Positions 1-64,000 are shown, counted from the first letter of the stretch. The stretch is DNA of 64,000 nt from Deltaproteobacteria bacterium (GCA_016186995.1 JACPKQ010000027.1:61022-125021); one strand, 5' to 3'. Notes: a model not told the origin generated them from the sequence alone. Program-made: numbers and translations.

Positions 1-2772
1 ATCATTTATATCAAAACAAGAAACCAAAGCTTCATTAGCAGCTTTTAAACCTAAGCCTCCAAGTTTTTGAATAGCACCCATTCGCACCTTATTGGAAGTA
101 TCGCCTAAAGCCTCTATCAGAGTTTTACAGGTATCTTCTGGATTTGCGAGGTGAGTCAAAACCTCAATAGCTCTCAAGCGAACCTCTGGAGAAGGATCCC
201 TCAAAACACTTCGAGCCACTGATTTCCAGGCTGCGCTATCCCCAATCAACTCTAACGCACTCAAAGCTCGACTGCGCTCTTCAAGGGATAAAGATCCTCG
301 AAGAGTCCTTTCATACTGGACTGCAAAATCCTGGTCTGTGATACCTCTTTCTTTACGCAGATACAGGCGATAATCGACATCGAGAAAACTAAAAAATTGG
401 CGCATACACTCACTGTCTTCTTTTTCTAAAATAATAAGAACTTCTTTTTTTATTTTTTCATCCTTGAAATGGTTCATGACATCCGAAAAGAATTTTTTGT
501 TGCCGATCATGGAAATTCCTATGACGGCTGAGGCAACCAGGGAGAGATCTCTGTGTTTCAAAAGAAGAGAAAGTCCTGCTAAAGCTTCTTCTGAATGAAG
601 ATATCCTAGGGCTATACACGCTTTTTTCCTCACATGAATATCGGGATCACTCAGAGTCTTTAAAATAGGTTTCACGGCTGAAGTGTTTTTTAATTGCCCT
701 AAAGCAATCACACTTTCAGCCCTGACCCATTCACTGGCATCTTCGAGATGTTTCAAGAGAGCTTCAAGGGAACTTGAATCCTTGATCTGCGAGAGTGCAG
801 TGGCTGCTGCAACTCTCACCTTTTCTTCTGCATCTTCTATAAATATGTGCAGAAGTTTCACAACGGCAGGATGAACTGGATGTTTTATTTTTCCAAGTGT
901 CAAACAAGCCCCAACGCGTGAGAGCATATCTCTTAACTCCATCAAATGATCTACAAGATCTTGTGGTTCTATCTTGATAGTGGCCAAAGACTCTGAAACA
1001 ATTTCACGAAGCTTATCATCAGCATCTTTAAATAATTGAATTAAAGGTTTAATCACAGTTTGATCTGCCATTTTTCGCAAACTTAAAACTGCTTCAATTT
1101 GAACCTCTTGCTCTTCATCTTTGAGCATATCAACTAAAAATATCATAGCCTTCGGGTCTTTTAATTTGCCGAGGGCTTGCGCAACAATTCTTCTTACTTC
1201 GCTATCAGAATCAACTCTAGCCTCCATAATTTCAGGGATTATTTTTCCATCTGCAAACCTTATCAAAACCTTAAAAGCACTCCGGCGAATATAAAAATTA
1301 GGATCTTTAAGAGCAGGACGAAGCTTATCAAGAACACCTTTCAACTGCGCTACATCAATACGAGAGAAAAGCTCTACAGCTTTTTCACGCACAGTTTCTT
1401 CATCATCGGAAAGCGCTGTGATCAGCTCATCTACAATGTGTACCCCTTTTATTTTTGCAAGTGCACTTAATGCCTCTGCCCGAACACCCCATTCATTATC
1501 TTTCACTGCTCTTATGAGACTGTCTTGAGCTTGAGGGTTTCCAACTTGACCCAAGATTTCACATAACAAAGCACGCACCTGAAAATTGTCATGAGAGTGA
1601 CAATAATTTTTCATTGCCTGGAGAGCGCCACTTTTGCCAATATTTATTAAAAAGTCTTTACTTATTCGGCGAGTTTCTTGATCTTGAGAAGCGAGAGCCC
1701 TGATATTTTCTTGAACAACACCTAATCTCTCTAAAGCAGTTGCTGCCCGATACCTAATCTCCTTATGAGTATCATCCAATGCTTTTTCCAGAAGAGCCTG
1801 AGCTTTCGGACCAATCATTTCAAGTGCTTCAACAGCATGAATTCTTGTCCAGTGACTGGGGTCATTAAGCACCTGAACAAGAGGAGCAAGTGCCTTTTCA
1901 TCGGCAATCTTTCCCAAAGCAGCAGCTGCTGCAAGACGCACATTAGGTATCGAATCATAAAGCATAAGATTGATCAGAGGGTTCACGGCCTCCCTATCTT
2001 CTATTTTTCCCAACGCAACAACGCAGGCTTCACGAACTAATTCGCTCATGTCAGAGAGCTCTTGAATCAAAGAAGGTATAGCTTCAAGCGACTGAATCTC
2101 ACCGAGTATGTGAGCAGCGTTAATACGCACATTTTCATTTTTTGGATCTTTCAACTTTGGAAGTACTGCTGGTATCACTTTTTTTCCAAAGCCAACTAAA
2201 GCATTCACAATAAGAGGTGTTGAAACAGCATCAACTTGAGAGAGAGAATCTACCAGAAAAGGAATAGCAGCTTCATCATGAATAAGACGAAGTGCATCAG
2301 AACAACACCTTTTAACATTGGCTTCTTCTTCTGGATCCTGAAGATGTTTAATGAGCACTTTAACAGCTTGACTATGACCAATCCACCCAAGTTTTTTCGC
2401 TGCATGGGCACGGTGGCTCCACTCAGAAGATTCTTCCAACTCCTTGATATCAAAACTTATAAGATCTAATTTTTCATAAAGATTTCTTAATTTAACCTTT
2501 TGCTCAGGAGAACTTTTTTCAAAAGCTTCATCCAAAACTGGCTCAATAATGCTTAAGTCATATTTTTTGAGGATATAAGAAACTAACTGATCGTATTCAG
2601 ATTCCGGACGAATACCAATATCTTCAAAAAACTCTTTACATTCTTGTACTTTTTTTTCTGTTTGTTGACGTAAAAACTTCTTCCACAGCTCACTCATGAG
2701 CACAAGGAGAATACTCACGGAGATAACCCCCGCAAGAATATAAATTAAAAGTAATATCGTACGTTCTGGCAT
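1..2772 (-). CDS. Membrane-anchored giant HEAT-repeat protein (partial, C-terminus beyond window)
   Basis: Reading the reverse strand from the ATG at 2772 gives an open frame of 924 codons that reaches base 1 without a stop, so the C-terminus lies outside the window. Residues about 5-26 form one hydrophobic segment (a likely N-terminal membrane anchor), followed by a charged linker. From about residue 110 onward the protein is almost entirely HEAT/PBS-lyase-type repeats of about 31 residues, with recurring patterns such as VRxxAAxALGKI, DPxxxVR and AVxPLIxxL. Proteins of this kind are usually protein-interaction scaffolds. No catalytic motif is seen and the partner is unknown. Much of the opposite strand is also open, only as a by-product of the repeat codons. 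Confidence is high for the fold and low for the role. Confidence 0.88.
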   Translation of the reverse strand, partial: MPERTILLLIYILAGVISVSILLVLMSELWKKFLRQQTEKKVQECKEFFEDIGIRPESEYDQLVSYILKKYDLSIIEPVLDEAFEKSSPEQKVKLRNLYEKLDLISFDIKELEESSEWSHRAHAAKKLGWIGHSQAVKVLIKHLQDPEEEANVKRCCSDALRLIHDEAAIPFLVDSLSQVDAVSTPLIVNALVGFGKKVIPAVLPKLKDPKNENVRINAAHILGEIQSLEAIPSLIQELSDMSELVREACVVALGKIEDREAVNPLINLMLYDSIPNVRLAAAAALGKIADEKALAPLVQVLNDPSHWTRIHAVEALEMIGPKAQALLEKALDDTHKEIRYRAATALERLGVVQENIRALASQDQETRRISKDFLINIGKSGALQAMKNYCHSHDNFQVRALLCEILGQVGNPQAQDSLIRAVKDNEWGVRAEALSALAKIKGVHIVDELITALSDDEETVREKAVELFSRIDVAQLKGVLDKLRPALKDPNFYIRRSAFKVLIRFADGKIIPEIMEARVDSDSEVRRIVAQALGKLKDPKAMIFLVDMLKDEEQEVQIEAVLSLRKMADQTVIKPLIQLFKDADDKLREIVSESLATIKIEPQDLVDHLMELRDMLSRVGACLTLGKIKHPVHPAVVKLLHIFIEDAEEKVRVAAATALSQIKDSSSLEALLKHLEDASEWVRAESVIALGQLKNTSAVKPILKTLSDPDIHVRKKACIALGYLHSEEALAGLSLLLKHRDLSLVASAVIGISMIGNKKFFSDVMNHFKDEKIKKEVLIILEKEDSECMRQFFSFLDVDYRLYLRKERGITDQDFAVQYERTLRGSLSLEERSRALSALELIGDSAAWKSVARSVLRDPSPEVRLRAIEVLTHLANPEDTCKTLIEALGDTSNKVRMGAIQKLGGLGLKAANEALVSCFDIND

Positions 2773-2871
2773 GGTTTCTTTCCAGATAACGTATCGGCAT
2801 TTTCCCTTGTTATCCTGAGGACTTGTTGAGGACCCCAAGGACAGTTCTTTGTGATTGGGATTCTACAATTG

Positions 2872-2905
2872 TGGCGGAGAGGGAGGGATTCGAACCCACG
2901 GAGCC
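2872..2905 (-). pseudogene. 3' fragment of a tRNA-Ser
   Basis: On the reverse strand this carries the T-arm, 3' acceptor strand and CCA of a tRNA-Ser. The first 26 bases are identical to the 3' end of the intact tRNA-Ser at 3106-3198. The sequence further 5' (reverse strand) does not make a D-arm, anticodon arm or matching acceptor strand, so this is not a complete tRNA. It could be a degraded duplicate or the scar of an element that integrated at the tRNA 3' end. No integrase is present nearby. Confidence 0.7.
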
Positions 2906-3105
2906 GTCTACAATTAAAAATTTATATAGATACTTGATCTTAGCGAAGTTGCGAGAGAACGGAGCAACTGAGCTTAGATCAATAGGCGTAAACTCTTTTC
3001 ATTCAATGAGAGCGAGCCTGAAAGGCGAAGATCGAATTAGAAAAGAGGGTATGAGATATTTGTGAGCGGGAAAAAAAGAACTGGGTGCATTGTAAATGAG
3101 GAATG

Positions 3106-3198
3106 TGGCGGAGAGGGAGGGATTCGAACCCTCGATACACCTTTTGAGTGTATAACGGTTTAGCAAACCGCCGCCTTCGGCCTCTCGGCCACCTCTCC
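3106..3198 (-). tRNA. tRNA-Ser (anticodon GCT)
   Basis: The reverse strand folds as a class II tRNA of 93 nt: acceptor GGAGAGG pairing with CCTCTCC, anticodon loop containing GCT, a long variable arm (TACACTC...GGTGTA), T-loop GGTTCGAATCC, and an encoded CCA. GCT decodes AGC/AGU serine codons. A 26-bp copy of its 3' end lies 234 bp away at 2872. Confidence 0.95.
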
Positions 3199-3278
3199 AA
3201 GAAAAAAAGATTCCCCGGTTAAACCGAGGAATGACGTTGAATATTCAAGCATTAAACTTAAAAAGGCTCAAGACAAAT

Positions 3279-4718
3279 TTAAAAGAGAATCTCTAAAAGC
3301 TCTTTTACACCGTCCCAATGGTAAGGTTCGCCACCTTCTTTCACAACTTCATTAAGAATATGGTTTGGGTCTTTAAAGTATCCATTAAGCCCTAGAAAAT
3401 GTCCAAGCTCACGAGTTAAAATACGAGTCATATCGTATCTTTCATCTGAATCTAAACACACATTTTCAGTACCTAATGAACCTTCTTTCAAAAAACTTTC
3501 AACATCTTGACGAACACAAAAACCCTTTTCTTGATTCAGAATGAAAACATCTTTTTCTTCAAGCATAAGGTATTCATAAGTAAAAGACCCATGGCCTTGC
3601 TTAGAAATAGCGATTGGATCCGATATTTTTCTCATATCATCTTTTTCCGGAAAGTTAGAAACTAAAAGCAAAGCATTAACTCCATCAGGATAAAGAACAT
3701 GAGTGTTTCCAAGAGAAGCATTTAAAGACTCAACAAAGAACTGAATCCTACTTGGATCTTTTTTTGCTTCATCGTCTAACATTTTTTGAGTTGCTGCATC
3801 TTCGTCAAAACTTCTTAAACGAACATGTGCCGGAAGAACTTTTTGCCATTCAGAAAGTGCATATTTTAAAGAAGCTCTGAAAAGTTCATTGCCTAAGATT
3901 TGTGAGTCCACTGCTAAATGAAAGCTTCTGTTCTGAGTTGGAAATTCTTCTGTATTTTCATTTGCCTTTGATGGATTTGTGATATCTCGTATTAAATCAT
4001 TAAGCGCGCCACTACCTTGAGATCTAAAAGATTTAATATTTAAAACGTCAGAAACTTTTGTTTTTAAACTGTCTGAAAGAAGATTGATTTCTTCATATGC
4101 ATAACCATGAGTTGTTTCCTTCTTATAGAGATGCCAACCTTGAGCCACATTTTTACTAAACATAGATTGAACAACCTTCTCGTGTTTTCCAATTCTTTCT
4201 AAAGCTTCAAAAAGCTTTTGATAAAGTTGAGTAAAAACTAAATGGGTTGTTTCAAGTTGCTTGCGTGCTTCCAATTGTTCTTTTGTAAGTTGAGACAAGT
4301 CCCCCAGCCCCTCTCTTTCAAATAAGTTAGAAATAAGACTTCTAAAATGATCAAGATGCTCTTGTTTCTGGCTCCAAAATTGCTGTTCTTTCTCAAGGCT
4401 TAATGCATCACTACTTTTTATAAGCTGATTAACATAATTACGGTAGGAATCCACATCAAATAATGAATTCAAAGCAGCTTCTAATTGAGCTATCGAAACA
4501 TCACTTATATAAAATTCTTTATTGGGAATATTCTTTTCAATCTCTAAAACTCGATCGACTGTCGTTTTTAAAGCAGCAATCTTATTGTATTCTTCACTTA
4601 ACACTACGTGAATGGCCTCTGTCTTTTTTTCGAGTGAAAATGATTGTTTTAATTTATCAATAGCACCACACGAAATAAAACCAAAACTTAACAAACCTAA
4701 TATTAGAATTCTTCTCAT
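3279..4718 (-). CDS. Lipoprotein with a degenerate metzincin-like motif
   Basis: This 479-residue protein starts with a type II signal peptide (lipobox FISC, Cys about 17), so it should be a lipoprotein. The N-terminal half is helical and charged, with likely coiled coil. Near the C-terminus, residues 436-446 read RELGHFLGLNG, which resembles the zinc motif HExxHxxGxxH of matrixin/metzincin proteases, but the first and third His are replaced by Arg and Gly. It may be an inactive protease-like domain or a divergent one. A sigma-54-type promoter lies upstream (4810-4825). The next gene downstream on this strand begins beyond the tRNA-Ser at 3106-3198, so this gene appears to be a single unit. 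No specific function can be assigned. Confidence 0.75.
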   Translation of the reverse strand: MRRILILGLLSFGFISCGAIDKLKQSFSLEKKTEAIHVVLSEEYNKIAALKTTVDRVLEIEKNIPNKEFYISDVSIAQLEAALNSLFDVDSYRNYVNQLIKSSDALSLEKEQQFWSQKQEHLDHFRSLISNLFEREGLGDLSQLTKEQLEARKQLETTHLVFTQLYQKLFEALERIGKHEKVVQSMFSKNVAQGWHLYKKETTHGYAYEEINLLSDSLKTKVSDVLNIKSFRSQGSGALNDLIRDITNPSKANENTEEFPTQNRSFHLAVDSQILGNELFRASLKYALSEWQKVLPAHVRLRSFDEDAATQKMLDDEAKKDPSRIQFFVESLNASLGNTHVLYPDGVNALLLVSNFPEKDDMRKISDPIAISKQGHGSFTYEYLMLEEKDVFILNQEKGFCVRQDVESFLKEGSLGTENVCLDSDERYDMTRILTRELGHFLGLNGYFKDPNHILNEVVKEGGEPYHWDGVKELLEILF

Positions 4719-4809
4719 TTTTTAAACTCCTTTTACAAAGTGGCGTCGCTTTTTAGATCCCCGTCGTTGCCTTCGATAAACTATTTCTATACCCAACAGA
4801 GCTTAAGTT

Positions 4810-4825
4810 AGCAACCATCGTGCCA
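4810..4825 (-). promoter_or_regulatory. Sigma-54 (-24/-12) promoter of the 3279-4718 lipoprotein gene
   Basis: Reverse strand reads TGGCACGATGGTTGCT, a full match to the sigma-54 consensus TGGCACGRNNNTTGCW with correct -24 GG to -12 GC spacing. It sits about 90 bp upstream of the lipoprotein start codon at 4718. Expression would then need an enhancer-binding activator; no activator gene or clear enhancer site is seen in the window. Confidence 0.75.
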
Positions 4826-4925
4826 AAATAAAAAGAATGTTAACTATTGAGAAATATTAAGAAATGAGTTTTGGACTCATTATAAAAAGCTCATTTTGAG
4901 CCCTTAAAAAGACATTTTTTGACGC

Positions 4926-7295
4926 TTATTTTTGAAGAACAACTTCAACGCGGAAGACTTTCTTTTGCTTGGGGGTTGGAACGATATTCCCTTTTAACTT
5001 CTTACCATTTAAAGTTATGTGGGGCTTGCCTTTTTCTAAACCATGAGGATTTTTAACATGAATATGGTACACAGAACCTCTAAAAATTCTTTTTACTTTA
5101 AACTCTTTCCAGTTTTTGGGAATAACAGGATCCATCATAAGCCCTTCATAAGTAGGCTTTATACCTAAAATCCATTGATGGGCTGCCATAAACATCCAAG
5201 CAGCTGTTCCTGTATTCCAGGTAAAAGCCCCTTCTCCCATTTCACGATTATCGTGTCCTAAAACATATTCTGGATAAACATAAGGCTCTGTTTTATAAAT
5301 ATCTAAAGTTTTTTCCGGGTTAAAAGGTGTTATCTTTTTAAAAAGCTCATAAGCCTTGTTTCCTAAACCAGCCTTAGCATAAGCAACAATCATAAAAGCA
5401 CAGGCATGAGAAAAAATAGCTGCGTTTTCTTTTGTACCGGGGGCAAAAGCTGTGATTCGCCCAATTGTAGGATCATATTTTTTATAAGAAGGTGAAAAAA
5501 GATAAGGACCAAACTCTGTTTCTAAATTTTTTTCAACCGCAGTGAGAAGTTTTTTCTGCCTCCATTCATCACAGACGTCCGCTAAAATAGCCCAGCTTTG
5601 CGGGTTTAAATAAATTTTTCCTTCTTTATTTTTATGCGATCCAATTATTTTCCCCTCATCTGTAAAAAGAGAAATATACCAATCTCCATCCCAAGCTTTA
5701 TCGTTTAAAATTTTTGCACTCTTCTCTGCTTCCCTTTTAAACCGTTTAGCCCATTTATTTCTTTTAAGATAAAATGAAAGTTCTTCCATCTGCCTTAAGG
5801 CACGAACATAAGCCATACCTAACCAAATAGATTCCCCTTTTCCTTTAATACCACAACGATCAAAAGCATCATTCCAATCCGCTTTCCAAAACAAAGGTAG
5901 TCCATGGGGACCTACAGCCCCCTTAAAATGCTCCATCGCTTGTACACAGTGTTCCCATACTGTTGCTTCTTTACCTCTCAAATAAGAAATTTTTTCTTTG
6001 AGAAAATCAAAATCGCCTGTTTCTTTAAGATAAGCGGTCACCAGGTAAGGAATCCACACGGCAACATCCCCCTTTCCTAAAATACCTGTGCTTGAACCCA
6101 TCTCCCAAGGGCCTTCAATTTCAGAAAATCCTGCTACAGCATGCCCCGTTTCATATTGATTTTGTAAAAGCATTTTTATTTTTTCTTTAGCCTGAGCTGA
6201 ATCTAAAGCACAGAAGGCTTCTGTATCTTGTGCTGTGTCTCTAAACCCACGTCCACCTTCACCAGGATTATAAGGTGCAGCCGAACGCCACTGGGTAACT
6301 TGAATAAGCTGATACTTCCCCCAATAATTATTCATAAGATCAAATTCAGAATCGGGTGTTTCAACATGACACACACCCAAACGTTTTTGCCATATTTGCT
6401 TCACTTCTTTTAATTCTTTTTGTGTCGTTTGAAGATTGTGATATTTTTTAACTAATTTTTGTATTTCTTTTTTATCTTCAGCAAAGCCAAGGCAAAAAGT
6501 CATTTCTTTTTCTTCACCTGGTTTCAGTTCAATATCTAGTTTAAGAACACCCACCAGTTCTTTACCCCTAGTAGGTGTGTTAGATACTTTGTTATTTTTA
6601 ACTGCTTCTGGGGCACAAAGATAACCATAGTTTCCTAAAAACTTTTCACTATCCACTTCAAACCCATCTACTTTTTCTGATGAGGTTAAAAACCCATAAG
6701 TCTCATAAGGCCTTGCTGAGGTTGGGTGTTTAAAAGCAACGAGTGTATTGTTTTCTTGCTCAAAATATCCTTCATTATAAAGAACAAGAATATTTTTAAA
6801 ATTCTGTTCCATATAAAAATCACCCAATAAAAAAGAAACATAAGGAAAAATGCTTAAACTTTTTTTGGTATGAGAATTATTTTTAATTTTAAAACACCAC
6901 ACCTCACAAGGATCATCGTTTGGAACAAAATAAGTTGTTTCTGTTTCAATATTATTGTTTGAGGCTTTAAGAACAGCATAACCAAAACCATAAGTCATTC
7001 GCCAAGAATCTAAATCTTTACAAAGTGGTTGCCATTGAGGCGTCCAAAAATCTTTTGTTTCATTCTCTCGAATATAAATATAACGTCCTGGACGATCACT
7101 TCTTTGATCAATGTAGTTTAAAATTCGGTGAAGTTTACAGTCTTTATAATAACTATAGCCTCCTCCTGTGTGGGATAAAATAGCGTGGTAAACATGGTTA
7201 CTTAAATAATGGTACCAAGGACGCGGGGTATTGGGTTGAGTGATAACGTACTCTTTCCCATCTTTGTCAAAATATCCAATACTAGCTAACCCCAT
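4926..7295 (-). CDS. Glycoside hydrolase family 94 phosphorylase (cellobiose phosphorylase-like)
   Basis: This 789-residue protein matches the GH94 layout: an N-terminal beta-sandwich (residues about 1-290), a helical linker, then an (alpha/alpha)6 barrel. Recognisable barrel segments are GFRDTAQDTEAF (about 350-361), DWNDAFDRC (473-481, with Asp476 the likely general acid) and GEGAFTWNTGTAAW near residue 700. GH94 enzymes phosphorolyse beta-glucosides such as cellobiose, chitobiose or cyclic/linear beta-glucans to a sugar 1-phosphate. The substrate cannot be read from the sequence. There is no signal peptide, so it should be cytoplasmic. It lies 46 bp upstream of the split transketolase genes on the same strand, consistent with feeding central carbon metabolism. 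Confidence 0.88.
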   Translation of the reverse strand: MGLASIGYFDKDGKEYVITQPNTPRPWYHYLSNHVYHAILSHTGGGYSYYKDCKLHRILNYIDQRSDRPGRYIYIRENETKDFWTPQWQPLCKDLDSWRMTYGFGYAVLKASNNNIETETTYFVPNDDPCEVWCFKIKNNSHTKKSLSIFPYVSFLLGDFYMEQNFKNILVLYNEGYFEQENNTLVAFKHPTSARPYETYGFLTSSEKVDGFEVDSEKFLGNYGYLCAPEAVKNNKVSNTPTRGKELVGVLKLDIELKPGEEKEMTFCLGFAEDKKEIQKLVKKYHNLQTTQKELKEVKQIWQKRLGVCHVETPDSEFDLMNNYWGKYQLIQVTQWRSAAPYNPGEGGRGFRDTAQDTEAFCALDSAQAKEKIKMLLQNQYETGHAVAGFSEIEGPWEMGSSTGILGKGDVAVWIPYLVTAYLKETGDFDFLKEKISYLRGKEATVWEHCVQAMEHFKGAVGPHGLPLFWKADWNDAFDRCGIKGKGESIWLGMAYVRALRQMEELSFYLKRNKWAKRFKREAEKSAKILNDKAWDGDWYISLFTDEGKIIGSHKNKEGKIYLNPQSWAILADVCDEWRQKKLLTAVEKNLETEFGPYLFSPSYKKYDPTIGRITAFAPGTKENAAIFSHACAFMIVAYAKAGLGNKAYELFKKITPFNPEKTLDIYKTEPYVYPEYVLGHDNREMGEGAFTWNTGTAAWMFMAAHQWILGIKPTYEGLMMDPVIPKNWKEFKVKRIFRGSVYHIHVKNPHGLEKGKPHITLNGKKLKGNIVPTPKQKKVFRVEVVLQK

Positions 7296-7341
7296 CAGCC
7301 TTCTTATCGGCTATTTGGAATAGAATTTTAAAGAGGATATA

Positions 7342-8268
7342 TTACTTTTGAAGAAACTTTTTAATTTTTGAAAAGATACCTTCAGCATCAAGACCATATT
7401 TTTTATAAACATCTTCGGGCGTCCCGCTTTCAGCATACACATCATTCACGCCAATTCTTAAAAGTTTTCGTGGGGTTTGTTCTGAAAGTGCTTCAGCTAC
7501 AGCACCTCCTAGCCCACCATAAATATTATGGTCTTCAACAGTCACAAATTTTTCAATCTTTTTAGATAAATTAAAAATAAGCTCTTTATCTAAAGGTTTA
7601 ATGGTGTGAATATTAACAACAGTTGCTTTAACACCAAGCTTTTCAAGCTCTTCTGCCGCTTGAAGTGTATTATAAACAACTCCACCCGTTGCTAAAAGGG
7701 CAACATCTTTTCCTTCTTTTAAAACATCACCTTTACCAAACTGAAATTTGTATCTGAGAGTGTGAACATCTTCTAACGCTTGACGAGTAAGCCTTATGTA
7801 AACTGGGCCTTTGTGTTGGAGCATGTATTCAATACATTGTTTTGTCTCAATTTCATCAGCAGGTTGAACAATACTCATCTCAGGTAGAGATCGCATGCAG
7901 GCAATATCTTCAAGTGACATTTGGGTATAACCATCTTCACCAATACCAATACCACAGTGGGTTCCCACCATTTTTACATTAGCTCGGTTGTAAGCTAGAG
8001 ATATGCGAATGGTTTCAAATCGGCCTATGAGAAAACAAGCAAAACTACAAACGAAAGGTTTTTTTCCAGCTAAAGCAAGCCCAGCTCCGATACCAATCAT
8101 GTTAGCTTCAGCAATACCTACTTCAAACCAACGATGTGGAAATTTTTTTGAAAACTTTTGTGTTTGAGTTGATTTTGAAAGATCAGCATCTAAAACAATA
8201 AGATCTTTGTCTTTTTCACCCAATTCTAAAATAGCTTCTCCAAAAGCAGCTCGCGTTGCCTTAGCCAT
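7342..8268 (-). CDS. Transketolase, C-terminal subunit
   Basis: The 308 residues cover the pyrimidine-binding and C-terminal domains of transketolase. Motifs include the conserved glutamate region FEVGIAEANMIG, and the C-terminal domain segment LLATGGVVYNTLQAAEELE. It overlaps the N-terminal subunit gene at 8261 by 8 bp, so the two halves are translationally coupled and should assemble into one ThDP-dependent enzyme. Split transketolases of this size are common in archaea and several bacterial phyla. The reaction is transfer of two-carbon ketol units in the non-oxidative pentose phosphate pathway. Confidence 0.9.
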   Translation of the reverse strand: MAKATRAAFGEAILELGEKDKDLIVLDADLSKSTQTQKFSKKFPHRWFEVGIAEANMIGIGAGLALAGKKPFVCSFACFLIGRFETIRISLAYNRANVKMVGTHCGIGIGEDGYTQMSLEDIACMRSLPEMSIVQPADEIETKQCIEYMLQHKGPVYIRLTRQALEDVHTLRYKFQFGKGDVLKEGKDVALLATGGVVYNTLQAAEELEKLGVKATVVNIHTIKPLDKELIFNLSKKIEKFVTVEDHNIYGGLGGAVAEALSEQTPRKLLRIGVNDVYAESGTPEDVYKKYGLDAEGIFSKIKKFLQK

Positions 8269-9130
8269 TTAAAATCTCCTTAATTGCCTTTTCCCCTTCT
8301 TCTTGTGAAGGTGCTTTACCATGCCAATCAATCACGCCCTCCATAAAAGAAACACCTTTTCCTTTAACAGTGTGTGCAATAATAAAAGTGGGTTTGTCTT
8401 TGATGGAATCAGCTTCATATAAAGCATTCAAAATTTCTTCTAAATTGTGCCCGTTGATTTCAATAACATGCCAATTAAAAGATTTTAATTTTTCAGCAAT
8501 AGGTTCAATATCCATAACTTCTTTTACAGGCCCATCAATTTGTCCTTGATTATAATCAAGAATGCACACCAAATTATCTAACTTAAATTTAGGAGCACTC
8601 ATGAAAGCCTCCCACATTTGCCCTTCTTGAATTTCACCATCACCGATCATGCAATAAGTTTTATAGTTTTTTTCATCAATTTTAGCTGCCAATGCCATAC
8701 CTTGAGCAATGGATAAGCCCACCCCTAAAGAGCCAGCTGAAGTTTCCATTAAAGGAAGTCTGAAATGATCTGGATGGCCTTGCATACGGCTGTTAATTTT
8801 CCGAAGGGTCATCACCTCTTTTTCTTCTAAATACCCGGCCTTCACAAGCGTTGCGTAAAGTGCAGGAACACCATGGCCTTTTGATAAAACAAAACGATCT
8901 CTTAAAGGGTCTGTAGGGTCGTAATTCATTTTATGAAAATAAAGACAGGTAAGAATATCAGTTGCTGAAAGGGAACCACCGGGATGGCCAGAGCCAGCCT
9001 CTACAAGCATTTTGATAATGAGAACACGAATATCGCGTGCTCTATTTTTCAAAGACTCTAACTTTTTTACATTCATTCTCGCGCTCATTTTAATGAGGAG
9101 GAAGATACTGGAAATCCTCAAAGAAAACAA
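8261..9130 (-). CDS. Transketolase, N-terminal subunit
   Basis: The protein holds the ThDP-binding domain: SGHPGGSLSATD, the GHGVPALYA segment, and the GDGEIQEGQMWEA motif that binds Mg/ThDP. With the downstream C-terminal subunit it forms a split transketolase. The start is uncertain. The longest frame begins at 9130, but the first residues are hydrophobic and unlike the family, so ATG 9088 or ATG 9076 (giving MNVKKLESLKNRARDIR...) is more likely. No good Shine-Dalgarno sequence decides between them. The gene is divergent from tRNA-Leu and rnr. Confidence 0.9.
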   Translation of the reverse strand: MFSLRISSIFLLIKMSARMNVKKLESLKNRARDIRVLIIKMLVEAGSGHPGGSLSATDILTCLYFHKMNYDPTDPLRDRFVLSKGHGVPALYATLVKAGYLEEKEVMTLRKINSRMQGHPDHFRLPLMETSAGSLGVGLSIAQGMALAAKIDEKNYKTYCMIGDGEIQEGQMWEAFMSAPKFKLDNLVCILDYNQGQIDGPVKEVMDIEPIAEKLKSFNWHVIEINGHNLEEILNALYEADSIKDKPTFIIAHTVKGKGVSFMEGVIDWHGKAPSQEEGEKAIKEILNG

Positions 9131-9170
9131 GCTTGCTATTTCACGTCTGACGTTGCATAAAAAGTTTAAG

Positions 9171-9253
9171 GCCCAGGTGGCGGAACGGCAGACGCGCTCG
9201 TTTCAGGGGCGAGTGGGAGTGATCCCGTAAGAGTTCAAATCTCTTCCTGGGCA
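9171..9253 (+). tRNA. tRNA-Leu (anticodon CAG)
   Basis: An 83-nt class II tRNA: acceptor GCCCAGG with CCTGGGC, discriminator A (typical for Leu), anticodon loop with CAG, variable arm GTGGGAGTGATCCCGT, and T-loop GTTCAAATC. CCA is not encoded; the sequence continues AAATATT. It decodes CUG. It lies 23 bp upstream of rnr. Confidence 0.93.
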
Positions 9254-9276
9254 AATATTCATGATAGGATAAAAAA

Positions 9277-11460
9277 ATGAATGTTAGATACCAAGACATT
9301 TTAAAACTTTTGCAATCTCCTCATTACAAACCCTGTTCTTTTTCTGAACTGGCTTCTTATTTAAGAATACCTCGTAAAAGCAAAAGACAACTTCGAAAAC
9401 TTCTTAAAGATTTAGAAAATCAGGGGAAAATCACCATCAATAAAAACAAATGCTATGAACGAGCACGTGAAGATAACTTTACAACAGGCACTATTTCAAA
9501 GCATGCTCGCGGCTTTGCATTTCTTTTGCCTGATGATCAAAAAATTGAAGATATTTTTATTAAACCAAGCGATCTTAAAGATGCTATGAGTGGCGATAAA
9601 GTTGCAGTGAGCGTAAGGCAGTTTCAAAGAAAAGGGGGAAAAAGTTTACGTGGACAGGTTATTAAAATTATTGAACGGGCCCACAAAATAGCAAGTGGTG
9701 TTCTTACCCAAAAAGGATATGAATATCTTGTTCAAACAGGCTTTGGCGAAAATTTTAGAATATCTAAAAAAAATCTTGGCATGGCACAAGTAAAAGATCT
9801 TGTTAAAATCGAAGTTATTGTCTTTCCAAGAGTCCACCAAATAGGTGAAGCAAAGGTTATTCAAGTTCTAGGTCCACAAGGACACCCCCAAGCAGAAACA
9901 GAATCTATTATTGCAAATCATAAACTTTATACAGAGTTTCACCCACACACTCTTCATGAAGTACAAAGCTTGCCAGAAAAAATAGATGAAAAAGATTTAG
10001 AACGAAGAAAAGATTTAAGAGAACTACCCTTTGTGACTATCGATGGAGAAGATGCCAGAGATTTTGATGATGCTGTTTATGTTCAAAAAAAAGATATGGG
10101 TTTTAAACTTTTCGTATCCATAGCCGATGTTGCCCATTACGTTAAAAATGGCAGCCCTACTGATAAAGATGCTTACTTACGAGGTTGTAGCACTTATTTT
10201 CCAGATAAAGTACTTCCTATGTTACCTGAAAAGCTTTCTAACAACCTGTGTAGTTTAAGACCTGGGGAAGATAGACTTACTCTGACCTGCGAAATGGATT
10301 TTTTAAATGATGGAACACGATCACGTTATAAAATTTATGAAAGTGTCATTCGAAGCCAAGCACGTCTTACCTATACAGAAATACAATCTCTTTTTGAGCA
10401 AACAACTGTCATTGCGAGTGACACGAAGCAATCCCATCGCGATAGCGATGAGATCACCACGGTCGTTACACTCCCTCGTGATGACAATCCCAGTTTTAAA
10501 AATGCTTATGAGCTTTTTAAAATTCTAAAAGACCAAAAAACAAAAAGAGGAGCTCTTGATTTTGATCTTCCAGAACCTTACGTCATAGTGGACGAAACAG
10601 GAAAAACAACAGATATCAAAAAAAGAGCACGATATGAATCACACATGCTTATTGAAGAATTTATGATTGCGGCTAACGAAGCAGTAGCTTGTGAACTTAT
10701 TCAAAAAAATATTCCAGCACTTTTTAGAACCCATGAGAAACCTGATAAGGAAAAAACACATGCTTTAAGAATTCTCCTTCATAATTTAGGTTATCAAGGG
10801 CTTTTAACCGGAGAAAGTGTTCAAGAGTTTTCAAGAGTTCTCGATGAAATAAGTGGAAAACCAGAAGAACATTTTATTAATTTTGTCCTTTTAAGATCTA
10901 TGAAGCAAGCTTGCTATACCCCTGATAATCCTAAGCATTTTGCCCTTGCAAGCCCCTATTATACGCACTTTACCTCACCTATACGAAGATACCCAGACTT
11001 GATTGTTCACAGGCATCTTAAATATCTTAATAAAAACACTCCTTTAGCCGATAAAGAATTGCATCAAATAAAAAAAATATTGGTCGAAAAAGGAAGGCAT
11101 CTTTCAGAAAGAGAAAGAATTTCACAAGAAGCAGAACGTGAAGTTGTTCTTTATAAACAAGTTCTCTTCATGAAAGATAAAGAAGGGGAAGAATTTCACG
11201 GAAGAATCTCTGGCGTTAAAGAATTTGGAATTTTCGTTGAACTTGGAGAATATTTTGTAGAGGGTCTCATTCCAATAGGCGCACTTACAGATGATTATTA
11301 CCAATTTTCAGAAAGTGAATTTTTATTAAGAGGCATGAAATTTAATAAAGAATATAAATTAGGAAACCCTCTTAAAGTAAGAATTCAAAGTGTCAATGTC
11401 GCCAAAAGAGAAATTGATCTCATTGTCATTCTGAGTGATAGCGAAGAATCTAAAGTATGA
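9277..11460 (+). CDS. rnr: Ribonuclease R, with an in-frame repeat-derived insert
   Basis: This 727-residue 3'-5' exoribonuclease has an N-terminal winged-helix segment, cold-shock-like domains, the RNB catalytic domain (metal-binding motif TIDGEDARDFDDAVY near residue 255, then YTHFTSPIRRYPDL) and a C-terminal S1 domain (FHGRISGVKEFGIFVEL). Residues 378-403 are a foreign 26-residue stretch encoded by a palindromic repeat that is exactly 78 bp and keeps the frame. The last residues (VILSDSEES) come from a second repeat type. The stop codon overlaps the start of the next gene (ATGA), so the two are probably co-transcribed. Function should be turnover of structured RNA in the cytoplasm. Confidence 0.95.
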   Translation: MNVRYQDILKLLQSPHYKPCSFSELASYLRIPRKSKRQLRKLLKDLENQGKITINKNKCYERAREDNFTTGTISKHARGFAFLLPDDQKIEDIFIKPSDLKDAMSGDKVAVSVRQFQRKGGKSLRGQVIKIIERAHKIASGVLTQKGYEYLVQTGFGENFRISKKNLGMAQVKDLVKIEVIVFPRVHQIGEAKVIQVLGPQGHPQAETESIIANHKLYTEFHPHTLHEVQSLPEKIDEKDLERRKDLRELPFVTIDGEDARDFDDAVYVQKKDMGFKLFVSIADVAHYVKNGSPTDKDAYLRGCSTYFPDKVLPMLPEKLSNNLCSLRPGEDRLTLTCEMDFLNDGTRSRYKIYESVIRSQARLTYTEIQSLFEQTTVIASDTKQSHRDSDEITTVVTLPRDDNPSFKNAYELFKILKDQKTKRGALDFDLPEPYVIVDETGKTTDIKKRARYESHMLIEEFMIAANEAVACELIQKNIPALFRTHEKPDKEKTHALRILLHNLGYQGLLTGESVQEFSRVLDEISGKPEEHFINFVLLRSMKQACYTPDNPKHFALASPYYTHFTSPIRRYPDLIVHRHLKYLNKNTPLADKELHQIKKILVEKGRHLSERERISQEAEREVVLYKQVLFMKDKEGEEFHGRISGVKEFGIFVELGEYFVEGLIPIGALTDDYYQFSESEFLLRGMKFNKEYKLGNPLKVRIQSVNVAKREIDLIVILSDSEESKV
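10408..10485 (+). repeat. GTCATTGCGAG-type palindromic repeat inside rnr
   Basis: A 78-bp unit beginning GTCATTGCGAG and ending CTCGTGATGAC, related to intergenic copies at 16938-17044 and 33322-33428. It contains the internal palindrome ATCGCGATAGCGAT. It is 26 codons long, has no stop in the reading frame used, and encodes residues 378-403 of RNase R. Confidence 0.85.
11425..11451 (+). repeat. GTCATTCTGAG-type repeat forming the rnr C-terminus
   Basis: GTCATTCTGAGTGATAGCGA followed by AGAATCT is the same short unit seen at 19283 and 28589. Here it encodes VILSDSEES, the last residues of RNase R apart from the final two. Confidence 0.75.
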
Positions 11461-13127
11461 AGGTTTTTAAAATTGGATCACAGATTGGTCAAACAGTACG
11501 AAACGTAGGACGTTTCCGTACCATTCTTTCTGTTTTTGCAAAACATGGCTTTGGTGAAATTGTTGAAAGGGTGAACCTTTCAAGATTTCTTCCTTTTAAA
11601 CTGAGAAGAAAAAAAGAAGATCTTAAAAAATTAAGTGTGGCCGAAAGGCTTCGCATTTGTTTTGAAGATTTAGGACCTACTTTTGTAAAATTAGGGCAGC
11701 TTTTAAGTACACGTCCTGACATGATTCCAGAAGATTTGTGCAACGAACTCAAAAAACTTCAAGACCAAGTTCCTCCTCTTGAATTTGAAAAAATAAAACC
11801 TTTTATTGAAAAAGAATTTGGAAAACCCATCCACGAAGTTTTTTCGAAATTTAAAGATATTCCTTTTGCCGCTGCTTCAATTGCTCAAGTTCATGAAGCA
11901 GAGCTTCTAACAGGAGAAGAGGTTGTTGTTAAAATCAGGCGCCCTGACATCGAAGATAGGGTTAAAACAGATGTTCAACTTCTTCACATTATAGCCGGGC
12001 TTCTTGATAAATATATTCCAGAGGTAAAACCTTTTAATCCTATGGGTCAAGTGAATGAATTTGAACGTTCTTTAAAACAAGAACTTAATTTTCTTATTGA
12101 AGCTAATAATATGATACGAATTAAAGAAAATATGAAAGATGTTGAAGATGTCCTGATCCCTCATGTCTACAAAGAATTGACTACCTCACATATTCTCACC
12201 CAGGAAAAAATTAAAGGTATTCGTCTTTCAAATATTAAAAAAATTAAATCACAAAAAAATATAAATACCAAAAAGCTTACCCACACAGGGGTTCAAGCTT
12301 TTTACAAACAAGTCATGATTGACGGACTTTTCCACGGAGATCTTCATGCAGGAAATCTCTTTGTCATAGAAGATTCAAAATTGGGTATGGTTGATTTTGG
12401 AATTGTAGGACATCTTACAAAACAAATTCGCACAGCTCTTACAAATATGTTTTTGTGCCTTATCAGTGAAGACTACGAAACCCTTGTATATGAGTTTTTA
12501 GATATCGGTTCTCAAAAAGGAAAGGTAAACATTCAAGCTTTGCAAAGTGATATTAAAGCACTTTTAGAACCCTACTATGGAATGCCCCTTAAAGATTTTA
12601 ATGTGGGACGTCTCTTACTGGACCTCACCGTGTGTGCAAGCAGGCATAATATTCAAATGTCTCAAGATCTTATGCTTGTTTCAAAAGCTATTATTACTAT
12701 TGAAGGCATGGGAAAAGAACTTGATCCTGAATTCGATTTACTTTCAGAAATGACATACTTTTCAAAAGAAATTTTTAAAGATCGATACAACCCAGCCAAA
12801 CTTGGAAAAGAAATGATCTGGTTACTTCAAGATTTTTCTGGGGTTTTAAGAACCTTGCCCAGATACCTTAAACAAATCATTCGAAAACAAACCTCAGATG
12901 ATTTTACCTACCGTGTTGAAATCGAACACCTTGAAAACCTTATGAAAGAGCTTTCTCAAAGCCATAAATATCAAGGCCACATGATGTTTGCTTCATTTTT
13001 GGTTCTTTCTTCCACCCTTCTCATTATTTACAAAATTGGCCCTATCTTTTTAGGATTTTCTCTTTGTGGTGTTTTTGGTTTAGGATTTTCGCTCTTTTTA
13101 GCCCTTATTTTATTCCTTCGCTCATAG
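11457..13127 (+). CDS. ubiB: UbiB/AarF/ABC1-family protein kinase-like ATPase
   Basis: A 556-residue protein with the ABC1/UbiB signature: the KxGQ motif (KLGQLLSTRPD), an alanine-rich nucleotide loop (FAAASIAQVHEAEL), the catalytic-loop equivalent (DGLFHGDLHAGNLF), the metal-binding DFG (MVDFGIVGHL), and two C-terminal transmembrane helices. Family members act at the inner membrane and support ubiquinone or other isoprenoid-lipid metabolism. No other quinone-synthesis genes are nearby, so the exact role is open. It overlaps rnr by 4 bp. Confidence 0.88.
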   Translation: MKVFKIGSQIGQTVRNVGRFRTILSVFAKHGFGEIVERVNLSRFLPFKLRRKKEDLKKLSVAERLRICFEDLGPTFVKLGQLLSTRPDMIPEDLCNELKKLQDQVPPLEFEKIKPFIEKEFGKPIHEVFSKFKDIPFAAASIAQVHEAELLTGEEVVVKIRRPDIEDRVKTDVQLLHIIAGLLDKYIPEVKPFNPMGQVNEFERSLKQELNFLIEANNMIRIKENMKDVEDVLIPHVYKELTTSHILTQEKIKGIRLSNIKKIKSQKNINTKKLTHTGVQAFYKQVMIDGLFHGDLHAGNLFVIEDSKLGMVDFGIVGHLTKQIRTALTNMFLCLISEDYETLVYEFLDIGSQKGKVNIQALQSDIKALLEPYYGMPLKDFNVGRLLLDLTVCASRHNIQMSQDLMLVSKAIITIEGMGKELDPEFDLLSEMTYFSKEIFKDRYNPAKLGKEMIWLLQDFSGVLRTLPRYLKQIIRKQTSDDFTYRVEIEHLENLMKELSQSHKYQGHMMFASFLVLSSTLLIIYKIGPIFLGFSLCGVFGLGFSLFLALILFLRS

Positions 13128-13134
13128 ACCATTT

Positions 13135-13155
13135 TGGGCTTTAAAACCCATTTTT
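13135..13155 (+). terminator. Weak terminator after ubiB
   Basis: TGGGCTTTAAAACCCATTTTT just past the ubiB stop forms a short, AT-rich hairpin followed by a run of T. The stem is weak, so the call is tentative. Confidence 0.4.
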
Positions 13156-13213
13156 GTCACCCCGAATACCTTACTTAAAATCTTAACTATCTAAAATTAT
13201 TTAACTTTCTTTC

Positions 13214-13228
13214 TGGCATGGGTCTTGC
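13214..13228 (+). promoter_or_regulatory. Sigma-54-type promoter of the lipoprotein pair
   Basis: TGGCATGGGTCTTGC matches TGGCACGRNNNTTGC with one change, and is preceded by TTC as in the copy at 19414. The start codon is 28 bp further on (SD AGGAGG at 13242-13247), so the leader would be very short. Confidence 0.65.
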
Positions 13229-13255
13229 CTTAAGCCTTACTAGGAGGAAGTTAAA

Positions 13256-13840
13256 ATGAAAAAATTTATCTCTATAACTAGTTTTTTATTTCTCATGGGA
13301 GCACTGTCTCATTGTGGAGTTTCAAATAAAGAAAGCGAAACATTTAAAACATGGCTTGATAAGGCCCAAACACATATTGCAACAGAAGTGATCGCAACTG
13401 AAAACAAAGAAACCCTTTCTGAGCTCACAGTTGATCAAGTTAAAGAAAAACTATCTTTCGTGTGGTCTTTAGAAAAAGTAGTGGAACCAACACAAGAAGA
13501 AAAAGAACTTAAAGAAGAAGTTTTTATGGCTTTTAATAGTGAGGGTTTTACTAAAAAGCTCACAAGAGAAGAGCTTAAAGAAGATTTTGATAATTCTCTT
13601 GAAACAATGACTCAAGGGTTAAGTGGAGAGAGTGTTGATGAAGACTATTTTGATAAGTACGAAATTGAAGGATTAACCCTTACATTCAAACTTAAAGAAA
13701 ACCAAAAAAAAATAATGAAGATTTTAAGCATCTCTGAAGACACACTTGTTTTAGCTGAAATGGATGGAGAAATCTTTACTAAAACAGAAACTTGGAAAAA
13801 AATAGAAAAGGAAGAAGAGAAGAAAAATGAAGAAAAGTAA
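13256..13840 (+). CDS. Small lipoprotein, possible lipocalin-like domain
   Basis: A 194-residue protein with a lipoprotein signal peptide (lipobox ALSHC, Cys about 21) and a strong Shine-Dalgarno (AGGAGG). After the signal comes a helical acidic stretch. A later region (SFVWSLEKV ... VFMAFNSEGF ... KILSISEDTLVLAE) has the look of a lipocalin-like beta-barrel such as those of secreted or periplasmic bacterial lipoproteins; that is inference from pattern only. The C-terminus is Lys/Glu-rich. It overlaps the next lipoprotein gene by 14 bp, and the pair lies behind a sigma-54-type promoter. No specific function is recognised. Confidence 0.75.
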   Translation: MKKFISITSFLFLMGALSHCGVSNKESETFKTWLDKAQTHIATEVIATENKETLSELTVDQVKEKLSFVWSLEKVVEPTQEEKELKEEVFMAFNSEGFTKKLTREELKEDFDNSLETMTQGLSGESVDEDYFDKYEIEGLTLTFKLKENQKKIMKILSISEDTLVLAEMDGEIFTKTETWKKIEKEEEKKNEEK

Positions 13841-14321
13841 TATATTTATAATTGTTTTTTTGATACTCGTACTGGCCTCTTGTGCAGATCGTTTTAAAAG
13901 CCGGCTTGATCTTGTTCAAGATAACTTTGCACAGACACAGCAAGAAGAAACAGTTTCAGAAATACTTACAAAAGAAAAAGATGTTGTTCTTACAACAACT
14001 ATTCTGAAATCTTTGGTTTCTACTCTTAAGTTTGGTCTTAAAGAAGAGAGTGCATCTTTAAAAGAAAAGATACAAGGGACATGGTCTCTTTTTCATGCAG
14101 AGTCTATCAAAGAAGTCTCTATTGATGTGTTTACAACTTTTGATGAAGAAAACAATTTTAAAAATCTTAAGAAAAACAAATTCTCTGTAGATAAGGAAAA
14201 ATATGAAATTCTTTTTATTGATAAAAAAATACTTATCACTGGACAAATAGAAGAAAGAGAAAACGAAGAAAAGCTTCTTAAAACATTGCAAATTTGGGAA
14301 AAAAATTCCCCATCTTTTTAA
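13827..14321 (+). CDS. Small lipoprotein, possible paralogue of its neighbour
   Basis: A 164-residue protein with signal peptide and lipobox (LASC, Cys about 19). The segment IQGTWSLFHAES ... IDVFTTFDEENNF ... EKYEILFIDKKILITG resembles the middle of the preceding lipoprotein in order and spacing, suggesting a tandem duplication of a lipocalin-like domain (inference). Translation is coupled to the gene before it through a 14-bp overlap. The gene ends where a block of palindromic repeats begins. Confidence 0.7.
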   Translation: MKKSNIFIIVFLILVLASCADRFKSRLDLVQDNFAQTQQEETVSEILTKEKDVVLTTTILKSLVSTLKFGLKEESASLKEKIQGTWSLFHAESIKEVSIDVFTTFDEENNFKNLKKNKFSVDKEKYEILFIDKKILITGQIEERENEEKLLKTLQIWEKNSPSF

Positions 14322-14336
14322 GCTTACCGGCGGGGT

Positions 14337-14480
14337 CTTCTGGATCCCGGATAGTGCTAACGCACTTCCGGGATGACAGAAAAAATGTCATTCCAGAAGT
14401 CCGAAGGACTATCTGGAATCCAGGAATTCAATAAATACTAGATCCCCGCTTGTGCCTGCGGCTTCAGGCGGGGATGACAG
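14337..14480. repeat. Three back-to-back GTCATCCCGG-type palindromes
   Basis: Three units in a row: TTCTGGATCCCGGATAG...GGGATGAC (14337-14378), GTCATTCCAGAAG...CTGGAATCCAG (14386-14422) and TAGATCCCCGC...GGCGGGGATGACAG (14439-14480). Each is an imperfect inverted repeat able to form a hairpin. They fill the gap between two convergent genes and may also end transcription there. Confidence 0.75.
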
Positions 14481-14489
14481 AAGCCTAGG

Positions 14490-14966
14490 TCAATTTAAAC
14501 TATTTTTGATAAACTCTGTAAGATAGTAACGAACAAGCGCTTGCGCTGTTACAGGTTGCGATTTGAACTTCCATTGAGCATCATTAAAAGGCCCTAATTC
14601 TGCTTCTAAATAATCACTTCCTTCATCATTAGCAGATTTTAAACCACCACGAAGACTTGTAAAACTCAGGCTTATAGTCCCAGGTCTTTCTTTAGCAACA
14701 ATCAGTTTTAAAGAGTTTCTAAAAACAAGAAAGTCAGATTCTGTTCCCTGAATACCATAAATTTTGATCGTATTTCTTTGTTCACCCCGATAGGTATTAA
14801 AAGAGTTGATACAAGTCGTAAACTCTCTTCTTAAATCATAGAGAAATTGGAGGGCTAATTCTTCAAGAAGCTTTTGTTCGTCTTGCCGGCGGTGAAGGTC
14901 AAATTCGCCTGTTTCTTCGATGCTAATCTCTTCTTTAGCTAATTTCTCTATCCATTCACGACCCAT
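14490..14966 (-). CDS. Hypothetical cytoplasmic protein
   Basis: A 158-residue protein with no signal peptide, no membrane segment and no motif I recognise. The N-terminal part is acidic and helical (WIEKLAKEEIS...), and the rest looks alpha/beta (IKIYGIQGTESDFLVFRNSLKLIVA). Codon use matches the neighbours. It stands alone, converging on the lipoprotein pair and diverging from the 6S RNA. Function unknown. Confidence 0.6.
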   Translation of the reverse strand: MGREWIEKLAKEEISIEETGEFDLHRRQDEQKLLEELALQFLYDLRREFTTCINSFNTYRGEQRNTIKIYGIQGTESDFLVFRNSLKLIVAKERPGTISLSFTSLRGGLKSANDEGSDYLEAELGPFNDAQWKFKSQPVTAQALVRYYLTEFIKNSLN

Positions 14967-15068
14967 GCTTTCATCCTAGGCTATTTTAAAAATAGCGTCA
15001 AGAAATGGGCGCTAACTACCTAAAAACAGGAAGAATTTAAAAAAGGGATTATTTTTTATTTGTCAATA

Positions 15069-15096
15069 TTGCATCTTTTAAAGGGGGGGATAAAAT
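15069..15096 (+). promoter_or_regulatory. Sigma-70-type promoter of the 6S RNA
   Basis: TTGCAT (15069-15074), a 16-bp spacer and TAAAAT (15091-15096) lie just upstream of the predicted RNA 5' end. This is a reasonable but not strong -35/-10 pair. Confidence 0.45.
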
Positions 15097-15111
15097 GGAG
15101 GTGTAAATAAG

Positions 15112-15298
15112 AGAAAAGTTTCCCTATCCAGTTATTTGGGTTAAAAACTTTGATCTATGTTTATATAAAAGGGAACTGTCCCTTGCTGTGGTGTGCATGC
15201 CCTCCTTAAAATGAGGGAAGCCTAAAGCAGCAAAATGGTACCCACTTGGAAAAAGGTATCAAAGGTTTTTGACAAATAATGCTCAAGATAGGGAATTA
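15112..15298 (+). ncRNA. ssrS: 6S RNA
   Basis: This gene-free stretch folds as one long interrupted hairpin typical of 6S RNA. TTCCCTATC (15120-15128) pairs with GATAGGGAA (15287-15295). AAAAACTTTGAT (15143-15154) pairs with ATCAAAGGTTTTT (15258-15270), with one bulge. GGGAAC (15171) faces GTACCC (15238). TTGCTG (15183-15188) pairs with CAGCAA (15228-15233), and GCCCTC with GAGGG near the apex. The large internal loop in the middle is where 6S RNA mimics an open promoter and holds sigma-70 RNA polymerase. Length of about 185 nt fits, and an intrinsic terminator follows at once. The call rests on fold and context, not on a database match. Confidence 0.75.
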
Positions 15299-15300
15299 AA

Positions 15301-15328
15301 AGCCCCGAGAAATTCTCGGGGCTTTTTT
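15301..15328 (+). terminator. Intrinsic terminator of the 6S RNA
   Basis: AGCCCCGAGA-AAT-TCTCGGGGCT, a perfect 10-bp GC-rich stem with a 3-nt loop, followed by TTTTTT. Confidence 0.9.
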
Positions 15329-15375
15329 ATACATATCGTTGACAGTTTAATTTATAAAATAGTAGTTTTAGAGGC

Positions 15376-15951
15376 ATGTCTCTATCACAAAAAGTCCTTA
15401 TAGCAGAAAAGAGTATTACTATCCAAAAAGCCATTCACATTGCATTAAAAAACGCTTCATTTGAAATAAAAAGTGTTTCTTCTTTTGAAGATCTTGAAAA
15501 ACTTGCTCACGCTTGGCACCCCAATTTCATACTTTTAGATACTAAAATTCTAAAAAACTCTTGTCAAAGCTCTTGCGAAGGGCTCAGAAAAAATCTTCAA
15601 GTGTCATCCCGGAAATGCGAAGCATTATCCGGGATAAAAATTGTTTTATTACACAGCCCACTTGAAGATTTAGATGCAAAAAATATCCACATGTTAGGGG
15701 CTGATGAAGCTTTGATGAAGCCTTTCGATGCAGAGAGTTTACTAAAAAAACTGGTTCCTTTAAATGTCATCCCGGAAGCACAAAGTGCTATCCGGGATCC
15801 AGAACCCCTGGATTCCTGCCTTCACATAGAACCCCAAATTGAAAAACTGGCAAAAGAAATTGTCGAAAAAATCACCTGGGAAGTTGTTCCCCGCCTCTCT
15901 GAACAAATGATTCGTGAAGAACTTAATAAACTCCTTAAAAAACCATCTTAA
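15376..15951 (+). CDS. Receiver-domain protein with two repeat-derived inserts
   Basis: A 191-residue protein with a CheY-like fold: beta1 KVLIAEK, phospho-acceptor Asp55 in FILLDTK, beta4 IKIVLLHS, and the conserved Lys in LMKPFD. The acidic pair after beta1 is altered (Glu-Lys), so phosphorylation should be checked. The C-terminal segment IVEKITWEVVPRLSEQMIREE resembles tails of receiver proteins in myxobacteria-type genomes. Two GTCATCCCGG-type palindromes are translated in frame: one between the phospho-Asp and beta4, the other after the domain. There is no DNA-binding output domain. It lies 3 bp upstream of nadC. Confidence 0.78.
   Translation: MSLSQKVLIAEKSITIQKAIHIALKNASFEIKSVSSFEDLEKLAHAWHPNFILLDTKILKNSCQSSCEGLRKNLQVSSRKCEALSGIKIVLLHSPLEDLDAKNIHMLGADEALMKPFDAESLLKKLVPLNVIPEAQSAIRDPEPLDSCLHIEPQIEKLAKEIVEKITWEVVPRLSEQMIREELNKLLKKPS
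15603..15636 (+). repeat. GTCATCCCGG-type palindrome inside the receiver gene (first)
   Basis: GTCATCCCGGAAATGCGAAG followed by CATTATCCGGGAT forms an inverted repeat (ATCCCGG...CCGGGAT). It is translated as about 11 residues in the loop before beta4 of the receiver domain. Confidence 0.75.
15766..15820 (+). repeat. GTCATCCCGG-type palindrome inside the receiver gene (second)
   Basis: GTCATCCCGGAAGCACAAAG, then TGCTATCCGGGATCCAG and a partial second unit CCCCTGGATTCC. It encodes the linker between the receiver domain and the C-terminal tail. Confidence 0.75.
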
Positions 15952-15954
15952 AAA

Positions 15955-16788
15955 ATGCTTTTATCAAAAAAAGAAGTTCAAACTCTAGTTCAAAAAGCTC
16001 TCAAAGAAGATATTGGAAAGGGTGATATGACAGCTCTTGCTCTTATTCCTCAGAATTTGAAAGGGGTTGCAACTGTTACTTTAAAAGAAGAGGCGATTAT
16101 TTGTGGACTTTTTCTTTTAAAATATTTTTTTCCAAAATCTTTTGAGGTTACCTGCCATTACAAAGATGGAAAACGTATCAAAAAAAATACTGTTCTTCTT
16201 AAAATAAAAGGCAACTATAGAATCCTTCTTGAACGTGAACGAACTTTTTTGAATTTTCTAGGTCATCTTTCAGGAATTGCAACCCTGACTCATCACTTTG
16301 TTACATCGTGTAACAATAAAGATATTAAAATTATGGATACCAGAAAAACAACTCCTCTTTTAAGAGGACTTCAAAAATACGCTGTTAAAATAGGAGGGGG
16401 GTCTAACCACAGAAAAGGTCTTTATGATGAGGTGCTTATAAAAGAAAATCATATCAATGCTGTAGGCGGGGTTTACAAGGCCGTTTCACGTGCTCATCAA
16501 AAATACCCCAATAAAAAAATTGAAATAGAGGTTAGAAGCCTTAAAGAAGTTAAAGAGGCTCTAAGGGCCAGCGCCTCTATTCTTTTGCTTGATAACATGT
16601 CACTTCCTCACATAAATAAGTCTATTAAAATTATTAAAAACAAAGCTCACATAGAAGTTTCAGGAGGTGTAACGCTTAAAAATATTAAAAAATATGGGCA
16701 TCTTAAAATAAACCGCATTTCTATTGGCGCCCTTACTCACTCCTCACATTGCATTGACCTTAGCATGTGGATAGAGAAATATGGATAA
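15955..16788 (+). CDS. nadC: Nicotinate-nucleotide pyrophosphorylase (quinolinate phosphoribosyltransferase)
   Basis: A 277-residue enzyme that converts quinolinate and PRPP to nicotinate mononucleotide in de novo NAD synthesis. Seen motifs are EDIGKGDMTALAL near the N-terminus, ERTFLNFLGHLSGIAT, DTRKTTPLLRGLQKYAVKIGGGSNHR (residues about 126-151), EVRSLKEVKEAL, LLDNMSLPHI and VSGGVTLKNI, all characteristic of the type II phosphoribosyltransferase fold. Length is typical. nadA and nadB are not in the window. The gene starts 3 bp after the receiver gene and is followed by a dense repeat block. Confidence 0.95.
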   Translation: MLLSKKEVQTLVQKALKEDIGKGDMTALALIPQNLKGVATVTLKEEAIICGLFLLKYFFPKSFEVTCHYKDGKRIKKNTVLLKIKGNYRILLERERTFLNFLGHLSGIATLTHHFVTSCNNKDIKIMDTRKTTPLLRGLQKYAVKIGGGSNHRKGLYDEVLIKENHINAVGGVYKAVSRAHQKYPNKKIEIEVRSLKEVKEALRASASILLLDNMSLPHINKSIKIIKNKAHIEVSGGVTLKNIKKYGHLKINRISIGALTHSSHCIDLSMWIEKYG

Positions 16789-16815
16789 AAGATAGTGGGG
16801 GAACCTCCCGAAATG

Positions 16816-16857
16816 GTCAGTGTCTTCCGCTTCATGGCTCGCTGTAGTTGTCCCACG
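16816..16857 (-). repeat. Truncated end of a MITE-1 element
   Basis: CTTCCGCTTCATGGCTCGCT and TGTAGTTGTCCCAC match the end of the MITE-1 copies at 17049 and 33092 in the opposite orientation. It is cut off at 16858 by another repeat module. Confidence 0.65.
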
Positions 16858-16930
16858 ACCTTGGTTCTGAATTGGGGATATTTTTTTTCTCCAAAACGTG
16901 CGAAAAAAAATACACCCCAATTCTCTCATG
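16858..16930. repeat. CCTTGGTTCTGA repeat module
   Basis: Begins ACCTTGGTTCTGAATTGGGG and ends CCCCAATTCTCTCAT, so ATTGGGG/CCCCAAT form inverted arms around an AT-rich middle that itself contains TTTTTTTTCT...CGAAAAAAAA. Related copies are at 18825-18846 (partial), 33436-33514 and 60057-60103. No coding content. Confidence 0.65.
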
Positions 16931-16937
16931 GTTACGT

Positions 16938-17044
16938 GTCATTGCGAGCGTAGCGAAGCAATCTCCTAGAATTGCTAAAGCAATTCTAGGACAACACTTG
17001 CGTGTTGAGATCGCCACGGTTCATTTTATGAACCTCGCGATGAC
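16938..17044. repeat. GTCATTGCGAG-type palindromic repeat, 107 bp
   Basis: Starts GTCATTGCGAGCGTAGCGAA and ends CCTCGCGATGAC. It contains the internal palindrome CCTAGAATTGC...GCAATTCTAGG and the inverted pair CAACACTTGCGTGTTG. It is the reverse complement of 33322-33428 with a single visible mismatch over 107 bp, which indicates recent duplication or gene conversion. Confidence 0.85.
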
Positions 17045-17048
17045 AGCA

Positions 17049-17225
17049 TTCGAATTTATGTGGAAAAAATGGTTACTATCTGGAACGGAAGTAAAGCGGA
17101 GCCCACGGTTTGTAAGTATTTAGAACTGCGCATCCCGGACAGTGCTTTAGCACTTACGGGATAAAGAAGAATTCATGTGGGACAACTACAGCGAGCCATG
17201 AAGTGAAAGATAGTAACCATTTTTA
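17049..17225 (+). mobile_element. MITE-1 element (non-autonomous, TIR-bounded)
   Basis: Left end TTCGAATTTATGTGGAAAAA then ATGGTTACTATCT; right end AGATAGTAACCATTTTT. The TIRs bracket a core with GGAAGTAAAGCG, CATCCCGGACAGTGC, ACTTACGGGAT and ACAACTACAGCGAGCCATGAAG. Full or near-full copies lie at 19089-19278 and 33092-33266. It has no reading frame of note, so it fits a miniature inverted-repeat element moved by a transposase elsewhere. The remainder of the gap to birA (17226-17324) shows nothing recognisable. Confidence 0.7.
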
Positions 17226-17324
17226 AGAACCTAAATACAAAATAAGAGCATTATTCCTATTTCTCAGATATTTGTGAAAATTTGAACTTGTCTTTTTGAG
17301 CCACCATGAATAAAAAAGAAGTAT

Positions 17325-18068
17325 ATGAAACTAACTCCTCGTACAAAATGGTTGGGTCATGAAATTTTCTTTTTCAAATCCACCAACTCCACCAATACTC
17401 AAGCTAAAGAATGGCTTAAAAAAAATCCTCATTTTGAAAAAGGAATAGTTTTTATTGCAGATGAACAAACTGAAGGAAGAGGGCGTTATAAAAGAACATG
17501 GTTTTCACCCCCTGAAACCAATTTATATTTAAGTATTCTTCTTAAAGAAGAAACCATCCCTCAAAATTTACCACAAATTACTTTTCCTATATCTCTAGCT
17601 GTGTACGAAACATGCCAAAAAGAGATAGATGGGGTGGGTCTTAAGTGGCCTAATGATGTTTTGATTCATAACAAAAAAGTAGCAGGCATTCTTCTTGAAA
17701 GAGAAAAAAATGGTCTTGTTGTGGGTATTGGTCTTAACGTAAATCAAAAAGAATTCCCCAAAGATTTAAAAACATTAGCAACATCCCTTTCCCTTCAAAC
17801 TAAAAAAGACTTAAATAGAGAAAATGTGCTTCACACTCTTTTAGAAAAAACAGAGCAGTGGTACGACTATTATCTTAAAAATGGATTTCAACCTATCAAA
17901 GAGCTTTGGCTAGGGAAGTCCCTCATAAAAGGGAAAAAAGCTCGAATTCAAAGCGGAGAAATTGTGACCCTGATCGATCTTTATGAAGATGGAAGCCTTA
18001 TTTATGAAGAAAAAAATAAAACACGCGGGCGGCTCTTTAGCGGAGATGAAATATGCTACTTGTCTTAG
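17325..18068 (+). CDS. birA: Biotin--[acetyl-CoA carboxylase] ligase
   Basis: A 247-residue BPL/LplA-type ligase that activates biotin with ATP and attaches it to the biotin carboxyl carrier protein. Motifs are STNSTNTQAKEW, the biotin/ATP loop TEGRGRYKRTWFSPPETN, GLKWPNDVLIHNKKVAGIL and VVGIGLNVNQ. It lacks the N-terminal winged helix of E. coli BirA, so it should be an enzyme only and not a biotin-operon repressor. It overlaps coaX by 16 bp, showing tight coupling of two cofactor genes. Confidence 0.94.
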   Translation: MKLTPRTKWLGHEIFFFKSTNSTNTQAKEWLKKNPHFEKGIVFIADEQTEGRGRYKRTWFSPPETNLYLSILLKEETIPQNLPQITFPISLAVYETCQKEIDGVGLKWPNDVLIHNKKVAGILLEREKNGLVVGIGLNVNQKEFPKDLKTLATSLSLQTKKDLNRENVLHTLLEKTEQWYDYYLKNGFQPIKELWLGKSLIKGKKARIQSGEIVTLIDLYEDGSLIYEEKNKTRGRLFSGDEICYLS

Positions 18069-18808
18069 ACATCGGAAATACAAGCACAACTCTGGGGCTT
18101 TTTAAAAAGGAGAAACTTCTTGATAGCTCTTATTATGACACTCACAAAATTGCACACACTTCCTTTATAAAAAAATTTATAAAAAAAAATAAACTGAATA
18201 CCGTTGATATTAAAGCACTTTGTCTTTCTTCTGTAACCCCTCATAATACACCTCACATTAAAGCTTATTTGAAAAAGAACTTTAAAGGCACGTCCATTAT
18301 GGAAGTTTCAATAAAGCTTAAAACAGGTTTAAAATATAATATTCAAAAGCCTAGAGAACTAGGGGCAGATCGTATTGCCAATGCCGTTCAAGCTTTTCAT
18401 AAGTTTCGTAAAGATGTTGTTATTATTGATTTTGGAACCGCTACTACCTTTGACTATGTTTCTAAAAAAGGGGTTTATGAAGGTGGAATTATTTATCCAG
18501 GGATTCAAACCTCTTTCAACCATCTTTTTAAAATAGCTCAAAAACTTGAGAAAACATCTCTTAAAAAAGCACATAGGCTGATAGGTAAAAATACAGAAGA
18601 ACACATCCACAGTGGTTTCTATTATGGTTATATCTCTTTAGTAGAGGGGCTTCTTACAAAAATGCAGAAAGAAATAGGAAAGCCCATTTATACTATTGCA
18701 ACAGGTGGGTTTGCAGAGCTTTTGGCTGGAGGTTCTAAAAAAATTCATAAAGTAGACCCTTATCTCACCCTTCATGGCATTTGTAAGATCTATCAGCTTA
18801 ACACCTGA
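18053..18808 (+). CDS. coaX: Type III pantothenate kinase
   Basis: A 251-residue kinase of the ASKHA fold catalysing the first step of CoA synthesis. The N-terminal phosphate loop LVLDIGNTSTTLGLF, the pantothenate-binding segment PRELGADRIANAVQA, and IIDFGTATTFDYV with its catalytic Asp are all present, as is the late GIIYPGIQTS and TGGFAELL. The ATG at 18053 starts exactly at the beta1 strand expected for the family, inside the end of birA. CoaD, a later step in the same pathway, is encoded at 50284. Confidence 0.94.
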   Translation: MLLVLDIGNTSTTLGLFKKEKLLDSSYYDTHKIAHTSFIKKFIKKNKLNTVDIKALCLSSVTPHNTPHIKAYLKKNFKGTSIMEVSIKLKTGLKYNIQKPRELGADRIANAVQAFHKFRKDVVIIDFGTATTFDYVSKKGVYEGGIIYPGIQTSFNHLFKIAQKLEKTSLKKAHRLIGKNTEEHIHSGFYYGYISLVEGLLTKMQKEIGKPIYTIATGGFAELLAGGSKKIHKVDPYLTLHGICKIYQLNT

Positions 18809-18824
18809 TTCATATTTTTACACC

Positions 18825-18846
18825 CTTGGTTCTGAATTGGGGGACT
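18825..18846. repeat. Partial CCTTGGTTCTGA repeat module
   Basis: CCTTGGTTCTGAATTGGGGG matches the beginning of the module at 16858; the other arm is missing. Confidence 0.5.
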
Positions 18847-18867
18847 TTTTTTTAGTTCGATGCTTAA

Positions 18868-18960
18868 GTTCTTGATGACCTGAAGAGTCTTTCAGTGCCC
18901 CTCCGCCCGGTGTGGATCCTCCCTGAAAAACTCTTCAGGTCATCTTCACATAGACTCGAA
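18868..18960. mobile_element. MITE-like inverted-repeat element (TTCTTG/TTCACATA family)
   Basis: GTTCTTGATGACCTGAAGAG and CTCTTCAGGTCAT with a trailing CTTCACATAGACTCGAA form nearly perfect arms around a GC-rich core. The element at 21895-22010 has the same outer bases with different arm interiors. Confidence 0.55.
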
Positions 18961-19039
18961 TTCTGTCCCCCTCTCCTTTCCTTCCTCTCCCTCGAGGGGA
19001 GAGGATCTGAGGTGAGGGTGAATCCTACTCTCTCTCATG

Positions 19040-19085
19040 GACTCGAAATAAACTTATAGGGTAAGAGATAGGAATAGTGCTTACT
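19040..19085 (-). repeat. End fragment of a MITE-2 element
   Basis: ACTCGAAATAAACTTATAGG then GTAAGAGATAGGAATAGTGCTTACTGA matches, in reverse orientation, the flank and terminal repeat at 28490-28536. It abuts the MITE-1 copy directly. The stretch 18961-19039 before it is a C/T-rich palindrome (CTCTCCCTCGAGGGGAGAGG) of a kind common between bacterial genes. Confidence 0.5.
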
Positions 19086-19088
19086 GAA

Positions 19089-19278
19089 TTCGAATCTATG
19101 TGAAAAAATGGTTGCTATCTGTAGCGGAAGTAAAGCGCAGCCCGCAGTTTGTAAATACTGAGAACTATGCATCCCGGACAGTGCTTTAGCACTTACGGGA
19201 TTAAGAGGAGTTCGTGTTGGATAACTACAGCGAGCCATGTAGCGAAAGATAGCAACCATTTTTTAACATAAACTCGAA
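19089..19278 (+). mobile_element. MITE-1 element, most complete copy
   Basis: About 190 bp with both long terminal inverted repeats: TTCGAATCTATGTGAAAAAA-TGGTTGCTATCT on the left and AGATAGCAACCATTTTTTAA-CATAAACTCGAA on the right. The core matches the copy at 17049 closely. No reading frame worth reporting. Confidence 0.75.
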
Positions 19279-19282
19279 CAGT

Positions 19283-19340
19283 GTCATTCTGAGCGCAGCG
19301 AAGAATATACTTCGTGGGCGAAAAAGGGCACTTTGTGCCC
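19283..19340. repeat. GTCATTCTGAG-type repeat plus hairpin
   Basis: GTCATTCTGAGCGCAGCGAA then GAATATACTTCG, followed by the hairpin GGGCACTTTGTGCCC. It is the same short unit as in the rnr C-terminus and at 28589. Confidence 0.6.
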
Positions 19341-19413
19341 CTCTATGCCATCTTTAAAACCCATAAAATAAAATAAATACCAATAAATTCAATAAGTTAT
19401 AAACTTCAATTTC

Positions 19414-19428
19414 TGGCATACCCCTTGC
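19414..19428 (+). promoter_or_regulatory. Sigma-54-type promoter of the low-complexity lipoprotein pair
   Basis: TGGCATACCCCTTGC, preceded by TTC and followed by T, agrees with the -24/-12 consensus at all key bases. The lipoprotein start is about 87 bp downstream, with a GTCATCCCGG-type palindrome (19442-19483) in the leader. Confidence 0.65.
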
Positions 19429-19441
19429 TCTACCAATGAAG

Positions 19442-19483
19442 TGGATCCCGGATAGATCCCCTGGTCAAGCCAGAGGATGACAG
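19442..19483. repeat. GTCATCCCGG-type repeat in a leader
   Basis: TGGATCCCGGATAGATCCCC ... CCAGAGGATGACAG, a variant of the palindromes around 14337. It would lie in the untranslated leader made from the sigma-54-type promoter. Confidence 0.6.
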
Positions 19484-19514
19484 TTGGGATGATATAAATA
19501 TGGAGGAGAAGAAG

Positions 19515-19907
19515 ATGAAGATAAAAAGTTTTATAACAATGCTTTTAGTTGCTGGTTTGTTAGCCACAGGATGTGGTCCAAACACTAATGACATACAAAG
19601 TGTTCCTTATATGGGTGATACTGCTTATTTACCTAACTCAAATCCGAATACACAACCTAACTTATCAGGTAATTTTGCAAGCCCACAAAGCAATTATAAC
19701 TGGAACACAAACTATTCCCATAACAGTTCTTATACATCTCAAAATGGATGGAACATGGGAATGCCTGGTAGTGGATTTGGTTATCTTCCACCTTTCGGTA
19801 TGATGCAACCCAATTTCCCAGGTTATAATGATACTCTCGTTAACATTCAAATTCAAAAGAACCCTATTTCTGGAAGAGATATGTGGAGTGGTTACTTAAA
19901 ATACTAA
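19515..19907 (+). CDS. Asn/Pro/Gly/Tyr-rich lipoprotein
   Basis: I place the start at ATG 19515, because GGAGGAGAAG just upstream is a strong Shine-Dalgarno and the protein then begins MKIKSFITM, a normal signal peptide. An in-frame ATG at 19500 would put the ribosome site inside the gene. The lipobox is ATGC. The mature chain is low complexity, rich in Asn, Pro, Gly, Tyr and Ser (NWNTNYSHNSSYTSQ), with no known domain, and is likely disordered and displayed at the cell envelope. It forms a pair with the next gene (13 bp apart). Confidence 0.7.
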   Translation: MKIKSFITMLLVAGLLATGCGPNTNDIQSVPYMGDTAYLPNSNPNTQPNLSGNFASPQSNYNWNTNYSHNSSYTSQNGWNMGMPGSGFGYLPPFGMMQPNFPGYNDTLVNIQIQKNPISGRDMWSGYLKY

Positions 19908-19920
19908 GGAGTAGAGAAAA

Positions 19921-20208
19921 ATGAAGTTCATTAAAAAAATATCATTTGTTTTAATAGCTATCATCATGTTAGGCGCATGCGGTAAAGAACAAGGACCTTT
20001 TGATTCAGGCTTAGTCCCTTATGAAGGACCCTTACAAGGTGGTTATCAACAACCTTATGACCCTTATCAACAGTACTATAGAGATTACGAACAATACCTA
20101 AGAGATTACTATAGTGGTAATTATAGAAACAACCCTGGCTTTTATGGTTATTACCAAAACGGTTTTGGTGGACCGCAATTCTACCTAAACTATAGAAGAG
20201 GCTACTAA
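19921..20208 (+). CDS. Tyr/Gly-rich small lipoprotein
   Basis: A 95-residue protein with a signal peptide and lipobox (LGAC). The mature part is extremely tyrosine-rich (YQQPYDPYQQYYRDYEQYLRD) with Gly and Asn, and ends YRRGY. Together with its upstream neighbour it forms a two-gene lipoprotein unit behind a sigma-54-type promoter. Such compositions occur in structural or adhesive envelope proteins, but no function is shown. A ribosome site (AAGGAG) precedes the start. Confidence 0.68.
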   Translation: MKFIKKISFVLIAIIMLGACGKEQGPFDSGLVPYEGPLQGGYQQPYDPYQQYYRDYEQYLRDYYSGNYRNNPGFYGYYQNGFGGPQFYLNYRRGY

Positions 20209-20213
20209 GAAGA

Positions 20214-20618
20214 TTAGCGTTTCGAAAATTGATATCGTGCTCGAGCTCCACGTTGACCATATTTTTTTCGCTCTTTCGCACGAGAGTCACGGGTTAAAAG
20301 CCCAGCCTTTTTAAGAGTCGTTCGAAGTTCTGCATTAAAATCGACAAGAGCACGTGAAAGACCGTGCCTTACGGCTTCTGCCTGACCTACTGAACCACCA
20401 CCTTTAACTTTTACAACAACATCAAAACTTTCTTTATTGTTTGTAAGTACTAAAGGCTCAAGAATTGTAGTACGCGATGTAGGTCTTACAAAATATTCTT
20501 CAAACTTCCGACCGTTTACTTGAAAATCTTTTTCTTTAGATTGAGGCCTTAAATAAACACGAGCCACAGATGTTTTTCTTCTTCCTGTAGCGTAAAATTC
20601 TTGAATTTTCTTAGGCAT
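20214..20618 (-). CDS. rpsI: 30S ribosomal protein S9
   Basis: A 134-residue protein with the S9 signature: [16 protein letters not shown] at the start, the central [19 protein letters not shown], and the basic C-terminus ARYQFSKR that reaches the ribosomal P-site tRNA. The gene overlaps rplM by 8 bp, the usual rplM-rpsI pair. It converges on the lipoprotein pair with a gap of only 5 bp. Confidence 0.97.
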
Positions 20619-21024
20619 GGTGTTTTAACTCCAATGGCTTTGGCTTTTGAGAAAAGTGTGGGTGCCCCTCACCCTTATAAACCTTAAGCTGTTTTAAAAA
20701 CTTAGCTTGTAACCTATTTTTAGGAAGCATTCCTTTCACAGCCCGTCTTATAATACGGTCAGGGTGCTTTTCTCGCATAGTATCTAAAGTCATACTTTTA
20801 ATGCCCCCAATCCAACCGGAATGGGTGTAATACATCTTTTCTTTGGCTGATATTTTAATTTTTTGAGCATGAGTAACAATGACAAAGTCTCCACCATTAA
20901 TATGAGGAGAAAAATCTCTTTTATTTTTTCCTCTTAAAATAGTGGCCACTTGGGATGCTAAACGCCCCAATGTTTTTCCTTCTGCATTAATATGAAACCA
21001 TTTCTTTTCTGGCATAGGAATCAT
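20611..21024 (-). CDS. rplM: 50S ribosomal protein L13
   Basis: The protein shows [46 protein letters not shown] and [12 protein letters not shown], the standard L13 core that nucleates early 50S assembly. Translation could start at 21024 or at the in-frame ATG 21015 (MPEKKWF...); neither has a clear Shine-Dalgarno. It precedes rpsI with overlap, and truA lies just upstream, a common bacterial order. Confidence 0.96.
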
Positions 21025-21046
21025 TTAAATCATGCTCACACACAAG

Positions 21047-21781
21047 TCAATAGAGGACTTCCTTAAGAAAGAGTCCTTGTGGCCGTGCTGTTCTCCCAGC
21101 TTGAGATCTATCCTTTGAATTTAAAATTTCTTTGAATTCTAACGGGGTCACATTTCCTTTACCCACCTCAAGCAATGTGCCTACTATAATTCTTACCATA
21201 TATTTTAAAAATCCACTTCCTTGAATCGAAAAAACCAGGAATTCTTCTTTTTCTTTCCATTTTATTCCAAAAATTTCACGTACCGTTGTTTTAAAACAAG
21301 AGTTTGAAGCTTGAAATGATTTAAAATCATGAACTCCGACAAGATATTGAGATGCTTCATCCATCGCTAAAACATCTAATTTTTGAGGAACCCATAAAGA
21401 GTGCCGATAATATAAAGCTGATTTCACAGGTTTATTATAGATAAAATACTCATAAATTTTCGACTTTGTAGATCTCATGGCGTGAAAATCCTCTGAAACT
21501 TCTTGTGAAGAAAGAATACGAATATCGTGTGGCAATTGTGTATTTAAAGCTAAGGCGTAATCAATGTTTTTAAGGATTTTAGATGCTCGAAAATGGGCTA
21601 CTTGAAGCTTTGCATGAACACCACTATCTGTCCTGGAAGCTCCATGAAGAACAACCCTTTCACCAAAGAGTTTTTGAAGCCCCTCTTCTATTTTTTCTTG
21701 AATAGAAATACCATTCTTTTGCCGCTGCCACCCAGCATAGTGTGTTCCATCATATTGAATTTCTAATTTAATTTTCATCAC
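21047..21781 (-). CDS. truA: tRNA pseudouridine(38-40) synthase
   Basis: A 244-residue TruA that converts U38-40 in the anticodon arm to pseudouridine. Motifs are EIQYDGTHYAGWQRQ at the N-terminus, the catalytic-Asp motif GASRTDSGVHAKLQVAHF (Asp about 57), and the C-terminal QGSGFLKYMVRIIVGTLLEVG with the RNA-binding region. Length is typical. It is the first gene of truA-rplM-rpsI, 22 bp before rplM. Confidence 0.95.
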   Translation of the reverse strand: MMKIKLEIQYDGTHYAGWQRQKNGISIQEKIEEGLQKLFGERVVLHGASRTDSGVHAKLQVAHFRASKILKNIDYALALNTQLPHDIRILSSQEVSEDFHAMRSTKSKIYEYFIYNKPVKSALYYRHSLWVPQKLDVLAMDEASQYLVGVHDFKSFQASNSCFKTTVREIFGIKWKEKEEFLVFSIQGSGFLKYMVRIIVGTLLEVGKGNVTPLEFKEILNSKDRSQAGRTARPQGLFLKEVLY

Positions 21782-21894
21782 GCAAAAATGCCTTCAAGAA
21801 GTTGCGATTGTAGCTTCTCTCCTTCTTGATTTTGATTTACATAAAGTTATCTAGCATATTTCTCAGGCACAGTGGTTGTTTTTCACTGGCTTAT

Positions 21895-22010
21895 GTTCTT
21901 GCTAACCTTCCTAAATTTTGCTGCATGGCTCGCTCTTTATTCGGCAAGGCCTCATAGAGCTCCGCTTTACTTCCGCAAAATTTGAAAGGTTAGCTTCACA
22001 TAAACACGAG
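21895..22010. mobile_element. MITE-like inverted-repeat element (TTCTTG/TTCACATA family)
   Basis: GTTCTTGCTAACCTTCCTAA-ATTTTGC on the left and GCAAAATTTGAAAGGTTAGC-TTCACATAAACACGAG on the right are inverted arms. The core (GCATGGCTCGCTC ... CTCCGCTTTACTTCCGC) shares short words with MITE-1. Its outer bases match those of the element at 18868-18960. The bases from 21782 to 21894 show only AT-rich sequence. Confidence 0.6.
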
Positions 22011-22019
22011 TTTTAGTTT

Positions 22020-22173
22020 AAGAGATAGTGATAGTACTTACTGAGGGTCGTGTCGGAAGGTAATCTGGCTTGGTCTGCATAGTATATGCAGCAGATTACC
22101 TGAGACGCGAGGCGCACTTTTTCGCAGGAAAAAAGTGACGCCGTACCCGAAGGAAGTACTATCACTATCTCTT
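22020..22173 (+). mobile_element. MITE-2 element (154 bp)
   Basis: Terminal inverted repeats AAGAGATAGTGATAGTACTT and AAGTACTATCACTATCTCTT are exact complements. The core contains AGGGTCGTGTCGGAAGG, a CTGCATAGTATATGCAG palindrome and GCGCACTTTTTCGCAGG. A second 154-bp copy, inverted and nearly identical in its core, lies at 28361-28514. No gene inside. Confidence 0.75.
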
Positions 22174-22248
22174 ATTATCATTTTAAGAACCTGAACTCTT
22201 TAGATATGTAAATAATATCATATGCGCTACAACCGCAACTTCCTAAGA

Positions 22249-22965
22249 TTAAAAATCCATTGAAAAACCAGCTAGAAAAAACTGGCCCGACAAATCTAAA
22301 ACTCCAGCAGTGGGGGTATTAATATATTTATATTCTACAGTTATATAAGTATTGTTGATACCATAATTAAGATCAAAGCGATCAGCAGTTTTTTTCTCAA
22401 AAGCATTAAGGTTAAGCTGAATACCTGCACTTCCAAAAAACCCACGTCGTGTCCGGTTATAAGGGTTTTGTCTTTCTTGTTTAAGCCAATAATAACTTCC
22501 ACCACCTTCTATGAAAGGGACGAAAACTTGGTGGCGTGTGTATTTAAAATGATAGATAGCTCCTCCATGAAGACTTACATTCTCAAATCTGGCTGTATTT
22601 GCACCTGAACTAGTAATACGTTGATAGCCAACAATACCTCGAGCACCCAAAATTCCATAACGACTGACAGGCTGAAATTCTGCAACTAACTCATGCCATA
22701 AAGCTGTTTGCCCTGTGTAAAAAGCTTGAAAGTTACCATTGACTCCTAGGGTCTTGCTAGGAACATAATTTCCTAACCGGTAATGAAATGCAAACCACTG
22801 GGATGATTCAAAAGCAGTGTCTTCATCTACAATAAGCTCTGACTCATCCACACGAACTTCCTTTGAACTTTCTTGTGGCTTTTCTGTGTCCGGTTCTTCT
22901 GCTAGAAGTGGCACGCTCAAAGTAAAAATGAGATACAGACAAAAAATAATTTTTTTCATACGCAT
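22249..22965 (-). CDS. Probable outer-membrane beta-barrel protein
   Basis: A 238-residue protein with a cleavable signal peptide (about 23 residues, ending LLAEE) followed by a short acidic linker. The rest is alternating aromatic and polar residues typical of membrane beta-strands (WFAFHYRLGNYVP, HLGGAIYHFKYTRHQVFVPFIEGGGSYYW is the sort of pattern seen in pieces) and it ends in Phe (GFSMDF), the usual C-terminal signal for BAM insertion. No family is recognised with certainty; small OmpW/OmpA-like barrels are possible. It is a single gene between two repeat blocks. Confidence 0.7.
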   Translation of the reverse strand: MRMKKIIFCLYLIFTLSVPLLAEEPDTEKPQESSKEVRVDESELIVDEDTAFESSQWFAFHYRLGNYVPSKTLGVNGNFQAFYTGQTALWHELVAEFQPVSRYGILGARGIVGYQRITSSGANTARFENVSLHGGAIYHFKYTRHQVFVPFIEGGGSYYWLKQERQNPYNRTRRGFFGSAGIQLNLNAFEKKTADRFDLNYGINNTYITVEYKYINTPTAGVLDLSGQFFLAGFSMDF

Positions 22966-22967
22966 TT

Positions 22968-23049
22968 GTCATCACGAGGGTTCTTACAAGAACCCGTGGT
23001 GATCCCATCACCAAAGGTGATGAGATTGCTTCGTTTCACTCGCAATGAC
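22968..23049. repeat. GTCATTGCGAG-type palindromic repeat
   Basis: 82 bp from GTCATCACGAGGG to ACTCGCAATGAC, with internal inverted pairs GGTTCTTACAAGAACC and CATCACCAAAGGTGATG. It lies immediately upstream of the outer-membrane gene and downstream of asd. Confidence 0.75.
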
Positions 23050-23056
23050 GCTCCCT

Positions 23057-24118
23057 TTATGACGTCAGTAACGTCTCTAAAATTTGAACTGCGTTTAAAG
23101 CTGCACCTTTACGTAAATTATCTGAAACAACCCACATATTAAGCCCAGAGTTAAGAGAAGGATCTCTTCGAATTCTTCCTACAAAAACCTCATCCCGACC
23201 TCTCGCCTCAACATTTAAAGGATAAACGTGTGCTTTTGGATTATCAAGTACTTTTACACCAGGAAAAGCCCCTAAATCATTTTTAATATCTTCCAACTTA
23301 AAAGCACTTTCAAACTCAATATTCACAGATTCTGAATGTGAATCAAGTACAGGTACCCTCACAGCCGTACATGTGATTTTAAGTTCTGGAAGACCCATTA
23401 TTTTTCTGGTTTCGTTGATGACTTTGATTTCTTCAAATGTATAACCACTTTCATCAAATTGATCGATGTGGGGAATACAATTAAATGCAATTTGATGTGA
23501 AAAAACATTTTTCATTAAGGTAGCTTCGCTTTGTGGATTCCCGCTATTACTTTCAGTTAATTGCAGGAATGACAGTCTTTTTAAAAAATCTGTAGTTTGG
23601 GTTCTTAATTCTTCTTGAGCTTTATGTCCCGCTCCTGAATGTGCTTGATAGGTTGAAACAACAACTCTTTTAATTCTATACTTTTCAAGTGGTTTTAAAA
23701 CCATGACAAGTTGTATGGTAGAGCAATTAGGATTTGCAATAATCTCTGGTTCTTTTCTATTCAGCGTATGCGCATTCACTTCAGGAACAACAAGCGGAAT
23801 CCTCTCATCCATACGAAAAGCACTTGAGTTATCAATCACTGTTATTCCATTTCGAAGTGCAATCGGAGCAAACTCTTGCGCCAGAGTTTTTCCAGCTGAA
23901 AAAATAGCATAATCAATATTTCTTTCAAAAACCTCTGGAACAAGCCTTTCTACGCTCAACATTTTTTCCTGAAAAGGAATTTTCACCCCTTCACTTCGTT
24001 CACTTGCAAAAAGAGAAAACTTTTCGAGGTGGAGGTTTTTGTGCTCTAGAATAGATAAAACTTCTCGCCCCACAGCACCTGTGGCTCCTACAAGAGCTAA
24101 ATGGATAGGTTTTTTCAA
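23057..24118 (-). CDS. asd: Aspartate-semialdehyde dehydrogenase, with a repeat-derived insert
   Basis: A 353-residue enzyme that reduces aspartyl phosphate to the semialdehyde for Lys/diaminopimelate, Met and Thr synthesis. Seen are the nucleotide loop VGATGAVGREVLSIL, the catalytic-Cys motif IANPNCSTIQLVM, the QAHSGAGHKAQEE loop, and the later HIDQFDESGYTFEE and TCTAVRVPVLDSHSE. Between RTQTTDFLKR and NVFSHQIAFNCIPHID the protein carries about 18 extra residues (LSFLQLTESNSGNPQSEA) encoded by a palindromic repeat. The insert falls in a loop that varies across the family, so the enzyme is probably active. pssA starts 9 bp upstream. Confidence 0.93.
   Translation of the reverse strand: MKKPIHLALVGATGAVGREVLSILEHKNLHLEKFSLFASERSEGVKIPFQEKMLSVERLVPEVFERNIDYAIFSAGKTLAQEFAPIALRNGITVIDNSSAFRMDERIPLVVPEVNAHTLNRKEPEIIANPNCSTIQLVMVLKPLEKYRIKRVVVSTYQAHSGAGHKAQEELRTQTTDFLKRLSFLQLTESNSGNPQSEATLMKNVFSHQIAFNCIPHIDQFDESGYTFEEIKVINETRKIMGLPELKITCTAVRVPVLDSHSESVNIEFESAFKLEDIKNDLGAFPGVKVLDNPKAHVYPLNVEARGRDEVFVGRIRRDPSLNSGLNMWVVSDNLRKGAALNAVQILETLLTS
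23523..23576 (-). repeat. Palindromic repeat inside asd
   Basis: On the reverse strand TGTCATTCCTGCAATTAACT ... AGCGGGAATCCACAAAGCGA is an imperfect inverted repeat (ATTCCTGC / GCGGGAAT) of the GTCATCCCGG group. It is read in frame and gives about 18 residues of the Asd protein. Confidence 0.7.
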
Positions 24119-24127
24119 ACGAGCCTC

Positions 24128-24904
24128 CTAAACCGAAGGATGACGGGGGTTGAAAGGGAACTTTTTATACACCTTAACAAGATGTAAAACAACTCCAGAG
24201 GCTGTGTATGTAGTAAAAAGCGTAAAAAGGGCTAACTCAGGATGAATGGCAAAAATAATCAGTAAAAGAACAACTCCAACAAGAAGCCCAAAAGATCTTG
24301 TATCTTTAAGATCAAAATCTTTAAAACTACGATACCGTATTTCACTCACCATAAGAAAAGCTAAAACAAAAGTAATCGAAAGCATATAAATATTTTTTGT
24401 TCCCTCAGAAAAATAATCCACAAAAAGAAGAACTGAACTTGCTATAACTCCTGCAGCCATAGGAATGGGAAGCCCTTGAAAGTGTCTTTTTTCAATCGAT
24501 TGAGCTTGCACATTAAACCTGGCAAGCCTTAAGGCTCCACAAGCTAAAAAAAGAAAGGCAGCCAACCATCCTATACGACCATAGGGTTTTAACGCCCATA
24601 AATACATCATTACGGCTGGGGCCACACCAAAAGAAATAACATCAGCTAAAGAGTCATACTCTTCACCAAAACGTGAATATGTTTTTGTCATGCGCGCAAC
24701 TCTTCCATCTAAAAAATCAAAAACACTTGCAATAAATAAAGCAAGTGCTGCTTTCTTAAAATCTCCTTTAAGAGAAGCAATCACTGAAAAAAAACCGCAA
24801 AACAAATTTCCTGAAGTAAAAAGATTGGGAAGAATATAAATGGCAAGATCTCTTTTGCTCTTTTTCTCATGCGATTCAAAATCAACAACATTATTATTGT
24901 TCAT
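24128..24904 (-). CDS. pssA: CDP-diacylglycerol--serine O-phosphatidyltransferase
   Basis: A 258-residue multi-pass inner-membrane enzyme making phosphatidylserine. The CDP-alcohol phosphotransferase signature DGRVARMTKTYSRFGEEYDS (D-G-x2-A-R-x8-G-x3-D, with the last Asp of the motif just after) is near residue 65, followed by six or so hydrophobic helices. It overlaps psd by 4 bp, so the two steps to phosphatidylethanolamine are co-expressed. The N-terminus starting MNNNNVVDFESHEKK is a plausible cytosolic extension. Confidence 0.94.
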   Translation of the reverse strand: MNNNNVVDFESHEKKSKRDLAIYILPNLFTSGNLFCGFFSVIASLKGDFKKAALALFIASVFDFLDGRVARMTKTYSRFGEEYDSLADVISFGVAPAVMMYLWALKPYGRIGWLAAFLFLACGALRLARFNVQAQSIEKRHFQGLPIPMAAGVIASSVLLFVDYFSEGTKNIYMLSITFVLAFLMVSEIRYRSFKDFDLKDTRSFGLLVGVVLLLIIFAIHPELALFTLFTTYTASGVVLHLVKVYKKFPFNPRHPSV

Positions 24905-25545
24905 AAAATCTCTGCTAAAACCGTCTCTCCAGATTTTACCTTCTCGCCCGCCTTAACTTTAACAGTAGAGTTTAAAGGCAAGTACAAATCAACTCGAGAA
25001 CCAAACTTGATCAAACCAAAGGCTTCTCCCCTTTGAAGATCTGTGCCTATGTCGGCATACGATATAATACGCCGTGCAATTTTGCCAGCAATTTGAACTA
25101 ATACCAAGGGTGTGTCTTTAAAATGAAGAAGAAGGGCATTTTGTTCATTCTCTAATGAAGCTTCTTTGTGGTGGGCCATCAAAAATTTACCCTGTTTATA
25201 AACTACATTTGCAACATGGGCATTTAATGGTGCCCTATTTACATGCACACTAAAAACATTCATAAAAATACTCATTTTCATCATTTCTTGTTTTAGAAAG
25301 TGATTCTCAAGAGCAGGTCCTATGGCTACAATTTGACCATCTGCTGGAGAAACCACCAGGTTTTCGTTGCTACTTTCAAACTCTCTTCGAGGGTTTCTAA
25401 AAAACCACAAGCTCCACAAAAAAAGCCCTACAAAAAAAAGTATCCATATAAAAGGAAGAAGAAAAAGACTCACAACAAAAAAACCAAAAAAGAGTCCTAT
25501 ATAAAAAAGCCCTTCTAAGGCGATCGGATATTGAAGATGTTTCAT
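24901..25545 (-). CDS. psd: Phosphatidylserine decarboxylase (short, PSD-A type)
   Basis: A 214-residue proenzyme with two N-terminal transmembrane segments. VVSPADGQIVAIGP and FMNVFSVHVNRAPLNAHV are the conserved early motifs. The FGSRVDLYLP motif holds the Gly-Ser bond that self-cleaves to form the pyruvoyl group. It converts phosphatidylserine to phosphatidylethanolamine at the inner membrane. It is first in the psd-pssA-asd run. Confidence 0.94.
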   Translation of the reverse strand: MKHLQYPIALEGLFYIGLFFGFFVVSLFLLPFIWILFFVGLFLWSLWFFRNPRREFESSNENLVVSPADGQIVAIGPALENHFLKQEMMKMSIFMNVFSVHVNRAPLNAHVANVVYKQGKFLMAHHKEASLENEQNALLLHFKDTPLVLVQIAGKIARRIISYADIGTDLQRGEAFGLIKFGSRVDLYLPLNSTVKVKAGEKVKSGETVLAEIL

Positions 25546-25617
25546 TTCAAGTATACTAAAAAAAGGCTACTAGAAAGTCAATTTATACGCTAGGCTATGA
25601 AGTATCTTTTTTTCAAT

Positions 25618-25699
25618 GTCATTCCCGCACTTAGCCAAAGGCACAAGCGGGAATCTAAATATTGGATCCCAGACAGCACTTTGTGCTTCTGGGATGACA
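25618..25699. repeat. Two GTCATCCCGG-type palindromes before the M48 gene
   Basis: GTCATTCCCGCACTTAGCC...AGCGGGAATCTA (25618-25656) and TTGGATCCCAGACAGCACTT-TGTGCTTCTGGGATGACAG (25662-25700). They form the leader of the protease gene, and the AGGA at the end may serve as its ribosome site. Confidence 0.75.
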
Positions 25700-25710
25700 G
25701 GAAAATAATT

Positions 25711-26532
25711 ATGTATAAACTCATAAGCCTGATACTTTGTCTTTTTTTCTTAGGGTGTGCCACAGGGCGCGGCATCAATGAAGGACAACTCAACATGTAT
25801 AGCTATGACCAAGAAAAAGCGATTGGTGAGCAGTTTGCACAAATGGTTGGGGGGCAATTCGAGCCTCTTTATGATCCTCAGATTTCAGCCTATGTTGATA
25901 AAATCGGACAAAAAATTGTGAATGTGGCTACAGACCCTCTTTTTGATTATCAGTTTCGAGTTTTAAAACATGATATGGTTAACGCCTTTACCGTAGGGGC
26001 TGGTTACGTATTTGTAACAGTGGGCCTTATGAATGCGGCCCCACATGAAGCAGGCTTTGCCTCTGTCGTCGGTCATGAAATAGGGCATGTTCTATCAAGG
26101 CACGTTGCAGAAAGGCTGACACAAGCAAATCTTTTAGGGCTTGCTGCTTCTATTGCAGGAGGGGGCGCTGGGCAAGTCATCGATCTTTTCGGTAATGTCG
26201 GTTTACTCCAATTTGGTAAAGCCAATGAATTAGAGGCTGATCGACTGGGGCTCCAATTAATTTATCGATCTCGGTATAATCTTGATGGAGCTATCGATAT
26301 GTTTAAAGTTCTTAAAAAATTAGCGGATGATAAGGGAACAAGTTCTTTGCTCGGAGATTTACTTGCAACCCATCCTAACACCCAATTAAGAATTGATAAG
26401 CTCAAAGAGCTTATTCCTCAATATAAAGCGAAAGAAAAAACAACTCTTAACACAGAATCCTTTAAAACAATTCACAATAAGGTTGGACAATATCTTAAAG
26501 AAATACAGGCAAAGCAGAAAAAAACATCTTGA
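25711..26532 (+). CDS. M48-family metalloprotease lipoprotein (BepA/LoiP-like)
   Basis: I choose ATG 25711, which begins a clean lipoprotein signal peptide (MYKLISLILCLFFLGC, lipobox FLGC). The frame stays open upstream, but only through palindromic repeats. The mature protein has the M48 zinc motif HEIGHVLSRH and the third-ligand Glu region NELEADRLGLQL, plus ATHPNTQLRIDKL near the end. Relatives degrade or help fold outer-membrane proteins in the periplasm. It lacks the C-terminal TPR domain of BepA and is nearer LoiP in length. The next gene, amgK, begins directly after the stop. Confidence 0.9.
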   Translation: MYKLISLILCLFFLGCATGRGINEGQLNMYSYDQEKAIGEQFAQMVGGQFEPLYDPQISAYVDKIGQKIVNVATDPLFDYQFRVLKHDMVNAFTVGAGYVFVTVGLMNAAPHEAGFASVVGHEIGHVLSRHVAERLTQANLLGLAASIAGGGAGQVIDLFGNVGLLQFGKANELEADRLGLQLIYRSRYNLDGAIDMFKVLKKLADDKGTSSLLGDLLATHPNTQLRIDKLKELIPQYKAKEKTTLNTESFKTIHNKVGQYLKEIQAKQKKTS

Positions 26533-27618
26533 ATGAATTCTCTCACATCCCAAGAAAAAGATTTTATCAAGCACTCTTTAAATCAAGAAAACTTTGCAAT
26601 AGAAAAACTAGCAGGAGATGTTTCAACACGACAATATTTTAGAATCACATTGCCGTCATTGCGAGTACCCTTCCCGTCATTGCGAGTGAAACGAAGCAAT
26701 CCCATCGCGGTAGCGATGAGATCGCCACAGTTTCCTAAAGGAAACTTCGCGATGACAAATCATGACATATATTCTTTTATCCTTATGAAGGCAGAACCCA
26801 ATACCCTTCCACCCTTTATTGAGGCAGCTCATTATCTTAAAAAAGGAGGTTTATCAGTCCCTGCCATTTTTAAATCTCACAAAGCTTTAGGACTCCTTCT
26901 TTTAGAAGATGGTGGTAATATGCTCCTAGAAAGCATTGCCCAAAAAAATCTTTCGACATCCCTTCCCTTTTACAAAAAAGCTTTAAAAGAACTTGTTCTT
27001 CTTCAAACAAAGCTCACTCGTTCTTCCAAAAAGTTCTCAGCGAAAAATATTTCTTTTACAGAGGAAAAATTTTTGGATGAACTTCTTTACATGAAGGAAG
27101 AACTATTTAAAAAATATCTCAAAATAAAAATGAATGAAAAACTCATGGACCAAGAACTTAAAAAACTTTCAAAAAAAATAACGAAAATTCCTTATTGTTT
27201 ATGCCATAGAGATTTTCATAGTCGCAACATTCTTGTATATGATAAAAAAATCATGATTCTTGATTTTCAAGATATAAGAATGGGCCCGTTTCAATATGAT
27301 GTTGCCTCCCTTCTAAGAGATTCTTATATTTCTTTTAAAGAAAAAGAAGAAAAAAAACTTCTCACATTTTATTTTAAAACCCACAAAGAAGAAAAATCCT
27401 CTTTCAACCCAGAAGAGTTTTTAGAACATTATGATGAGGTTTCTCTGCAAAGAAGCCTTAAAGCCTGTGGAACTTTCGCAGGCGTATGGGGAAGAACCCA
27501 AAGCACGTACTATCTTAAATACATACCCAATGCTCTTATATGGATTCGAAAAGTTCTTTCAAAAAAACACAAAGAATATCCTTATCTATATGATATTATT
27601 AAGGAAATAAAACTATGA
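26533..27618 (+). CDS. amgK: N-acetylmuramate/N-acetylglucosamine 1-kinase AmgK, with a repeat-derived insert
   Basis: A 361-residue APH-fold sugar kinase. The catalytic loop is CHRDFHSRNILV and the metal-binding segment ILDFQDIRMGPFQYDVASLL, both close to AmgK of the pseudomonad recycling pathway. It overlaps murU by 4 bp, which is the strongest argument for the identity. Product: MurNAc or GlcNAc alpha-1-phosphate. Residues about 41-75 come from a 102-bp palindromic repeat block inserted between RQYFRI and YSFILMKAEP, in the N-lobe beta-sheet that binds ATP. Whether the kinase tolerates this is an open point. Confidence 0.85.
   Translation: MNSLTSQEKDFIKHSLNQENFAIEKLAGDVSTRQYFRITLPSLRVPFPSLRVKRSNPIAVAMRSPQFPKGNFAMTNHDIYSFILMKAEPNTLPPFIEAAHYLKKGGLSVPAIFKSHKALGLLLLEDGGNMLLESIAQKNLSTSLPFYKKALKELVLLQTKLTRSSKKFSAKNISFTEEKFLDELLYMKEELFKKYLKIKMNEKLMDQELKKLSKKITKIPYCLCHRDFHSRNILVYDKKIMILDFQDIRMGPFQYDVASLLRDSYISFKEKEEKKLLTFYFKTHKEEKSSFNPEEFLEHYDEVSLQRSLKACGTFAGVWGRTQSTYYLKYIPNALIWIRKVLSKKHKEYPYLYDIIKEIKL
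26655..26756 (+). repeat. GTCATTGCGAG-type repeat inside amgK
   Basis: A short partial unit GTCATTGCGAGTACCC followed by a full unit GTCATTGCGAGTGAAACGAA ... CTTCGCGATGAC, 102 bp in total (34 codons). The internal palindromes ATCGCGGTAGCGAT and TTTCCTAAAGGAAA are present. No stop occurs in the amgK frame. Confidence 0.85.
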
Positions 27619-28337
27619 AGGCGATGATTTTAGCAGCCGGTTTAGGCACCCGAATGAAGCATCTTACACACAATAAATCCAAAGCACTGCTCCCCGTTTT
27701 TGACGTTCCTCTTATTTATTATGGACTTTATCTGTTGCATAAAAATAAAGTGTCTCATGTGATGATCAATCTTCATCATTATGGAGAGGCGTTAAAAAAG
27801 GAATTAGGCCATAAATTTGAAAACATAACCATTCACTATTCCGAGGAAGAGCCTCATATTCTTGGAACAGGAGGGGGGCTCAAAAAAGTAGAATCTTTTT
27901 TTAAAGATGAACCTTTTTTACTTTTAAACTGTGACATCATTGCAGAATTTGATATTCAAAAAGCTCTTCAAGCGCATTTAAAAACCTCTCCACTTGCGAC
28001 TCTTTTTGTACAAAAAAGAGAAAAAAAATATACAGGGCTTACTTTAGATAAAAAGAATCATATTACTTCTTTTAATAAAGAAGGAGATTATATGTTTTGT
28101 GGCCTTCATATTTTATCAAAAAAAATATTTCCATTTTTAGAAGAAAAATTTTCTTGCATTATTGAAACAGGTTATAAAAAAGCTTTACCACAAGAAAAAA
28201 TAAAAGGTTTTGTGCATGAAAAACCCTGGCTTGATGTGGGGGCTTTAGAAGATTACGAAAATATCCACAAAAACAAAGATAGAATCTTTAAACAAAACCC
28301 CTTCATCCAAGAAGTCGTACAATTCATGTCTCTGTAA
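27615..28337 (+). CDS. murU: N-acetylmuramate alpha-1-phosphate uridylyltransferase
   Basis: A 240-residue nucleotidyltransferase. The N-terminal signature MKAMILAAGLGTRMKHLT with SKALLPVFDVPLI, the LGTGGGLKKV loop, and LLNCDIIAEFD are those of MurU. MurU turns MurNAc alpha-1-phosphate into UDP-MurNAc, bypassing MurA/MurB and therefore fosfomycin. The start overlaps the end of amgK (ATGA), so kinase and uridylyltransferase are translated together. A plain glucose-1-phosphate thymidylyl/uridylyltransferase is the alternative, made less likely by the neighbour. Confidence 0.85.
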   Translation: MKAMILAAGLGTRMKHLTHNKSKALLPVFDVPLIYYGLYLLHKNKVSHVMINLHHYGEALKKELGHKFENITIHYSEEEPHILGTGGGLKKVESFFKDEPFLLLNCDIIAEFDIQKALQAHLKTSPLATLFVQKREKKYTGLTLDKKNHITSFNKEGDYMFCGLHILSKKIFPFLEEKFSCIIETGYKKALPQEKIKGFVHEKPWLDVGALEDYENIHKNKDRIFKQNPFIQEVVQFMSL

Positions 28338-28360
28338 CTTAAGTTCTTAAAAATGGTAAC

Positions 28361-28514
28361 AAAAGATAAGGATAGTACTTCCTTCGGGTACGGCGTCACT
28401 TTTTTCCTGCGAAAAAGTGCGCCTCGCGTCTCAGTCAATCTGCTGCATATACTATGCAGACCAAGCCAGATTGCCTTCCGACACGACCCTCTGTAAGCAC
28501 TATCCCTATCTTTT
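28361..28514 (-). mobile_element. MITE-2 element, inverted copy (154 bp)
   Basis: AAAGATAAGGATAGTACTTC at the left and AAGCACTATCCCTATCTTTT at the right are the terminal repeats. The core is the reverse complement of the copy at 22020-22173 with only a few differences, and the length is the same. It lies 23 bp after the murU stop. Confidence 0.75.
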
Positions 28515-28529
28515 GCCCTATAGGTTTAT

Positions 28530-28585
28530 TTTCGAGTTCATGTGAAAAAATGGTTGCTATCTGGAGCGGAAATAAAGCGCAGCCC
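28530..28585 (+). mobile_element. Truncated MITE-1 element
   Basis: TTTCGAGTTCATGTGAAAAA-ATGGTTGCTATCTGGAGCGGAA matches the left third of MITE-1. It stops at GCAGCCC, where a GTCATTCTGAG-type repeat begins, suggesting insertion of that repeat followed by loss of the rest. Confidence 0.65.
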
Positions 28586-28588
28586 TCT

Positions 28589-28652
28589 TGTCATTCTGAG
28601 CAACGCGAAGAATATAATTCGTATTATACCCTTCACTACGTTCAGGGTGACA
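28589..28652. repeat. GTCATTCTGAG-type repeat
   Basis: GTCATTCTGAGCAACGCGAA-GAAT ... CTTCACTACGTTCAGGGTGACAGG, an imperfect inverted pair at the breakpoint of the truncated MITE-1. Confidence 0.65.
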
Positions 28653-28682
28653 GGATAAACACAAACTTAAGTGATATCTGAA

Positions 28683-28812
28683 ACTGGTATCTTTATGCAG
28701 GTCATGCGGAAGCCGAGCGGGCATGGCTTTTGCGAAGCAAAAGAGCGAGGCTGAGGTTAAGCGCGGATTCCTCGCAGGGGAATCCGACGCGGGCCGGAAT
28801 AAAGATACCAGT
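28683..28812. mobile_element. MITE-3 element (130 bp, GC-rich core)
   Basis: ACTGGTATCTTTAT and ATAAAGATACCAGT are perfect 14-bp terminal repeats. The core is far richer in G and C than the surroundings and holds nested hairpins (GGCTTTTGCGAAGC..., GGATTCCTCGCAGGGGAATCC in parts). It is the only copy in the window. The bases 28813-28860 up to anmK show nothing further. Confidence 0.65.
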
Positions 28813-28860
28813 GAAGATATAAATAAATTTGCTATTAGCTAAGTAATCCAGGAAGAAAAA

Positions 28861-29967
28861 CTATGGATAAGAGATTTTGCCTAGAATAGTTTTTCGAGAG
28901 GCGCCTGTTGTACGGGGCAGATGATTGGATTTTTTTTTAAGACAATAAACCCCCATAAGGGCAAAACTGACTGCTTCCACTGCTTGAGAAGAAATTCCAT
29001 ATTTATCAAAAGTTGAAAACTGAACAGCATATTTTTTTAATCCTTCTTGAATGAAGTGCATAAGAGTTTTATTTTTAACTCCACCACCGCAAAAAATAAT
29101 TTCTTGAAGTAGATTTTTCTTTAAAATAAAATACTCATAAGCATGAATAATAGTCTGAGCCGTAAAATAAGTAAGCGTTGCTGCTTGATCTTCTAAAGAA
29201 AACCCTTTTAAATCTTTAAGAAGTTTTTCTAGGTAAGCACTTCCAAACTCATCTTGACCACAAGATTTAGGTGGCGCTTTCTTAAAGTAAGGGTGTTTCA
29301 TCCATTTTTGAACAATATTTTTATAAACACTTCCACGTGCTGCCATTTTTCCAGAAGAATCAAATAAATAAGAAGTATGTTTTCTCATAAAAAGATCCAG
29401 AAGACAGTTTGCCGGGCCTGTATCAAAAGCAATAATGGAATTGGAGCCAAGATAAGTCAGGTTACTCATCCCCCCTAAATTATGAACACTAACGTTCTTT
29501 TTATTTTTAAAGAAAACCGCGTGAAACCAAGGGGTTAAAGGTGCTCCATGGCCACCTAGTGCCATATCATGAGGTCTAAAATCGGCAACTGTTTGAATGC
29601 CTGTAAGGGTTGCAATCAAGGCAGGCTCTCCAATCTGAAATGTACACCATTTATCTTGAGCACCTGTTGTTCTATGAAAGAGAGTTTGCCCATGAGAGCC
29701 TATACAAAAAATATTTTTTGAAGAAATTTTGTTCTTCTTTAAAAAATGATTCACCGTGTATGAAAAAAAATGCCCCAGCTCAAAATCAAGTGCTGCTATT
29801 TCTTCCAAAGATAAATTGAGAGCGTTAAAAATATTTTTTTGAATTTTTTTTGGATAAGAATAAGTTTCAAATGCTTCTAACTTTATTTTATTTTTATTTA
29901 TTTTTATAAGAGCTATATCCACTCCATCTGCACTTGTTCCACTCATAAGCCCAATCGCTCTTATCAT
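28861..29967 (-). CDS. anmK: Anhydro-N-acetylmuramic acid kinase
   Basis: A 368-residue ASKHA-fold kinase that opens 1,6-anhydro-MurNAc released by lytic transglycosylases and phosphorylates it to MurNAc-6-phosphate. GLMSGTSADGVDIALI at the N-terminus, SHGQTLFHR, VADFRPHDMALGGHGAPLTPWFHA, DTGPANCLLD and the late FCGGGVKNKTLM are diagnostic. It overlaps the CNNM/CorC gene by 4 bp. It lies opposite amgK-murU across a repeat block. A phosphatase such as MupP is needed to join AnmK to AmgK in pseudomonads, and none is seen here. Confidence 0.94.
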   Translation of the reverse strand: MIRAIGLMSGTSADGVDIALIKINKNKIKLEAFETYSYPKKIQKNIFNALNLSLEEIAALDFELGHFFSYTVNHFLKKNKISSKNIFCIGSHGQTLFHRTTGAQDKWCTFQIGEPALIATLTGIQTVADFRPHDMALGGHGAPLTPWFHAVFFKNKKNVSVHNLGGMSNLTYLGSNSIIAFDTGPANCLLDLFMRKHTSYLFDSSGKMAARGSVYKNIVQKWMKHPYFKKAPPKSCGQDEFGSAYLEKLLKDLKGFSLEDQAATLTYFTAQTIIHAYEYFILKKNLLQEIIFCGGGVKNKTLMHFIQEGLKKYAVQFSTFDKYGISSQAVEAVSFALMGVYCLKKKSNHLPRTTGASRKTILGKISYP

Positions 29968-31199
29968 AGTTTTTTCACCTTTACTAAACCAATACTGTTT
30001 TCAAAAAAACTGACAATCGTCATTTCATAACGACCTATTTTAATGACTTCCCCTAAAGAGGGTATTCTATCAATTTCATCTGAAATAAGAGCGCCCAAGG
30101 TTGTTTGTTTTTCTGGAATATCCCAAGAAAACTTTTGATTAAGATCTTCAATTTTATAAGTTGCCATAACAAGACAAGAACCGTCTTCAAATTCTTTAAT
30201 CTGTGTTGCGGGCACATCAAACTCATCTTGAATATCCCCTACAATTTCTTCCAAAGCATCTTCAAGAGTGACAAGCCCTTCAAGTCCTCCGTATTCATTC
30301 ACAACAAGAGCCACGTGAATTCGATTTTTTTGAAAATGCCTTACTAAGTGTCTCACATTTTGTAATTCAGGTACATAAGAAGCTTCTTTTAATAAAGGAC
30401 GAATTTCAAACTGTGGGGTTTTACAAAAGTGTTTAAGAAAATCTTTAGTATAAAGAATTCCTAAAATATTATCTCTTGTCCTTTCAAAAACAGGAATTCG
30501 TGAAAAAGGTGTTTTTTCAATAATCTCAATCACTTTTTGAGGAGTTTCATGAACCTCTATCATCACCATTTGATTGCGAGGTGTTAAAATATCTTTGACT
30601 CGCCTTTTATCCAGCTCAAAAATACTTTGGAGAAGCTCTTCTTTTTCTTTAGACAAGGCTCCTGTAGACTGAGTTACACTAATAAGTGTTTTAAGTTCTT
30701 CTTCAGAAAGCTTGATGTGATGTTTAGTTGAATCTACCCCAAAAAGGGAAAGAATGGAATTGGAAATAAACGTCACTGTTTTTGTAAGAGGGTAAAAAAG
30801 TTTCATGCAAAAACGCATCGGATAAATGATTTGGTACGCTAGCTTTTCACTTTGAAAAGCAGCGTAAGTTTTAGGAAGAGTTTCAGAAAATATCAGCAGA
30901 ATCAAAGTCATAACAATGGAGGCAACAAAAATACCCCTTTCTTCACCCAAAAAACGAATAGAGATTCCTGTGGCGAGTGAGGCAGCTCCAATATTTACAA
31001 AATTATTTCCTACTAAAATAGCAGCTATGTATTGATCTGGTTTTTGAAGGGTTTCTTGTATCAAAGCAGCTTTAGGTTTTTTTTGTCTCACTTGATGGTG
31101 CAGTCGAAGTTTACTCAAAGATAAAAGTGCCGTCTCACTTCCAGAAAAAAAGGCTGAAAGTAAAATAAGAACTAAAAGAGCAATCACCTCATAACTCAT
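29964..31199 (-). CDS. CNNM/CorC-type membrane protein with CBS pair (HlyC/CorC family)
   Basis: A 411-residue protein with a DUF21/CNNM domain of about four membrane helices (residues 1-150, including the family-typical FSGSETALLSLSK), two CBS domains (VKDILTPRNQMVMIEV ... TPFSRIPVFERTRDNILGILY ... EYGGLEGLVTLEDALEEIVGDIQDE), and a C-terminal CorC/HlyC transporter-associated domain. Family members influence Mg/Co ion balance; a haemolysin role is a naming legacy. The gene overlaps both neighbours by 4 bp, so it is in an operon oppB-oppC-this-anmK. Confidence 0.92.
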   Translation of the reverse strand: MSYEVIALLVLILLSAFFSGSETALLSLSKLRLHHQVRQKKPKAALIQETLQKPDQYIAAILVGNNFVNIGAASLATGISIRFLGEERGIFVASIVMTLILLIFSETLPKTYAAFQSEKLAYQIIYPMRFCMKLFYPLTKTVTFISNSILSLFGVDSTKHHIKLSEEELKTLISVTQSTGALSKEKEELLQSIFELDKRRVKDILTPRNQMVMIEVHETPQKVIEIIEKTPFSRIPVFERTRDNILGILYTKDFLKHFCKTPQFEIRPLLKEASYVPELQNVRHLVRHFQKNRIHVALVVNEYGGLEGLVTLEDALEEIVGDIQDEFDVPATQIKEFEDGSCLVMATYKIEDLNQKFSWDIPEKQTTLGALISDEIDRIPSLGEVIKIGRYEMTIVSFFENSIGLVKVKKL

Positions 31200-32044
31200 A
31201 TTTTCTTTTCCGTGTCATCCCGGAATTGCGATGGCAATTTCCGGGAAGGGTCACATTTTTGCAAAAGTCCATCCCCTAAGAAATTAAAACCCAATACTGT
31301 CATCATGATAGCAAAAAGAGGGGGAAGTAATAAATGAATTCTTGAAATATCTGATATATGCCTTCGTGCTTGATCAAGCATCATACCCCAACTTGATAAA
31401 TCTCCCCCTGTGCCCACCCCTAGAAAACTTAAACTGCTTTCTGCAATAATCACTCCTGCCATTCCAAAACTAGCTTGAATAAAAAGTGGTGCTAAAATAT
31501 TTGGCCACACATGTTTTGCAACAATTCTTGCATTAGAAAAACCAAGTGCCCGTGCAGAAATAATAAATTCCTTTTCTCTTATGGAAAGAATTTGACCTCG
31601 CACAAGCCTTGCATAGCTTGTCCATCCTGTGATCGTGAGAGCTAAAATAATATTATGTGCTGATCTTTCTAAAAGTGCTGCAATACCAATAGCTAATAAA
31701 ATACCGGGAAAGGCTAAAAAGACATCGACTATTCTCATAAGAAGTTGATCAACCCATTTTCCAAAAAAAGCCGCAAAAGAACCAAAAATCAACCCAATCA
31801 AACAGCAGAAAAAAGTTGTCACAACTGAAACATAAAGAGAAAGCCTTGCTCCATAAACAAGATTTGTAAAAACATCGGCTCCGTACTCATCTTGACCCAA
31901 AATATGCTTAAAACTGGGCCCAGCAAACCGATGACTTAAATCCTGATAAGAGGGTGTATAGGATGTCAGATAGGGTGAAACAATCCCAAGAAAGCTGATA
32001 AGAAAAACAAGAACAAAGCCTATGAACAAAAATTTATTTTTCAT
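31196..32044 (-). CDS. Peptide-type ABC transporter permease (DppC/OppC family)
   Basis: A 282-residue inner-membrane permease with an N-terminal helix and extended periplasmic loop (YTPSYQDLSHRFAGPSFKHILGQDEYGADVFTNLV, typical of OppC in spaced parts), five more helices, and the EAA loop SARALGFSNARIVAKHVWPN that meets the ATPase. It pairs with the upstream OppB-type gene (4-bp overlap). The last about 12 residues are encoded by a palindromic repeat. No substrate-binding protein or ATPase gene is nearby. Position between anmK and nagZ makes muropeptide or peptide import a reasonable guess, but that is inference. Confidence 0.88.
   Translation of the reverse strand: MKNKFLFIGFVLVFLISFLGIVSPYLTSYTPSYQDLSHRFAGPSFKHILGQDEYGADVFTNLVYGARLSLYVSVVTTFFCCLIGLIFGSFAAFFGKWVDQLLMRIVDVFLAFPGILLAIGIAALLERSAHNIILALTITGWTSYARLVRGQILSIREKEFIISARALGFSNARIVAKHVWPNILAPLFIQASFGMAGVIIAESSLSFLGVGTGGDLSSWGMMLDQARRHISDISRIHLLLPPLFAIMMTVLGFNFLGDGLLQKCDPSRKLPSQFRDDTEKKI
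31213..31246 (-). repeat. GTCATCCCGG-type repeat forming the OppC C-terminus
   Basis: On the plus strand GTCATCCCGGAATTGCGATG-GCAATTTCCGGGA is an imperfect palindrome. Read on the reverse strand in the permease frame it encodes most of SRKLPSQFRDD near the C-terminus. Confidence 0.75.
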
Positions 32045-32973
32045 TTAAGTGAAATGGTAGGATCCACAACTGAATAAAAAAGATCCGTTATTAAATTGAT
32101 AAAAATATAAGTTAAAGAAATTATTAAAACACACCCTTGAATCACTAAAAAATCTCGTTGCTGAATAGCTCCAATAAATAACTGCCCTAACCCCGGCCAA
32201 TCAAAAATTTTTTCTGTAATAATAGCTCCAGTTAATAAAGTACCTAATTGAAGCCCTGTAATAGTAATAACTGGATTTAAAGCATTTCTTAAAGCATGCT
32301 TATAAAGAATTGTTTTTGAATAAAGCCCTTTGGCATAGGCCGTTCGAATATAATCTTGTGAAAGCACATCAAGAAGACTCGTTCGAAGCATTCGTGTAAG
32401 AATGGCGGTGAGTGCAGTTCCTAAAGTAATGGTTGGAAGGATAAGACTTAAAAGCCCCTCCATTCCCGAAATAGGAAAGGGTAAATTCATCCACACGGCA
32501 AAAATACTGATAAGAAGAGGCCCTAAAGCAAAATTAGGAATAGAAATCCCTAAAAGAGCTAACATCATAGCAAAAGTATCTATTTTCGAAAAGGCTTTGA
32601 CTGCTGAAAGCACGCCTAAGGGTATGGAAATAAGGAGGGCCAAAAAAAGAGAAGAAAAGGCAAGTAATATCGTTGCAGGTAATCTTTCAAGAATAAGAGA
32701 AAATACCTTTTTTCCTTGGGTGTAGTAAGAGGTTCCTAAATCTCCATGGAAAAGCCTTACTAAATAATTTTTATACTGAGTGGGAAGAGGTTTATCTAAA
32801 CCTAATTGCTGAATGAGATCTGCTCTATCCAAAGAAGAAGCTTGATCGCCCACAATAAAATCTACAGGATCTCCTGGGATGATATGGCTTAAAAAAAAGA
32901 CAATAGTTATAACACCAAGAATGGTAGGAATAGCGAGAAAAAGGCGTCTTAAGACATAGTTTCTTAAGTCCAC
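32041..32973 (-). CDS. Peptide-type ABC transporter permease (DppB/OppB family)
   Basis: A 310-residue permease with six membrane helices. The start YVLRRLFLAIPTILGVITIVF and FFLSHIIPGDP are OppB/DppB hallmarks, and RTAYAKGLYSKTILYKHALRN is the EAA loop. It is the first gene of a four-gene reverse-strand operon. Known OppBC pairs carry di- or oligopeptides or nickel; the substrate cannot be told. The partner ATPases and binding protein must be encoded elsewhere. Confidence 0.9.
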   Translation of the reverse strand: MDLRNYVLRRLFLAIPTILGVITIVFFLSHIIPGDPVDFIVGDQASSLDRADLIQQLGLDKPLPTQYKNYLVRLFHGDLGTSYYTQGKKVFSLILERLPATILLAFSSLFLALLISIPLGVLSAVKAFSKIDTFAMMLALLGISIPNFALGPLLISIFAVWMNLPFPISGMEGLLSLILPTITLGTALTAILTRMLRTSLLDVLSQDYIRTAYAKGLYSKTILYKHALRNALNPVITITGLQLGTLLTGAIITEKIFDWPGLGQLFIGAIQQRDFLVIQGCVLIISLTYIFINLITDLFYSVVDPTISLK

Positions 32974-33036
32974 AGGGTTATCTTATCACAATTGTCGGTC
33001 CTGTGCTCCTCTCCTTGTCACCCCGCACTTTTCTCT

Positions 33037-33067
33037 GTCATCCCACGGCTTGACCGGGGGATCTGGT
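33037..33067. repeat. GTCATCCCGG-type short repeat
   Basis: GTCATCCCACGGCTTGACCG-GGGGATCTGG is a variant unit, close to that at 39547-39575. It sits between oppB and the MITE-1 copy. Confidence 0.6.
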
Positions 33068-33091
33068 ATTTTAATTACGACCTTGGTTCTT

Positions 33092-33266
33092 AAAATGGTT
33101 GCTATCTTTCGCTTCATGGCTCGCTGTAGTTATCCAACATGAACTCCTATTAATCCCGTAAGTGCTAAAGCACTGTCCGGGATGCATAGTTTTGAATATT
33201 TACAAACCGTGTGCTGCGCTTTACTTCCACTCCAGACAGTAACCATTTTTTAACATAAACTCGAAT
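33092..33266 (-). mobile_element. MITE-1 element, inverted copy
   Basis: AAAATGGTTGCTATCTTTCG ... GACAGTAACCATTTTTTAAC-ATAAACTCGAA. The core is the reverse complement of the copies at 17049 and 19089. The outer part of the left TIR is missing, replaced by the CCTTGGTTCT word of the neighbouring module. Confidence 0.72.
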
Positions 33267-33321
33267 ATTGTTACATAAAGTTACCTAGTATGTTTTGAAG
33301 GCCGTCTCGGAGGCCCCGGCT

Positions 33322-33428
33322 GTCATCGCGAGGTTCATGAAATGAACCGTGGCGATCTCAACACGCAAGTGTTGTCCTAGAATTGCTTTAGCAATTCTAG
33401 GAGATTGCTTCGCTACGCTCGCAATGAC
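33322..33428. repeat. GTCATTGCGAG-type repeat, 107 bp, inverted twin of 16938-17044
   Basis: GTCATCGCGAGGTTCATGAA ... GCTACGCTCGCAATGAC. It differs from the reverse complement of 16938-17044 at one visible position. Confidence 0.85.
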
Positions 33429-33435
33429 ACGTATC

Positions 33436-33514
33436 CATGAGAGAGTAGGGACTGGGTGTTTTGTTGCACGTTCAGGAAACAAAACACCCTCCCTACTCAG
33501 AACCAAGATTGTAG
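33436..33514. repeat. CCTTGGTTCTGA repeat module, inverted copy
   Basis: CATGAGAGAGTAGGGACTGG-GTGTTTTG ... CAAAACACCC-TCCCTACTCAGAACCAAGATTGTAG: inverted arms around TTGCACGTTCAGGAAA. The arm sequence differs from the 16858 copy while the ends are shared, as if arms co-vary. Confidence 0.65.
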
Positions 33515-33515
33515 A

Positions 33516-33572
33516 AAAAGATGGATCCTTCGCTTCACTCAGGATGACAGCGAGCCATGAAGCGGAAGACAT
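33516..33572. repeat. GTCATTCTGAG-type unit joined to a MITE-1 end fragment
   Basis: AGATGGATCCTTCGCTTCAC-TCAGGATGACAG runs straight into CAGCGAGCCATGAAGCGGAA-GAC, the end of MITE-1. With the three preceding repeats this mirrors the order found at 16816-17225. Confidence 0.6.
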
Positions 33573-33619
33573 AGACCTTTATTGACCTTAAGCACCTTTA
33601 AACTTAAAATGATGATGCG

Positions 33620-34708
33620 ATGAAAGATTTAAAGAATCTTGTGGGTTCACATTTCATGTTTGGCCTGGGAGGCACAAGCCTTTCTCAAACAACCATCTCT
33701 TTTATTAAAGAAGTAAGGCCTGCTGGTTTTATTATTATGGGAGAAAATTATGAATCTCCAGAACAAATCCATGATCTTTGTGTCGATCTTCAAACCATAA
33801 GCAAGGAACCTCTTCTTATCGGGGTCGATCAAGAAGGGGGGCGAGTTGCAAGGCTCAAGGAACCCTTCATTAAAATTCCCAAAGCTTCCTTGATAGGTGA
33901 AAAAAACTCTCCAAAATGGACATTTGATCTTTACCATGCGCTCGGAAAAGAGCTTCGTTCTGTAGGTATTAACCTTGATTTTGCTCCCGTGTGCGACATT
34001 CTTACAAACCCAAAAAATAAAGTTATTGGCGATAGATCTTTTAGCTCAGATCTAAAAATTGTTGAATCTCTTACTTCAGCAAGTGTTCGAGGGCTTCAAA
34101 AAGCAGGGGTCATAGCCTGTGCTAAACACTACCCAGGGCACGGAGATACTTTAGAAGACTCTCATGAAAGCCTTCCTCATGTAAAAACCCAGCTTAAAAC
34201 TCTTGAATCAAGGGAGCTTGCCGCTTTTAAAAAAGCCATAAAAAGTGGCGTCGAAACAATCATGACGGCTCATCTTATGTGTGATGCACTGGATAAAGAT
34301 ATGCCCACTACACTTTCTGTCAAAGCACTTCAAAAATTAAGGAAAGACCTGCGTTTTTCTGGGCTTATCATTTCAGACGATATGAATATGGGTGCCATTT
34401 CAGAAGTACAAATGGAAGAAGATGCTCTTTATTTAGCAGTTGAAGCAGGTATTGATCTTCTTCTTTACTGCGACCCTCTCCATGACCATCATAAAAAAGT
34501 TTTTGAATATCTTTATAAAAAAACAGAAAAAGATTCTTCCTTTTTAAAAAAACTTCAAGAATCCTACAAAAGGCTCCAAAAAATTAAAGATGAATATCTT
34601 GTCGACCCACTTCCGCCCAAAGATGCTTGGAAAAATATCGTAGGTTCTCAAGAACACTCTGTCATCTCCTTTTGTCATCACGAGGAGCCTGAAAAGGCGA
34701 CGTGGTGA
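33620..34708 (+). CDS. nagZ: Beta-N-acetylhexosaminidase
   Basis: A 362-residue GH3 enzyme that removes GlcNAc from GlcNAc-anhydroMurNAc(-peptide) during cell-wall recycling. Seen are LLIGVDQEGGRVARL, the LDFAPVCDI segment, KHYPGHGDTLEDSH (the catalytic Asp-His loop typical of NagZ) and the nucleophile motif LIISDDMNMGAI. There is no signal peptide, so it acts in the cytoplasm, as expected. The reading frame runs into a palindromic repeat, which supplies the last about 11 residues (CHHEEPEKATW) and the stop codon. It is near anmK, amgK and murU. Confidence 0.93.
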   Translation: MKDLKNLVGSHFMFGLGGTSLSQTTISFIKEVRPAGFIIMGENYESPEQIHDLCVDLQTISKEPLLIGVDQEGGRVARLKEPFIKIPKASLIGEKNSPKWTFDLYHALGKELRSVGINLDFAPVCDILTNPKNKVIGDRSFSSDLKIVESLTSASVRGLQKAGVIACAKHYPGHGDTLEDSHESLPHVKTQLKTLESRELAAFKKAIKSGVETIMTAHLMCDALDKDMPTTLSVKALQKLRKDLRFSGLIISDDMNMGAISEVQMEEDALYLAVEAGIDLLLYCDPLHDHHKKVFEYLYKKTEKDSSFLKKLQESYKRLQKIKDEYLVDPLPPKDAWKNIVGSQEHSVISFCHHEEPEKATW

Positions 34709-34755
34709 TCCCATCGCATTAGCGATGAGATTGCTTCGCTAACGCTCGCAATGAC
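34674..34755. repeat. GTCATTGCGAG-type repeat overlapping the nagZ stop
   Basis: 82 bp from GTCATCACGAGGAGCCTGAA to GCTCGCAATGAC with the internal palindrome CATCGCATTAGCGATG. Its first 35 bases are the end of nagZ. Confidence 0.8.
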
Positions 34756-34806
34756 GGGGTGCACTCTCACAATGACTTGTTATCGTCATTCAACATAATG
34801 AACTTG

Positions 34807-36450
34807 TTATATTTTTATCGTCATTCCAGGGGTTTTTTTCGTGTGCTTACCCTTTTTAATCACCATTTCGCCATTGACGAACACATATTCAATGCCCTTA
34901 GGATAATGAAGCGGGTCTAAAAAGGTTGAGGTATCTTGAAGTTTTTCATAGTCAAAGGCCACAAGATCAGCATAATAACCAGCCTTAATCTTGCCCCGTT
35001 TCGCAAGGCCAAAGCGCTCTGCAGGTTGAACGGTCATTTTTTTAACAGCCTCTTCGAGGGTTAAAATTTTCTTCTTTTTTACATATTCTGAAATCACTCG
35101 TGGAAAGGTTCCAAAAGCCCTAGGGTGAAGGGCTCCTTTGCTTAAACGCCCCTCACAACTTCGGCACCCACTATCGGATCCAATCATAACATATTCTTTT
35201 TTAAGAATTCTTTCTAAATTTTCTTCACTCATCGCATGATAAATAGCTGAAACTTTTGTTTCTTCTTGAATGAGAAGGTCCATAACAAAATCAAGCGGGT
35301 GTACTTTTAATTTTTGAGCTGCTTCTGAAACTCTTTTTCCTTCGTATTTTTTATTTTTTTGCGATGGCACTTCCATAATTTGCACAGTGTCGTAGTAACC
35401 CGAATCATATTTTTTTGAGAGTTCCTGATGTATATCTTTTCTAAATTTTATATCTTTAAGATTTTGAATCAGTTTTTTTTCGCCACCGTCATACACCCAA
35501 CTTGGAAGCACTTGCTGAAGTCCTGTTTGTGCTGCTGTATAAGGGTATCTGTCACACATGACATCAACACCCTCTTTAATGGCTGTTTCGATCACATCAA
35601 AAACCTTATCAATTTTATTCCAGTTTCTTTTTCCAAAAGTTTTAAGGTGAGAAATTTGAATTTTACACCCTGTTTTTCGGCCCACATTGAGGGTTTCAGA
35701 AATAGCCTCTAAAACAAGATCATTTTCATTACGCATGTGAAAAGCAAAAATTTTACCGTGTTTTTTACACATTTTTCCTAATTCCAAAAGTTCTTTTTCA
35801 TCGGCATAACAAGCAGGTGGGTACACAAGCCCCGTTGAAAGCCCGATAGCTCCTTCGTGAAAAGCCTCTTCAAGCTTTGAACATATATTCTTTATTTCTT
35901 GCTGAGTCAGTTTTCGATTGACAACCCCTGTTTCAGACTCACGCAGTGTATTATGCCCCACCAAATGAGCATAATTCATTGAAATATGCAGTTTTTTCAA
36001 AGTTTTAAAATACTCTGAAAGACTCGACCAAGGCAGTTTTAAACTTTCATACTTTTCATAATCTTCAATTCTTTTTGCCTGACAACTTCCCCACACAGGC
36101 GCTGCTGAATAACCACAATTCCCCCCAATATCTGTTGTCACTCCTTGATACACTTTGGCATCGGCTGTGTGATTCATCAGTAAAAAATAATCTGAGTGTG
36201 CATGACAATCAATAAACCCAGGCACAACAACAAGTTTTGTAAGATCTAAAACCTTGTCATAGCGAGGAGCCTGAAAAGGCGACGTGGCTATCTCATCGCT
36301 ACCGCGATGGGATTGCTTCACATTCGTTCGCAATGACGAAGGGCTTGTTTGCAATGACGGCAAGGGTGAAAACAACCCGTTTTGAATAGAAAATGAAGAA
36401 CCTAAAAAATTAAAAAACGATTGCTTAAGTTGAATTGACAAGTAACTCAC
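34807..36450 (-). CDS. N-acyl-D-amino-acid deacylase, with repeat-derived N-terminal insert
   Basis: A 547-residue amidohydrolase. VVPGFIDCHAHSDYFLL carries the HxH metal ligands, GNCGYSAAP and GLSTGLVYPPACYADEKEL are typical of D-aminoacylases, and HMRNE, ISHLKTFG and MIGSDSG carry further ligands and the catalytic Asp. It hydrolyses N-acyl-D-amino acids; next to nagZ this could serve salvage of D-amino acids from wall peptides (inference). The usual small N-terminal beta domain is poor: residues about 30-65 are encoded by a GTCATTGCGAG-type repeat block. Confidence 0.88.
   Translation of the reverse strand: MSYLSIQLKQSFFNFLGSSFSIQNGLFSPLPSLQTSPSSLRTNVKQSHRGSDEIATSPFQAPRYDKVLDLTKLVVVPGFIDCHAHSDYFLLMNHTADAKVYQGVTTDIGGNCGYSAAPVWGSCQAKRIEDYEKYESLKLPWSSLSEYFKTLKKLHISMNYAHLVGHNTLRESETGVVNRKLTQQEIKNICSKLEEAFHEGAIGLSTGLVYPPACYADEKELLELGKMCKKHGKIFAFHMRNENDLVLEAISETLNVGRKTGCKIQISHLKTFGKRNWNKIDKVFDVIETAIKEGVDVMCDRYPYTAAQTGLQQVLPSWVYDGGEKKLIQNLKDIKFRKDIHQELSKKYDSGYYDTVQIMEVPSQKNKKYEGKRVSEAAQKLKVHPLDFVMDLLIQEETKVSAIYHAMSEENLERILKKEYVMIGSDSGCRSCEGRLSKGALHPRAFGTFPRVISEYVKKKKILTLEEAVKKMTVQPAERFGLAKRGKIKAGYYADLVAFDYEKLQDTSTFLDPLHYPKGIEYVFVNGEMVIKKGKHTKKTPGMTIKI
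36256..36358 (-). repeat. GTCATTGCGAG-type repeat inside the D-aminoacylase gene
   Basis: On the plus strand GTCATAGCGAGGAGCCTGAA ... TTCGTTCGCAATGAC, then a partial second unit ending GCAATGAC at 36358. It is about 102 bp and in frame. The gene ATG at 36450 is upstream of it, so the repeat is translated unless a later start is used. Confidence 0.78.
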
Positions 36451-36491
36451 ATTGATAAGGTATCACGAAGAACTTATTTATGTCATTCTTT

Positions 36492-36562
36492 GTCATCACG
36501 AGCGCAGCGTGGTGATCTCATCACCTTTGGTGATGGGATTGCTTCGTTGCACTCGCAATGAC
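36492..36562. repeat. GTCATTGCGAG-type palindromic repeat
   Basis: GTCATCACGAGCGCAGCGTG-GTGATCTCATCACC ... TTGCACTCGCAATGAC, with CATCACCTTTGGTGATG as inner hairpin. It lies just upstream of the D-aminoacylase gene, which itself contains another copy. Confidence 0.75.
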
Positions 36563-36595
36563 AGGAGCAATGACAATGACAAGCACACAAAAAAA

Positions 36596-36624
36596 AAGGG
36601 CCGTCCTACGACAGCCCTTTTTTA
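36596..36624 (-). terminator. Intrinsic terminator of the porin-like gene
   Basis: AAGGGCTGTCGTAGGACGGC-CCTT on the reverse strand is a stem with one mismatch, followed by a run of eight T (plus-strand A run at 36588-36597). It lies 20 bp past the stop of the 36645 gene. The plus-strand side also ends in T6, so it may act in both directions. Confidence 0.8.
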
Positions 36625-36644
36625 TATATTTATCTACTTGATGA

Positions 36645-37742
36645 TTAGCTTAAATCTCCTGCAAAACCAACCTGCCACACAGTAGTTCCAACAGTAGCTG
36701 CTGCCTGTGTTCCTTTGTCTTTATGGTAACCAGCTTTTACCTTAAAATTAGATGTCCAGTCATATGAAATAGCCGCACCTGAACGTACAGTCTGTTGTTC
36801 TGCGTTGCCAAGTTGTGTATTTCTTTGATACCACGCATAGTGCACTACGGCGTTAAACTCACGCCATGTGGCACCCAGCTTGGCCCCATAGCCTTTTGGG
36901 GTTTGTTCAGGAAGAGGAAATGTACTTTTACCGCTCATATAAGTTACATCTAAGGTTGTAGCAACTTCAGAAAATTTATATCCAGCATTTCCCGCAAGGC
37001 TCCAAAAAGTCTCCTTGGAATTAATACCAGGGGCAATAAAAAAATTGCGCCTCTGCGCAACAACAGGATTAGGCTGATTGAAATAATCGTACCCAACCTT
37101 AGCCCCTACAGTCCAAGGAGTGCCTTTGTAAGCATGGTCATAACCTACAACAGCGGTGTATTCAAGACTACTGAAGTTAACCAGAAAAGCAGCATTCTCA
37201 GTTAAATAGTTGGATGCCATAAACTCATAAAACAGCCCTTTTAAAAATTCGGGGTTTCCTGTAACACCAATACCCGTGTTTTGTTCATCAAAATTCTCCA
37301 TAAGTGCCCACAGTTGATAAGGATATTTCTCAACAGTTTTAAAATCATCACGCCCTCCTACACCAAACATATTACTCCACACACCTGCCTTAATGACCAG
37401 CTCTTTTCCAACTGCATCATATGTGAAATAAGCTTCTCTCAAGGCACCAAAACTAGTAGCAGCAACATCCCGACCGTAAAAGCTATTAACCATATCAAAA
37501 GACACAAACCCTGTCAGCTTACCCAACTCCCACATGAGCCATGGGGTTACCGCAACATCGAGCATTCGTCGAGCGTTTGTAGCACCAGTAGCACGATGCG
37601 TTGTATTGGCAGCGCCAGCCTTTATAGTCTCAACATTTGCATCAAACTTTGCTCCCGTACTCAATTTTGCACTTGCAACCATGGGTAGCGATGTTAACCC
37701 TAACATTAACACCCCAACTACAAATAAACTTACCTTCTTCAT
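36645..37742 (-). CDS. Porin-like outer-membrane protein
   Basis: I take ATG 37742 as the start: GGGAGGAAAG lies just upstream and the protein then opens with a standard signal peptide (MKKVSLFVVGVLMLGLTSL..ASA). Frames further upstream add a positively charged stretch with no meaning. The mature part of about 340 residues consists of many short amphipathic strands (GFVSFDMVNSFYG, LREAYFTYDAV, AVVGYDHAYKG, TTLDVTYMSGKS, VVHYAWYQRN), as in porins and phosphate/oligosaccharide channels. Substrate unknown. It does not end in Phe but in GFAGDLS. It has its own terminator. Confidence 0.75.
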   Translation of the reverse strand: MKKVSLFVVGVLMLGLTSLPMVASAKLSTGAKFDANVETIKAGAANTTHRATGATNARRMLDVAVTPWLMWELGKLTGFVSFDMVNSFYGRDVAATSFGALREAYFTYDAVGKELVIKAGVWSNMFGVGGRDDFKTVEKYPYQLWALMENFDEQNTGIGVTGNPEFLKGLFYEFMASNYLTENAAFLVNFSSLEYTAVVGYDHAYKGTPWTVGAKVGYDYFNQPNPVVAQRRNFFIAPGINSKETFWSLAGNAGYKFSEVATTLDVTYMSGKSTFPLPEQTPKGYGAKLGATWREFNAVVHYAWYQRNTQLGNAEQQTVRSGAAISYDWTSNFKVKAGYHKDKGTQAAATVGTTVWQVGFAGDLS

Positions 37743-37926
37743 AACTTTCCTCCCTTGTTTAGTAAGCCTCAAATTTTTTTGAGCCCATTTTATTTTTAAC
37801 ATAATAACTCTTTCTGTCTCCCACACAGAAAAACACAAACCTATAGTAAAAACGGTAACACCTTAAAAACTCTTGTCAATACCACATGTTAAAAAATTTT
37901 TCGTTTTTTATTTGACTCATTTTTAA

Positions 37927-39420
37927 TCAAAATATTTTTAATATTTTTTCCTTCTTTAAAACACTTTCAGCGGCTTTAAAAATATTAAGCCGTCCTCCTG
38001 TAAAAACCTTATCACCCCAAACATCAATTTTATCAACGCTTTCGAGAAGTTCACTTTTGAGCTCTTTAAATGTTAAATCTTTATGGATAGAAAGTAAAAG
38101 TGCAGCGGCTCCTGCCACATGAGGCGTTGCCATAGAGGTTCCATCAAAGTTAGAATATTTATTATCCCTCACAGTGCTATAAATTTGGCTACCCGGGGCT
38201 GCTAAATCAACACTTTCTTTTCCGTAATTTGAAAAAAAAGCTTTTCGATCTTGTTCATTACTTGCAGCAACAGAAATAATATTTTCATGCGGAAAACTTG
38301 CCGGATACATAGGTTTATCGCCATCGTTATTTTTACTATCGTTTCCAGCAGCAGCTACAAAGAGAACATCGTGTTTTTGTGCTTCTGTTATAACATCTCT
38401 TAAGGCTTGAGAATCTTCATAATCTCCCCAACTATTACTCAAGACTTTTGCACCCATTTTAATAGCATAATCGATAGCTTTAATCGCACCACTGATGTCC
38501 CCTGACCCTTGAGAAGAAAGAAACTTAAGCCCCATAATAGAAACTTCTTGATTCACCCCCACAGTTCCTTTTCCATTCATTCCCACTGCACCTATGGTGC
38601 CAGAACAGTGGCTTCCATGGGAATGATCATCATAAGGAAGAGAATCGTTGTTTGCAAAATCATAACCCACAACATCGTCTATAAAACCATTATTATCATT
38701 ATCAATGCCATCTGTTTCTCGACGCTTTACTTCCCCTGTTTTCTCATCTTTATATTCCCCACTTTCGCCCACGTTTCTCCATACATTCAAACTCAAGTCC
38801 TCATGGTTGTAATCAATACCTGTATCAATCACAGCCACAACTACATTGCGACTTCCTTTTGAAATATTCCAAGCCTCCGGAGATCCAATTTTTTGAATAC
38901 CCCATGTTTTTTCAAAATCAGGATCTTCTTTCGGATTGGTAATGGGTTCAGGGTCTAAAACAAGTGCTGGATCTTTACCTGGCTGTGAAGGCTCACCCGG
39001 ATCTGGGAAGGGCCATGGAAACGGGTTATCGTCATCACCATCCCCTGGAGGCCATGGAAACGGAAAAGGAAATTTACCATCGTCTCCATCCCCTGGAGGC
39101 CATGGAAACGGAAAAGGAAAATCTTCATCATCATCTCCAATAATTCTGACTCTATGATCACTTTCAGCATATTCAACATGTGGATTTTTTCGAATTTGGT
39201 TTAAAACAAAATCAATATTTTGATTCTTCTTCAGTGTCACTTCAAAAAGCGAAGGCAACACAGCAAAGGTAGAAATACTTTTAACATCAAAAGTATAAAA
39301 TAAAGCCCCTGCTTCAAAAACAGGATTCGATTTAAATTTAACAAGGATTTTACTTTGAGTGTGACCTAAGGATGTTAGGAGAAAAAAGAAAACAGCACAG
39401 ACTGCAAGAACTCGACGCAT
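37927..39420 (-). CDS. Secreted subtilisin-like serine protease (S8) with Pro/Asp-rich repeats
   Basis: A 497-residue preproprotein. Residues 1-21 are a signal peptide, about 23-93 an I9-type propeptide (VEYAESDHRVRI), and about 95-160 a low-complexity linker made of near-exact copies of FPFPFPWPPGDGDD. The peptidase domain has the full triad: Asp199 (AVIDTGIDYNH), His268 (HSHGSHCSG) and Ser429 (FDGTSMATPHVAGA), with Asn360 as oxyanion residue. DIDNDNNGFIDD-like Ca-binding residues lie near 240. It is likely exported and self-activating. Downstream is the porin-like gene (184 bp away). Confidence 0.93.
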   Translation of the reverse strand: MRRVLAVCAVFFFLLTSLGHTQSKILVKFKSNPVFEAGALFYTFDVKSISTFAVLPSLFEVTLKKNQNIDFVLNQIRKNPHVEYAESDHRVRIIGDDDEDFPFPFPWPPGDGDDGKFPFPFPWPPGDGDDDNPFPWPFPDPGEPSQPGKDPALVLDPEPITNPKEDPDFEKTWGIQKIGSPEAWNISKGSRNVVVAVIDTGIDYNHEDLSLNVWRNVGESGEYKDEKTGEVKRRETDGIDNDNNGFIDDVVGYDFANNDSLPYDDHSHGSHCSGTIGAVGMNGKGTVGVNQEVSIMGLKFLSSQGSGDISGAIKAIDYAIKMGAKVLSNSWGDYEDSQALRDVITEAQKHDVLFVAAAGNDSKNNDGDKPMYPASFPHENIISVAASNEQDRKAFFSNYGKESVDLAAPGSQIYSTVRDNKYSNFDGTSMATPHVAGAAALLLSIHKDLTFKELKSELLESVDKIDVWGDKVFTGGRLNIFKAAESVLKKEKILKIF

Positions 39421-39515
39421 AAAAGCCCCTTTTTAAAGTTCACTGCAATACTTCTGATATGTCGCCACTATATCAACACCCTCTGATTCTGTAAATCAGC
39501 AAAATGAGGGAAAAC

Positions 39516-39547
39516 AAAAAAGGGCAGGTATAAAACCTGCCCTTTTT
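39516..39547 (-). terminator. Intrinsic terminator of groESL
   Basis: AAAAAGGGCAGGT-TTTAT-ACCTGCCCTTTTTT on the reverse strand: an 8-bp GC-rich stem extended by A/T pairs, with T tract. It is 45 bp past the groEL stop and looks bidirectional. Confidence 0.88.
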
Positions 39548-39575
39548 GGATCCCCCGATCAAGTCGTGGGATGAC
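39547..39575. repeat. GTCATCCCGG-type repeat after groEL
   Basis: TTGGATCCCCCGATCAAGTC-GTGGGATGAC, an imperfect palindrome between the groEL stop and its terminator. Confidence 0.6.
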
Positions 39576-39591
39576 TTTTTTTACAAGCAGC

Positions 39592-41265
<1,674 letters not shown>

Positions 41266-41556
41266 TTATTTAACGATAACTCCTAAGATATCGTCTTCTC
41301 TCATAATGAGATGTTCTACACCTTTGATAGAGATTTCAGTTCCCGAATACTTCCCAAAAAGTATGCGATCACCTGATTTAATTTCAAGTGGAACTTTGCC
41401 TCCTTTTTCACTCACTTTACCTGGCCCCACAGCCACAACTAAACCTTCCATAGGTTTTTCTTTAGCACTATCTGGAATGATAATGCCACCTTTTGTTTTT
41501 TCTTCCTCATTGACTCGTTTCACAATGACACGATCTTGCAATGGTCGTACTTCCAT
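41266..41556 (-). CDS. groES: Co-chaperonin GroES (Cpn10)
   Basis: A 96-residue lid protein of the GroEL ring. [30 protein letters not shown] contains the mobile loop, and [10 protein letters not shown] and [13 protein letters not shown] are standard. First gene of the groESL operon with a GGAGGAAC-type ribosome site; CIRCE lies in its leader. Confidence 0.98.
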
Positions 41557-41621
41557 AACTTTGTTCCTCCTTTTTTGTTTCTTTATACTTTAAAAGTTTG
41601 TTATATGGATTTGTTACCTAA

Positions 41622-41648
41622 TTAGCACTCCTCACTTTCAAGTGCTAA
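41622..41648 (-). promoter_or_regulatory. CIRCE operator (HrcA site)
   Basis: Plus strand reads TTAGCACTC, nine bases, then AAGTGCTAA. This matches the CIRCE consensus TTAGCACTC-N9-GAGTGCTAA with one mismatch. It is 66 bp before the groES start and downstream of the -10, the usual position for HrcA repression. Confidence 0.9.
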
Positions 41649-41666
41649 CACCCCAAACAAGCGCGG

Positions 41667-41694
41667 AATATAACAAATGCTTTTAAAAAAGCAA
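41667..41694 (-). promoter_or_regulatory. groES promoter
   Basis: Reverse strand TTGCTT (41689-41694), 16-bp spacer, TATATT (41667-41672), about 20 bp ahead of CIRCE. A sigma-70-type promoter so placed that CIRCE falls at the start of the transcript. Confidence 0.6.
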
Positions 41695-41774
41695 CCCCTA
41701 TTAAATCTCTCGCCGACAGAATCAATGAACATGATCTTGAAGATGTCAAGGAAGTGTCAAAAAACTCTTTAATA

Positions 41775-42059
41775 TCAAGGGGTTCTACTAGAAAGCCTCA
41801 AAGCCATCTCCTCTTCATAATACTTGCGGTAGAGAACATCCCATTCTCTCCCCCCGGACTGGACAGTGCGCGATTGGGAATCAAGCTTCTTTCGAACAAA
41901 GACATCAATCTCTTCATCAAGCCCTTTATAGTGAAAAATAGAGTTTCGAATTTCCTTTTTAAGAGCACCTTCGTCTTTTAAGAAAGAAACCCCCTTCTCC
42001 CTCAAACGAGTGAGTATAAGATTGGCTATAGAATAAACACGATCTTCCGTTAAATTCAT
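41775..42059 (-). CDS. DUF507 family protein (second of a pair)
   Basis: A 94-residue protein. NLTEDRVYSIANLILTRLREKG and the charged middle (KKEIRNSIFHYKGLDEEIDVFVRKKL) and end (EWDVLYRKYYEEEMAL) match DUF507 as known from Deltaproteobacteria and Aquificae. Function is not established. It overlaps the upstream gene by 4 bp; the two are similar in length and pattern and look like a tandem duplication. Confidence 0.8.
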   Translation of the reverse strand: MNLTEDRVYSIANLILTRLREKGVSFLKDEGALKKEIRNSIFHYKGLDEEIDVFVRKKLDSQSRTVQSGGREWDVLYRKYYEEEMALRLSSRTP

Positions 42060-42325
42060 AAAATAAATTTTTTCTCTTTAGCTATTTTTTTCTTAATCAT
42101 GAGAAACATTTTTCTATGATCAATTTCCTCTCCCATTTGAGAGGAAAGCTCTTGCATCATTTTTTGTACCTGGATGTCAATGGCCCTTTCATCATCGCAA
42201 TTTTTTTGAATGGTATCTTTGATAATTCTCAAGACTTCTTGATTGACTTCAACGCAGTTTTTCTCTGAAAGATTTGAGGCAATCATTTTTGCAATTTGAT
42301 CTATTTGAACTTGAAATAGTGACAT
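42056..42325 (-). CDS. DUF507 family protein (first of a pair)
   Basis: An about 89-residue protein beginning MSLFQVQIDQIAKMIASNL at ATG 42325; an upstream TTG at 42346 is less likely. Its helical layout (RIIKDTIQKNCDDERAIDIQVQKMMQEL) parallels the next gene. Both are translationally coupled. DUF507 proteins are commonly found as such pairs. No function is known. Confidence 0.72.
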   Translation of the reverse strand: MSLFQVQIDQIAKMIASNLSEKNCVEVNQEVLRIIKDTIQKNCDDERAIDIQVQKMMQELSSQMGEEIDHRKMFLMIKKKIAKEKKFIL

Positions 42326-42393
42326 AAAATTACCCCATCGTGACAATGTGAAGAAATAGCAGTATCTGAAGTGTAAGTAAAGCTTGGGATAAA

Positions 42394-44658
42394 ATGTTCA
42401 ACATGCCTTTTTTGAAAAATATAAAACATGCTTTTTATATATCTCTCTTTCTTATTTTCTTTCTGATTATTTCATTTGTTCTCTACTATCAACATTTAAA
42501 CCGTATTATTATTACAAGATTTGAAACAAAAAAGTGGGAAATTCCTTCAAAAGTTTTTTCGAGTTCTTATCTCATCTATCCAGGTCAAATTCTTTTAAAT
42601 GATCTCTTTTTTGAAAGATTAGAAAGGCTCGGATATCAGAAAACGGACTCTTACAGCCTCAAACCAGGTGAGTATCGACTTTTAGATCTAAAACTTGAAA
42701 TATTCTTACACCCTATTTTTCTACCTCAAAAAATAAAAGCCCCTCAAAAGGTGCTCATCCATTTTGATGACACCCATACAGTTCACAATATTGTTGACCC
42801 CGCAAGGGAAGTGCAACTTCCTTCAATTGAGCTTGAGCCAGAACTCATTGCTCTTCTTTTTAAAGAAAATGCGGAAGAAAGAAGAATTGTAAGACTTCAA
42901 GATATTCCTCCTGATCTCCTTCAAGCTATTTTAGCCATCGAAGATGAACGGTTTTTAGAACATAAGGGTATCGACCCACAAGGTATTTTAAGAGCGCTTC
43001 TTCAAAATCTTAAAAAAGGAAGGTTTGCACAGGGTGGTAGCACCCTCACCCAACAACTGGTTAAGAATTTCTTCCTTAATCAGAAAAAAACTTTGAGAAG
43101 AAAAATAACTGAAGTCTTTATGGCTTTTATGATCGAAAATAAATATTCAAAAGATGAAATTTTAGAAACATATATTAATGAAATTTACTTTGGGAATCGT
43201 GGCCCTGTCGCTATTCATGGTGTTGCAGAAGCTGCACTGTTTTATTTTTCGAAAGATCTTAAAAATCTTTCTCTCTCGGAAGGCGCGCTTCTGGCAGGCA
43301 TGATTCAAGCACCTAATCGCTATTCCCCACTTAAAAACCTTGAGCGATCCATCACAAGAAGAAACACCGTCCTTAAAAAAATGCTTGAGCTTAAAAAAAT
43401 TACTCGAAATGAGTACATCCAAGCAAAAAAAGAAAAAATTCTTTTACAACCTTCTGCCCTCAATGTAGGGAAACAAGCTCCCTTCTTCATTGACTATGTT
43501 TATAAAGAACTTGAGCGGAAATACTCACAAGAAGCTCTCAACTCAGAAGGACTGACTATTTTTACAACGCTTGATGTATCTTTTCAAAATGCAGCTCAAA
43601 AAATAGCAGAGAATCATTTAAGTTATTTAGAATCAACAGAACCTAACCTTAAAGATATCGATGAAAAACTCCAGGTAGCGCTTTTAAGTATGGAACCCTA
43701 TACAGGATATATAAAAACTCTTCTTGGGGGAAGAAATTACCAAGAAACTCAATTTAACCGCGTTTTTCAGGCAAAACGCCAACCTGGATCATTGTTTAAA
43801 CCTTTTATTTACACAACTGCTTTTGAGCTCTTCCCACAAAAATATACTTTAACGACACGACTGTATGACGAACCTTTTCTCCTTCACTATGAAGGTCAAA
43901 CATGGTCTCCACAAAACTATGATGAAACTTATAAAGGCCCTATTCTTTTAAGAGAAGCTCTCGAACAATCCATTAATGTTCCTTCTGCAAAGTTGGCATG
44001 GGAAGTAGGAATTTCAAACATTATTAAAACAGCTCATAAAATGGGAATTGAAAGCAACCTTCCCACAGTGCCCTCTCTTGCGTTAGGAACTGCTGAAGTA
44101 AGCCCCATTGAAATCACCGTTGCTTATGCCACTCTTGCAAATGAAGGATTTAAGACCCATCCAACAGCAATTAAAAAAGTAATGGATCGTCACGGTCATG
44201 TTCTTGAAAAAAGAGATATAGAAATAAAACAAATTTTAAAACCTGAAACAGCATACCTCATGACTTATTTGCTTCAAGGGGTTCTTGAACGTGGTACGGG
44301 AAGGTTTGCCCGCGACATGGGTTTTACACAAAATGCCTCAGGCAAAACAGGAACAACCTCTGATTTTAATGATGCTTGGTTCGTGGGTTATACCCCAGAT
44401 CTTGTAACAACCGTATGGGTGGGCTTTGATAAAGAAAATAAAGTAGGGCTTACAGGAGCGAGAGCCGCTTTGCCCATATGGACACTTTATATGAAAGAAG
44501 CCCATAAAGACAGAAAAACAAAAGATTTCACGCCTCCGGCTTCACTTATTTTCAAAAATATAGATCCAAACATCGGATGTCTTGTGAAAAGTGGAAAAGA
44601 GCCTTATTTTAAAGAGGCCTTTATAAAAGGTACAGAACCTAAAGAATATTGTGAATAA
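42394..44658 (+). CDS. mrcB: Class A penicillin-binding protein (PBP1b-like)
   Basis: A 754-residue bifunctional peptidoglycan synthase with one N-terminal membrane helix. A UB2H-like region (VFSSSYLIYPGQILL, LERLGYQ) as in PBP1b precedes the GT51 transglycosylase (EDERFLEHKGIDPQGILRA, GGSTLTQQLVKNFFL). The transpeptidase shows SLFK (catalytic Ser), SIN and KTGTTSDFNDAW. It polymerises lipid II and cross-links stem peptides on the outer face of the inner membrane. The ATG at 42394 or 42403 may be used. A palindrome follows at 44684. Transcribed away from the DUF507 pair. Confidence 0.93.
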   Translation: MFNMPFLKNIKHAFYISLFLIFFLIISFVLYYQHLNRIIITRFETKKWEIPSKVFSSSYLIYPGQILLNDLFFERLERLGYQKTDSYSLKPGEYRLLDLKLEIFLHPIFLPQKIKAPQKVLIHFDDTHTVHNIVDPAREVQLPSIELEPELIALLFKENAEERRIVRLQDIPPDLLQAILAIEDERFLEHKGIDPQGILRALLQNLKKGRFAQGGSTLTQQLVKNFFLNQKKTLRRKITEVFMAFMIENKYSKDEILETYINEIYFGNRGPVAIHGVAEAALFYFSKDLKNLSLSEGALLAGMIQAPNRYSPLKNLERSITRRNTVLKKMLELKKITRNEYIQAKKEKILLQPSALNVGKQAPFFIDYVYKELERKYSQEALNSEGLTIFTTLDVSFQNAAQKIAENHLSYLESTEPNLKDIDEKLQVALLSMEPYTGYIKTLLGGRNYQETQFNRVFQAKRQPGSLFKPFIYTTAFELFPQKYTLTTRLYDEPFLLHYEGQTWSPQNYDETYKGPILLREALEQSINVPSAKLAWEVGISNIIKTAHKMGIESNLPTVPSLALGTAEVSPIEITVAYATLANEGFKTHPTAIKKVMDRHGHVLEKRDIEIKQILKPETAYLMTYLLQGVLERGTGRFARDMGFTQNASGKTGTTSDFNDAWFVGYTPDLVTTVWVGFDKENKVGLTGARAALPIWTLYMKEAHKDRKTKDFTPPASLIFKNIDPNIGCLVKSGKEPYFKEAFIKGTEPKEYCE

Positions 44659-44683
44659 GTTTTTTATAAGGTGATTATATTAT

Positions 44684-44714
44684 AAGAGATAGGGAAGTAC
44701 TATCCCTATCTCTT
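44684..44714. repeat. Solo MITE-2 terminal repeats
   Basis: AAGAGATAGGGAAGTACTAT-CCCTATCTCTT is a 31-bp palindrome made only of the MITE-2 end sequences, with no core. It could be a deletion product, and it may act as a hairpin at the end of the PBP transcript. Confidence 0.6.
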
Positions 44715-44746
44715 AAACTAAATTACGTTATGTAAACAGAAACAAA

Positions 44747-45256
44747 ATGATGAGATCAAAAAAAATAATTCTATTATTATTGCTGACCACTTCATGTTCT
44801 TTCTTTGAAAGAAAAAGTATTTACAACACTCAGCTTGATTTTGAACCTCAAACACAACAAGAAATTTCAGCGCTTCTCACAATTGAAGAGGGGGTTCTAG
44901 CTCTTTCAGAGAAAAACATTCTCAACGCAAAAAAAAACTTTGAAAATGCAATTGTGATAGATAGGAAAAACCCCTATTCTTATTTTTTTCTTGGGGTGAT
45001 TGCAATTCGAGAAGAAAACCCACAAAAGGCCTTAGGTTACTTTCAAAGAACACTTTCACTTTTACAAAATAAAGACTTTTGGCTTGCACAAACTTATAAA
45101 TATTTAGGAATCTCTAACTATATTCTTGAACAAAATAAAACAGCACAAAGTTTTTTTATAAAATCACAAACTCTAAATTCGGAAGATAAAGAGGTAGAAG
45201 AATATCTTAAGCTTCTTCTGGATTCTTCCCCCGGATCAAGTTCGGGGTCAGAATGA
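44747..45256 (+). CDS. TPR lipoprotein
   Basis: A 169-residue protein with signal peptide and lipobox (LTTSC, Cys about 17), followed by two to three TPR units (ALSEKNILNAKKNFENAIVIDRKNPYSYFFLGVIAIREENPQKAL in parts, then YKYLGISNYILEQNKTAQSFFIKSQTL). Such lipoproteins often assist outer-membrane or cell-wall complexes. Its position directly after the PBP gene suggests, without proof, a role as its partner. The last about 11 residues (SSPGSSSGSE) are encoded by a palindromic repeat. Confidence 0.78.
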   Translation: MMRSKKIILLLLLTTSCSFFERKSIYNTQLDFEPQTQQEISALLTIEEGVLALSEKNILNAKKNFENAIVIDRKNPYSYFFLGVIAIREENPQKALGYFQRTLSLLQNKDFWLAQTYKYLGISNYILEQNKTAQSFFIKSQTLNSEDKEVEEYLKLLLDSSPGSSSGSE

Positions 45257-45259
45257 CAG
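45216..45259. repeat. Palindromic repeat forming the TPR lipoprotein C-terminus
   Basis: TTCTGGATTCTTCCCCCGGA-TCAAGTTCGGGGTCAGAATGACAG. Same group as the units at 14337 and 39547. The gene stop (TGA of AATGACAG) is inside it. Confidence 0.7.
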
Positions 45260-45272
45260 GCTTCGAAGCCAT

Positions 45273-48002
45273 TTACTGAACACTTTGACTTATGATTTCA
45301 ATAAATTTTGAAGATTCTTGAGCAGAAAACTGATTGTTATCTTCTGGGTCAAAACCATAAAGACGAAAAACAAGTTGATTTAAAATTCTAAAAATATCTC
45401 CCTTCCATTTTTCAAGCTCCATCCACTTTTGAAAAATTTCGTCTTTAAAACCAAGAAAAACTTTAAGATCTTTAGGTAAATAAATGCCCTGTTCCATTTC
45501 ATCCCAATAAAGATTTTCACGCCCCTCTAACTCTGCTTCCAAAATTGAGAGGTAAACAGAATCTGCAAAAATTTTAAGAAATTGACTGTCTAAAGAAATA
45601 ATTTGAAGAAAATCTTCTTCTGATTCAGGATGTTTAAGTCTTCGTGCTTTAAGAAAACAAAAATTCTTAATATCTTTGCAGTCCATTTCTACAAAAACAT
45701 GAGGGTGGTTTTGAAGAGGGCTTTGTTCTTGAAGCGTAAAAATATCTTTTATTCTCTTCCAATTTGTTTTTCCTTCAGTTTGAAAATCTAAGTATTTTTT
45801 TATTTGTTCTTCGACTCGACATTCTTCATCAAAAAGTTTCTGCATCATCTCATAAACAACTTGGGTGTTTCCATATTTTAATTCTAACAACAGCCCAGCC
45901 TCTAAATAAGAAGCGTCTCTCCTGCCAATGGCCGCAAAAAACTGTCCAATTTTTTCTTCTGAAAAATTTTCTTGTATTTTTGAAGACTCACATGAAGGTA
46001 AAGGAATCTGGTAGAGATCACTCTGTGTAAAAGATTTCCTCGATACAGCAGAAAGACACTGTGTTTTATACCAAAACTTAAGGAGTTTTGAATTGAGCAC
46101 AATATTAAGAAGTTTAGGAGTCAAAACATGTGAAGCCTTTTGATAAATAAAAAATTGAAAATCTTTCTTCAGCTCTAAGTCACTTCGCTGATATTGAAAA
46201 TCAGTACCTAAAACCCCTACTTTGTCAGTTGGAATAAGATTGAGAAGATTTTCATCTTCTTCTTGTTGAAAAAGATTTGGATTTTTAACAGTAAAAAGCG
46301 AACTTAAAGGGGGCTTTTTATCCCTTATCTTTTTCAAAATAGGAACATAGGTAAATTCTTCAAGTGAACTCCAGGGAGTTTCAGATAAATCCTGCTGGAG
46401 TACTGGACCAAAAAAAATCTCCATTCTATCATCTGAAATAAGTGAGCCCACTTCACAAACTTCTTGAATGGCTTTATCTACATAATTTAAATCTTCAAAA
46501 TTAAATGTTGATTTTAGCTTACACAGTTTAATTCTATGAGAATCCCTTTCTTCTTTATTCTGACATTTTTCAAAGACGAAAAGATAACGCGGACTTAAAT
46601 GAACACCTAAATCAAAAATACAAAGAACTTTGCTATGTTCTAATAAATATCTTCTAAGTTTCTTTGCCCCTAAAAGCCTAGGCCAGTATTCATCACTCAA
46701 GGCAAAAAGCTTTCCCCCTTCACGAAGCTTTGAAAGCCCAATCATATAATACCAAGAAGAGGCAATCATATCTGTTTCATAAAAGGCCTTGAGCTCAGGA
46801 TAAATTTCCATATATGTTTTAAGATCGCTCTCGTTTTGTTTTGAAGTACACACAATAGTAAAATCAACTTTCTGAGTGTTTTTGACAAAATCATATATTT
46901 TTTTACAATCTCCTTGAGGGTGCTCGATATTTGCAAAACTTTCTTCTTCTGTAAGTAGCTGAGTATCCAACGTACCTGGAATATTGTTTTGATGCACTAA
47001 TCGAAAAGGGTGATAGTGTAAAAGAGAACCCCTTTTAAAAGATTGAATATCCGACATTTCCCACACTAATGTCATTTCAAGAAAGTAAAAAGAAAAAAGA
47101 TCTTTCTCGATAGCTGTAAAATGTTCTGTTAAAAATTCAAATTGCAGATGAGAATTTGATACGGTTTTTTTTATAATAGCAGCAAACTCAGACAAAAACT
47201 GCCCAGAGCCGGCACATAAGTTTAAAATAGATTTTGTCTTTTCATAATGTCCTACCTTGCGTACCAACCCCCCTCTCTCTATCTGCTTTCCAATAAATTC
47301 AACCAATGGAATGGATAACGTTTTTATTTTTAAGGGATCTGCAAAACACTGACAAAAATGTTCAAAAATTTGAGGTATGAAATGGTGCGGATTTTCACGA
47401 AGTTTTGTATCTTCTAAAATTTTCCAATAGTGCTTAATATCTTCTTCACTAAATCTCAACCAACTGTAAGCATTTTGTTTTGAAAAAAGCCATATTTGTC
47501 TTTGAGCTATAAGATTTGCTTCAATTTGAAATAATTTTTTAGAGATGAGTAAATGGTAATCTGTTCTTAAATCCTCTTCATGGATAATTCCTAAATGAAG
47601 CCAGTACTTCAGTAAACATATTTTTGCTAAATTGAAATAACAAGTGCGATAAAGATAAAGGGAAAAAACCTCTTGCTTTTCCTTACTTTCGAACAATTCC
47701 TCTTCTCGAAACTGCCAATCAAGTTTTCTTCTAAAAAGTTTAAAACTAAGAGCTTCAAGCTCTAAAAGTATCGTTTTCTTTCGAGAAGGATTAAGATCAA
47801 AAACTTTATTTTGATTGAGGCCGATTTTTTTATAAATATCTGAAACAAGAGATTCTATCGTTTTGTAGAAATCGTAAGTCTCCCCCTTAAGGGAAAAACC
47901 AAACTGATACCCTTCTAATTTCTGGGACGGACAGGGTTTTTGTACTCCAACATCACAACTTCGGTGGCCTTCCGTTCCCTTTTCTTCTGTAGAGAACTGC
48001 AA
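45273..48002 (-). CDS. DNA-methyltransferase-like protein lacking the NPPY motif
   Basis: A 909-residue protein with the layout of Eco57I/TaqI-type N6-adenine methyltransferases: a helical N-terminal part (1-240), a Rossmann-like centre, a target-recognition-like region (PKLLNIVLNSKLLKFWYKTQ, about 650-700) and a C-terminal LVFRLYGFDPED motif. Motif I is NLCAGSGQF (261-269), a degenerate form of DPACGSG. Where motif IV (NPPY) is expected, the protein has IVCTSKQNES (about 383-392). It should therefore be unable to methylate adenine by the usual mechanism. No restriction or defence partner lies nearby. The function is unknown. The first 30 residues are unlike the rest, so a later start is possible. 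Confidence 0.7.
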   Translation of the reverse strand: MQFSTEEKGTEGHRSCDVGVQKPCPSQKLEGYQFGFSLKGETYDFYKTIESLVSDIYKKIGLNQNKVFDLNPSRKKTILLELEALSFKLFRRKLDWQFREEELFESKEKQEVFSLYLYRTCYFNLAKICLLKYWLHLGIIHEEDLRTDYHLLISKKLFQIEANLIAQRQIWLFSKQNAYSWLRFSEEDIKHYWKILEDTKLRENPHHFIPQIFEHFCQCFADPLKIKTLSIPLVEFIGKQIERGGLVRKVGHYEKTKSILNLCAGSGQFLSEFAAIIKKTVSNSHLQFEFLTEHFTAIEKDLFSFYFLEMTLVWEMSDIQSFKRGSLLHYHPFRLVHQNNIPGTLDTQLLTEEESFANIEHPQGDCKKIYDFVKNTQKVDFTIVCTSKQNESDLKTYMEIYPELKAFYETDMIASSWYYMIGLSKLREGGKLFALSDEYWPRLLGAKKLRRYLLEHSKVLCIFDLGVHLSPRYLFVFEKCQNKEERDSHRIKLCKLKSTFNFEDLNYVDKAIQEVCEVGSLISDDRMEIFFGPVLQQDLSETPWSSLEEFTYVPILKKIRDKKPPLSSLFTVKNPNLFQQEEDENLLNLIPTDKVGVLGTDFQYQRSDLELKKDFQFFIYQKASHVLTPKLLNIVLNSKLLKFWYKTQCLSAVSRKSFTQSDLYQIPLPSCESSKIQENFSEEKIGQFFAAIGRRDASYLEAGLLLELKYGNTQVVYEMMQKLFDEECRVEEQIKKYLDFQTEGKTNWKRIKDIFTLQEQSPLQNHPHVFVEMDCKDIKNFCFLKARRLKHPESEEDFLQIISLDSQFLKIFADSVYLSILEAELEGRENLYWDEMEQGIYLPKDLKVFLGFKDEIFQKWMELEKWKGDIFRILNQLVFRLYGFDPEDNNQFSAQESSKFIEIISQSVQ

Positions 48003-48124
48003 TGGAAAAACCTCATCGTACTTTAATGCTGGACTGTCAAATTTTACAACTCACTTGAACAAAGTGACTATAACTTAGGAATAAATAAATGACCAGGGAA
48101 AATAATGATTAAATATTGTGCGGG

Positions 48125-49597
48125 TTATAGGGATTTTTCGATTAACTCAATGAGATCATGATCTGCTCTTTTTTCTGCTTCTTTAAATGAACTGCCCAAA
48201 GCGATGACATCGCACTTGGCAACAGGTTTCATGCAGGCTGTGTTATAAAAAAGAAAATGTCCTTTTTGATTGTGAGGTTGATACAGTTCCTCTCTTCGAA
48301 AAATAGAAAGAAATTTTTTGAAAGAAAGTCCTTTGAGTTTGGGATGGATCACATCAATAGCTTTGTAACTTAATTTATGATGATTTCCAAAAAGTCGATT
48401 CATAAAAGACATAGGAAGCGAAGTTCCTCCCCATCTTCCATTACACTCAACTAACTGAATTTCACATTGGTCATAAGAATCACCACAAACAATAAGATCA
48501 AAAGAACAACGCCCTACATACCCTAAATATTGGAAAAAAAGTGCCATCAAAAAAGTTTTTTTAGCAATGAGGTCGTTCAACCTTGAAGGTAACGTAGAAG
48601 GACGACTTCCTTGAAAGATTTTAGTTTCACCTTGAAGAAATTGTTCAAAAATACCTTCAATAATAGGATACCCTTCACGTGGGTGCGGAATCCAGACTTG
48701 AGCGGAAGGAGATGTTAAAACATTTTCTCTCCACTGAACAGCACAAACAGTATCCCCATCTGTCCAATCATGTCTTGCAAGATCTAAATAAATTTTTTCT
48801 TTAAGTTCTTCATCCGAAAGAGCTTTGAGATTTTCAGATCTGTAAACAATGTTACCCATAGCAGAAGCATAATCTGCAATCTTAAGTGCCACTTTTGGAA
48901 ACTGAGGAATGAGAACTTTGAGACAATCAACAATGGCTTCTAAATGATTAGCCCACTTTGCTTGAGGAACCTCATTGCTGCCTAAAATTTTCCTTACAAA
49001 ATAAGTAAAGAAAGCTTTATCATTAGCCCATTTACAAACATAAGGAGGTGGCGCAAAAACTTTTATTTTTCTTCCCACCTTTTTGGAAAGATCGATAGCT
49101 ACTTCCCACACATCTTTCACCCCCATATAAGGGTGAAGGTATTCAATTTTTTTCTTTTTTACTTCTTTGGCTAATTTATCTAAAGAATGTTGGTGACTGG
49201 AAATTTTTTTAGCAATAAGAAAATTATGGTACTTTTTTTCTTCAATAGGAACATAAGTAGGCCTCCCAATACCTAAATATTTTTCATCATAATCTTCCAA
49301 AGCTGGATCAAGTGGAAATGTACCACAAATAATGTCAGAACTTCCTGCTAAAACACGAAGACGATACTGATAAAACTCAACTCCAATAATATTATCTAAA
49401 AAGGGAATACCGCTAAAATCACACACAACAAGAGAAGGGGTATCAGATTGTGTGTCAGTTACCTGATAAGGAATATATCGTTTTTTTAGATCTTGAATAT
49501 GACTTCTTTCCAAAAAGGAGGAAGCAAGCTTTTCGATATGACTTCTCTCATCCTCACTTGGAATAAACTCATAAAGTGGGCTTAAAACTATCTTCAT
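48125..49597 (-). CDS. ATP-grasp protein (preATP-grasp/PGM1-like ligase)
   Basis: A 490-residue protein whose C-terminal half carries ATP-grasp signatures, notably VECNGRWGGTSLPMSF (metal-binding Glu/Asn) preceded by GRCSFDLIVCG; the N-terminal half is a preATP-grasp Rossmann-like region (PSLVVCDFSGIPF, LAGSSDIICGTF). Enzymes of this class join carboxylates to amines, often in peptide natural products. The substrate is unknown. It lies 122 bp upstream of the methyltransferase-like gene on the same strand, and the two may form a unit. There is no signal peptide. Confidence 0.7.
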   Translation of the reverse strand: MKIVLSPLYEFIPSEDERSHIEKLASSFLERSHIQDLKKRYIPYQVTDTQSDTPSLVVCDFSGIPFLDNIIGVEFYQYRLRVLAGSSDIICGTFPLDPALEDYDEKYLGIGRPTYVPIEEKKYHNFLIAKKISSHQHSLDKLAKEVKKKKIEYLHPYMGVKDVWEVAIDLSKKVGRKIKVFAPPPYVCKWANDKAFFTYFVRKILGSNEVPQAKWANHLEAIVDCLKVLIPQFPKVALKIADYASAMGNIVYRSENLKALSDEELKEKIYLDLARHDWTDGDTVCAVQWRENVLTSPSAQVWIPHPREGYPIIEGIFEQFLQGETKIFQGSRPSTLPSRLNDLIAKKTFLMALFFQYLGYVGRCSFDLIVCGDSYDQCEIQLVECNGRWGGTSLPMSFMNRLFGNHHKLSYKAIDVIHPKLKGLSFKKFLSIFRREELYQPHNQKGHFLFYNTACMKPVAKCDVIALGSSFKEAEKRADHDLIELIEKSL

Positions 49598-49706
49598 CAG
49601 GCACTTTATCGTCTTATCTATAAAAAATCTTAATGGTTATTATGGTTTAGGCTTGGTGTTAAAGGGTCATTATGAGACCTACAAGACTTATGATATAAGC
49701 GCCTCC

Positions 49707-50267
49707 ATGAGAATTACAGGGGGTATTTTTAGAAGTTTGTCCTTAGATTATACTCACAACAAATGGGTACGCCCCACTTCTGACAAAGTAAGACAAGCTG
49801 TTTTTAATATGTTGGGAAGCTTGGAAGGCAAAACTTTTGCTGATGTATTTTCTGGAACAGGGAGTGTAGGGCTTGAAGCCTTAAGCCGAGGGGCTTCTTA
49901 CGTCTTTTTTTTAGACCATAACCCAGAGCTTATTAAAAAAAATATAACTAAAATAAAAGCTTTAAATTACAAAATTTTAGGGGGTAGACTCCCACAATCT
50001 TTGAAAAAACTAGATTTCCGCCCTGATATTTACTTTATTGATCCACCCTTTCATGATTTAAAAATTTTAGAACAAACCCTTTTAGCTTTGGAAGACTTCT
50101 CTCATCCTGAAACCCTTTTCATTGTACAACAAAGTTCACGCATTCAAAGCCCAAGAAAAACACTTCACATTGTGAAAGAAAAAAACTATGGTGAAAGTAA
50201 AATTATTTTTTATAAACGGAAAGAATTGGAGTGCATCCAAGGAAATGGTTTGACGTATCAAAGATGA
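49707..50267 (+). CDS. rsmD: 16S rRNA (guanine966-N2)-methyltransferase
   Basis: A 186-residue protein when started at ATG 49707 (MRITGGIFRS, the usual RsmD opening); an upstream TTG would add a meaningless tail. VRPTSDKVRQAVFNML, the SAM motif FADVFSGTGSVGLEALSRGA and the catalytic motif IYFIDPPFHD are diagnostic. It methylates G966 in the P-site region of 16S rRNA. coaD follows 16 bp later, the widely conserved rsmD-coaD order. Confidence 0.94.
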   Translation: MRITGGIFRSLSLDYTHNKWVRPTSDKVRQAVFNMLGSLEGKTFADVFSGTGSVGLEALSRGASYVFFLDHNPELIKKNITKIKALNYKILGGRLPQSLKKLDFRPDIYFIDPPFHDLKILEQTLLALEDFSHPETLFIVQQSSRIQSPRKTLHIVKEKNYGESKIIFYKRKELECIQGNGLTYQR

Positions 50268-50283
50268 CAAAGGGTGTAAAAAT

Positions 50284-50763
50284 ATGAAAAAAATTGCTGT
50301 CTTTCCAGGTTCTTTTGATCCTATAACAAACGGGCACTTAAATCTTATTGAAAGGGCCTCCGCTCTTTTTGATAAACTTATTATATTGATCGCTGAATCT
50401 CCGGATAAAAAAACTCTTTTTACGGTACAAGAACGAACAGAAATGATTGAAAAAGTATGTGAAAAATTTACCCATGTTGAAGTAGATTCTACCTCAGGAC
50501 TTCTTGTGAATTACGCACAGAAAAAAGGGGCATGTGTTGTTGTTCGTGGGCTTCGTGCCACAAGCGATTTTGAGTATGAATTCCAAATGGCTTCTATGAA
50601 TAAAAAATTAAATCCGAAAATTGAAACATTTTTTATGATGACAGGAGAAAAATATTTTTACATTAGTTCACGTACCATTAAAGAAGTTGTCAGTCTCGGG
50701 GGGAGTATTGACAGCTTTGTCCCTCAAATTGTAGCACAAAAACTTAAAGAAAAATTCTCATGA
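50284..50763 (+). CDS. coaD: Phosphopantetheine adenylyltransferase
   Basis: A 159-residue enzyme for the fourth step of CoA synthesis. FPGSFDPITNGHLNLIERA holds the TxGH nucleotidyl-transfer motif, VVVRGLRATSDFEYEFQMASMN and ISSRTIKEVVSLGG are the conserved later motifs. Standard length. It overlaps the aminotransferase gene by 4 bp. The first enzyme of the same pathway (CoaX) is at 18053. Confidence 0.96.
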   Translation: MKKIAVFPGSFDPITNGHLNLIERASALFDKLIILIAESPDKKTLFTVQERTEMIEKVCEKFTHVEVDSTSGLLVNYAQKKGACVVVRGLRATSDFEYEFQMASMNKKLNPKIETFFMMTGEKYFYISSRTIKEVVSLGGSIDSFVPQIVAQKLKEKFS

Positions 50764-51938
50764 AAATTTCAAAACGAACTCTACAACTTAAACCCTCTCC
50801 AACACTAGCCATCACAGCTAAAGCTTTAGAGCTCAAAGCCCAAGGAAAAGATATTATTTCCTTGAGTGCTGGGGAGCCTGATTTTGACACGCCTCTTTCC
50901 ATTAAAGAAGCCGCAGAAGAAGCTATAAAAGAGGGTTTTACAAAATACACTGCCGTCCCAGGCATTCTAGAACTCAGAAAAGCGATTTCTAGAAAAACTC
51001 TACACGAAAAAAATATAAACTACGAACCCAACGAAATTATTGTTACTTGTGGAGCAAAGCATGCGATTTATAACTTTTTCCAATGCACGTTGAATGCTCG
51101 CGATGAAGTTCTTATCCCCTCCCCCTACTGGGTTTCTTATCCTCCCATGGTAAGCCTTGCAGAAGGAACACCTATTATTGTCCAACTTCAGGAAAAAGAT
51201 AATTTTAAAATAACTCCTGAAATATTAAAAAAAAATATATCAAACAAAACAAAAATACTTGTTCTTGTTTCTCCTTCAAACCCAACTGGCTCTCTTTACA
51301 CCCAAGAAGAATTAGAAAAACTCATTCCACTCATCAGGGAAAAAAATCTTTTTGTTCTTTGTGATGATATTTATGAATCTCTTATTTACGATAATAAGGA
51401 ACCAGCCCATCTTCTTAAAATAGACCCTACACTTAAAAGTCAGCTTATCCATGTAAGCGGAGTTTCAAAATCTTTTGCTATGACAGGCTGGCGAATTGGT
51501 TGGGCGTGTGGTCCTCACAATATTATAGAAACCATGGGTCATCTCCAAAGCCAAAGTACTTCTAACCCAAACTCGATTGCCCAAAAGGCAGCTCTTTTTG
51601 GTATTACCCATGACATACCTGAATTAGAAAAAATGAAAAAAACATTTGAAAAAAGAAGAGATTTTGTATGCGATAGACTCTCTCGAATAAAAAACATAAG
51701 TTTTGTAAAACCCCAAGGAGCCTTTTTTGTTTTTGTTAACATTTCTTCTTTTTCAAAAGATTCCGTTTTTTTTTCTCAATTCATGCTCGAAAAAGCAGGC
51801 CTTGCTTTTGTTCCCGGAAAAGAATTTGGCCTTGATGGCTATATTCGTATGAGTTTTGCAAACTCTTTTGAAGAACTGAATGAAGCCTTAAATCGATTTG
51901 AAAAGGCTCTTTCAACACACTTCATTGACATTAAATAA
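50760..51938 (+). CDS. aspC: Aspartate aminotransferase (class I)
   Basis: A 392-residue PLP enzyme of the aspartate/aromatic group. LSAGEPDFDTPLSIKEAA, the substrate motif VSPSNPTGSLYTQEEL, CDDIYESLIYD and the PLP-Lys motif SGVSKSFAMTGWRIGW are clear. It exchanges amino groups between aspartate and 2-oxoglutarate; some members also act on prephenate. It is the third gene of rsmD-coaD-aspC and lies 25 bp ahead of a second aminotransferase gene. Confidence 0.9.
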   Translation: MKISKRTLQLKPSPTLAITAKALELKAQGKDIISLSAGEPDFDTPLSIKEAAEEAIKEGFTKYTAVPGILELRKAISRKTLHEKNINYEPNEIIVTCGAKHAIYNFFQCTLNARDEVLIPSPYWVSYPPMVSLAEGTPIIVQLQEKDNFKITPEILKKNISNKTKILVLVSPSNPTGSLYTQEELEKLIPLIREKNLFVLCDDIYESLIYDNKEPAHLLKIDPTLKSQLIHVSGVSKSFAMTGWRIGWACGPHNIIETMGHLQSQSTSNPNSIAQKAALFGITHDIPELEKMKKTFEKRRDFVCDRLSRIKNISFVKPQGAFFVFVNISSFSKDSVFFSQFMLEKAGLAFVPGKEFGLDGYIRMSFANSFEELNEALNRFEKALSTHFIDIK

Positions 51939-51963
51939 CCCCACGTTTATTCCTTAAGAAAAC

Positions 51964-53097
51964 ATGATTAAAAAGAAACTTTTTACACCGGGGCCTTGTG
52001 AAATTCCTCCTTCTGTTTTTAAGGCCATGAGCACTATTGAACACCACCGAACCTCACAATTTAAAAAAAATATTTTAGAGATTCAAAAAGGGCTTCAATA
52101 TTTGTTTCAAACCGGGCAACCTGTTTTAACACTTTCTTCTTCAGGAACAGGGGCAATGGAAGCAGCTATTACAAATACTTTCTCACCCCAAGATCTTGTC
52201 TTAGTTATAGATGGTGGCAAATTTGGAGAACGTTGGGGGGAAATAAGCCGTTGTTTTGGGCTTGAAGTTATAACACTTCAGATACCCTGGGGAAAAGCGG
52301 TAGAACCTTCTCAAATCGAAAATATTTTTGAAAAACACCCCACTATTAAAGGGGTTCTTATCCAGGCTTGTGAAACTTCAACAGGTGTCGCGCATCCCAT
52401 TGAAGAAATTGCCCGTTTTATTAAAGAAAAACCAAACACTCTTATGGTTGTTGATGCTATTAGTGCTCTTCTTACTATGCCACTTCCTATGGATGAATGG
52501 GGGCTTGATATTGTTGTAGCAGGGTCTCAAAAAGGTCTTATGCTGCCGCCCGGACTTTCTTTCATTGCCTTAAGTCAAAAAGCCTCCCGGTTTGAAGCCC
52601 AATCAAAACTTCCACGGTTTTATTTTGATCTTAAAAAAGAAAAGCAAAGTTTAGAAGAAAGTACAACCTCTTACACAACACCGGTCACATTGATGTTAGG
52701 ACTTAAAGAAGCCTTAAGACTCATTTGTCAAAAAGGACTTGAAACCATTTTTGAAACCTACAATCTTTACTCAAGGGTTGTTCGTACAACTATAGAGGCT
52801 TGGGGATTAAAAGTTTTTGCAGAACCGGGAGCTCCGGGAATGACAGCTGTGTGTGCGCCTCGCAATGTTTCTGGAACCCACATTGTCAAAAAACTTAAAG
52901 AAAATTTTGATATCACCATTGCAGCAGGCCAAGAAGATTATAAAGATAAAATTTTTCGCCTTTCTTACATGGGATATATTGAACCCGAAGATGTCTTTTA
53001 TCTTTTAGAATCTTTACAAAAAGTACTTCTAGAGCTTAAAGTTCCTATTCATACAAAAGGTGTTTTAGAAAAAGCGAAATCTCAATTAAAGTTATGA
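51964..53097 (+). CDS. Class V aminotransferase, probable phosphoserine or serine-pyruvate/alanine-glyoxylate type
   Basis: A 377-residue PLP enzyme. LFTPGPCEIPPSVFKAM and EHHRTSQFKKN open the protein, LTLSSSGTGAMEAAITN binds the cofactor phosphate, and VVAGSQKGLMLPPGLSF carries the PLP lysine. It resembles the small-chain AGT/SPT group. Because it overlaps serA by 4 bp, the likely role is transamination in serine synthesis in place of SerC (inference); glycine-serine interconversion is the alternative. Confidence 0.85.
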   Translation: MIKKKLFTPGPCEIPPSVFKAMSTIEHHRTSQFKKNILEIQKGLQYLFQTGQPVLTLSSSGTGAMEAAITNTFSPQDLVLVIDGGKFGERWGEISRCFGLEVITLQIPWGKAVEPSQIENIFEKHPTIKGVLIQACETSTGVAHPIEEIARFIKEKPNTLMVVDAISALLTMPLPMDEWGLDIVVAGSQKGLMLPPGLSFIALSQKASRFEAQSKLPRFYFDLKKEKQSLEESTTSYTTPVTLMLGLKEALRLICQKGLETIFETYNLYSRVVRTTIEAWGLKVFAEPGAPGMTAVCAPRNVSGTHIVKKLKENFDITIAAGQEDYKDKIFRLSYMGYIEPEDVFYLLESLQKVLLELKVPIHTKGVLEKAKSQLKL

Positions 53098-54671
53098 AAG
53101 TTCTCGTTGCAGATAAATTAGCTCAGGAAGGTTTAGATATCTTAAAAACTGTTAAGAACCTTAAAGTTGATATTCACACAGGACTATCTCAAGCAGAACT
53201 TGAAAAGATTATTGATCAATATGACATTGTTGCTGTTCGAAGTGGCACAACACTCACAGCTCCTCTTATTGAAAAAGCAAAAAACTTGAAACTCATTGTT
53301 CGAGCAGGCATTGGGGTTGATAACATTGATGTTCCCGCCGCTACCCAAAAAGGTGTTATTGTTGAAAACACCCCTGGTGGTAACGTTATTACAACTGCAG
53401 AGCATACCATTGCACTTCTTTTCTCTATGGCAAGAAGAATTCCAGAAGCCAATCTTTCTCTTCGTCAAGGAAAGTGGGAACGCTCAACATTCGTGGGTTT
53501 AGAGCTTACAGGAAAAAACATAGGGGTGATTGGTTTAGGAAATATTGGAAGAATTGTAGCTCTTCGTGCTTTGGGGCTTAAAATGAACGTTCTTGGGTAT
53601 GACCCTTACCTACCCAAAGAAGCTGCTAAACAAATGGAAATAAAGCTCGTTAGTTTTGAAGAACTTCTTTCCCAATCAGATTTTATTACTGTTCATGTTC
53701 CCCTTACAGAACAAACAAAAAATCTTATTTCTAAAAATGAAATTAAAAAAATGAAAAACGGAGTTTGCATTATTAATTGTGCTCGAGGGGGCATTATTAA
53801 TGAGAGGGATTTGCTTGAAGCACTGCAGAATAAAAAAGTATGGGCAGCAGCCCTCGATGTTTTTGAAGAGGAACCCCCTCAAAATAATCCTCTTATCACA
53901 ACTCCTCATGTAGTGTGCACACCCCACTTGGGGGCTTCAACAGCAGACGCACAAATTAACGTTTCTATTGATTGCGCCAAACAAATTATTGAATTCGTTA
54001 CCAAAAACGTCATTCTTAATTCTGTGAATGTACCCTCTGTAAGCAGAGAGCTTCTTGATATCTTAGATCCTTATCTTTTGCTCACCGAAAAGTTAGGAAA
54101 ACTCATGCAGCAAATGTGTCCGAGTTTGAAAACCTTGACACTTGAATATGCAGGAGAAATTGTAAAACACGACTTAAGACCCCTTACCTCTTCTTTCCTG
54201 ATGGGGTTTTTTTCAGGTATTTTGGGAAAATCTGTTAACTTTGTAAATGCAAGCACTATAGCCCAAGAAAGAGGGCTTGATATTATCGAGTCTAAAACAA
54301 AAATTGCTCATGACTTTGCAAGTCTTATTTCGGTCAAATCCCAATCTAACGGGGAAATACACACCCTTTCAGGTACTATTTTTGGAAAAACAGAACCTCG
54401 CATTGTCAATATCGACGGTTTCTATTTAGAAGCAGTTCCGGAGGGTTACATCCTTTTCGTGCGAAACTTCGACCGCCCTAATGTTATAGGTAACTTAGGA
54501 AATATCCTTGGAAAAAATAAAATTAACATCTCACGCATGCATCTAGGCCTTGATAAAAAAAAGGGCGAGGCTATTTCTCTTATCAATATTGACACTCTGG
54601 CACCTCCTGAGATATTAAAGCGCATAGAAAATCTCCCTGATATCATTAGTGTAAAACAAGTTCTCTTATGA
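53094..54671 (+). CDS. serA: D-3-phosphoglycerate dehydrogenase
   Basis: A 525-residue long-form SerA. The N-terminal catalytic segments (VRSGTTLTAPLIEKAKNLKLIVRAGIGVDNID in spaced parts), NAD motif GKNIGVIGLGNIGRIVA, the catalytic Glu/His regions (DVFEEEPPQ, TPHLGASTADAQ), an intervening domain and a C-terminal ACT domain (FVRNFDRPNVIGNLGNILGK) are present. It begins serine synthesis and is probably feedback-regulated through ACT. It overlaps both the aminotransferase gene and purA by 4 bp, so the three are coupled. Confidence 0.96.
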   Translation: MKVLVADKLAQEGLDILKTVKNLKVDIHTGLSQAELEKIIDQYDIVAVRSGTTLTAPLIEKAKNLKLIVRAGIGVDNIDVPAATQKGVIVENTPGGNVITTAEHTIALLFSMARRIPEANLSLRQGKWERSTFVGLELTGKNIGVIGLGNIGRIVALRALGLKMNVLGYDPYLPKEAAKQMEIKLVSFEELLSQSDFITVHVPLTEQTKNLISKNEIKKMKNGVCIINCARGGIINERDLLEALQNKKVWAAALDVFEEEPPQNNPLITTPHVVCTPHLGASTADAQINVSIDCAKQIIEFVTKNVILNSVNVPSVSRELLDILDPYLLLTEKLGKLMQQMCPSLKTLTLEYAGEIVKHDLRPLTSSFLMGFFSGILGKSVNFVNASTIAQERGLDIIESKTKIAHDFASLISVKSQSNGEIHTLSGTIFGKTEPRIVNIDGFYLEAVPEGYILFVRNFDRPNVIGNLGNILGKNKINISRMHLGLDKKKGEAISLINIDTLAPPEILKRIENLPDIISVKQVLL

Positions 54672-55969
54672 AAAATATCGTTATTATTGGCACGCAATGG
54701 GGTGATGAAGGCAAGGGTAAGGTTGTTGATTATCTTGCCGAAAACGCCCATGTAGTTGTTCGCTTTCAAGGTGGCCCTAATGCTGGTCATACTATTGTTA
54801 TTGGTGAAAATAAATTTGCGCTGCACCACATACCTTCAGGCATTTTTCAAGATCATGTTACCTGTGTCATTGCAAATGGTGTTGTGATAGACCCTGTTAG
54901 TTGCTATCAAGAAATTGCACAGCTTAAATCTCAAGGTTTTTTGGGGGACCCATCAAAATTAGTTATAAGCCCATATGCGCACGTTATTTTGCCCTATCAT
55001 AAAGCCATCGATTCAGGACGGGAAGAAAAACGTGGAAAAGATTTTTTAGGTACAACCCAGCGGGGTATCGGCCCTGTTTATGAAGATAAGGTTGTAAGAA
55101 AAGGAATTCGATTAGGAGATCTTCTTGATACTGATAAGTTTAGGAATAAACTTTCTCCTCTTCTTGAAGAAAAAAATTTCTATCTTAAAAACTTCCTCAA
55201 AAAAGAAACATTTGATCTTTCGCCCATACTTGAAACCTATTTAGAGTTAGGCGCAAAACTAAAAACTTACATAGGATCACCCTATGTTGTGTTGCAAAAA
55301 GCTTTTCAAAATCAAGAGCGTGTTATTTTCGAAGGTGCACAGGGAACACTCTTGGATCTTGATCATGGAACTTTTCCTTATGTCACGTCTTCAAATACAC
55401 TCAGTGCCGCAGCTTGTGTAAGTTCGGGTATTGGACCTCAAAGAATCGATGCTGTTGTTGGGGTTGTAAAAGCCTACACAACACGTGTTGGCACAGGACA
55501 ATTTCCAACAGAACTTACTGATAGCACAGGAGAATTTTTACAAAAAGAAGGGCATGAATTTGGAACAACAACAGGAAGAAAACGTAGATGCGGATGGTTA
55601 GATCTTGTTATTTTAAAACATGCAGTTTTTACAAATGGTCTCACTCACCTTGCTATTACCAAACTTGATGTTCTCAATAAACTTGAAGAGATTAAAATTT
55701 GTACAGGATATGAATATAAAGGAAAAGTTTTTAAAGACCTATTAGAAAATACAGAAGAAATTTTAACTTATGGAAAACCTGTGTATGAAACACTTCCTGG
55801 ATGGAAAAAAGATATGACTCAAATGAATCATTTTTCAGAGCTTCCTTCTGAAGCTCTCGATTATTTAAAATTGATTGAAGATGAGCTTGAAGTTCCTGTT
55901 GCTTTTGTCTCGACAAGCCCAGAACGAACAGATGTTCTTTTAACTGAATCTGGCCTTGCTTTCAAATAA
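54668..55969 (+). CDS. purA: Adenylosuccinate synthetase
   Basis: A 433-residue GTP-dependent enzyme that converts IMP and aspartate to adenylosuccinate. GTQWGDEGKGKVVDYLAE is the P-loop region, GGPNAGHTIV contains the catalytic His, and GTTQRGIGPVYEDK, FEGAQGTLLDLDHGTFPYVTSSN and TTGRKRRCGWLDLV are all standard. It ends the rsmD-to-purA run, followed by two tRNA genes. Confidence 0.97.
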   Translation: MKNIVIIGTQWGDEGKGKVVDYLAENAHVVVRFQGGPNAGHTIVIGENKFALHHIPSGIFQDHVTCVIANGVVIDPVSCYQEIAQLKSQGFLGDPSKLVISPYAHVILPYHKAIDSGREEKRGKDFLGTTQRGIGPVYEDKVVRKGIRLGDLLDTDKFRNKLSPLLEEKNFYLKNFLKKETFDLSPILETYLELGAKLKTYIGSPYVVLQKAFQNQERVIFEGAQGTLLDLDHGTFPYVTSSNTLSAAACVSSGIGPQRIDAVVGVVKAYTTRVGTGQFPTELTDSTGEFLQKEGHEFGTTTGRKRRCGWLDLVILKHAVFTNGLTHLAITKLDVLNKLEEIKICTGYEYKGKVFKDLLENTEEILTYGKPVYETLPGWKKDMTQMNHFSELPSEALDYLKLIEDELEVPVAFVSTSPERTDVLLTESGLAFK

Positions 55970-56063
55970 AGATCCCAAAAAGATTTTGTCTTGCCTAACA
56001 TTATAAAAAATGTTTGAAATAATAGGAATTGCGGGCCTTTATACGGCTCAAAATTATTATTAT

Positions 56064-56136
56064 GGGCCGTTAGCTCAGTTGGTAGAGCATCTGCCTTTTA
56101 AGCAGAGGGTCGCTGGTTCGAGCCCAGCACGGCTCA
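56064..56136 (+). tRNA. tRNA-Lys (anticodon TTT)
   Basis: A 73-nt tRNA: acceptor GGGCCGT/ACGGCTC, D-arm TAGCTCAGTTGGTAGAGC, anticodon stem TCTGC/GCAGA with loop CTTTTAA (anticodon TTT), T-arm GCTGGTTCGAGCCCAGC, discriminator A. CCA is not encoded. Confidence 0.96.
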
Positions 56137-56148
56137 CATTTTTATTGT

Positions 56149-56226
56149 GTCCCCATCGTCTAGGCTGGTCTAGGACACCAGGTTTTCATCCTGGTAACAG
56201 GGGTTCAAATCCCCTTGGGGACGCCA
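56149..56226 (+). tRNA. tRNA-Glu (anticodon TTC)
   Basis: A 78-nt tRNA: acceptor GTCCCCA/TGGGGAC, anticodon stem CCAGG/CCTGG with loop TTTTCAT (anticodon TTC), T-arm AGGGGTTCAAATCCCCT, discriminator G and encoded CCA. It is 12 bp behind tRNA-Lys. Confidence 0.95.
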
Positions 56227-56237
56227 TATTTCAAGTA

Positions 56238-57404
56238 ATGAGAAGAATTACCCGGGCACTATATAAAATTTTTGTTGTTGTCTTTTTTTTCTACTCTCCA
56301 CTTCTTATTTTAGATTTCCTTAATATAAAAATAAAATTGTTACAAAAAATCCCTCTCCAATACCATAGATATTTTCGTTTTTCCTCGCATGTTCTTATAA
56401 AAAAGTCTTATACAAATATTCCTCCTAAAAATTATATAATATTAGCTGGGGATTCTTATGCATACGGAGAAGGAGACTGGAGATTATATTCAAATTATCA
56501 CCACAATACAGGATTCTCTAGTGGATTTGTTTTACACCAAATAACAAAACAAGATGTTCTTGAATTTGGAAAACCTGGTGCTTCTAGCTTAAAAGCCTTT
56601 ACATTCACTCAATCTTCCTGGAAAGCATTCAAACTTCTTTCTTTTATTAAGACCCAACCAAAAGTTATTTTTATATTTTTTTATGAAGGAAATGATCTTT
56701 ATGACAATTTAAACCATTTACAAGCTAAAGGACTTTCTCCAAACAATCCAGATACCTATGTTCAACTTTTGGGAAATACAACTCCAGAAATGTTTAACGA
56801 ACTTTTACGAGTTGGTTTTTGCTTTACAAAAGCATTTAACTCTTTACTCAACGCCGTATTCAAAAAAAAACATACCACTCAATTAGATGATTTTAACAGG
56901 TTTAATTTTAATCGGAACAACCCCCTTATTGTTCAACTTAAAAAAAATAAAAAAGAAATTCCAAATGATCTTCAAGCACCTGCTTTATTCTTGTCTGAAG
57001 AAGAAATAAAACTTTCTCTCAATATTCTTTCTGAAACATTAAAATATTGGAAAAAAGCATTCCCACATTCGAAAATTGTGCTCGTAAATATACCTTCTCC
57101 AGCATCTGTCTATAATATTATAAGCCCCACGTTTACCAGAACACACTACTTAAACTACTCTGAAAAAAAAATCTTCAAAACAAGCTTCATTCATGAAAGA
57201 AGTCAATATATTGCTTCTCAACTTGAAAAGTTGACCGGGCAACAGAATATTACCTTTCTAGATTTAAGGTCTGCATTTAAACAAGCGGCTCAAGAAAACA
57301 TCATCCATGGCCCTACTGATTGGTTTCATTTTAATAAACTCGGCTATCAAATTTTAGGTGGAAACCTTGCAAAGTTTGTTCTGAACAATAATAATAAACT
57401 CTAG
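56238..57404 (+). CDS. Membrane-anchored SGNH/GDSL hydrolase-like protein
   Basis: A 388-residue protein starting at ATG 56238, just after tRNA-Glu. One N-terminal hydrophobic segment (YKIFVVVFFFYSPLLILDF) anchors it. The SGNH blocks can be placed: block I ILAGDSYAYGEGDW (nucleophile Ser), a block III-like EGNDLYDN, and block V DWFHFNKLGYQ (Asp-x-x-His). Such enzymes often deacylate or acylate sugars and lipids at the envelope. The substrate is unknown. It is followed 11 bp later by a PAP2-like gene, so a shared role in envelope modification is possible. Confidence 0.75.
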   Translation: MRRITRALYKIFVVVFFFYSPLLILDFLNIKIKLLQKIPLQYHRYFRFSSHVLIKKSYTNIPPKNYIILAGDSYAYGEGDWRLYSNYHHNTGFSSGFVLHQITKQDVLEFGKPGASSLKAFTFTQSSWKAFKLLSFIKTQPKVIFIFFYEGNDLYDNLNHLQAKGLSPNNPDTYVQLLGNTTPEMFNELLRVGFCFTKAFNSLLNAVFKKKHTTQLDDFNRFNFNRNNPLIVQLKKNKKEIPNDLQAPALFLSEEEIKLSLNILSETLKYWKKAFPHSKIVLVNIPSPASVYNIISPTFTRTHYLNYSEKKIFKTSFIHERSQYIASQLEKLTGQQNITFLDLRSAFKQAAQENIIHGPTDWFHFNKLGYQILGGNLAKFVLNNNNKL

Positions 57405-57415
57405 ATAAAAATTTT

Positions 57416-58345
57416 ATGAAATTTCATCATTATTTATTATTTTGGGTATTTTTTTTCAATTTTCCCTTTCAAATGAGTCAAGCTCAAAAAACAAGTCTTC
57501 CTGTTGCCCAATCTATAAAAATTTGTAACAAATCTCCCTTATCATCTTGTTTTTGGCCAAATATGAGAAATATATTTCAAGAAATTCCTGGTGATCTTTT
57601 GGCAACATTAAAATTTACATTTCACTCATCTAATTATCACTCTCAAGGGCTCACTTTCGCAATGACAGGAGCTGCCATTGTTATCGATGAACCTATTACA
57701 ACAATTTTATTAAAAGGCCAAAAAATAACGATGCGAATGGGTCTTACAGAAAAATCTTGGACACCCCACACATGGCAACTCCCAGGTTTCATGATTTATG
57801 ATTCGATTTTTTCATATCTTCTACCACTGATACATGGCTATGCCATGTTCTCTAATAATTCTAGACTTTATAGGGCATCTTATCTTTCTATTAAATCATG
57901 GTTTTATTCAATTTTTTTTACGATCCCTTTTAGATTCTCTTTTAAACGCGATTACATTCGCCTTGGGGAAAATAATGAGATACAAAACTCACCTTGGTCA
58001 TCTTTTTGGGGAAGTGATGATAGAACTGCCAATTATCCTGGAGGGTTAAAATTAAAGTCGTTCCCGTCATTCAGAAGTGCAATGTGGTTTAGCGTCGCTG
58101 ATATATTCTCACAAGAATATAAAAATACATGGCTCCCTTATTCTCTAGCAACAACCTTAACACTTCTTGGTAAAAAACATCATTGGTTTTCAGACATTCT
58201 CTTTGGGGCATTCTTAGGAGTTGGAATTTCACGGGCTCTTCAACACCACTATTATACCCAAGCATCCACCCCCGAGAAAAATTTAAAAATCTATCCAACG
58301 CTTGCACATGACTCAGTAGGTTTAACAGTAAGTTGGGAAAATTAA
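57416..58345 (+). CDS. PAP2-like phosphatase family membrane protein, altered active site
   Basis: A 309-residue protein with a signal peptide (MKFHHYLLFWVFFFNFPF...) and several hydrophobic segments. Its C-terminal half matches PAP2: the second motif is PSFRSA, where active enzymes have PSGH, so the His is lost. The third motif region HHWFSDILFGAFLG keeps the H-x3-D pair. The first motif (K-x6-RP) is not clear. It may be a divergent or inactive lipid phosphatase. It converges with glpE, overlapping by 4 bp. Confidence 0.7.
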   Translation: MKFHHYLLFWVFFFNFPFQMSQAQKTSLPVAQSIKICNKSPLSSCFWPNMRNIFQEIPGDLLATLKFTFHSSNYHSQGLTFAMTGAAIVIDEPITTILLKGQKITMRMGLTEKSWTPHTWQLPGFMIYDSIFSYLLPLIHGYAMFSNNSRLYRASYLSIKSWFYSIFFTIPFRFSFKRDYIRLGENNEIQNSPWSSFWGSDDRTANYPGGLKLKSFPSFRSAMWFSVADIFSQEYKNTWLPYSLATTLTLLGKKHHWFSDILFGAFLGVGISRALQHHYYTQASTPEKNLKIYPTLAHDSVGLTVSWEN

Positions 58346-58659
58346 ATTTCTACTTTATCAGGAAATAATTCACACCATTTTGTAAAACCACCACTTAAGC
58401 TGTGAACTTTTTCAAATCCATTTTCTAAAAAATAAGTGGCAGCACCCAAACTCGAATTGCCATGGTAACAATAAATAATATGGTGCTTAGATTTATCTGT
58501 ATTTTTTAGAAACTCATGAACATTGTGATCATTTACATGCAAAGCACCCGGTATATGACCACCCTGAAAACTTTGTGGATCTCGAACATCCACAAATACA
58601 GCATTTTTTTCTTTAAATATTCTAGCTGCTTCTTCGGGTGTTAATTGAGGCACATCCAT
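58342..58659 (-). CDS. glpE: Rhodanese (GlpE-type thiosulfate sulfurtransferase)
   Basis: A 105-residue single-domain rhodanese. FVDVRDPQSFQGGHIPGALHV and the active-site loop YCYHGNSSLGAATYFL with the catalytic Cys match GlpE. It moves sulfur from thiosulfate to an acceptor in the cytoplasm. It follows a methyltransferase gene on the same strand (27 bp). Confidence 0.9.
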   Translation of the reverse strand: MDVPQLTPEEAARIFKEKNAVFVDVRDPQSFQGGHIPGALHVNDHNVHEFLKNTDKSKHHIIYCYHGNSSLGAATYFLENGFEKVHSLSGGFTKWCELFPDKVEI

Positions 58660-58686
58660 AAAAATATCCTCATTTTCTCACTTCAT

Positions 58687-59664
58687 TCATTTCTCTAGTT
58701 GTAATACTTTTTTAAGTGGTTTTTTAAGTTTTTGAACTAATGGTGAATACTTTACAGAGCTAAACAAACGCCACTTAATAAAATACTGATAAACTCCGTC
58801 TGCATTCATATCAAGTTTTTCTTTCGGAACTGGCTTGATAGGTTTTGCCATTAATGTAGTGTGAGTACAGTTCTCATTAGTTAACCATTCAAATTCCCAT
58901 CCGGTAACACGAAGGCAGTTTGCAAGAGAGCTTCTTGTAAAATAATATGGGTGATATGATGCGACATATTTGTTTGGTTTAGTTAACGTGAAATTCTTTT
59001 GATATAATAAAGGGGTGCCATAACGTGAGCCTAATCGAATATAAAGTAGCCCATTATCAGCGATGAGACCTCGTATTTTTTCAAGTGCTTTTACAGGATC
59101 TTTCATTGCATCAAGTACAAAAACAAGTGTTATAATATCAAATTTCTCATTTGTATCTGTCTGTTTATATTCTTCTAGAAGTCCTGAAAAAACATTATAT
59201 CCTAAACGAGTTAGTTTAGTAGCTTCCATTCGAGAGGGCTCAATACCAAAAACTTTACGAAACCCTAAGGTCTTAGCTGTTTTCAACACAAAACCTTCAC
59301 CACAGCCAATATCAAGTAAAGATAAACTCTCTAAAGACCCCCTGGAGAGTTTAATGTATTCAAACATTATTTGAACAATTTTTGAATAACCATCGACATC
59401 AGATGATGAGTAAAAGTGTTCTTCATAATATTTTTCTTTCAATAATTTCTCATAAGATTGATCATAAGTTGAGAAAAAGGGGGTCATTCCACATGATTTG
59501 CATATAAATACAGCAACCTTTCCATCGTCAAAGGTTCGTTCCGTAAAAGGTGCTTTTTTCCAGTCTTTCCCCCCACATAGAGGACATGGCCTCGAACAGA
59601 ATGAAACCATTTTGTAGTGACTCATACCCCCCCTTTTTTTTTCTAATTTTTCAAAATAACTCAA
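58687..59664 (-). CDS. Class I SAM-dependent methyltransferase with zinc ribbon
   Basis: A 325-residue protein. Near the N-terminus, a Cys4 ribbon (CPLCGG ... CKSCG) is followed by a Rossmann methyltransferase domain: motif I LLDIGCGEGFVLKTAKTLG, post-I FGIEPSR, and VFVLDAMKDPVKALEKI. This layout is common among methyltransferases acting on sugars or small molecules, often in envelope polysaccharide loci. The acceptor is unknown. The likely start is ATG 59664 or ATG 59625 (MSHYKMVSFCSR). Confidence 0.8.
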   Translation of the reverse strand: MSYFEKLEKKRGGMSHYKMVSFCSRPCPLCGGKDWKKAPFTERTFDDGKVAVFICKSCGMTPFFSTYDQSYEKLLKEKYYEEHFYSSSDVDGYSKIVQIMFEYIKLSRGSLESLSLLDIGCGEGFVLKTAKTLGFRKVFGIEPSRMEATKLTRLGYNVFSGLLEEYKQTDTNEKFDIITLVFVLDAMKDPVKALEKIRGLIADNGLLYIRLGSRYGTPLLYQKNFTLTKPNKYVASYHPYYFTRSSLANCLRVTGWEFEWLTNENCTHTTLMAKPIKPVPKEKLDMNADGVYQYFIKWRLFSSVKYSPLVQKLKKPLKKVLQLEK

Positions 59665-59669
59665 TTTTT

Positions 59670-59875
59670 AATCTAGCGCGGGAGGTCCACTCATGTCAAA
59701 AACCTTCTTCTGTGTCAACAGGGATTCCCGCTCATGTCAAAAATTGCAATACAATTTTTGCATTCGGGCCCGGGGCTCCTTCGCCACCCAGAGGGTACCC
59801 GGCCTCAGTCCGCCCTTCTCATCCCCCATTCCGTGACAAATGCTCTTCTTCATCGCATTTGTTCTATTATATTCT
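59670..59875. repeat. Repeat-rich GC-high intergenic block
   Basis: Contains CCGCTCATGTCAAAAA (at 59733, near-copy CCACTCATGTCAAAAA at 59687), an AAAATTGCAATACAATTTTTG palindrome, a GC-rich stretch unlike its surroundings (GGGCCCGGGGCTCC ... GGTACCCGG) and an inverted pair GACAAATGC/GCATTTGTTC. No gene is seen. It resembles the GC-rich cores of the other short repeat elements. Confidence 0.45.
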
Positions 59876-59907
59876 CTCCGAAAAAAAACTTTTGAAAAAT
59901 TTTTTTT

Positions 59908-59995
59908 CGGAGAGAGGGGGATTCGAACCCCCGATACGCTTTTGACGTATACACGCTTTCCAGGCGTGCTCCTTCAACCACTCGGACATCTCTCC
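59908..59995 (-). tRNA. tRNA-Ser (anticodon GGA)
   Basis: An 88-nt class II tRNA on the reverse strand: acceptor GGAGAGA/TCTCTCC, anticodon loop CTGGAAA (anticodon GGA), long variable arm (TATACGTC...GCGTAT), T-loop GGTTCGAATCC, discriminator G, no encoded CCA. It is followed by a T-rich hairpin (TTTTTTTTCGG..., plus-strand 59879-59907) that may act as its terminator. Confidence 0.95.
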
Positions 59996-60056
59996 ACGGT
60001 ATCTTCTTCTTAATATGTTGAAGAAACCCATTTATCAACCATATTTCATTCATGTT

Positions 60057-60103
60057 CATGAGAGAATTGGGGTGTGTTCCCCCAATTCAGAACCAAGGTT
60101 GTA
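60057..60103. repeat. CCTTGGTTCTGA repeat module, short copy
   Basis: CATGAGAGAATTGGGGTGTG-TTCCCCCAATTCAGAACCAAGG. It has the same ends as 16858 and 33436 but a minimal loop. Confidence 0.6.
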
Positions 60104-60160
60104 GAGCCCTGAGTTTTATAAGCTTTACGCATTTGTTACTTTTTAGTATGCATAAACATG

Positions 60161-60262
60161 GGTAGTTGGAAGATGTATTAGTAATAAACCTTCAATCCCG
60201 TCAGGTCCGGAAGGAAGCAGCGGTCACAGTTTAGAACTAAAGCTACATCCCTTCTGGCTACC
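60161..60262 (+). ncRNA. ffs: Signal recognition particle RNA (4.5S type)
   Basis: Ends GGTAG and CTACC pair, as do ATGTA and TACAT further in. The tip carries the invariant CAGGTCCGGAAGGAAGCAGC motif that binds Ffh. About 102 nt long, short bacterial type without an Alu domain. It lies 15 bp before dnaX, an order seen in many bacteria. Confidence 0.95.
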
Positions 60263-60277
60263 CTTTGATAATTTATT

Positions 60278-61759
60278 ATGGCTTATTTAGTTTTAGCACG
60301 TAAATGGCGCTCACACATTTTTGAAGACGTGTGCGGTCAAGAACACATTACTAAAACTTTATCCAACGCCATTCAAAACAATCGTGTAGGTCATGCTTAT
60401 TTATTCACAGGCCCAAGGGGTGTTGGAAAAACCTCTATAGCAAGAATCTTTGCCAAAAAAATAAGAGAAAAAGATATTTCTTCTCCTGAACACATAAAAA
60501 CTCTAGAAAATGATATTGATATATTAGAGATTGATGGCGCTTCACACACCGGTGTCGATGCTATTCGAGATTTAAGAGAAACCGTTTCTTATAGACCCAC
60601 TATAGGAAAGTATAAGATCTACATCATCGATGAAGTTCACATGCTTTCAACAAGTGCTTTTAATGCACTTTTAAAAACACTTGAAGAACCACCCTCACAT
60701 GTTGTTTTCATATTTGCAACGACAGAACCTCACAAACTTCCCTATACTATTCTTTCTCGCTGTCAGCGTTTTGATTTTAAAAGAATCACACCTTCAGACA
60801 TGGCTCCATACTTAGAGTCCGTCTGTAAAAAAGAAACCATCCACATAAGTCAAAAAAATATTTTAAAGCTTTGCCAAGTTGCAGATGGAAGTTTGAGAGA
60901 TGCTTTGAGTATTCTTGATCAAATCATAGCTTACGGGGGGCAAAACATATCTCAAGAAATTCTTACAGAAACTTTAGGACTCATTCCTAAAAGTCTTGTT
61001 TATAAAACACTGCAAGCTCTTATTGAAAAAAATATTTCACAATGTCTTAATATTATTAATGAAGTTTATCATTACGGGCATGATCTTTATCACTTCAGTT
61101 CAGAACTTTTAGAATCTTTAAGACTTATTATTATATCTAAGCTTTCTTTTAAAAATCCCTCTACTATGGATAATCTTATTCCAATAGACGAAAAAGAAAA
61201 ACTGACAACTCTTGCCAAGCAGTCAAGTGAAGAAGAACTGATACAAATGTTTCACATCCTTTTGCAAGGAGTTGAAGAAATTTCAAGATCCTCATTTCCA
61301 AAATATGCGTTAGAACTGACCCTTATTAAAATGACTACGACGTTTTCAATCCAATCTATTCAAAATATTTTAGATGCTGTACCTCAAATACAAACATTAA
61401 AACCCATTCAAAAAGAATCTTTTCTAGTAGCTCTTAAAAAACAAAAACCTTTGCTCTCAGCCTTCCTTCAAAATTGTGAGTGGGAAAAGGTTTCAGAAAA
61501 TGAAATGAATATAAAAATGAAAGCAAATGAAATAGGAAAAGAAGAACTTGCAACTTCACAAACAAAGAAAATTCTTGAAGATTTATCCTTAGAATTTTTT
61601 AAAAAAGAAATGACTTTTAATTTTACCGTAACTCAAGAAAAATCAGAAGTTCTCCACCCTAAAGAAGAACTCAAACAAGAAGCTTTAAAGAATGAAACTG
61701 TCAAAAAAGCTCAAAGCATATTTGAAGGTACTATTCAGAATGTAAGAACTTTTGAATAG
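60278..61759 (+). CDS. dnaX: DNA polymerase III subunit gamma/tau, zinc module missing
   Basis: A 493-residue clamp-loader ATPase. Walker A is GPRGVGKTS (45-53), Walker B/sensor regions IYIIDEVHMLST and FATTEPHKLPYTILSRCQRFDF are standard, followed by lid domain III and a C-terminal extension. The four-Cys zinc module normally found between Walker A and the LEIDAAS strand is absent: residues 60-82 (AKKIREKDISSPEHIK...) contain no Cys. The C-terminal tau region is short, so contact with the polymerase may differ. It starts the dnaX-ybaB-recR unit. Confidence 0.93.
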   Translation: MAYLVLARKWRSHIFEDVCGQEHITKTLSNAIQNNRVGHAYLFTGPRGVGKTSIARIFAKKIREKDISSPEHIKTLENDIDILEIDGASHTGVDAIRDLRETVSYRPTIGKYKIYIIDEVHMLSTSAFNALLKTLEEPPSHVVFIFATTEPHKLPYTILSRCQRFDFKRITPSDMAPYLESVCKKETIHISQKNILKLCQVADGSLRDALSILDQIIAYGGQNISQEILTETLGLIPKSLVYKTLQALIEKNISQCLNIINEVYHYGHDLYHFSSELLESLRLIIISKLSFKNPSTMDNLIPIDEKEKLTTLAKQSSEEELIQMFHILLQGVEEISRSSFPKYALELTLIKMTTTFSIQSIQNILDAVPQIQTLKPIQKESFLVALKKQKPLLSAFLQNCEWEKVSENEMNIKMKANEIGKEELATSQTKKILEDLSLEFFKKEMTFNFTVTQEKSEVLHPKEELKQEALKNETVKKAQSIFEGTIQNVRTFE

Positions 61760-61773
61760 GGAGGATATTATTT

Positions 61774-62091
61774 ATGAAAAATCTTTTTGGGGGTAACTTT
61801 TTAAAACAGGCAAAAATGATGCAAGAAAAAATAACGCAACTTCAAGAAGAAATGGCTCAAAAAAAGGTAACAGCTTCAAGTGGTGGGGGTATGGTAGAAG
61901 CAACCGTTAATGGTAAACAAGAAGTACTCTCTATCAAAATAGAGCCTGAGGTTCTCAAAAACTCAGATGTCTCTATGATTGAAGATCTTGTTTTAGCTGC
62001 GGTCAATGAAGCGATTAAAAAATCGAAAGAACTCGTCACAAAAGAATTAGGCTCACTTACTGGAGGGATGAATATCCCCGGGCTCTTCTAA
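61774..62091 (+). CDS. ybaB: Nucleoid-associated protein YbaB/EbfC
   Basis: A 105-residue protein: an N-terminal helix with QAKMMQEKITQLQEEMAQKKV, then VEATVNGKQEVLSIKIEPEVL, and a final helix VNEAIKKSKELVTKEL. It binds DNA as a dimer and is conserved between dnaX and recR, as here (14 bp and 5 bp spacings). A GGGAGG ribosome site precedes ATG. Confidence 0.95.
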   Translation: MKNLFGGNFLKQAKMMQEKITQLQEEMAQKKVTASSGGGMVEATVNGKQEVLSIKIEPEVLKNSDVSMIEDLVLAAVNEAIKKSKELVTKELGSLTGGMNIPGLF

Positions 62092-62096
62092 ACATT

Positions 62097-62687
62097 ATGC
62101 CAAAACCCTTTAAGCGTGTTATCGAAGAATTATCGAAACTTCCAGGAATCGGTGAAAAAACGGCTTCAAGGCTTGCGTTTTTCATTCTTAAATCAGATCT
62201 TTCCTATGCAAAAAATCTAGCCCATAGCATTGTTTTTATGAGAGAAAGACTTCAACTTTGTTCTACGTGCTTTAATCTCTCTGAATCTCCACACTGTTAT
62301 ATCTGCTCAAACCCGCAAAGAGATAAATCTATTTTATGTATTGTTGAAACCCCACAAGACTTAGCTGCTATTGAAAAATCAAGGGATTTTCGTGGATGCT
62401 ATCATATTCTTCATGGCAGACTTTCTCCATTAGAAGGTATCACACCTAAAAATTTAAAAATTAAAGAGCTTTTGGAAAGAATCGGATCAGAAAACATTCA
62501 AGAAGTTATTCTCGCCATGAATACTAATATGGAAGGAGAAACAACAGCGCTCTATCTTACAAAACTCATTAAACCTAAGGGAATTAAAGTAACACACTTA
62601 GCTCAAGGCATCCCTATGGGGGCGGATTTAGAATACATAGATGAAGTAACTATTAGTAAGGCATTAAAAAATAGAATTGAGGTTTAA
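62097..62687 (+). CDS. recR: Recombination protein RecR
   Basis: A 196-residue protein of the RecFOR path. LPGIGEKTASRLAFFIL is the helix-hairpin-helix, CSTCFNLSESPHCYIC the zinc finger, and ILCIVETPQDLAAIEKSRDFRGCYHIL with GRLSPLEGI the Toprim domain. It helps RecO load RecA on gapped DNA. It directly abuts the roadblock gene (stop then ATG). Confidence 0.96.
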   Translation: MPKPFKRVIEELSKLPGIGEKTASRLAFFILKSDLSYAKNLAHSIVFMRERLQLCSTCFNLSESPHCYICSNPQRDKSILCIVETPQDLAAIEKSRDFRGCYHILHGRLSPLEGITPKNLKIKELLERIGSENIQEVILAMNTNMEGETTALYLTKLIKPKGIKVTHLAQGIPMGADLEYIDEVTISKALKNRIEV

Positions 62688-63125
62688 ATGCTTGAGAAAC
62701 ATCTTTTAGAGTTTAGTAATAAAACCAGTTCGGAAAGTTGTGGCATTCTTACTTTAGAAGGACATGTTGTAAAAATCATAAATCAATTAGAAAACCAGGA
62801 TTCTCTTAATACACTTTTTGCAAGTCAAATAGCGGCTATTCAAAATACAATTCAAATTCTTAAATCGAGTTTACCCCAGGCTGTGTTTATAGAAGGGGAT
62901 CTTAATATCTTTTTTTCTACACTTGATGATAAATATTTTATATTTTCTCTACATCCCAAAAATATCTATACAGGAAAAGTGCTCTTTGAATTTAAGAAAA
63001 TAAAAGAAAATCTCATTAAAGAACTTACGCAATCACACTTTAACACAGACTTGTCACTTTATTCAGAAGAGCTTATGTTTGAAGAGATAAAAGATGAAGA
63101 AATTGAAAGACTTTTCGAGTTTTAA
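62688..63125 (+). CDS. Roadblock/LC7-domain protein (MglB-like)
   Basis: A 145-residue protein with a roadblock/LC7 pattern (GILTLEGHVVKIINQLEN, LFASQIAAIQNTIQIL, AVFIEGDLNIFFSTLDDKYFIFSLH). In myxobacteria MglB of this fold is the GTPase-activating partner of MglA. The next gene is MglA-like and begins directly after the stop, so the pair should act together. The C-terminal part (LYSEELMFEEIKDEEIERL) is acidic. Role as GAP is inferred from context. Confidence 0.8.
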   Translation: MLEKHLLEFSNKTSSESCGILTLEGHVVKIINQLENQDSLNTLFASQIAAIQNTIQILKSSLPQAVFIEGDLNIFFSTLDDKYFIFSLHPKNIYTGKVLFEFKKIKENLIKELTQSHFNTDLSLYSEELMFEEIKDEEIERLFEF

Positions 63126-63746
63126 ATGAGTTTTATAAATTATAATACAAAAGAAATAAACTGTAAGATTGTCTATTACGGACCAGGCCTTTCAGGCAAA
63201 ACAACCAATCTTCAATATATTTACAATCGAACAAATCCTGCAACAAAAGGAAAAATGATTTCTTTAGCAACCCAAACTGAAAGAACACTTTTTTTCGACT
63301 TTCTTCCTCTTTCAGTCGGTAAAATGAGGGGATTCCACGTTCGTTTTCATCTTTATACAGTACCCGGGCAAGTTTTTTATGACGCAAGCCGAAAACTCAT
63401 TTTAAAAGGGGCTGATGGCATTGTTTTTGTGGCTGACTCGCAACTCACTCGTTTTGAATCCAATATTGAAAGCCTTCACAACTTAAAATACCACTTGGGG
63501 CAACAAGAAACTCCTTTAAATATCCTTTCCCATGTTTTTCAATATAATAAAAGAGATCTTGAAAATATCTGTCCTCTTTCTGAACTTTCAAGAGAGCTCA
63601 ATCTTTATGGAGCCCCAGAATCTGAAGCTATTGCTATCAAAGGATATGGAGTCATAGAAACACTCAAGATGATAGCAAAAAAAATCTTACAAGAAGTTAA
63701 AAAACCAAGTCAAACAAAACCTCAAAATTTGGATACAACTCTTTAG
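63126..63746 (+). CDS. mglA: MglA-family small GTPase
   Basis: A 206-residue Ras-like GTPase. P-loop YYGPGLSGKTTNLQ (residues 17-30), switch regions around ATQTERTLFFDFLPL and the altered Walker B LYTVPGQVFYD (Thr-Val in place of Asp, typical of MglA), and a NKRD-type base-recognition motif (QYNKRDLENI). MglA proteins set cell polarity and drive gliding or type IV pilus function. The stop overlaps the Shine-Dalgarno of the next gene. Confidence 0.92.
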   Translation: MSFINYNTKEINCKIVYYGPGLSGKTTNLQYIYNRTNPATKGKMISLATQTERTLFFDFLPLSVGKMRGFHVRFHLYTVPGQVFYDASRKLILKGADGIVFVADSQLTRFESNIESLHNLKYHLGQQETPLNILSHVFQYNKRDLENICPLSELSRELNLYGAPESEAIAIKGYGVIETLKMIAKKILQEVKKPSQTKPQNLDTTL

Positions 63747-63755
63747 GAGGATGAC

Positions 63756-64000
63756 GTGTTTACATCAATGCACACATTAACAAAAATAATATTGGGTTTC
63801 TTTTTACTTTTTTTTTGTTTTCAAAAAAATGTAGATGCAGGGGTTCCCAATTTTACAAATATTACAAGTTCTCAACTTAAAACTATTATTGAAGGTTTTT
63901 CTGCTGATGTTTTCCATACTAATTTAACACCCCCTTCTTCTCATAGAACACTTTTTTTTATTCCAGGCTTTGAATTAGGAACTGCTGTGGGTATTACCCG
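63756..64000 (+). CDS. Exported protein, partial (start only)
   Basis: The frame opens at GTG 63756, 5 bp behind AGGAGG (63745-63750), or at ATG 63768, and runs to the window end without a stop. The product begins with a hydrophobic signal peptide (LTKIILGFFLLFFCFQKNVDAG) followed by VPNFTNITSSQLKTIIEGF. No family is recognised in the 80 residues available; an outer-membrane or secreted protein is likely. Confidence 0.65.
   Translation, partial: MFTSMHTLTKIILGFFLLFFCFQKNVDAGVPNFTNITSSQLKTIIEGFSADVFHTNLTPPSSHRTLFFIPGFELGTAVGIT

Follow-up and report, generated by a model that had tools for sequence, protein, structure and literature searches.

Palindromic repeats resembling the CGTC REP superfamily are retained in frame within conserved genes of an uncultured 'Deltaproteobacteria' lineage

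Short palindromic units that lie inside conserved protein-coding genes may be the work of a system that adds peptides to proteins, or the tolerated remainder of a repeat that inserts anywhere. The question is raised by a window of 64,000 nucleotides, the whole stretch of DNA analysed (C19:61022-125021), which belongs to a draft genome of 1,683,499 bases, in 30 contigs and with 93% completeness, from an uncultured 'Deltaproteobacteria' lineage; the nearest relative compared, G001, is a member of the same family. The first-pass annotation had placed palindromic units inside the genes for RNase R, a receiver-domain protein (two units), Asd, AmgK and a D-aminoacylase, and at the 3' ends of those for RNase R, OppC, NagZ and a TPR protein, and all ten named places do hold a unit.

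The units fall into three types, with cores GTCATTGCGAG (A, mostly dimers), GTCATTCCCGC/GTCATCCCGG (B) and GTCATTCTGAG (C), and are accompanied by longer MITE-like elements D (~180 bp), E and F, all with inverted repeats. D, as seen in the intergenic copy at 17051..17231 (+), has terminal inverted repeats and a B-like unit in the middle; E, as seen in the intergenic copy at 22020..22172 (+), measures 153 bp with terminal inverted repeats of ~30 bp. The units begin with GTC, mostly preceded by T or C, and AT comes first in all consensus units. By eye, the B-unit stem is ATTCCCGC/GCGGGAAT; A and C stems are imperfect, and some loops are longer. The B consensus contains ATCCA and A units end in CCC or CTC. 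Throughout the genome, 63 A-type spans running from GTC to GAC represent head-to-head dimers.

Repeats of this kind have been described as CGTC REPs (Di Nocera, De Gregorio and Rocco 2013, PMC3733652), which carry a CGTC or TGTC tag, an AT-starting stem of 8-9 bp, a loop of 4-5 nt and a short unpaired tail, often CCA, are predominantly head-to-head dimers, and lie between genes near 3' ends, with some intragenic copies and without a dedicated transposase. By tag, dimer form and placement, the units of the window appear to fit this superfamily, its stem and tail features being clear only in B units. Shared are the (C/T)GTC tag, apparently with an AT-starting stem and, in B units, a CCA tail, the head-to-head dimers, the mostly intergenic position closer to 3' ends with some copies in ORFs, the bias towards repair genes and the lack of a dedicated transposase, whereas the present case differs in its host, an uncultured member of the 'Deltaproteobacteria', in the joint occurrence of three CGTC-like types and MITE-like elements, and in its ~40 internal sites in 1.68 Mb. 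GTAG REPs, which are mobilised by RAYTs, are likewise small palindromes that occur in large numbers between genes and in some cases inside them, but the tag here is GTC, not GTAG, and the genome, at 93% completeness, gave zero matches to PF01797 (Y1_Tnp, RAYT). Zero matches were also obtained to PF01609 (DDE_Tnp_1), and none of the widely spaced partial copies could be recognised as a partner of transposase size carrying the ends of D or E.

Within the window, the rnr gene (9277-11460, +) carries an A-type head-to-head dimer of 78 bp (10408..10485, +), which encodes VIASDTKQSHRDSDEITTVVTLPRDD as residues 378-403 of RNase R, and a C-type unit at its 3' end (11425..11460, +), which adds the C-terminal VILSDSEESKV. 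The receiver-domain gene (15376-15951, +) holds one B-type unit at 15601..15651 (+), in phase with the orthologue, and a second, also in phase, in the linker that follows the receiver domain (15763..15827, +); the B-type unit of asd (23057-24118, -) at 23534..23573 (-) is likewise in phase with the orthologue. An A-type dimer plus a half unit, 102 bp in all (26655..26756, +), lies in amgK (26533-27618, +) between two N-lobe strands, and this length, like that of the rnr copy, is as first reported. The D-aminoacylase gene (34807-36450, -) has an A-type dimer close to its N-terminus, at 36256..36337 (-). At gene ends, a B-type unit (31214..31246, +) makes up the C-terminus of OppC (oppC 31196-32044, -), an A-type dimer (34674..34755, +) extends across the nagZ stop at 34708 (nagZ 33620-34708, +), and a CGTC-type unit with approximate boundaries (45219..45257, -) is found at the 3' end of the TPR gene (44747-45256, +). 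Profile searching also placed a B-type dimer (25617..25706, +) at the 5' end of an M48 peptidase ORF; it probably precedes the real start codon, since the signal-peptide-like MYKLISLILCLFFL comes next.

Intergenic loci recovered by profile search comprise B-type units at 14337..14479 (+), a C-type unit at 19283..19315 (+), A-type dimers at 22968..23049 (+, 82 bp) and 36492..36562 (+, 71 bp), D elements at 19091..19276 (+) and 33085..33263 (-), and an E element at 28362..28514 (+). Composite loci are a mosaic of D and F fragments with a 107-bp A-type dimer (16811..17044, +; dimer 16938-17044), a D fragment with a C-type dimer (28533..28651, +), and a 107-bp A-type dimer (33322-33428) followed by an F element (33322..33533, +).

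Iterated profile searches of the whole genome, with nine seeds all taken from the window, yielded 326 merged repeat loci with a total of 32 kb, an abundance that is far beyond chance. Genes were called by a simple hexamer method on contigs rebuilt from stretches, which gave 1494 ORFs (90% coding), and a locus at least 90 bp from both ORF ends was counted as internal. By these definitions 231 loci are intergenic, 34 lie across a gene end, 19 within an ORF but close to one of its ends, and 42 are internal, spread over 36 open ORFs. Coding DNA is far poorer in copies per kb than intergenic DNA, with 42 internal loci per 1.5 Mb of coding sequence vs 284 elsewhere, mostly in ~160 kb of intergenic DNA. 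Copies outside genes lie at a median distance of 47 bp from 3' ends vs 132 bp from 5' ends, and some of the copies at the 5' ends of ORFs probably precede the real start. Repeat density is uneven between contigs, beyond expectation (chi2 104, 29 df); in the window, positions 36600-60000 are almost free of repeats and border the part of the genome where repeats are densest.

The reading frame of the hosts was assessed by six-frame translation of 600-bp flanks at each locus, both sides being compared with one foreign ORF; matches at neighbouring positions of that ORF qualified a locus with frame disregarded, which makes the test blind to frame. Both gene halves proved to be in phase with the foreign orthologue at 14/14 qualifying loci, for which the chance expectation is (1/3)^14 (~2e-7), and no broken gene was found among these 14 loci with an orthologue covering the site. 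The earlier claim that repeats lie in genes in frame, the measured copies being free of stops, is borne out, and phase no better than chance in a set of pseudogenes is not what was found. Nor do orthologues share the insert residues: 22 relatives of RNase R are without residues 378-403 and without the C-terminal tail, 18 relatives of AmgK are without the insert, and in pairwise alignments the insert is likewise absent for TruA, UvrC (two), MutS, Asd, an aminotransferase and a photoproduct-lyase-like protein.

In AF2 models of RNase R and AmgK, the inserts are predicted to be the disordered part of otherwise well-folded proteins. The RNase R model (mean pLDDT 87) has low values at 377-403, its only such internal segment, and in the tail at 722-727; the only low-pLDDT segment of AmgK (mean 89) is 46-76, between two beta strands. 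This low confidence is in part forced because homologues are missing at those columns, which weakens it as support for a tolerated insert. The host genes are mostly intact. One host may nevertheless be broken: PurL, of the PurL/PurF ORF pair (C27:16769-18436 and 15250-16836), breaks off near profile position 540 of 720, immediately ahead of PurF, and since both ORFs carry repeats PurL may be truncated or misassembled. The pair stands in a row of five adjacent genes, all with repeats (TruA, flavoprotein, photoproduct-lyase-like, PurF and PurL; C27:10964-18436).

We consider it highly probable that CGTC-class REPs multiplied in this genome together with the MITE-like elements D, E and F, inserted widely, and persist in genes as survivors of selection. 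The REPs, mostly head-to-head dimers, and the D, E and F elements would be copied by an activity acting in trans, as suggested by the failure to find a RAYT, and insertion would be broad, across the genome. Selection would then remove insertions that shift the frame, bring in a stop or fall in a structured part of the protein; the low density of copies in coding DNA is what is expected if most insertions are lost in this way. A random insertion would leave an ORF open about once in 12 times, with one quarter of frames open and one third of lengths preserving phase. The minority with an open frame would persist in surface loops, beta-hairpin turns, domain linkers and gene ends as disordered peptides that we take to be nearly neutral. 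The filter on insertions is clearly visible here in phase, stops and loop placement, and the case is well supported as one of a familiar class of repeat that has now turned up in another lineage, where it burdens genes heavily and is in excess in those for repair.

Pure neutrality alone does not predict that excess. By family matches, repair genes account for 7/36 host ORFs: RecJ, UvrC (two inserts), MutS (three), MutL, RNase HII, a RecB/AddA-like helicase (two) and a photoproduct-lyase-like protein (two). An eighth repair host, a UDG-like ORF outside the gene calls (C1:36987-37826), named by similarity and motifs, carries a pair of A units in the linker at its N-terminus. The three inserts of MutS (C10:122882-125476, L167:3482-6076) are separate, the first being a 49-residue mosaic of A and B units, which is missing from G001 MutS, where the matches are adjacent at residues 145 and 194. 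The binomial P of 7/36 is ~0.001 if repair genes make up 4.7% of coding DNA and ~1e-4 at 3%, both shares being assumed estimates from typical gene lengths. An unexplained bias of CGTC REPs in ORFs towards genes of DNA synthesis and repair was reported in 2013 (PMC3733652), and the same palindrome excess is now repeated in an independent lineage.

Such an excess could mean that insertions into repair genes are favoured, with hypomorphic alleles of MutS, MutL, UvrC, RecJ and others raising mutation or recombination rates and hitch-hiking with the outcome, an idea put forward speculatively for REPs by Di Nocera et al. (PMC3733652). The eight hosts, the triple insertion in MutS, the low P values and the agreement with an earlier study all speak for it, and a mutator benefit of these inserts is possible. 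We nonetheless think this reading unlikely, since the repair share of coding DNA is an estimate, the inserts are in frame, so that the hosts are probably functional, and tolerance alone may account for the excess, repair genes being long, built of several domains and for the most part not needed in the short term.

Relatives bear on where the survivors sit. An A-dimer query gave zero matches in G001-G007, and absence of the element from close relatives was considered; it was rejected on the similar density of exact CGTC cores, 10.1 per 100 kb in G001 vs 11.2 in this genome, which makes the class an old one in the family. G001 has its own, differently built CGTC units at the RecJ site and in the N-terminal linker of the UDG-like protein, and its own CGTC-like unit at the site of the D-aminoacylase insert. 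It also has further in-frame insertions with no counterpart here, for instance in proteins resembling leucyl-tRNA synthetase and MnmA. In G010, a phylum-level relative from another family, a tandem array of 21-bp GTCATCCCGAG/GTCATCCCGAGGCGAGCTTAC units in mutS (L299:2734-2840) falls in the same beta-hairpin region as an insert here, its frame being hidden by an N gap in the scaffold. Related genomes thus have different CGTC units at shared protein sites, which neutrality alone does not predict; recurrent use of one loop would follow if few places tolerate an insert of 10-40 residues, and insertion targeted to these sites is possible. A stronger form, in which palindrome insertion is channelled, by target choice or selection, into repair genes and the same loops in separate lineages and so tunes the mutation and recombination rates of the host, is given a low probability. 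Tolerance, targeting and advantage can now be told apart by counting over many genomes.

Less probable still is a dedicated peptide-inserting system, such as the first-pass annotation had envisaged by analogy with the Rickettsia palindromic elements, in which a useful or conserved peptide is supplied in a fixed frame. The comparison was apt, in that the CGTC superfamily holds R. conorii RPE-6 (CGTC-1) and RPE-4 (CGTC-4) (PMC3733652), and the host is indeed unrelated to Rickettsia. A new kind of system is not supported; what the case adds is an uncultured lineage, remote from Rickettsia, in which REPs lie in frame inside genes. Stop-free insertion in frame in many genes agrees with such a system, as does the statement of a review that every RPE of R. 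conorii codes for a conserved peptide (PMC10969869); products of RPE-1 are reported to be expressed (cited in PMC3733652). Likened through the family description, RPE-4 and RPE-6 share with the present units the CGTC class and in-frame insertion in ORFs, but here the host is not an obligate intracellular alphaproteobacterium and there is no fixed frame or conserved peptide. RPE-1 is also a short palindrome found in frame in many genes, but is a longer element outside the CGTC families, and the conserved peptide that the review ascribes to RPEs is not seen here.

Forward units in genes use all three frames (A 8/10/4, B 7/3/6), and these encode the unrelated peptides VIASxxKQSH, SLRxxRSNP and CHCEERSEA; reverse units are never in the phase in which ATGAC reads as a TGA stop. 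Length in multiples of three, noted earlier for the rnr and amgK copies, is not a property of the element: the 17 A-type dimer spans called internal, two pairs of which overlap, have lengths of 0, 1 and 2 mod 3 in 7/5/5 cases, so that the junction must complete the reading frame, and the D-aminoacylase copy is 82 bp. Stops are not avoided outside genes, where intergenic A copies leave 60/240 frames open vs 74 +- 6 in dinucleotide shuffles and are thus slightly richer in stops. With copies sparse in coding DNA as well, the evidence argues against a system built to insert peptides. That the units are native variable protein regions or chance matches, as the variability of several of these loops in relatives might suggest, is hardly credible and is refuted by the occurrence of these sequence families at hundreds of places between genes and by the RNase R and AmgK relatives that lack the residues.

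Two further observations concern the genome at large and the window. A 1035-residue protein (C1:54289-57396) has a full DnaJ at its start and a periplasmic-binding-protein-like end, with an A unit between them, and has a whole-length orthologue in G001 (L250). In the window, Rfam matches mark a 6S RNA gene (15118-15298) and a small SRP RNA gene (60164-60262).
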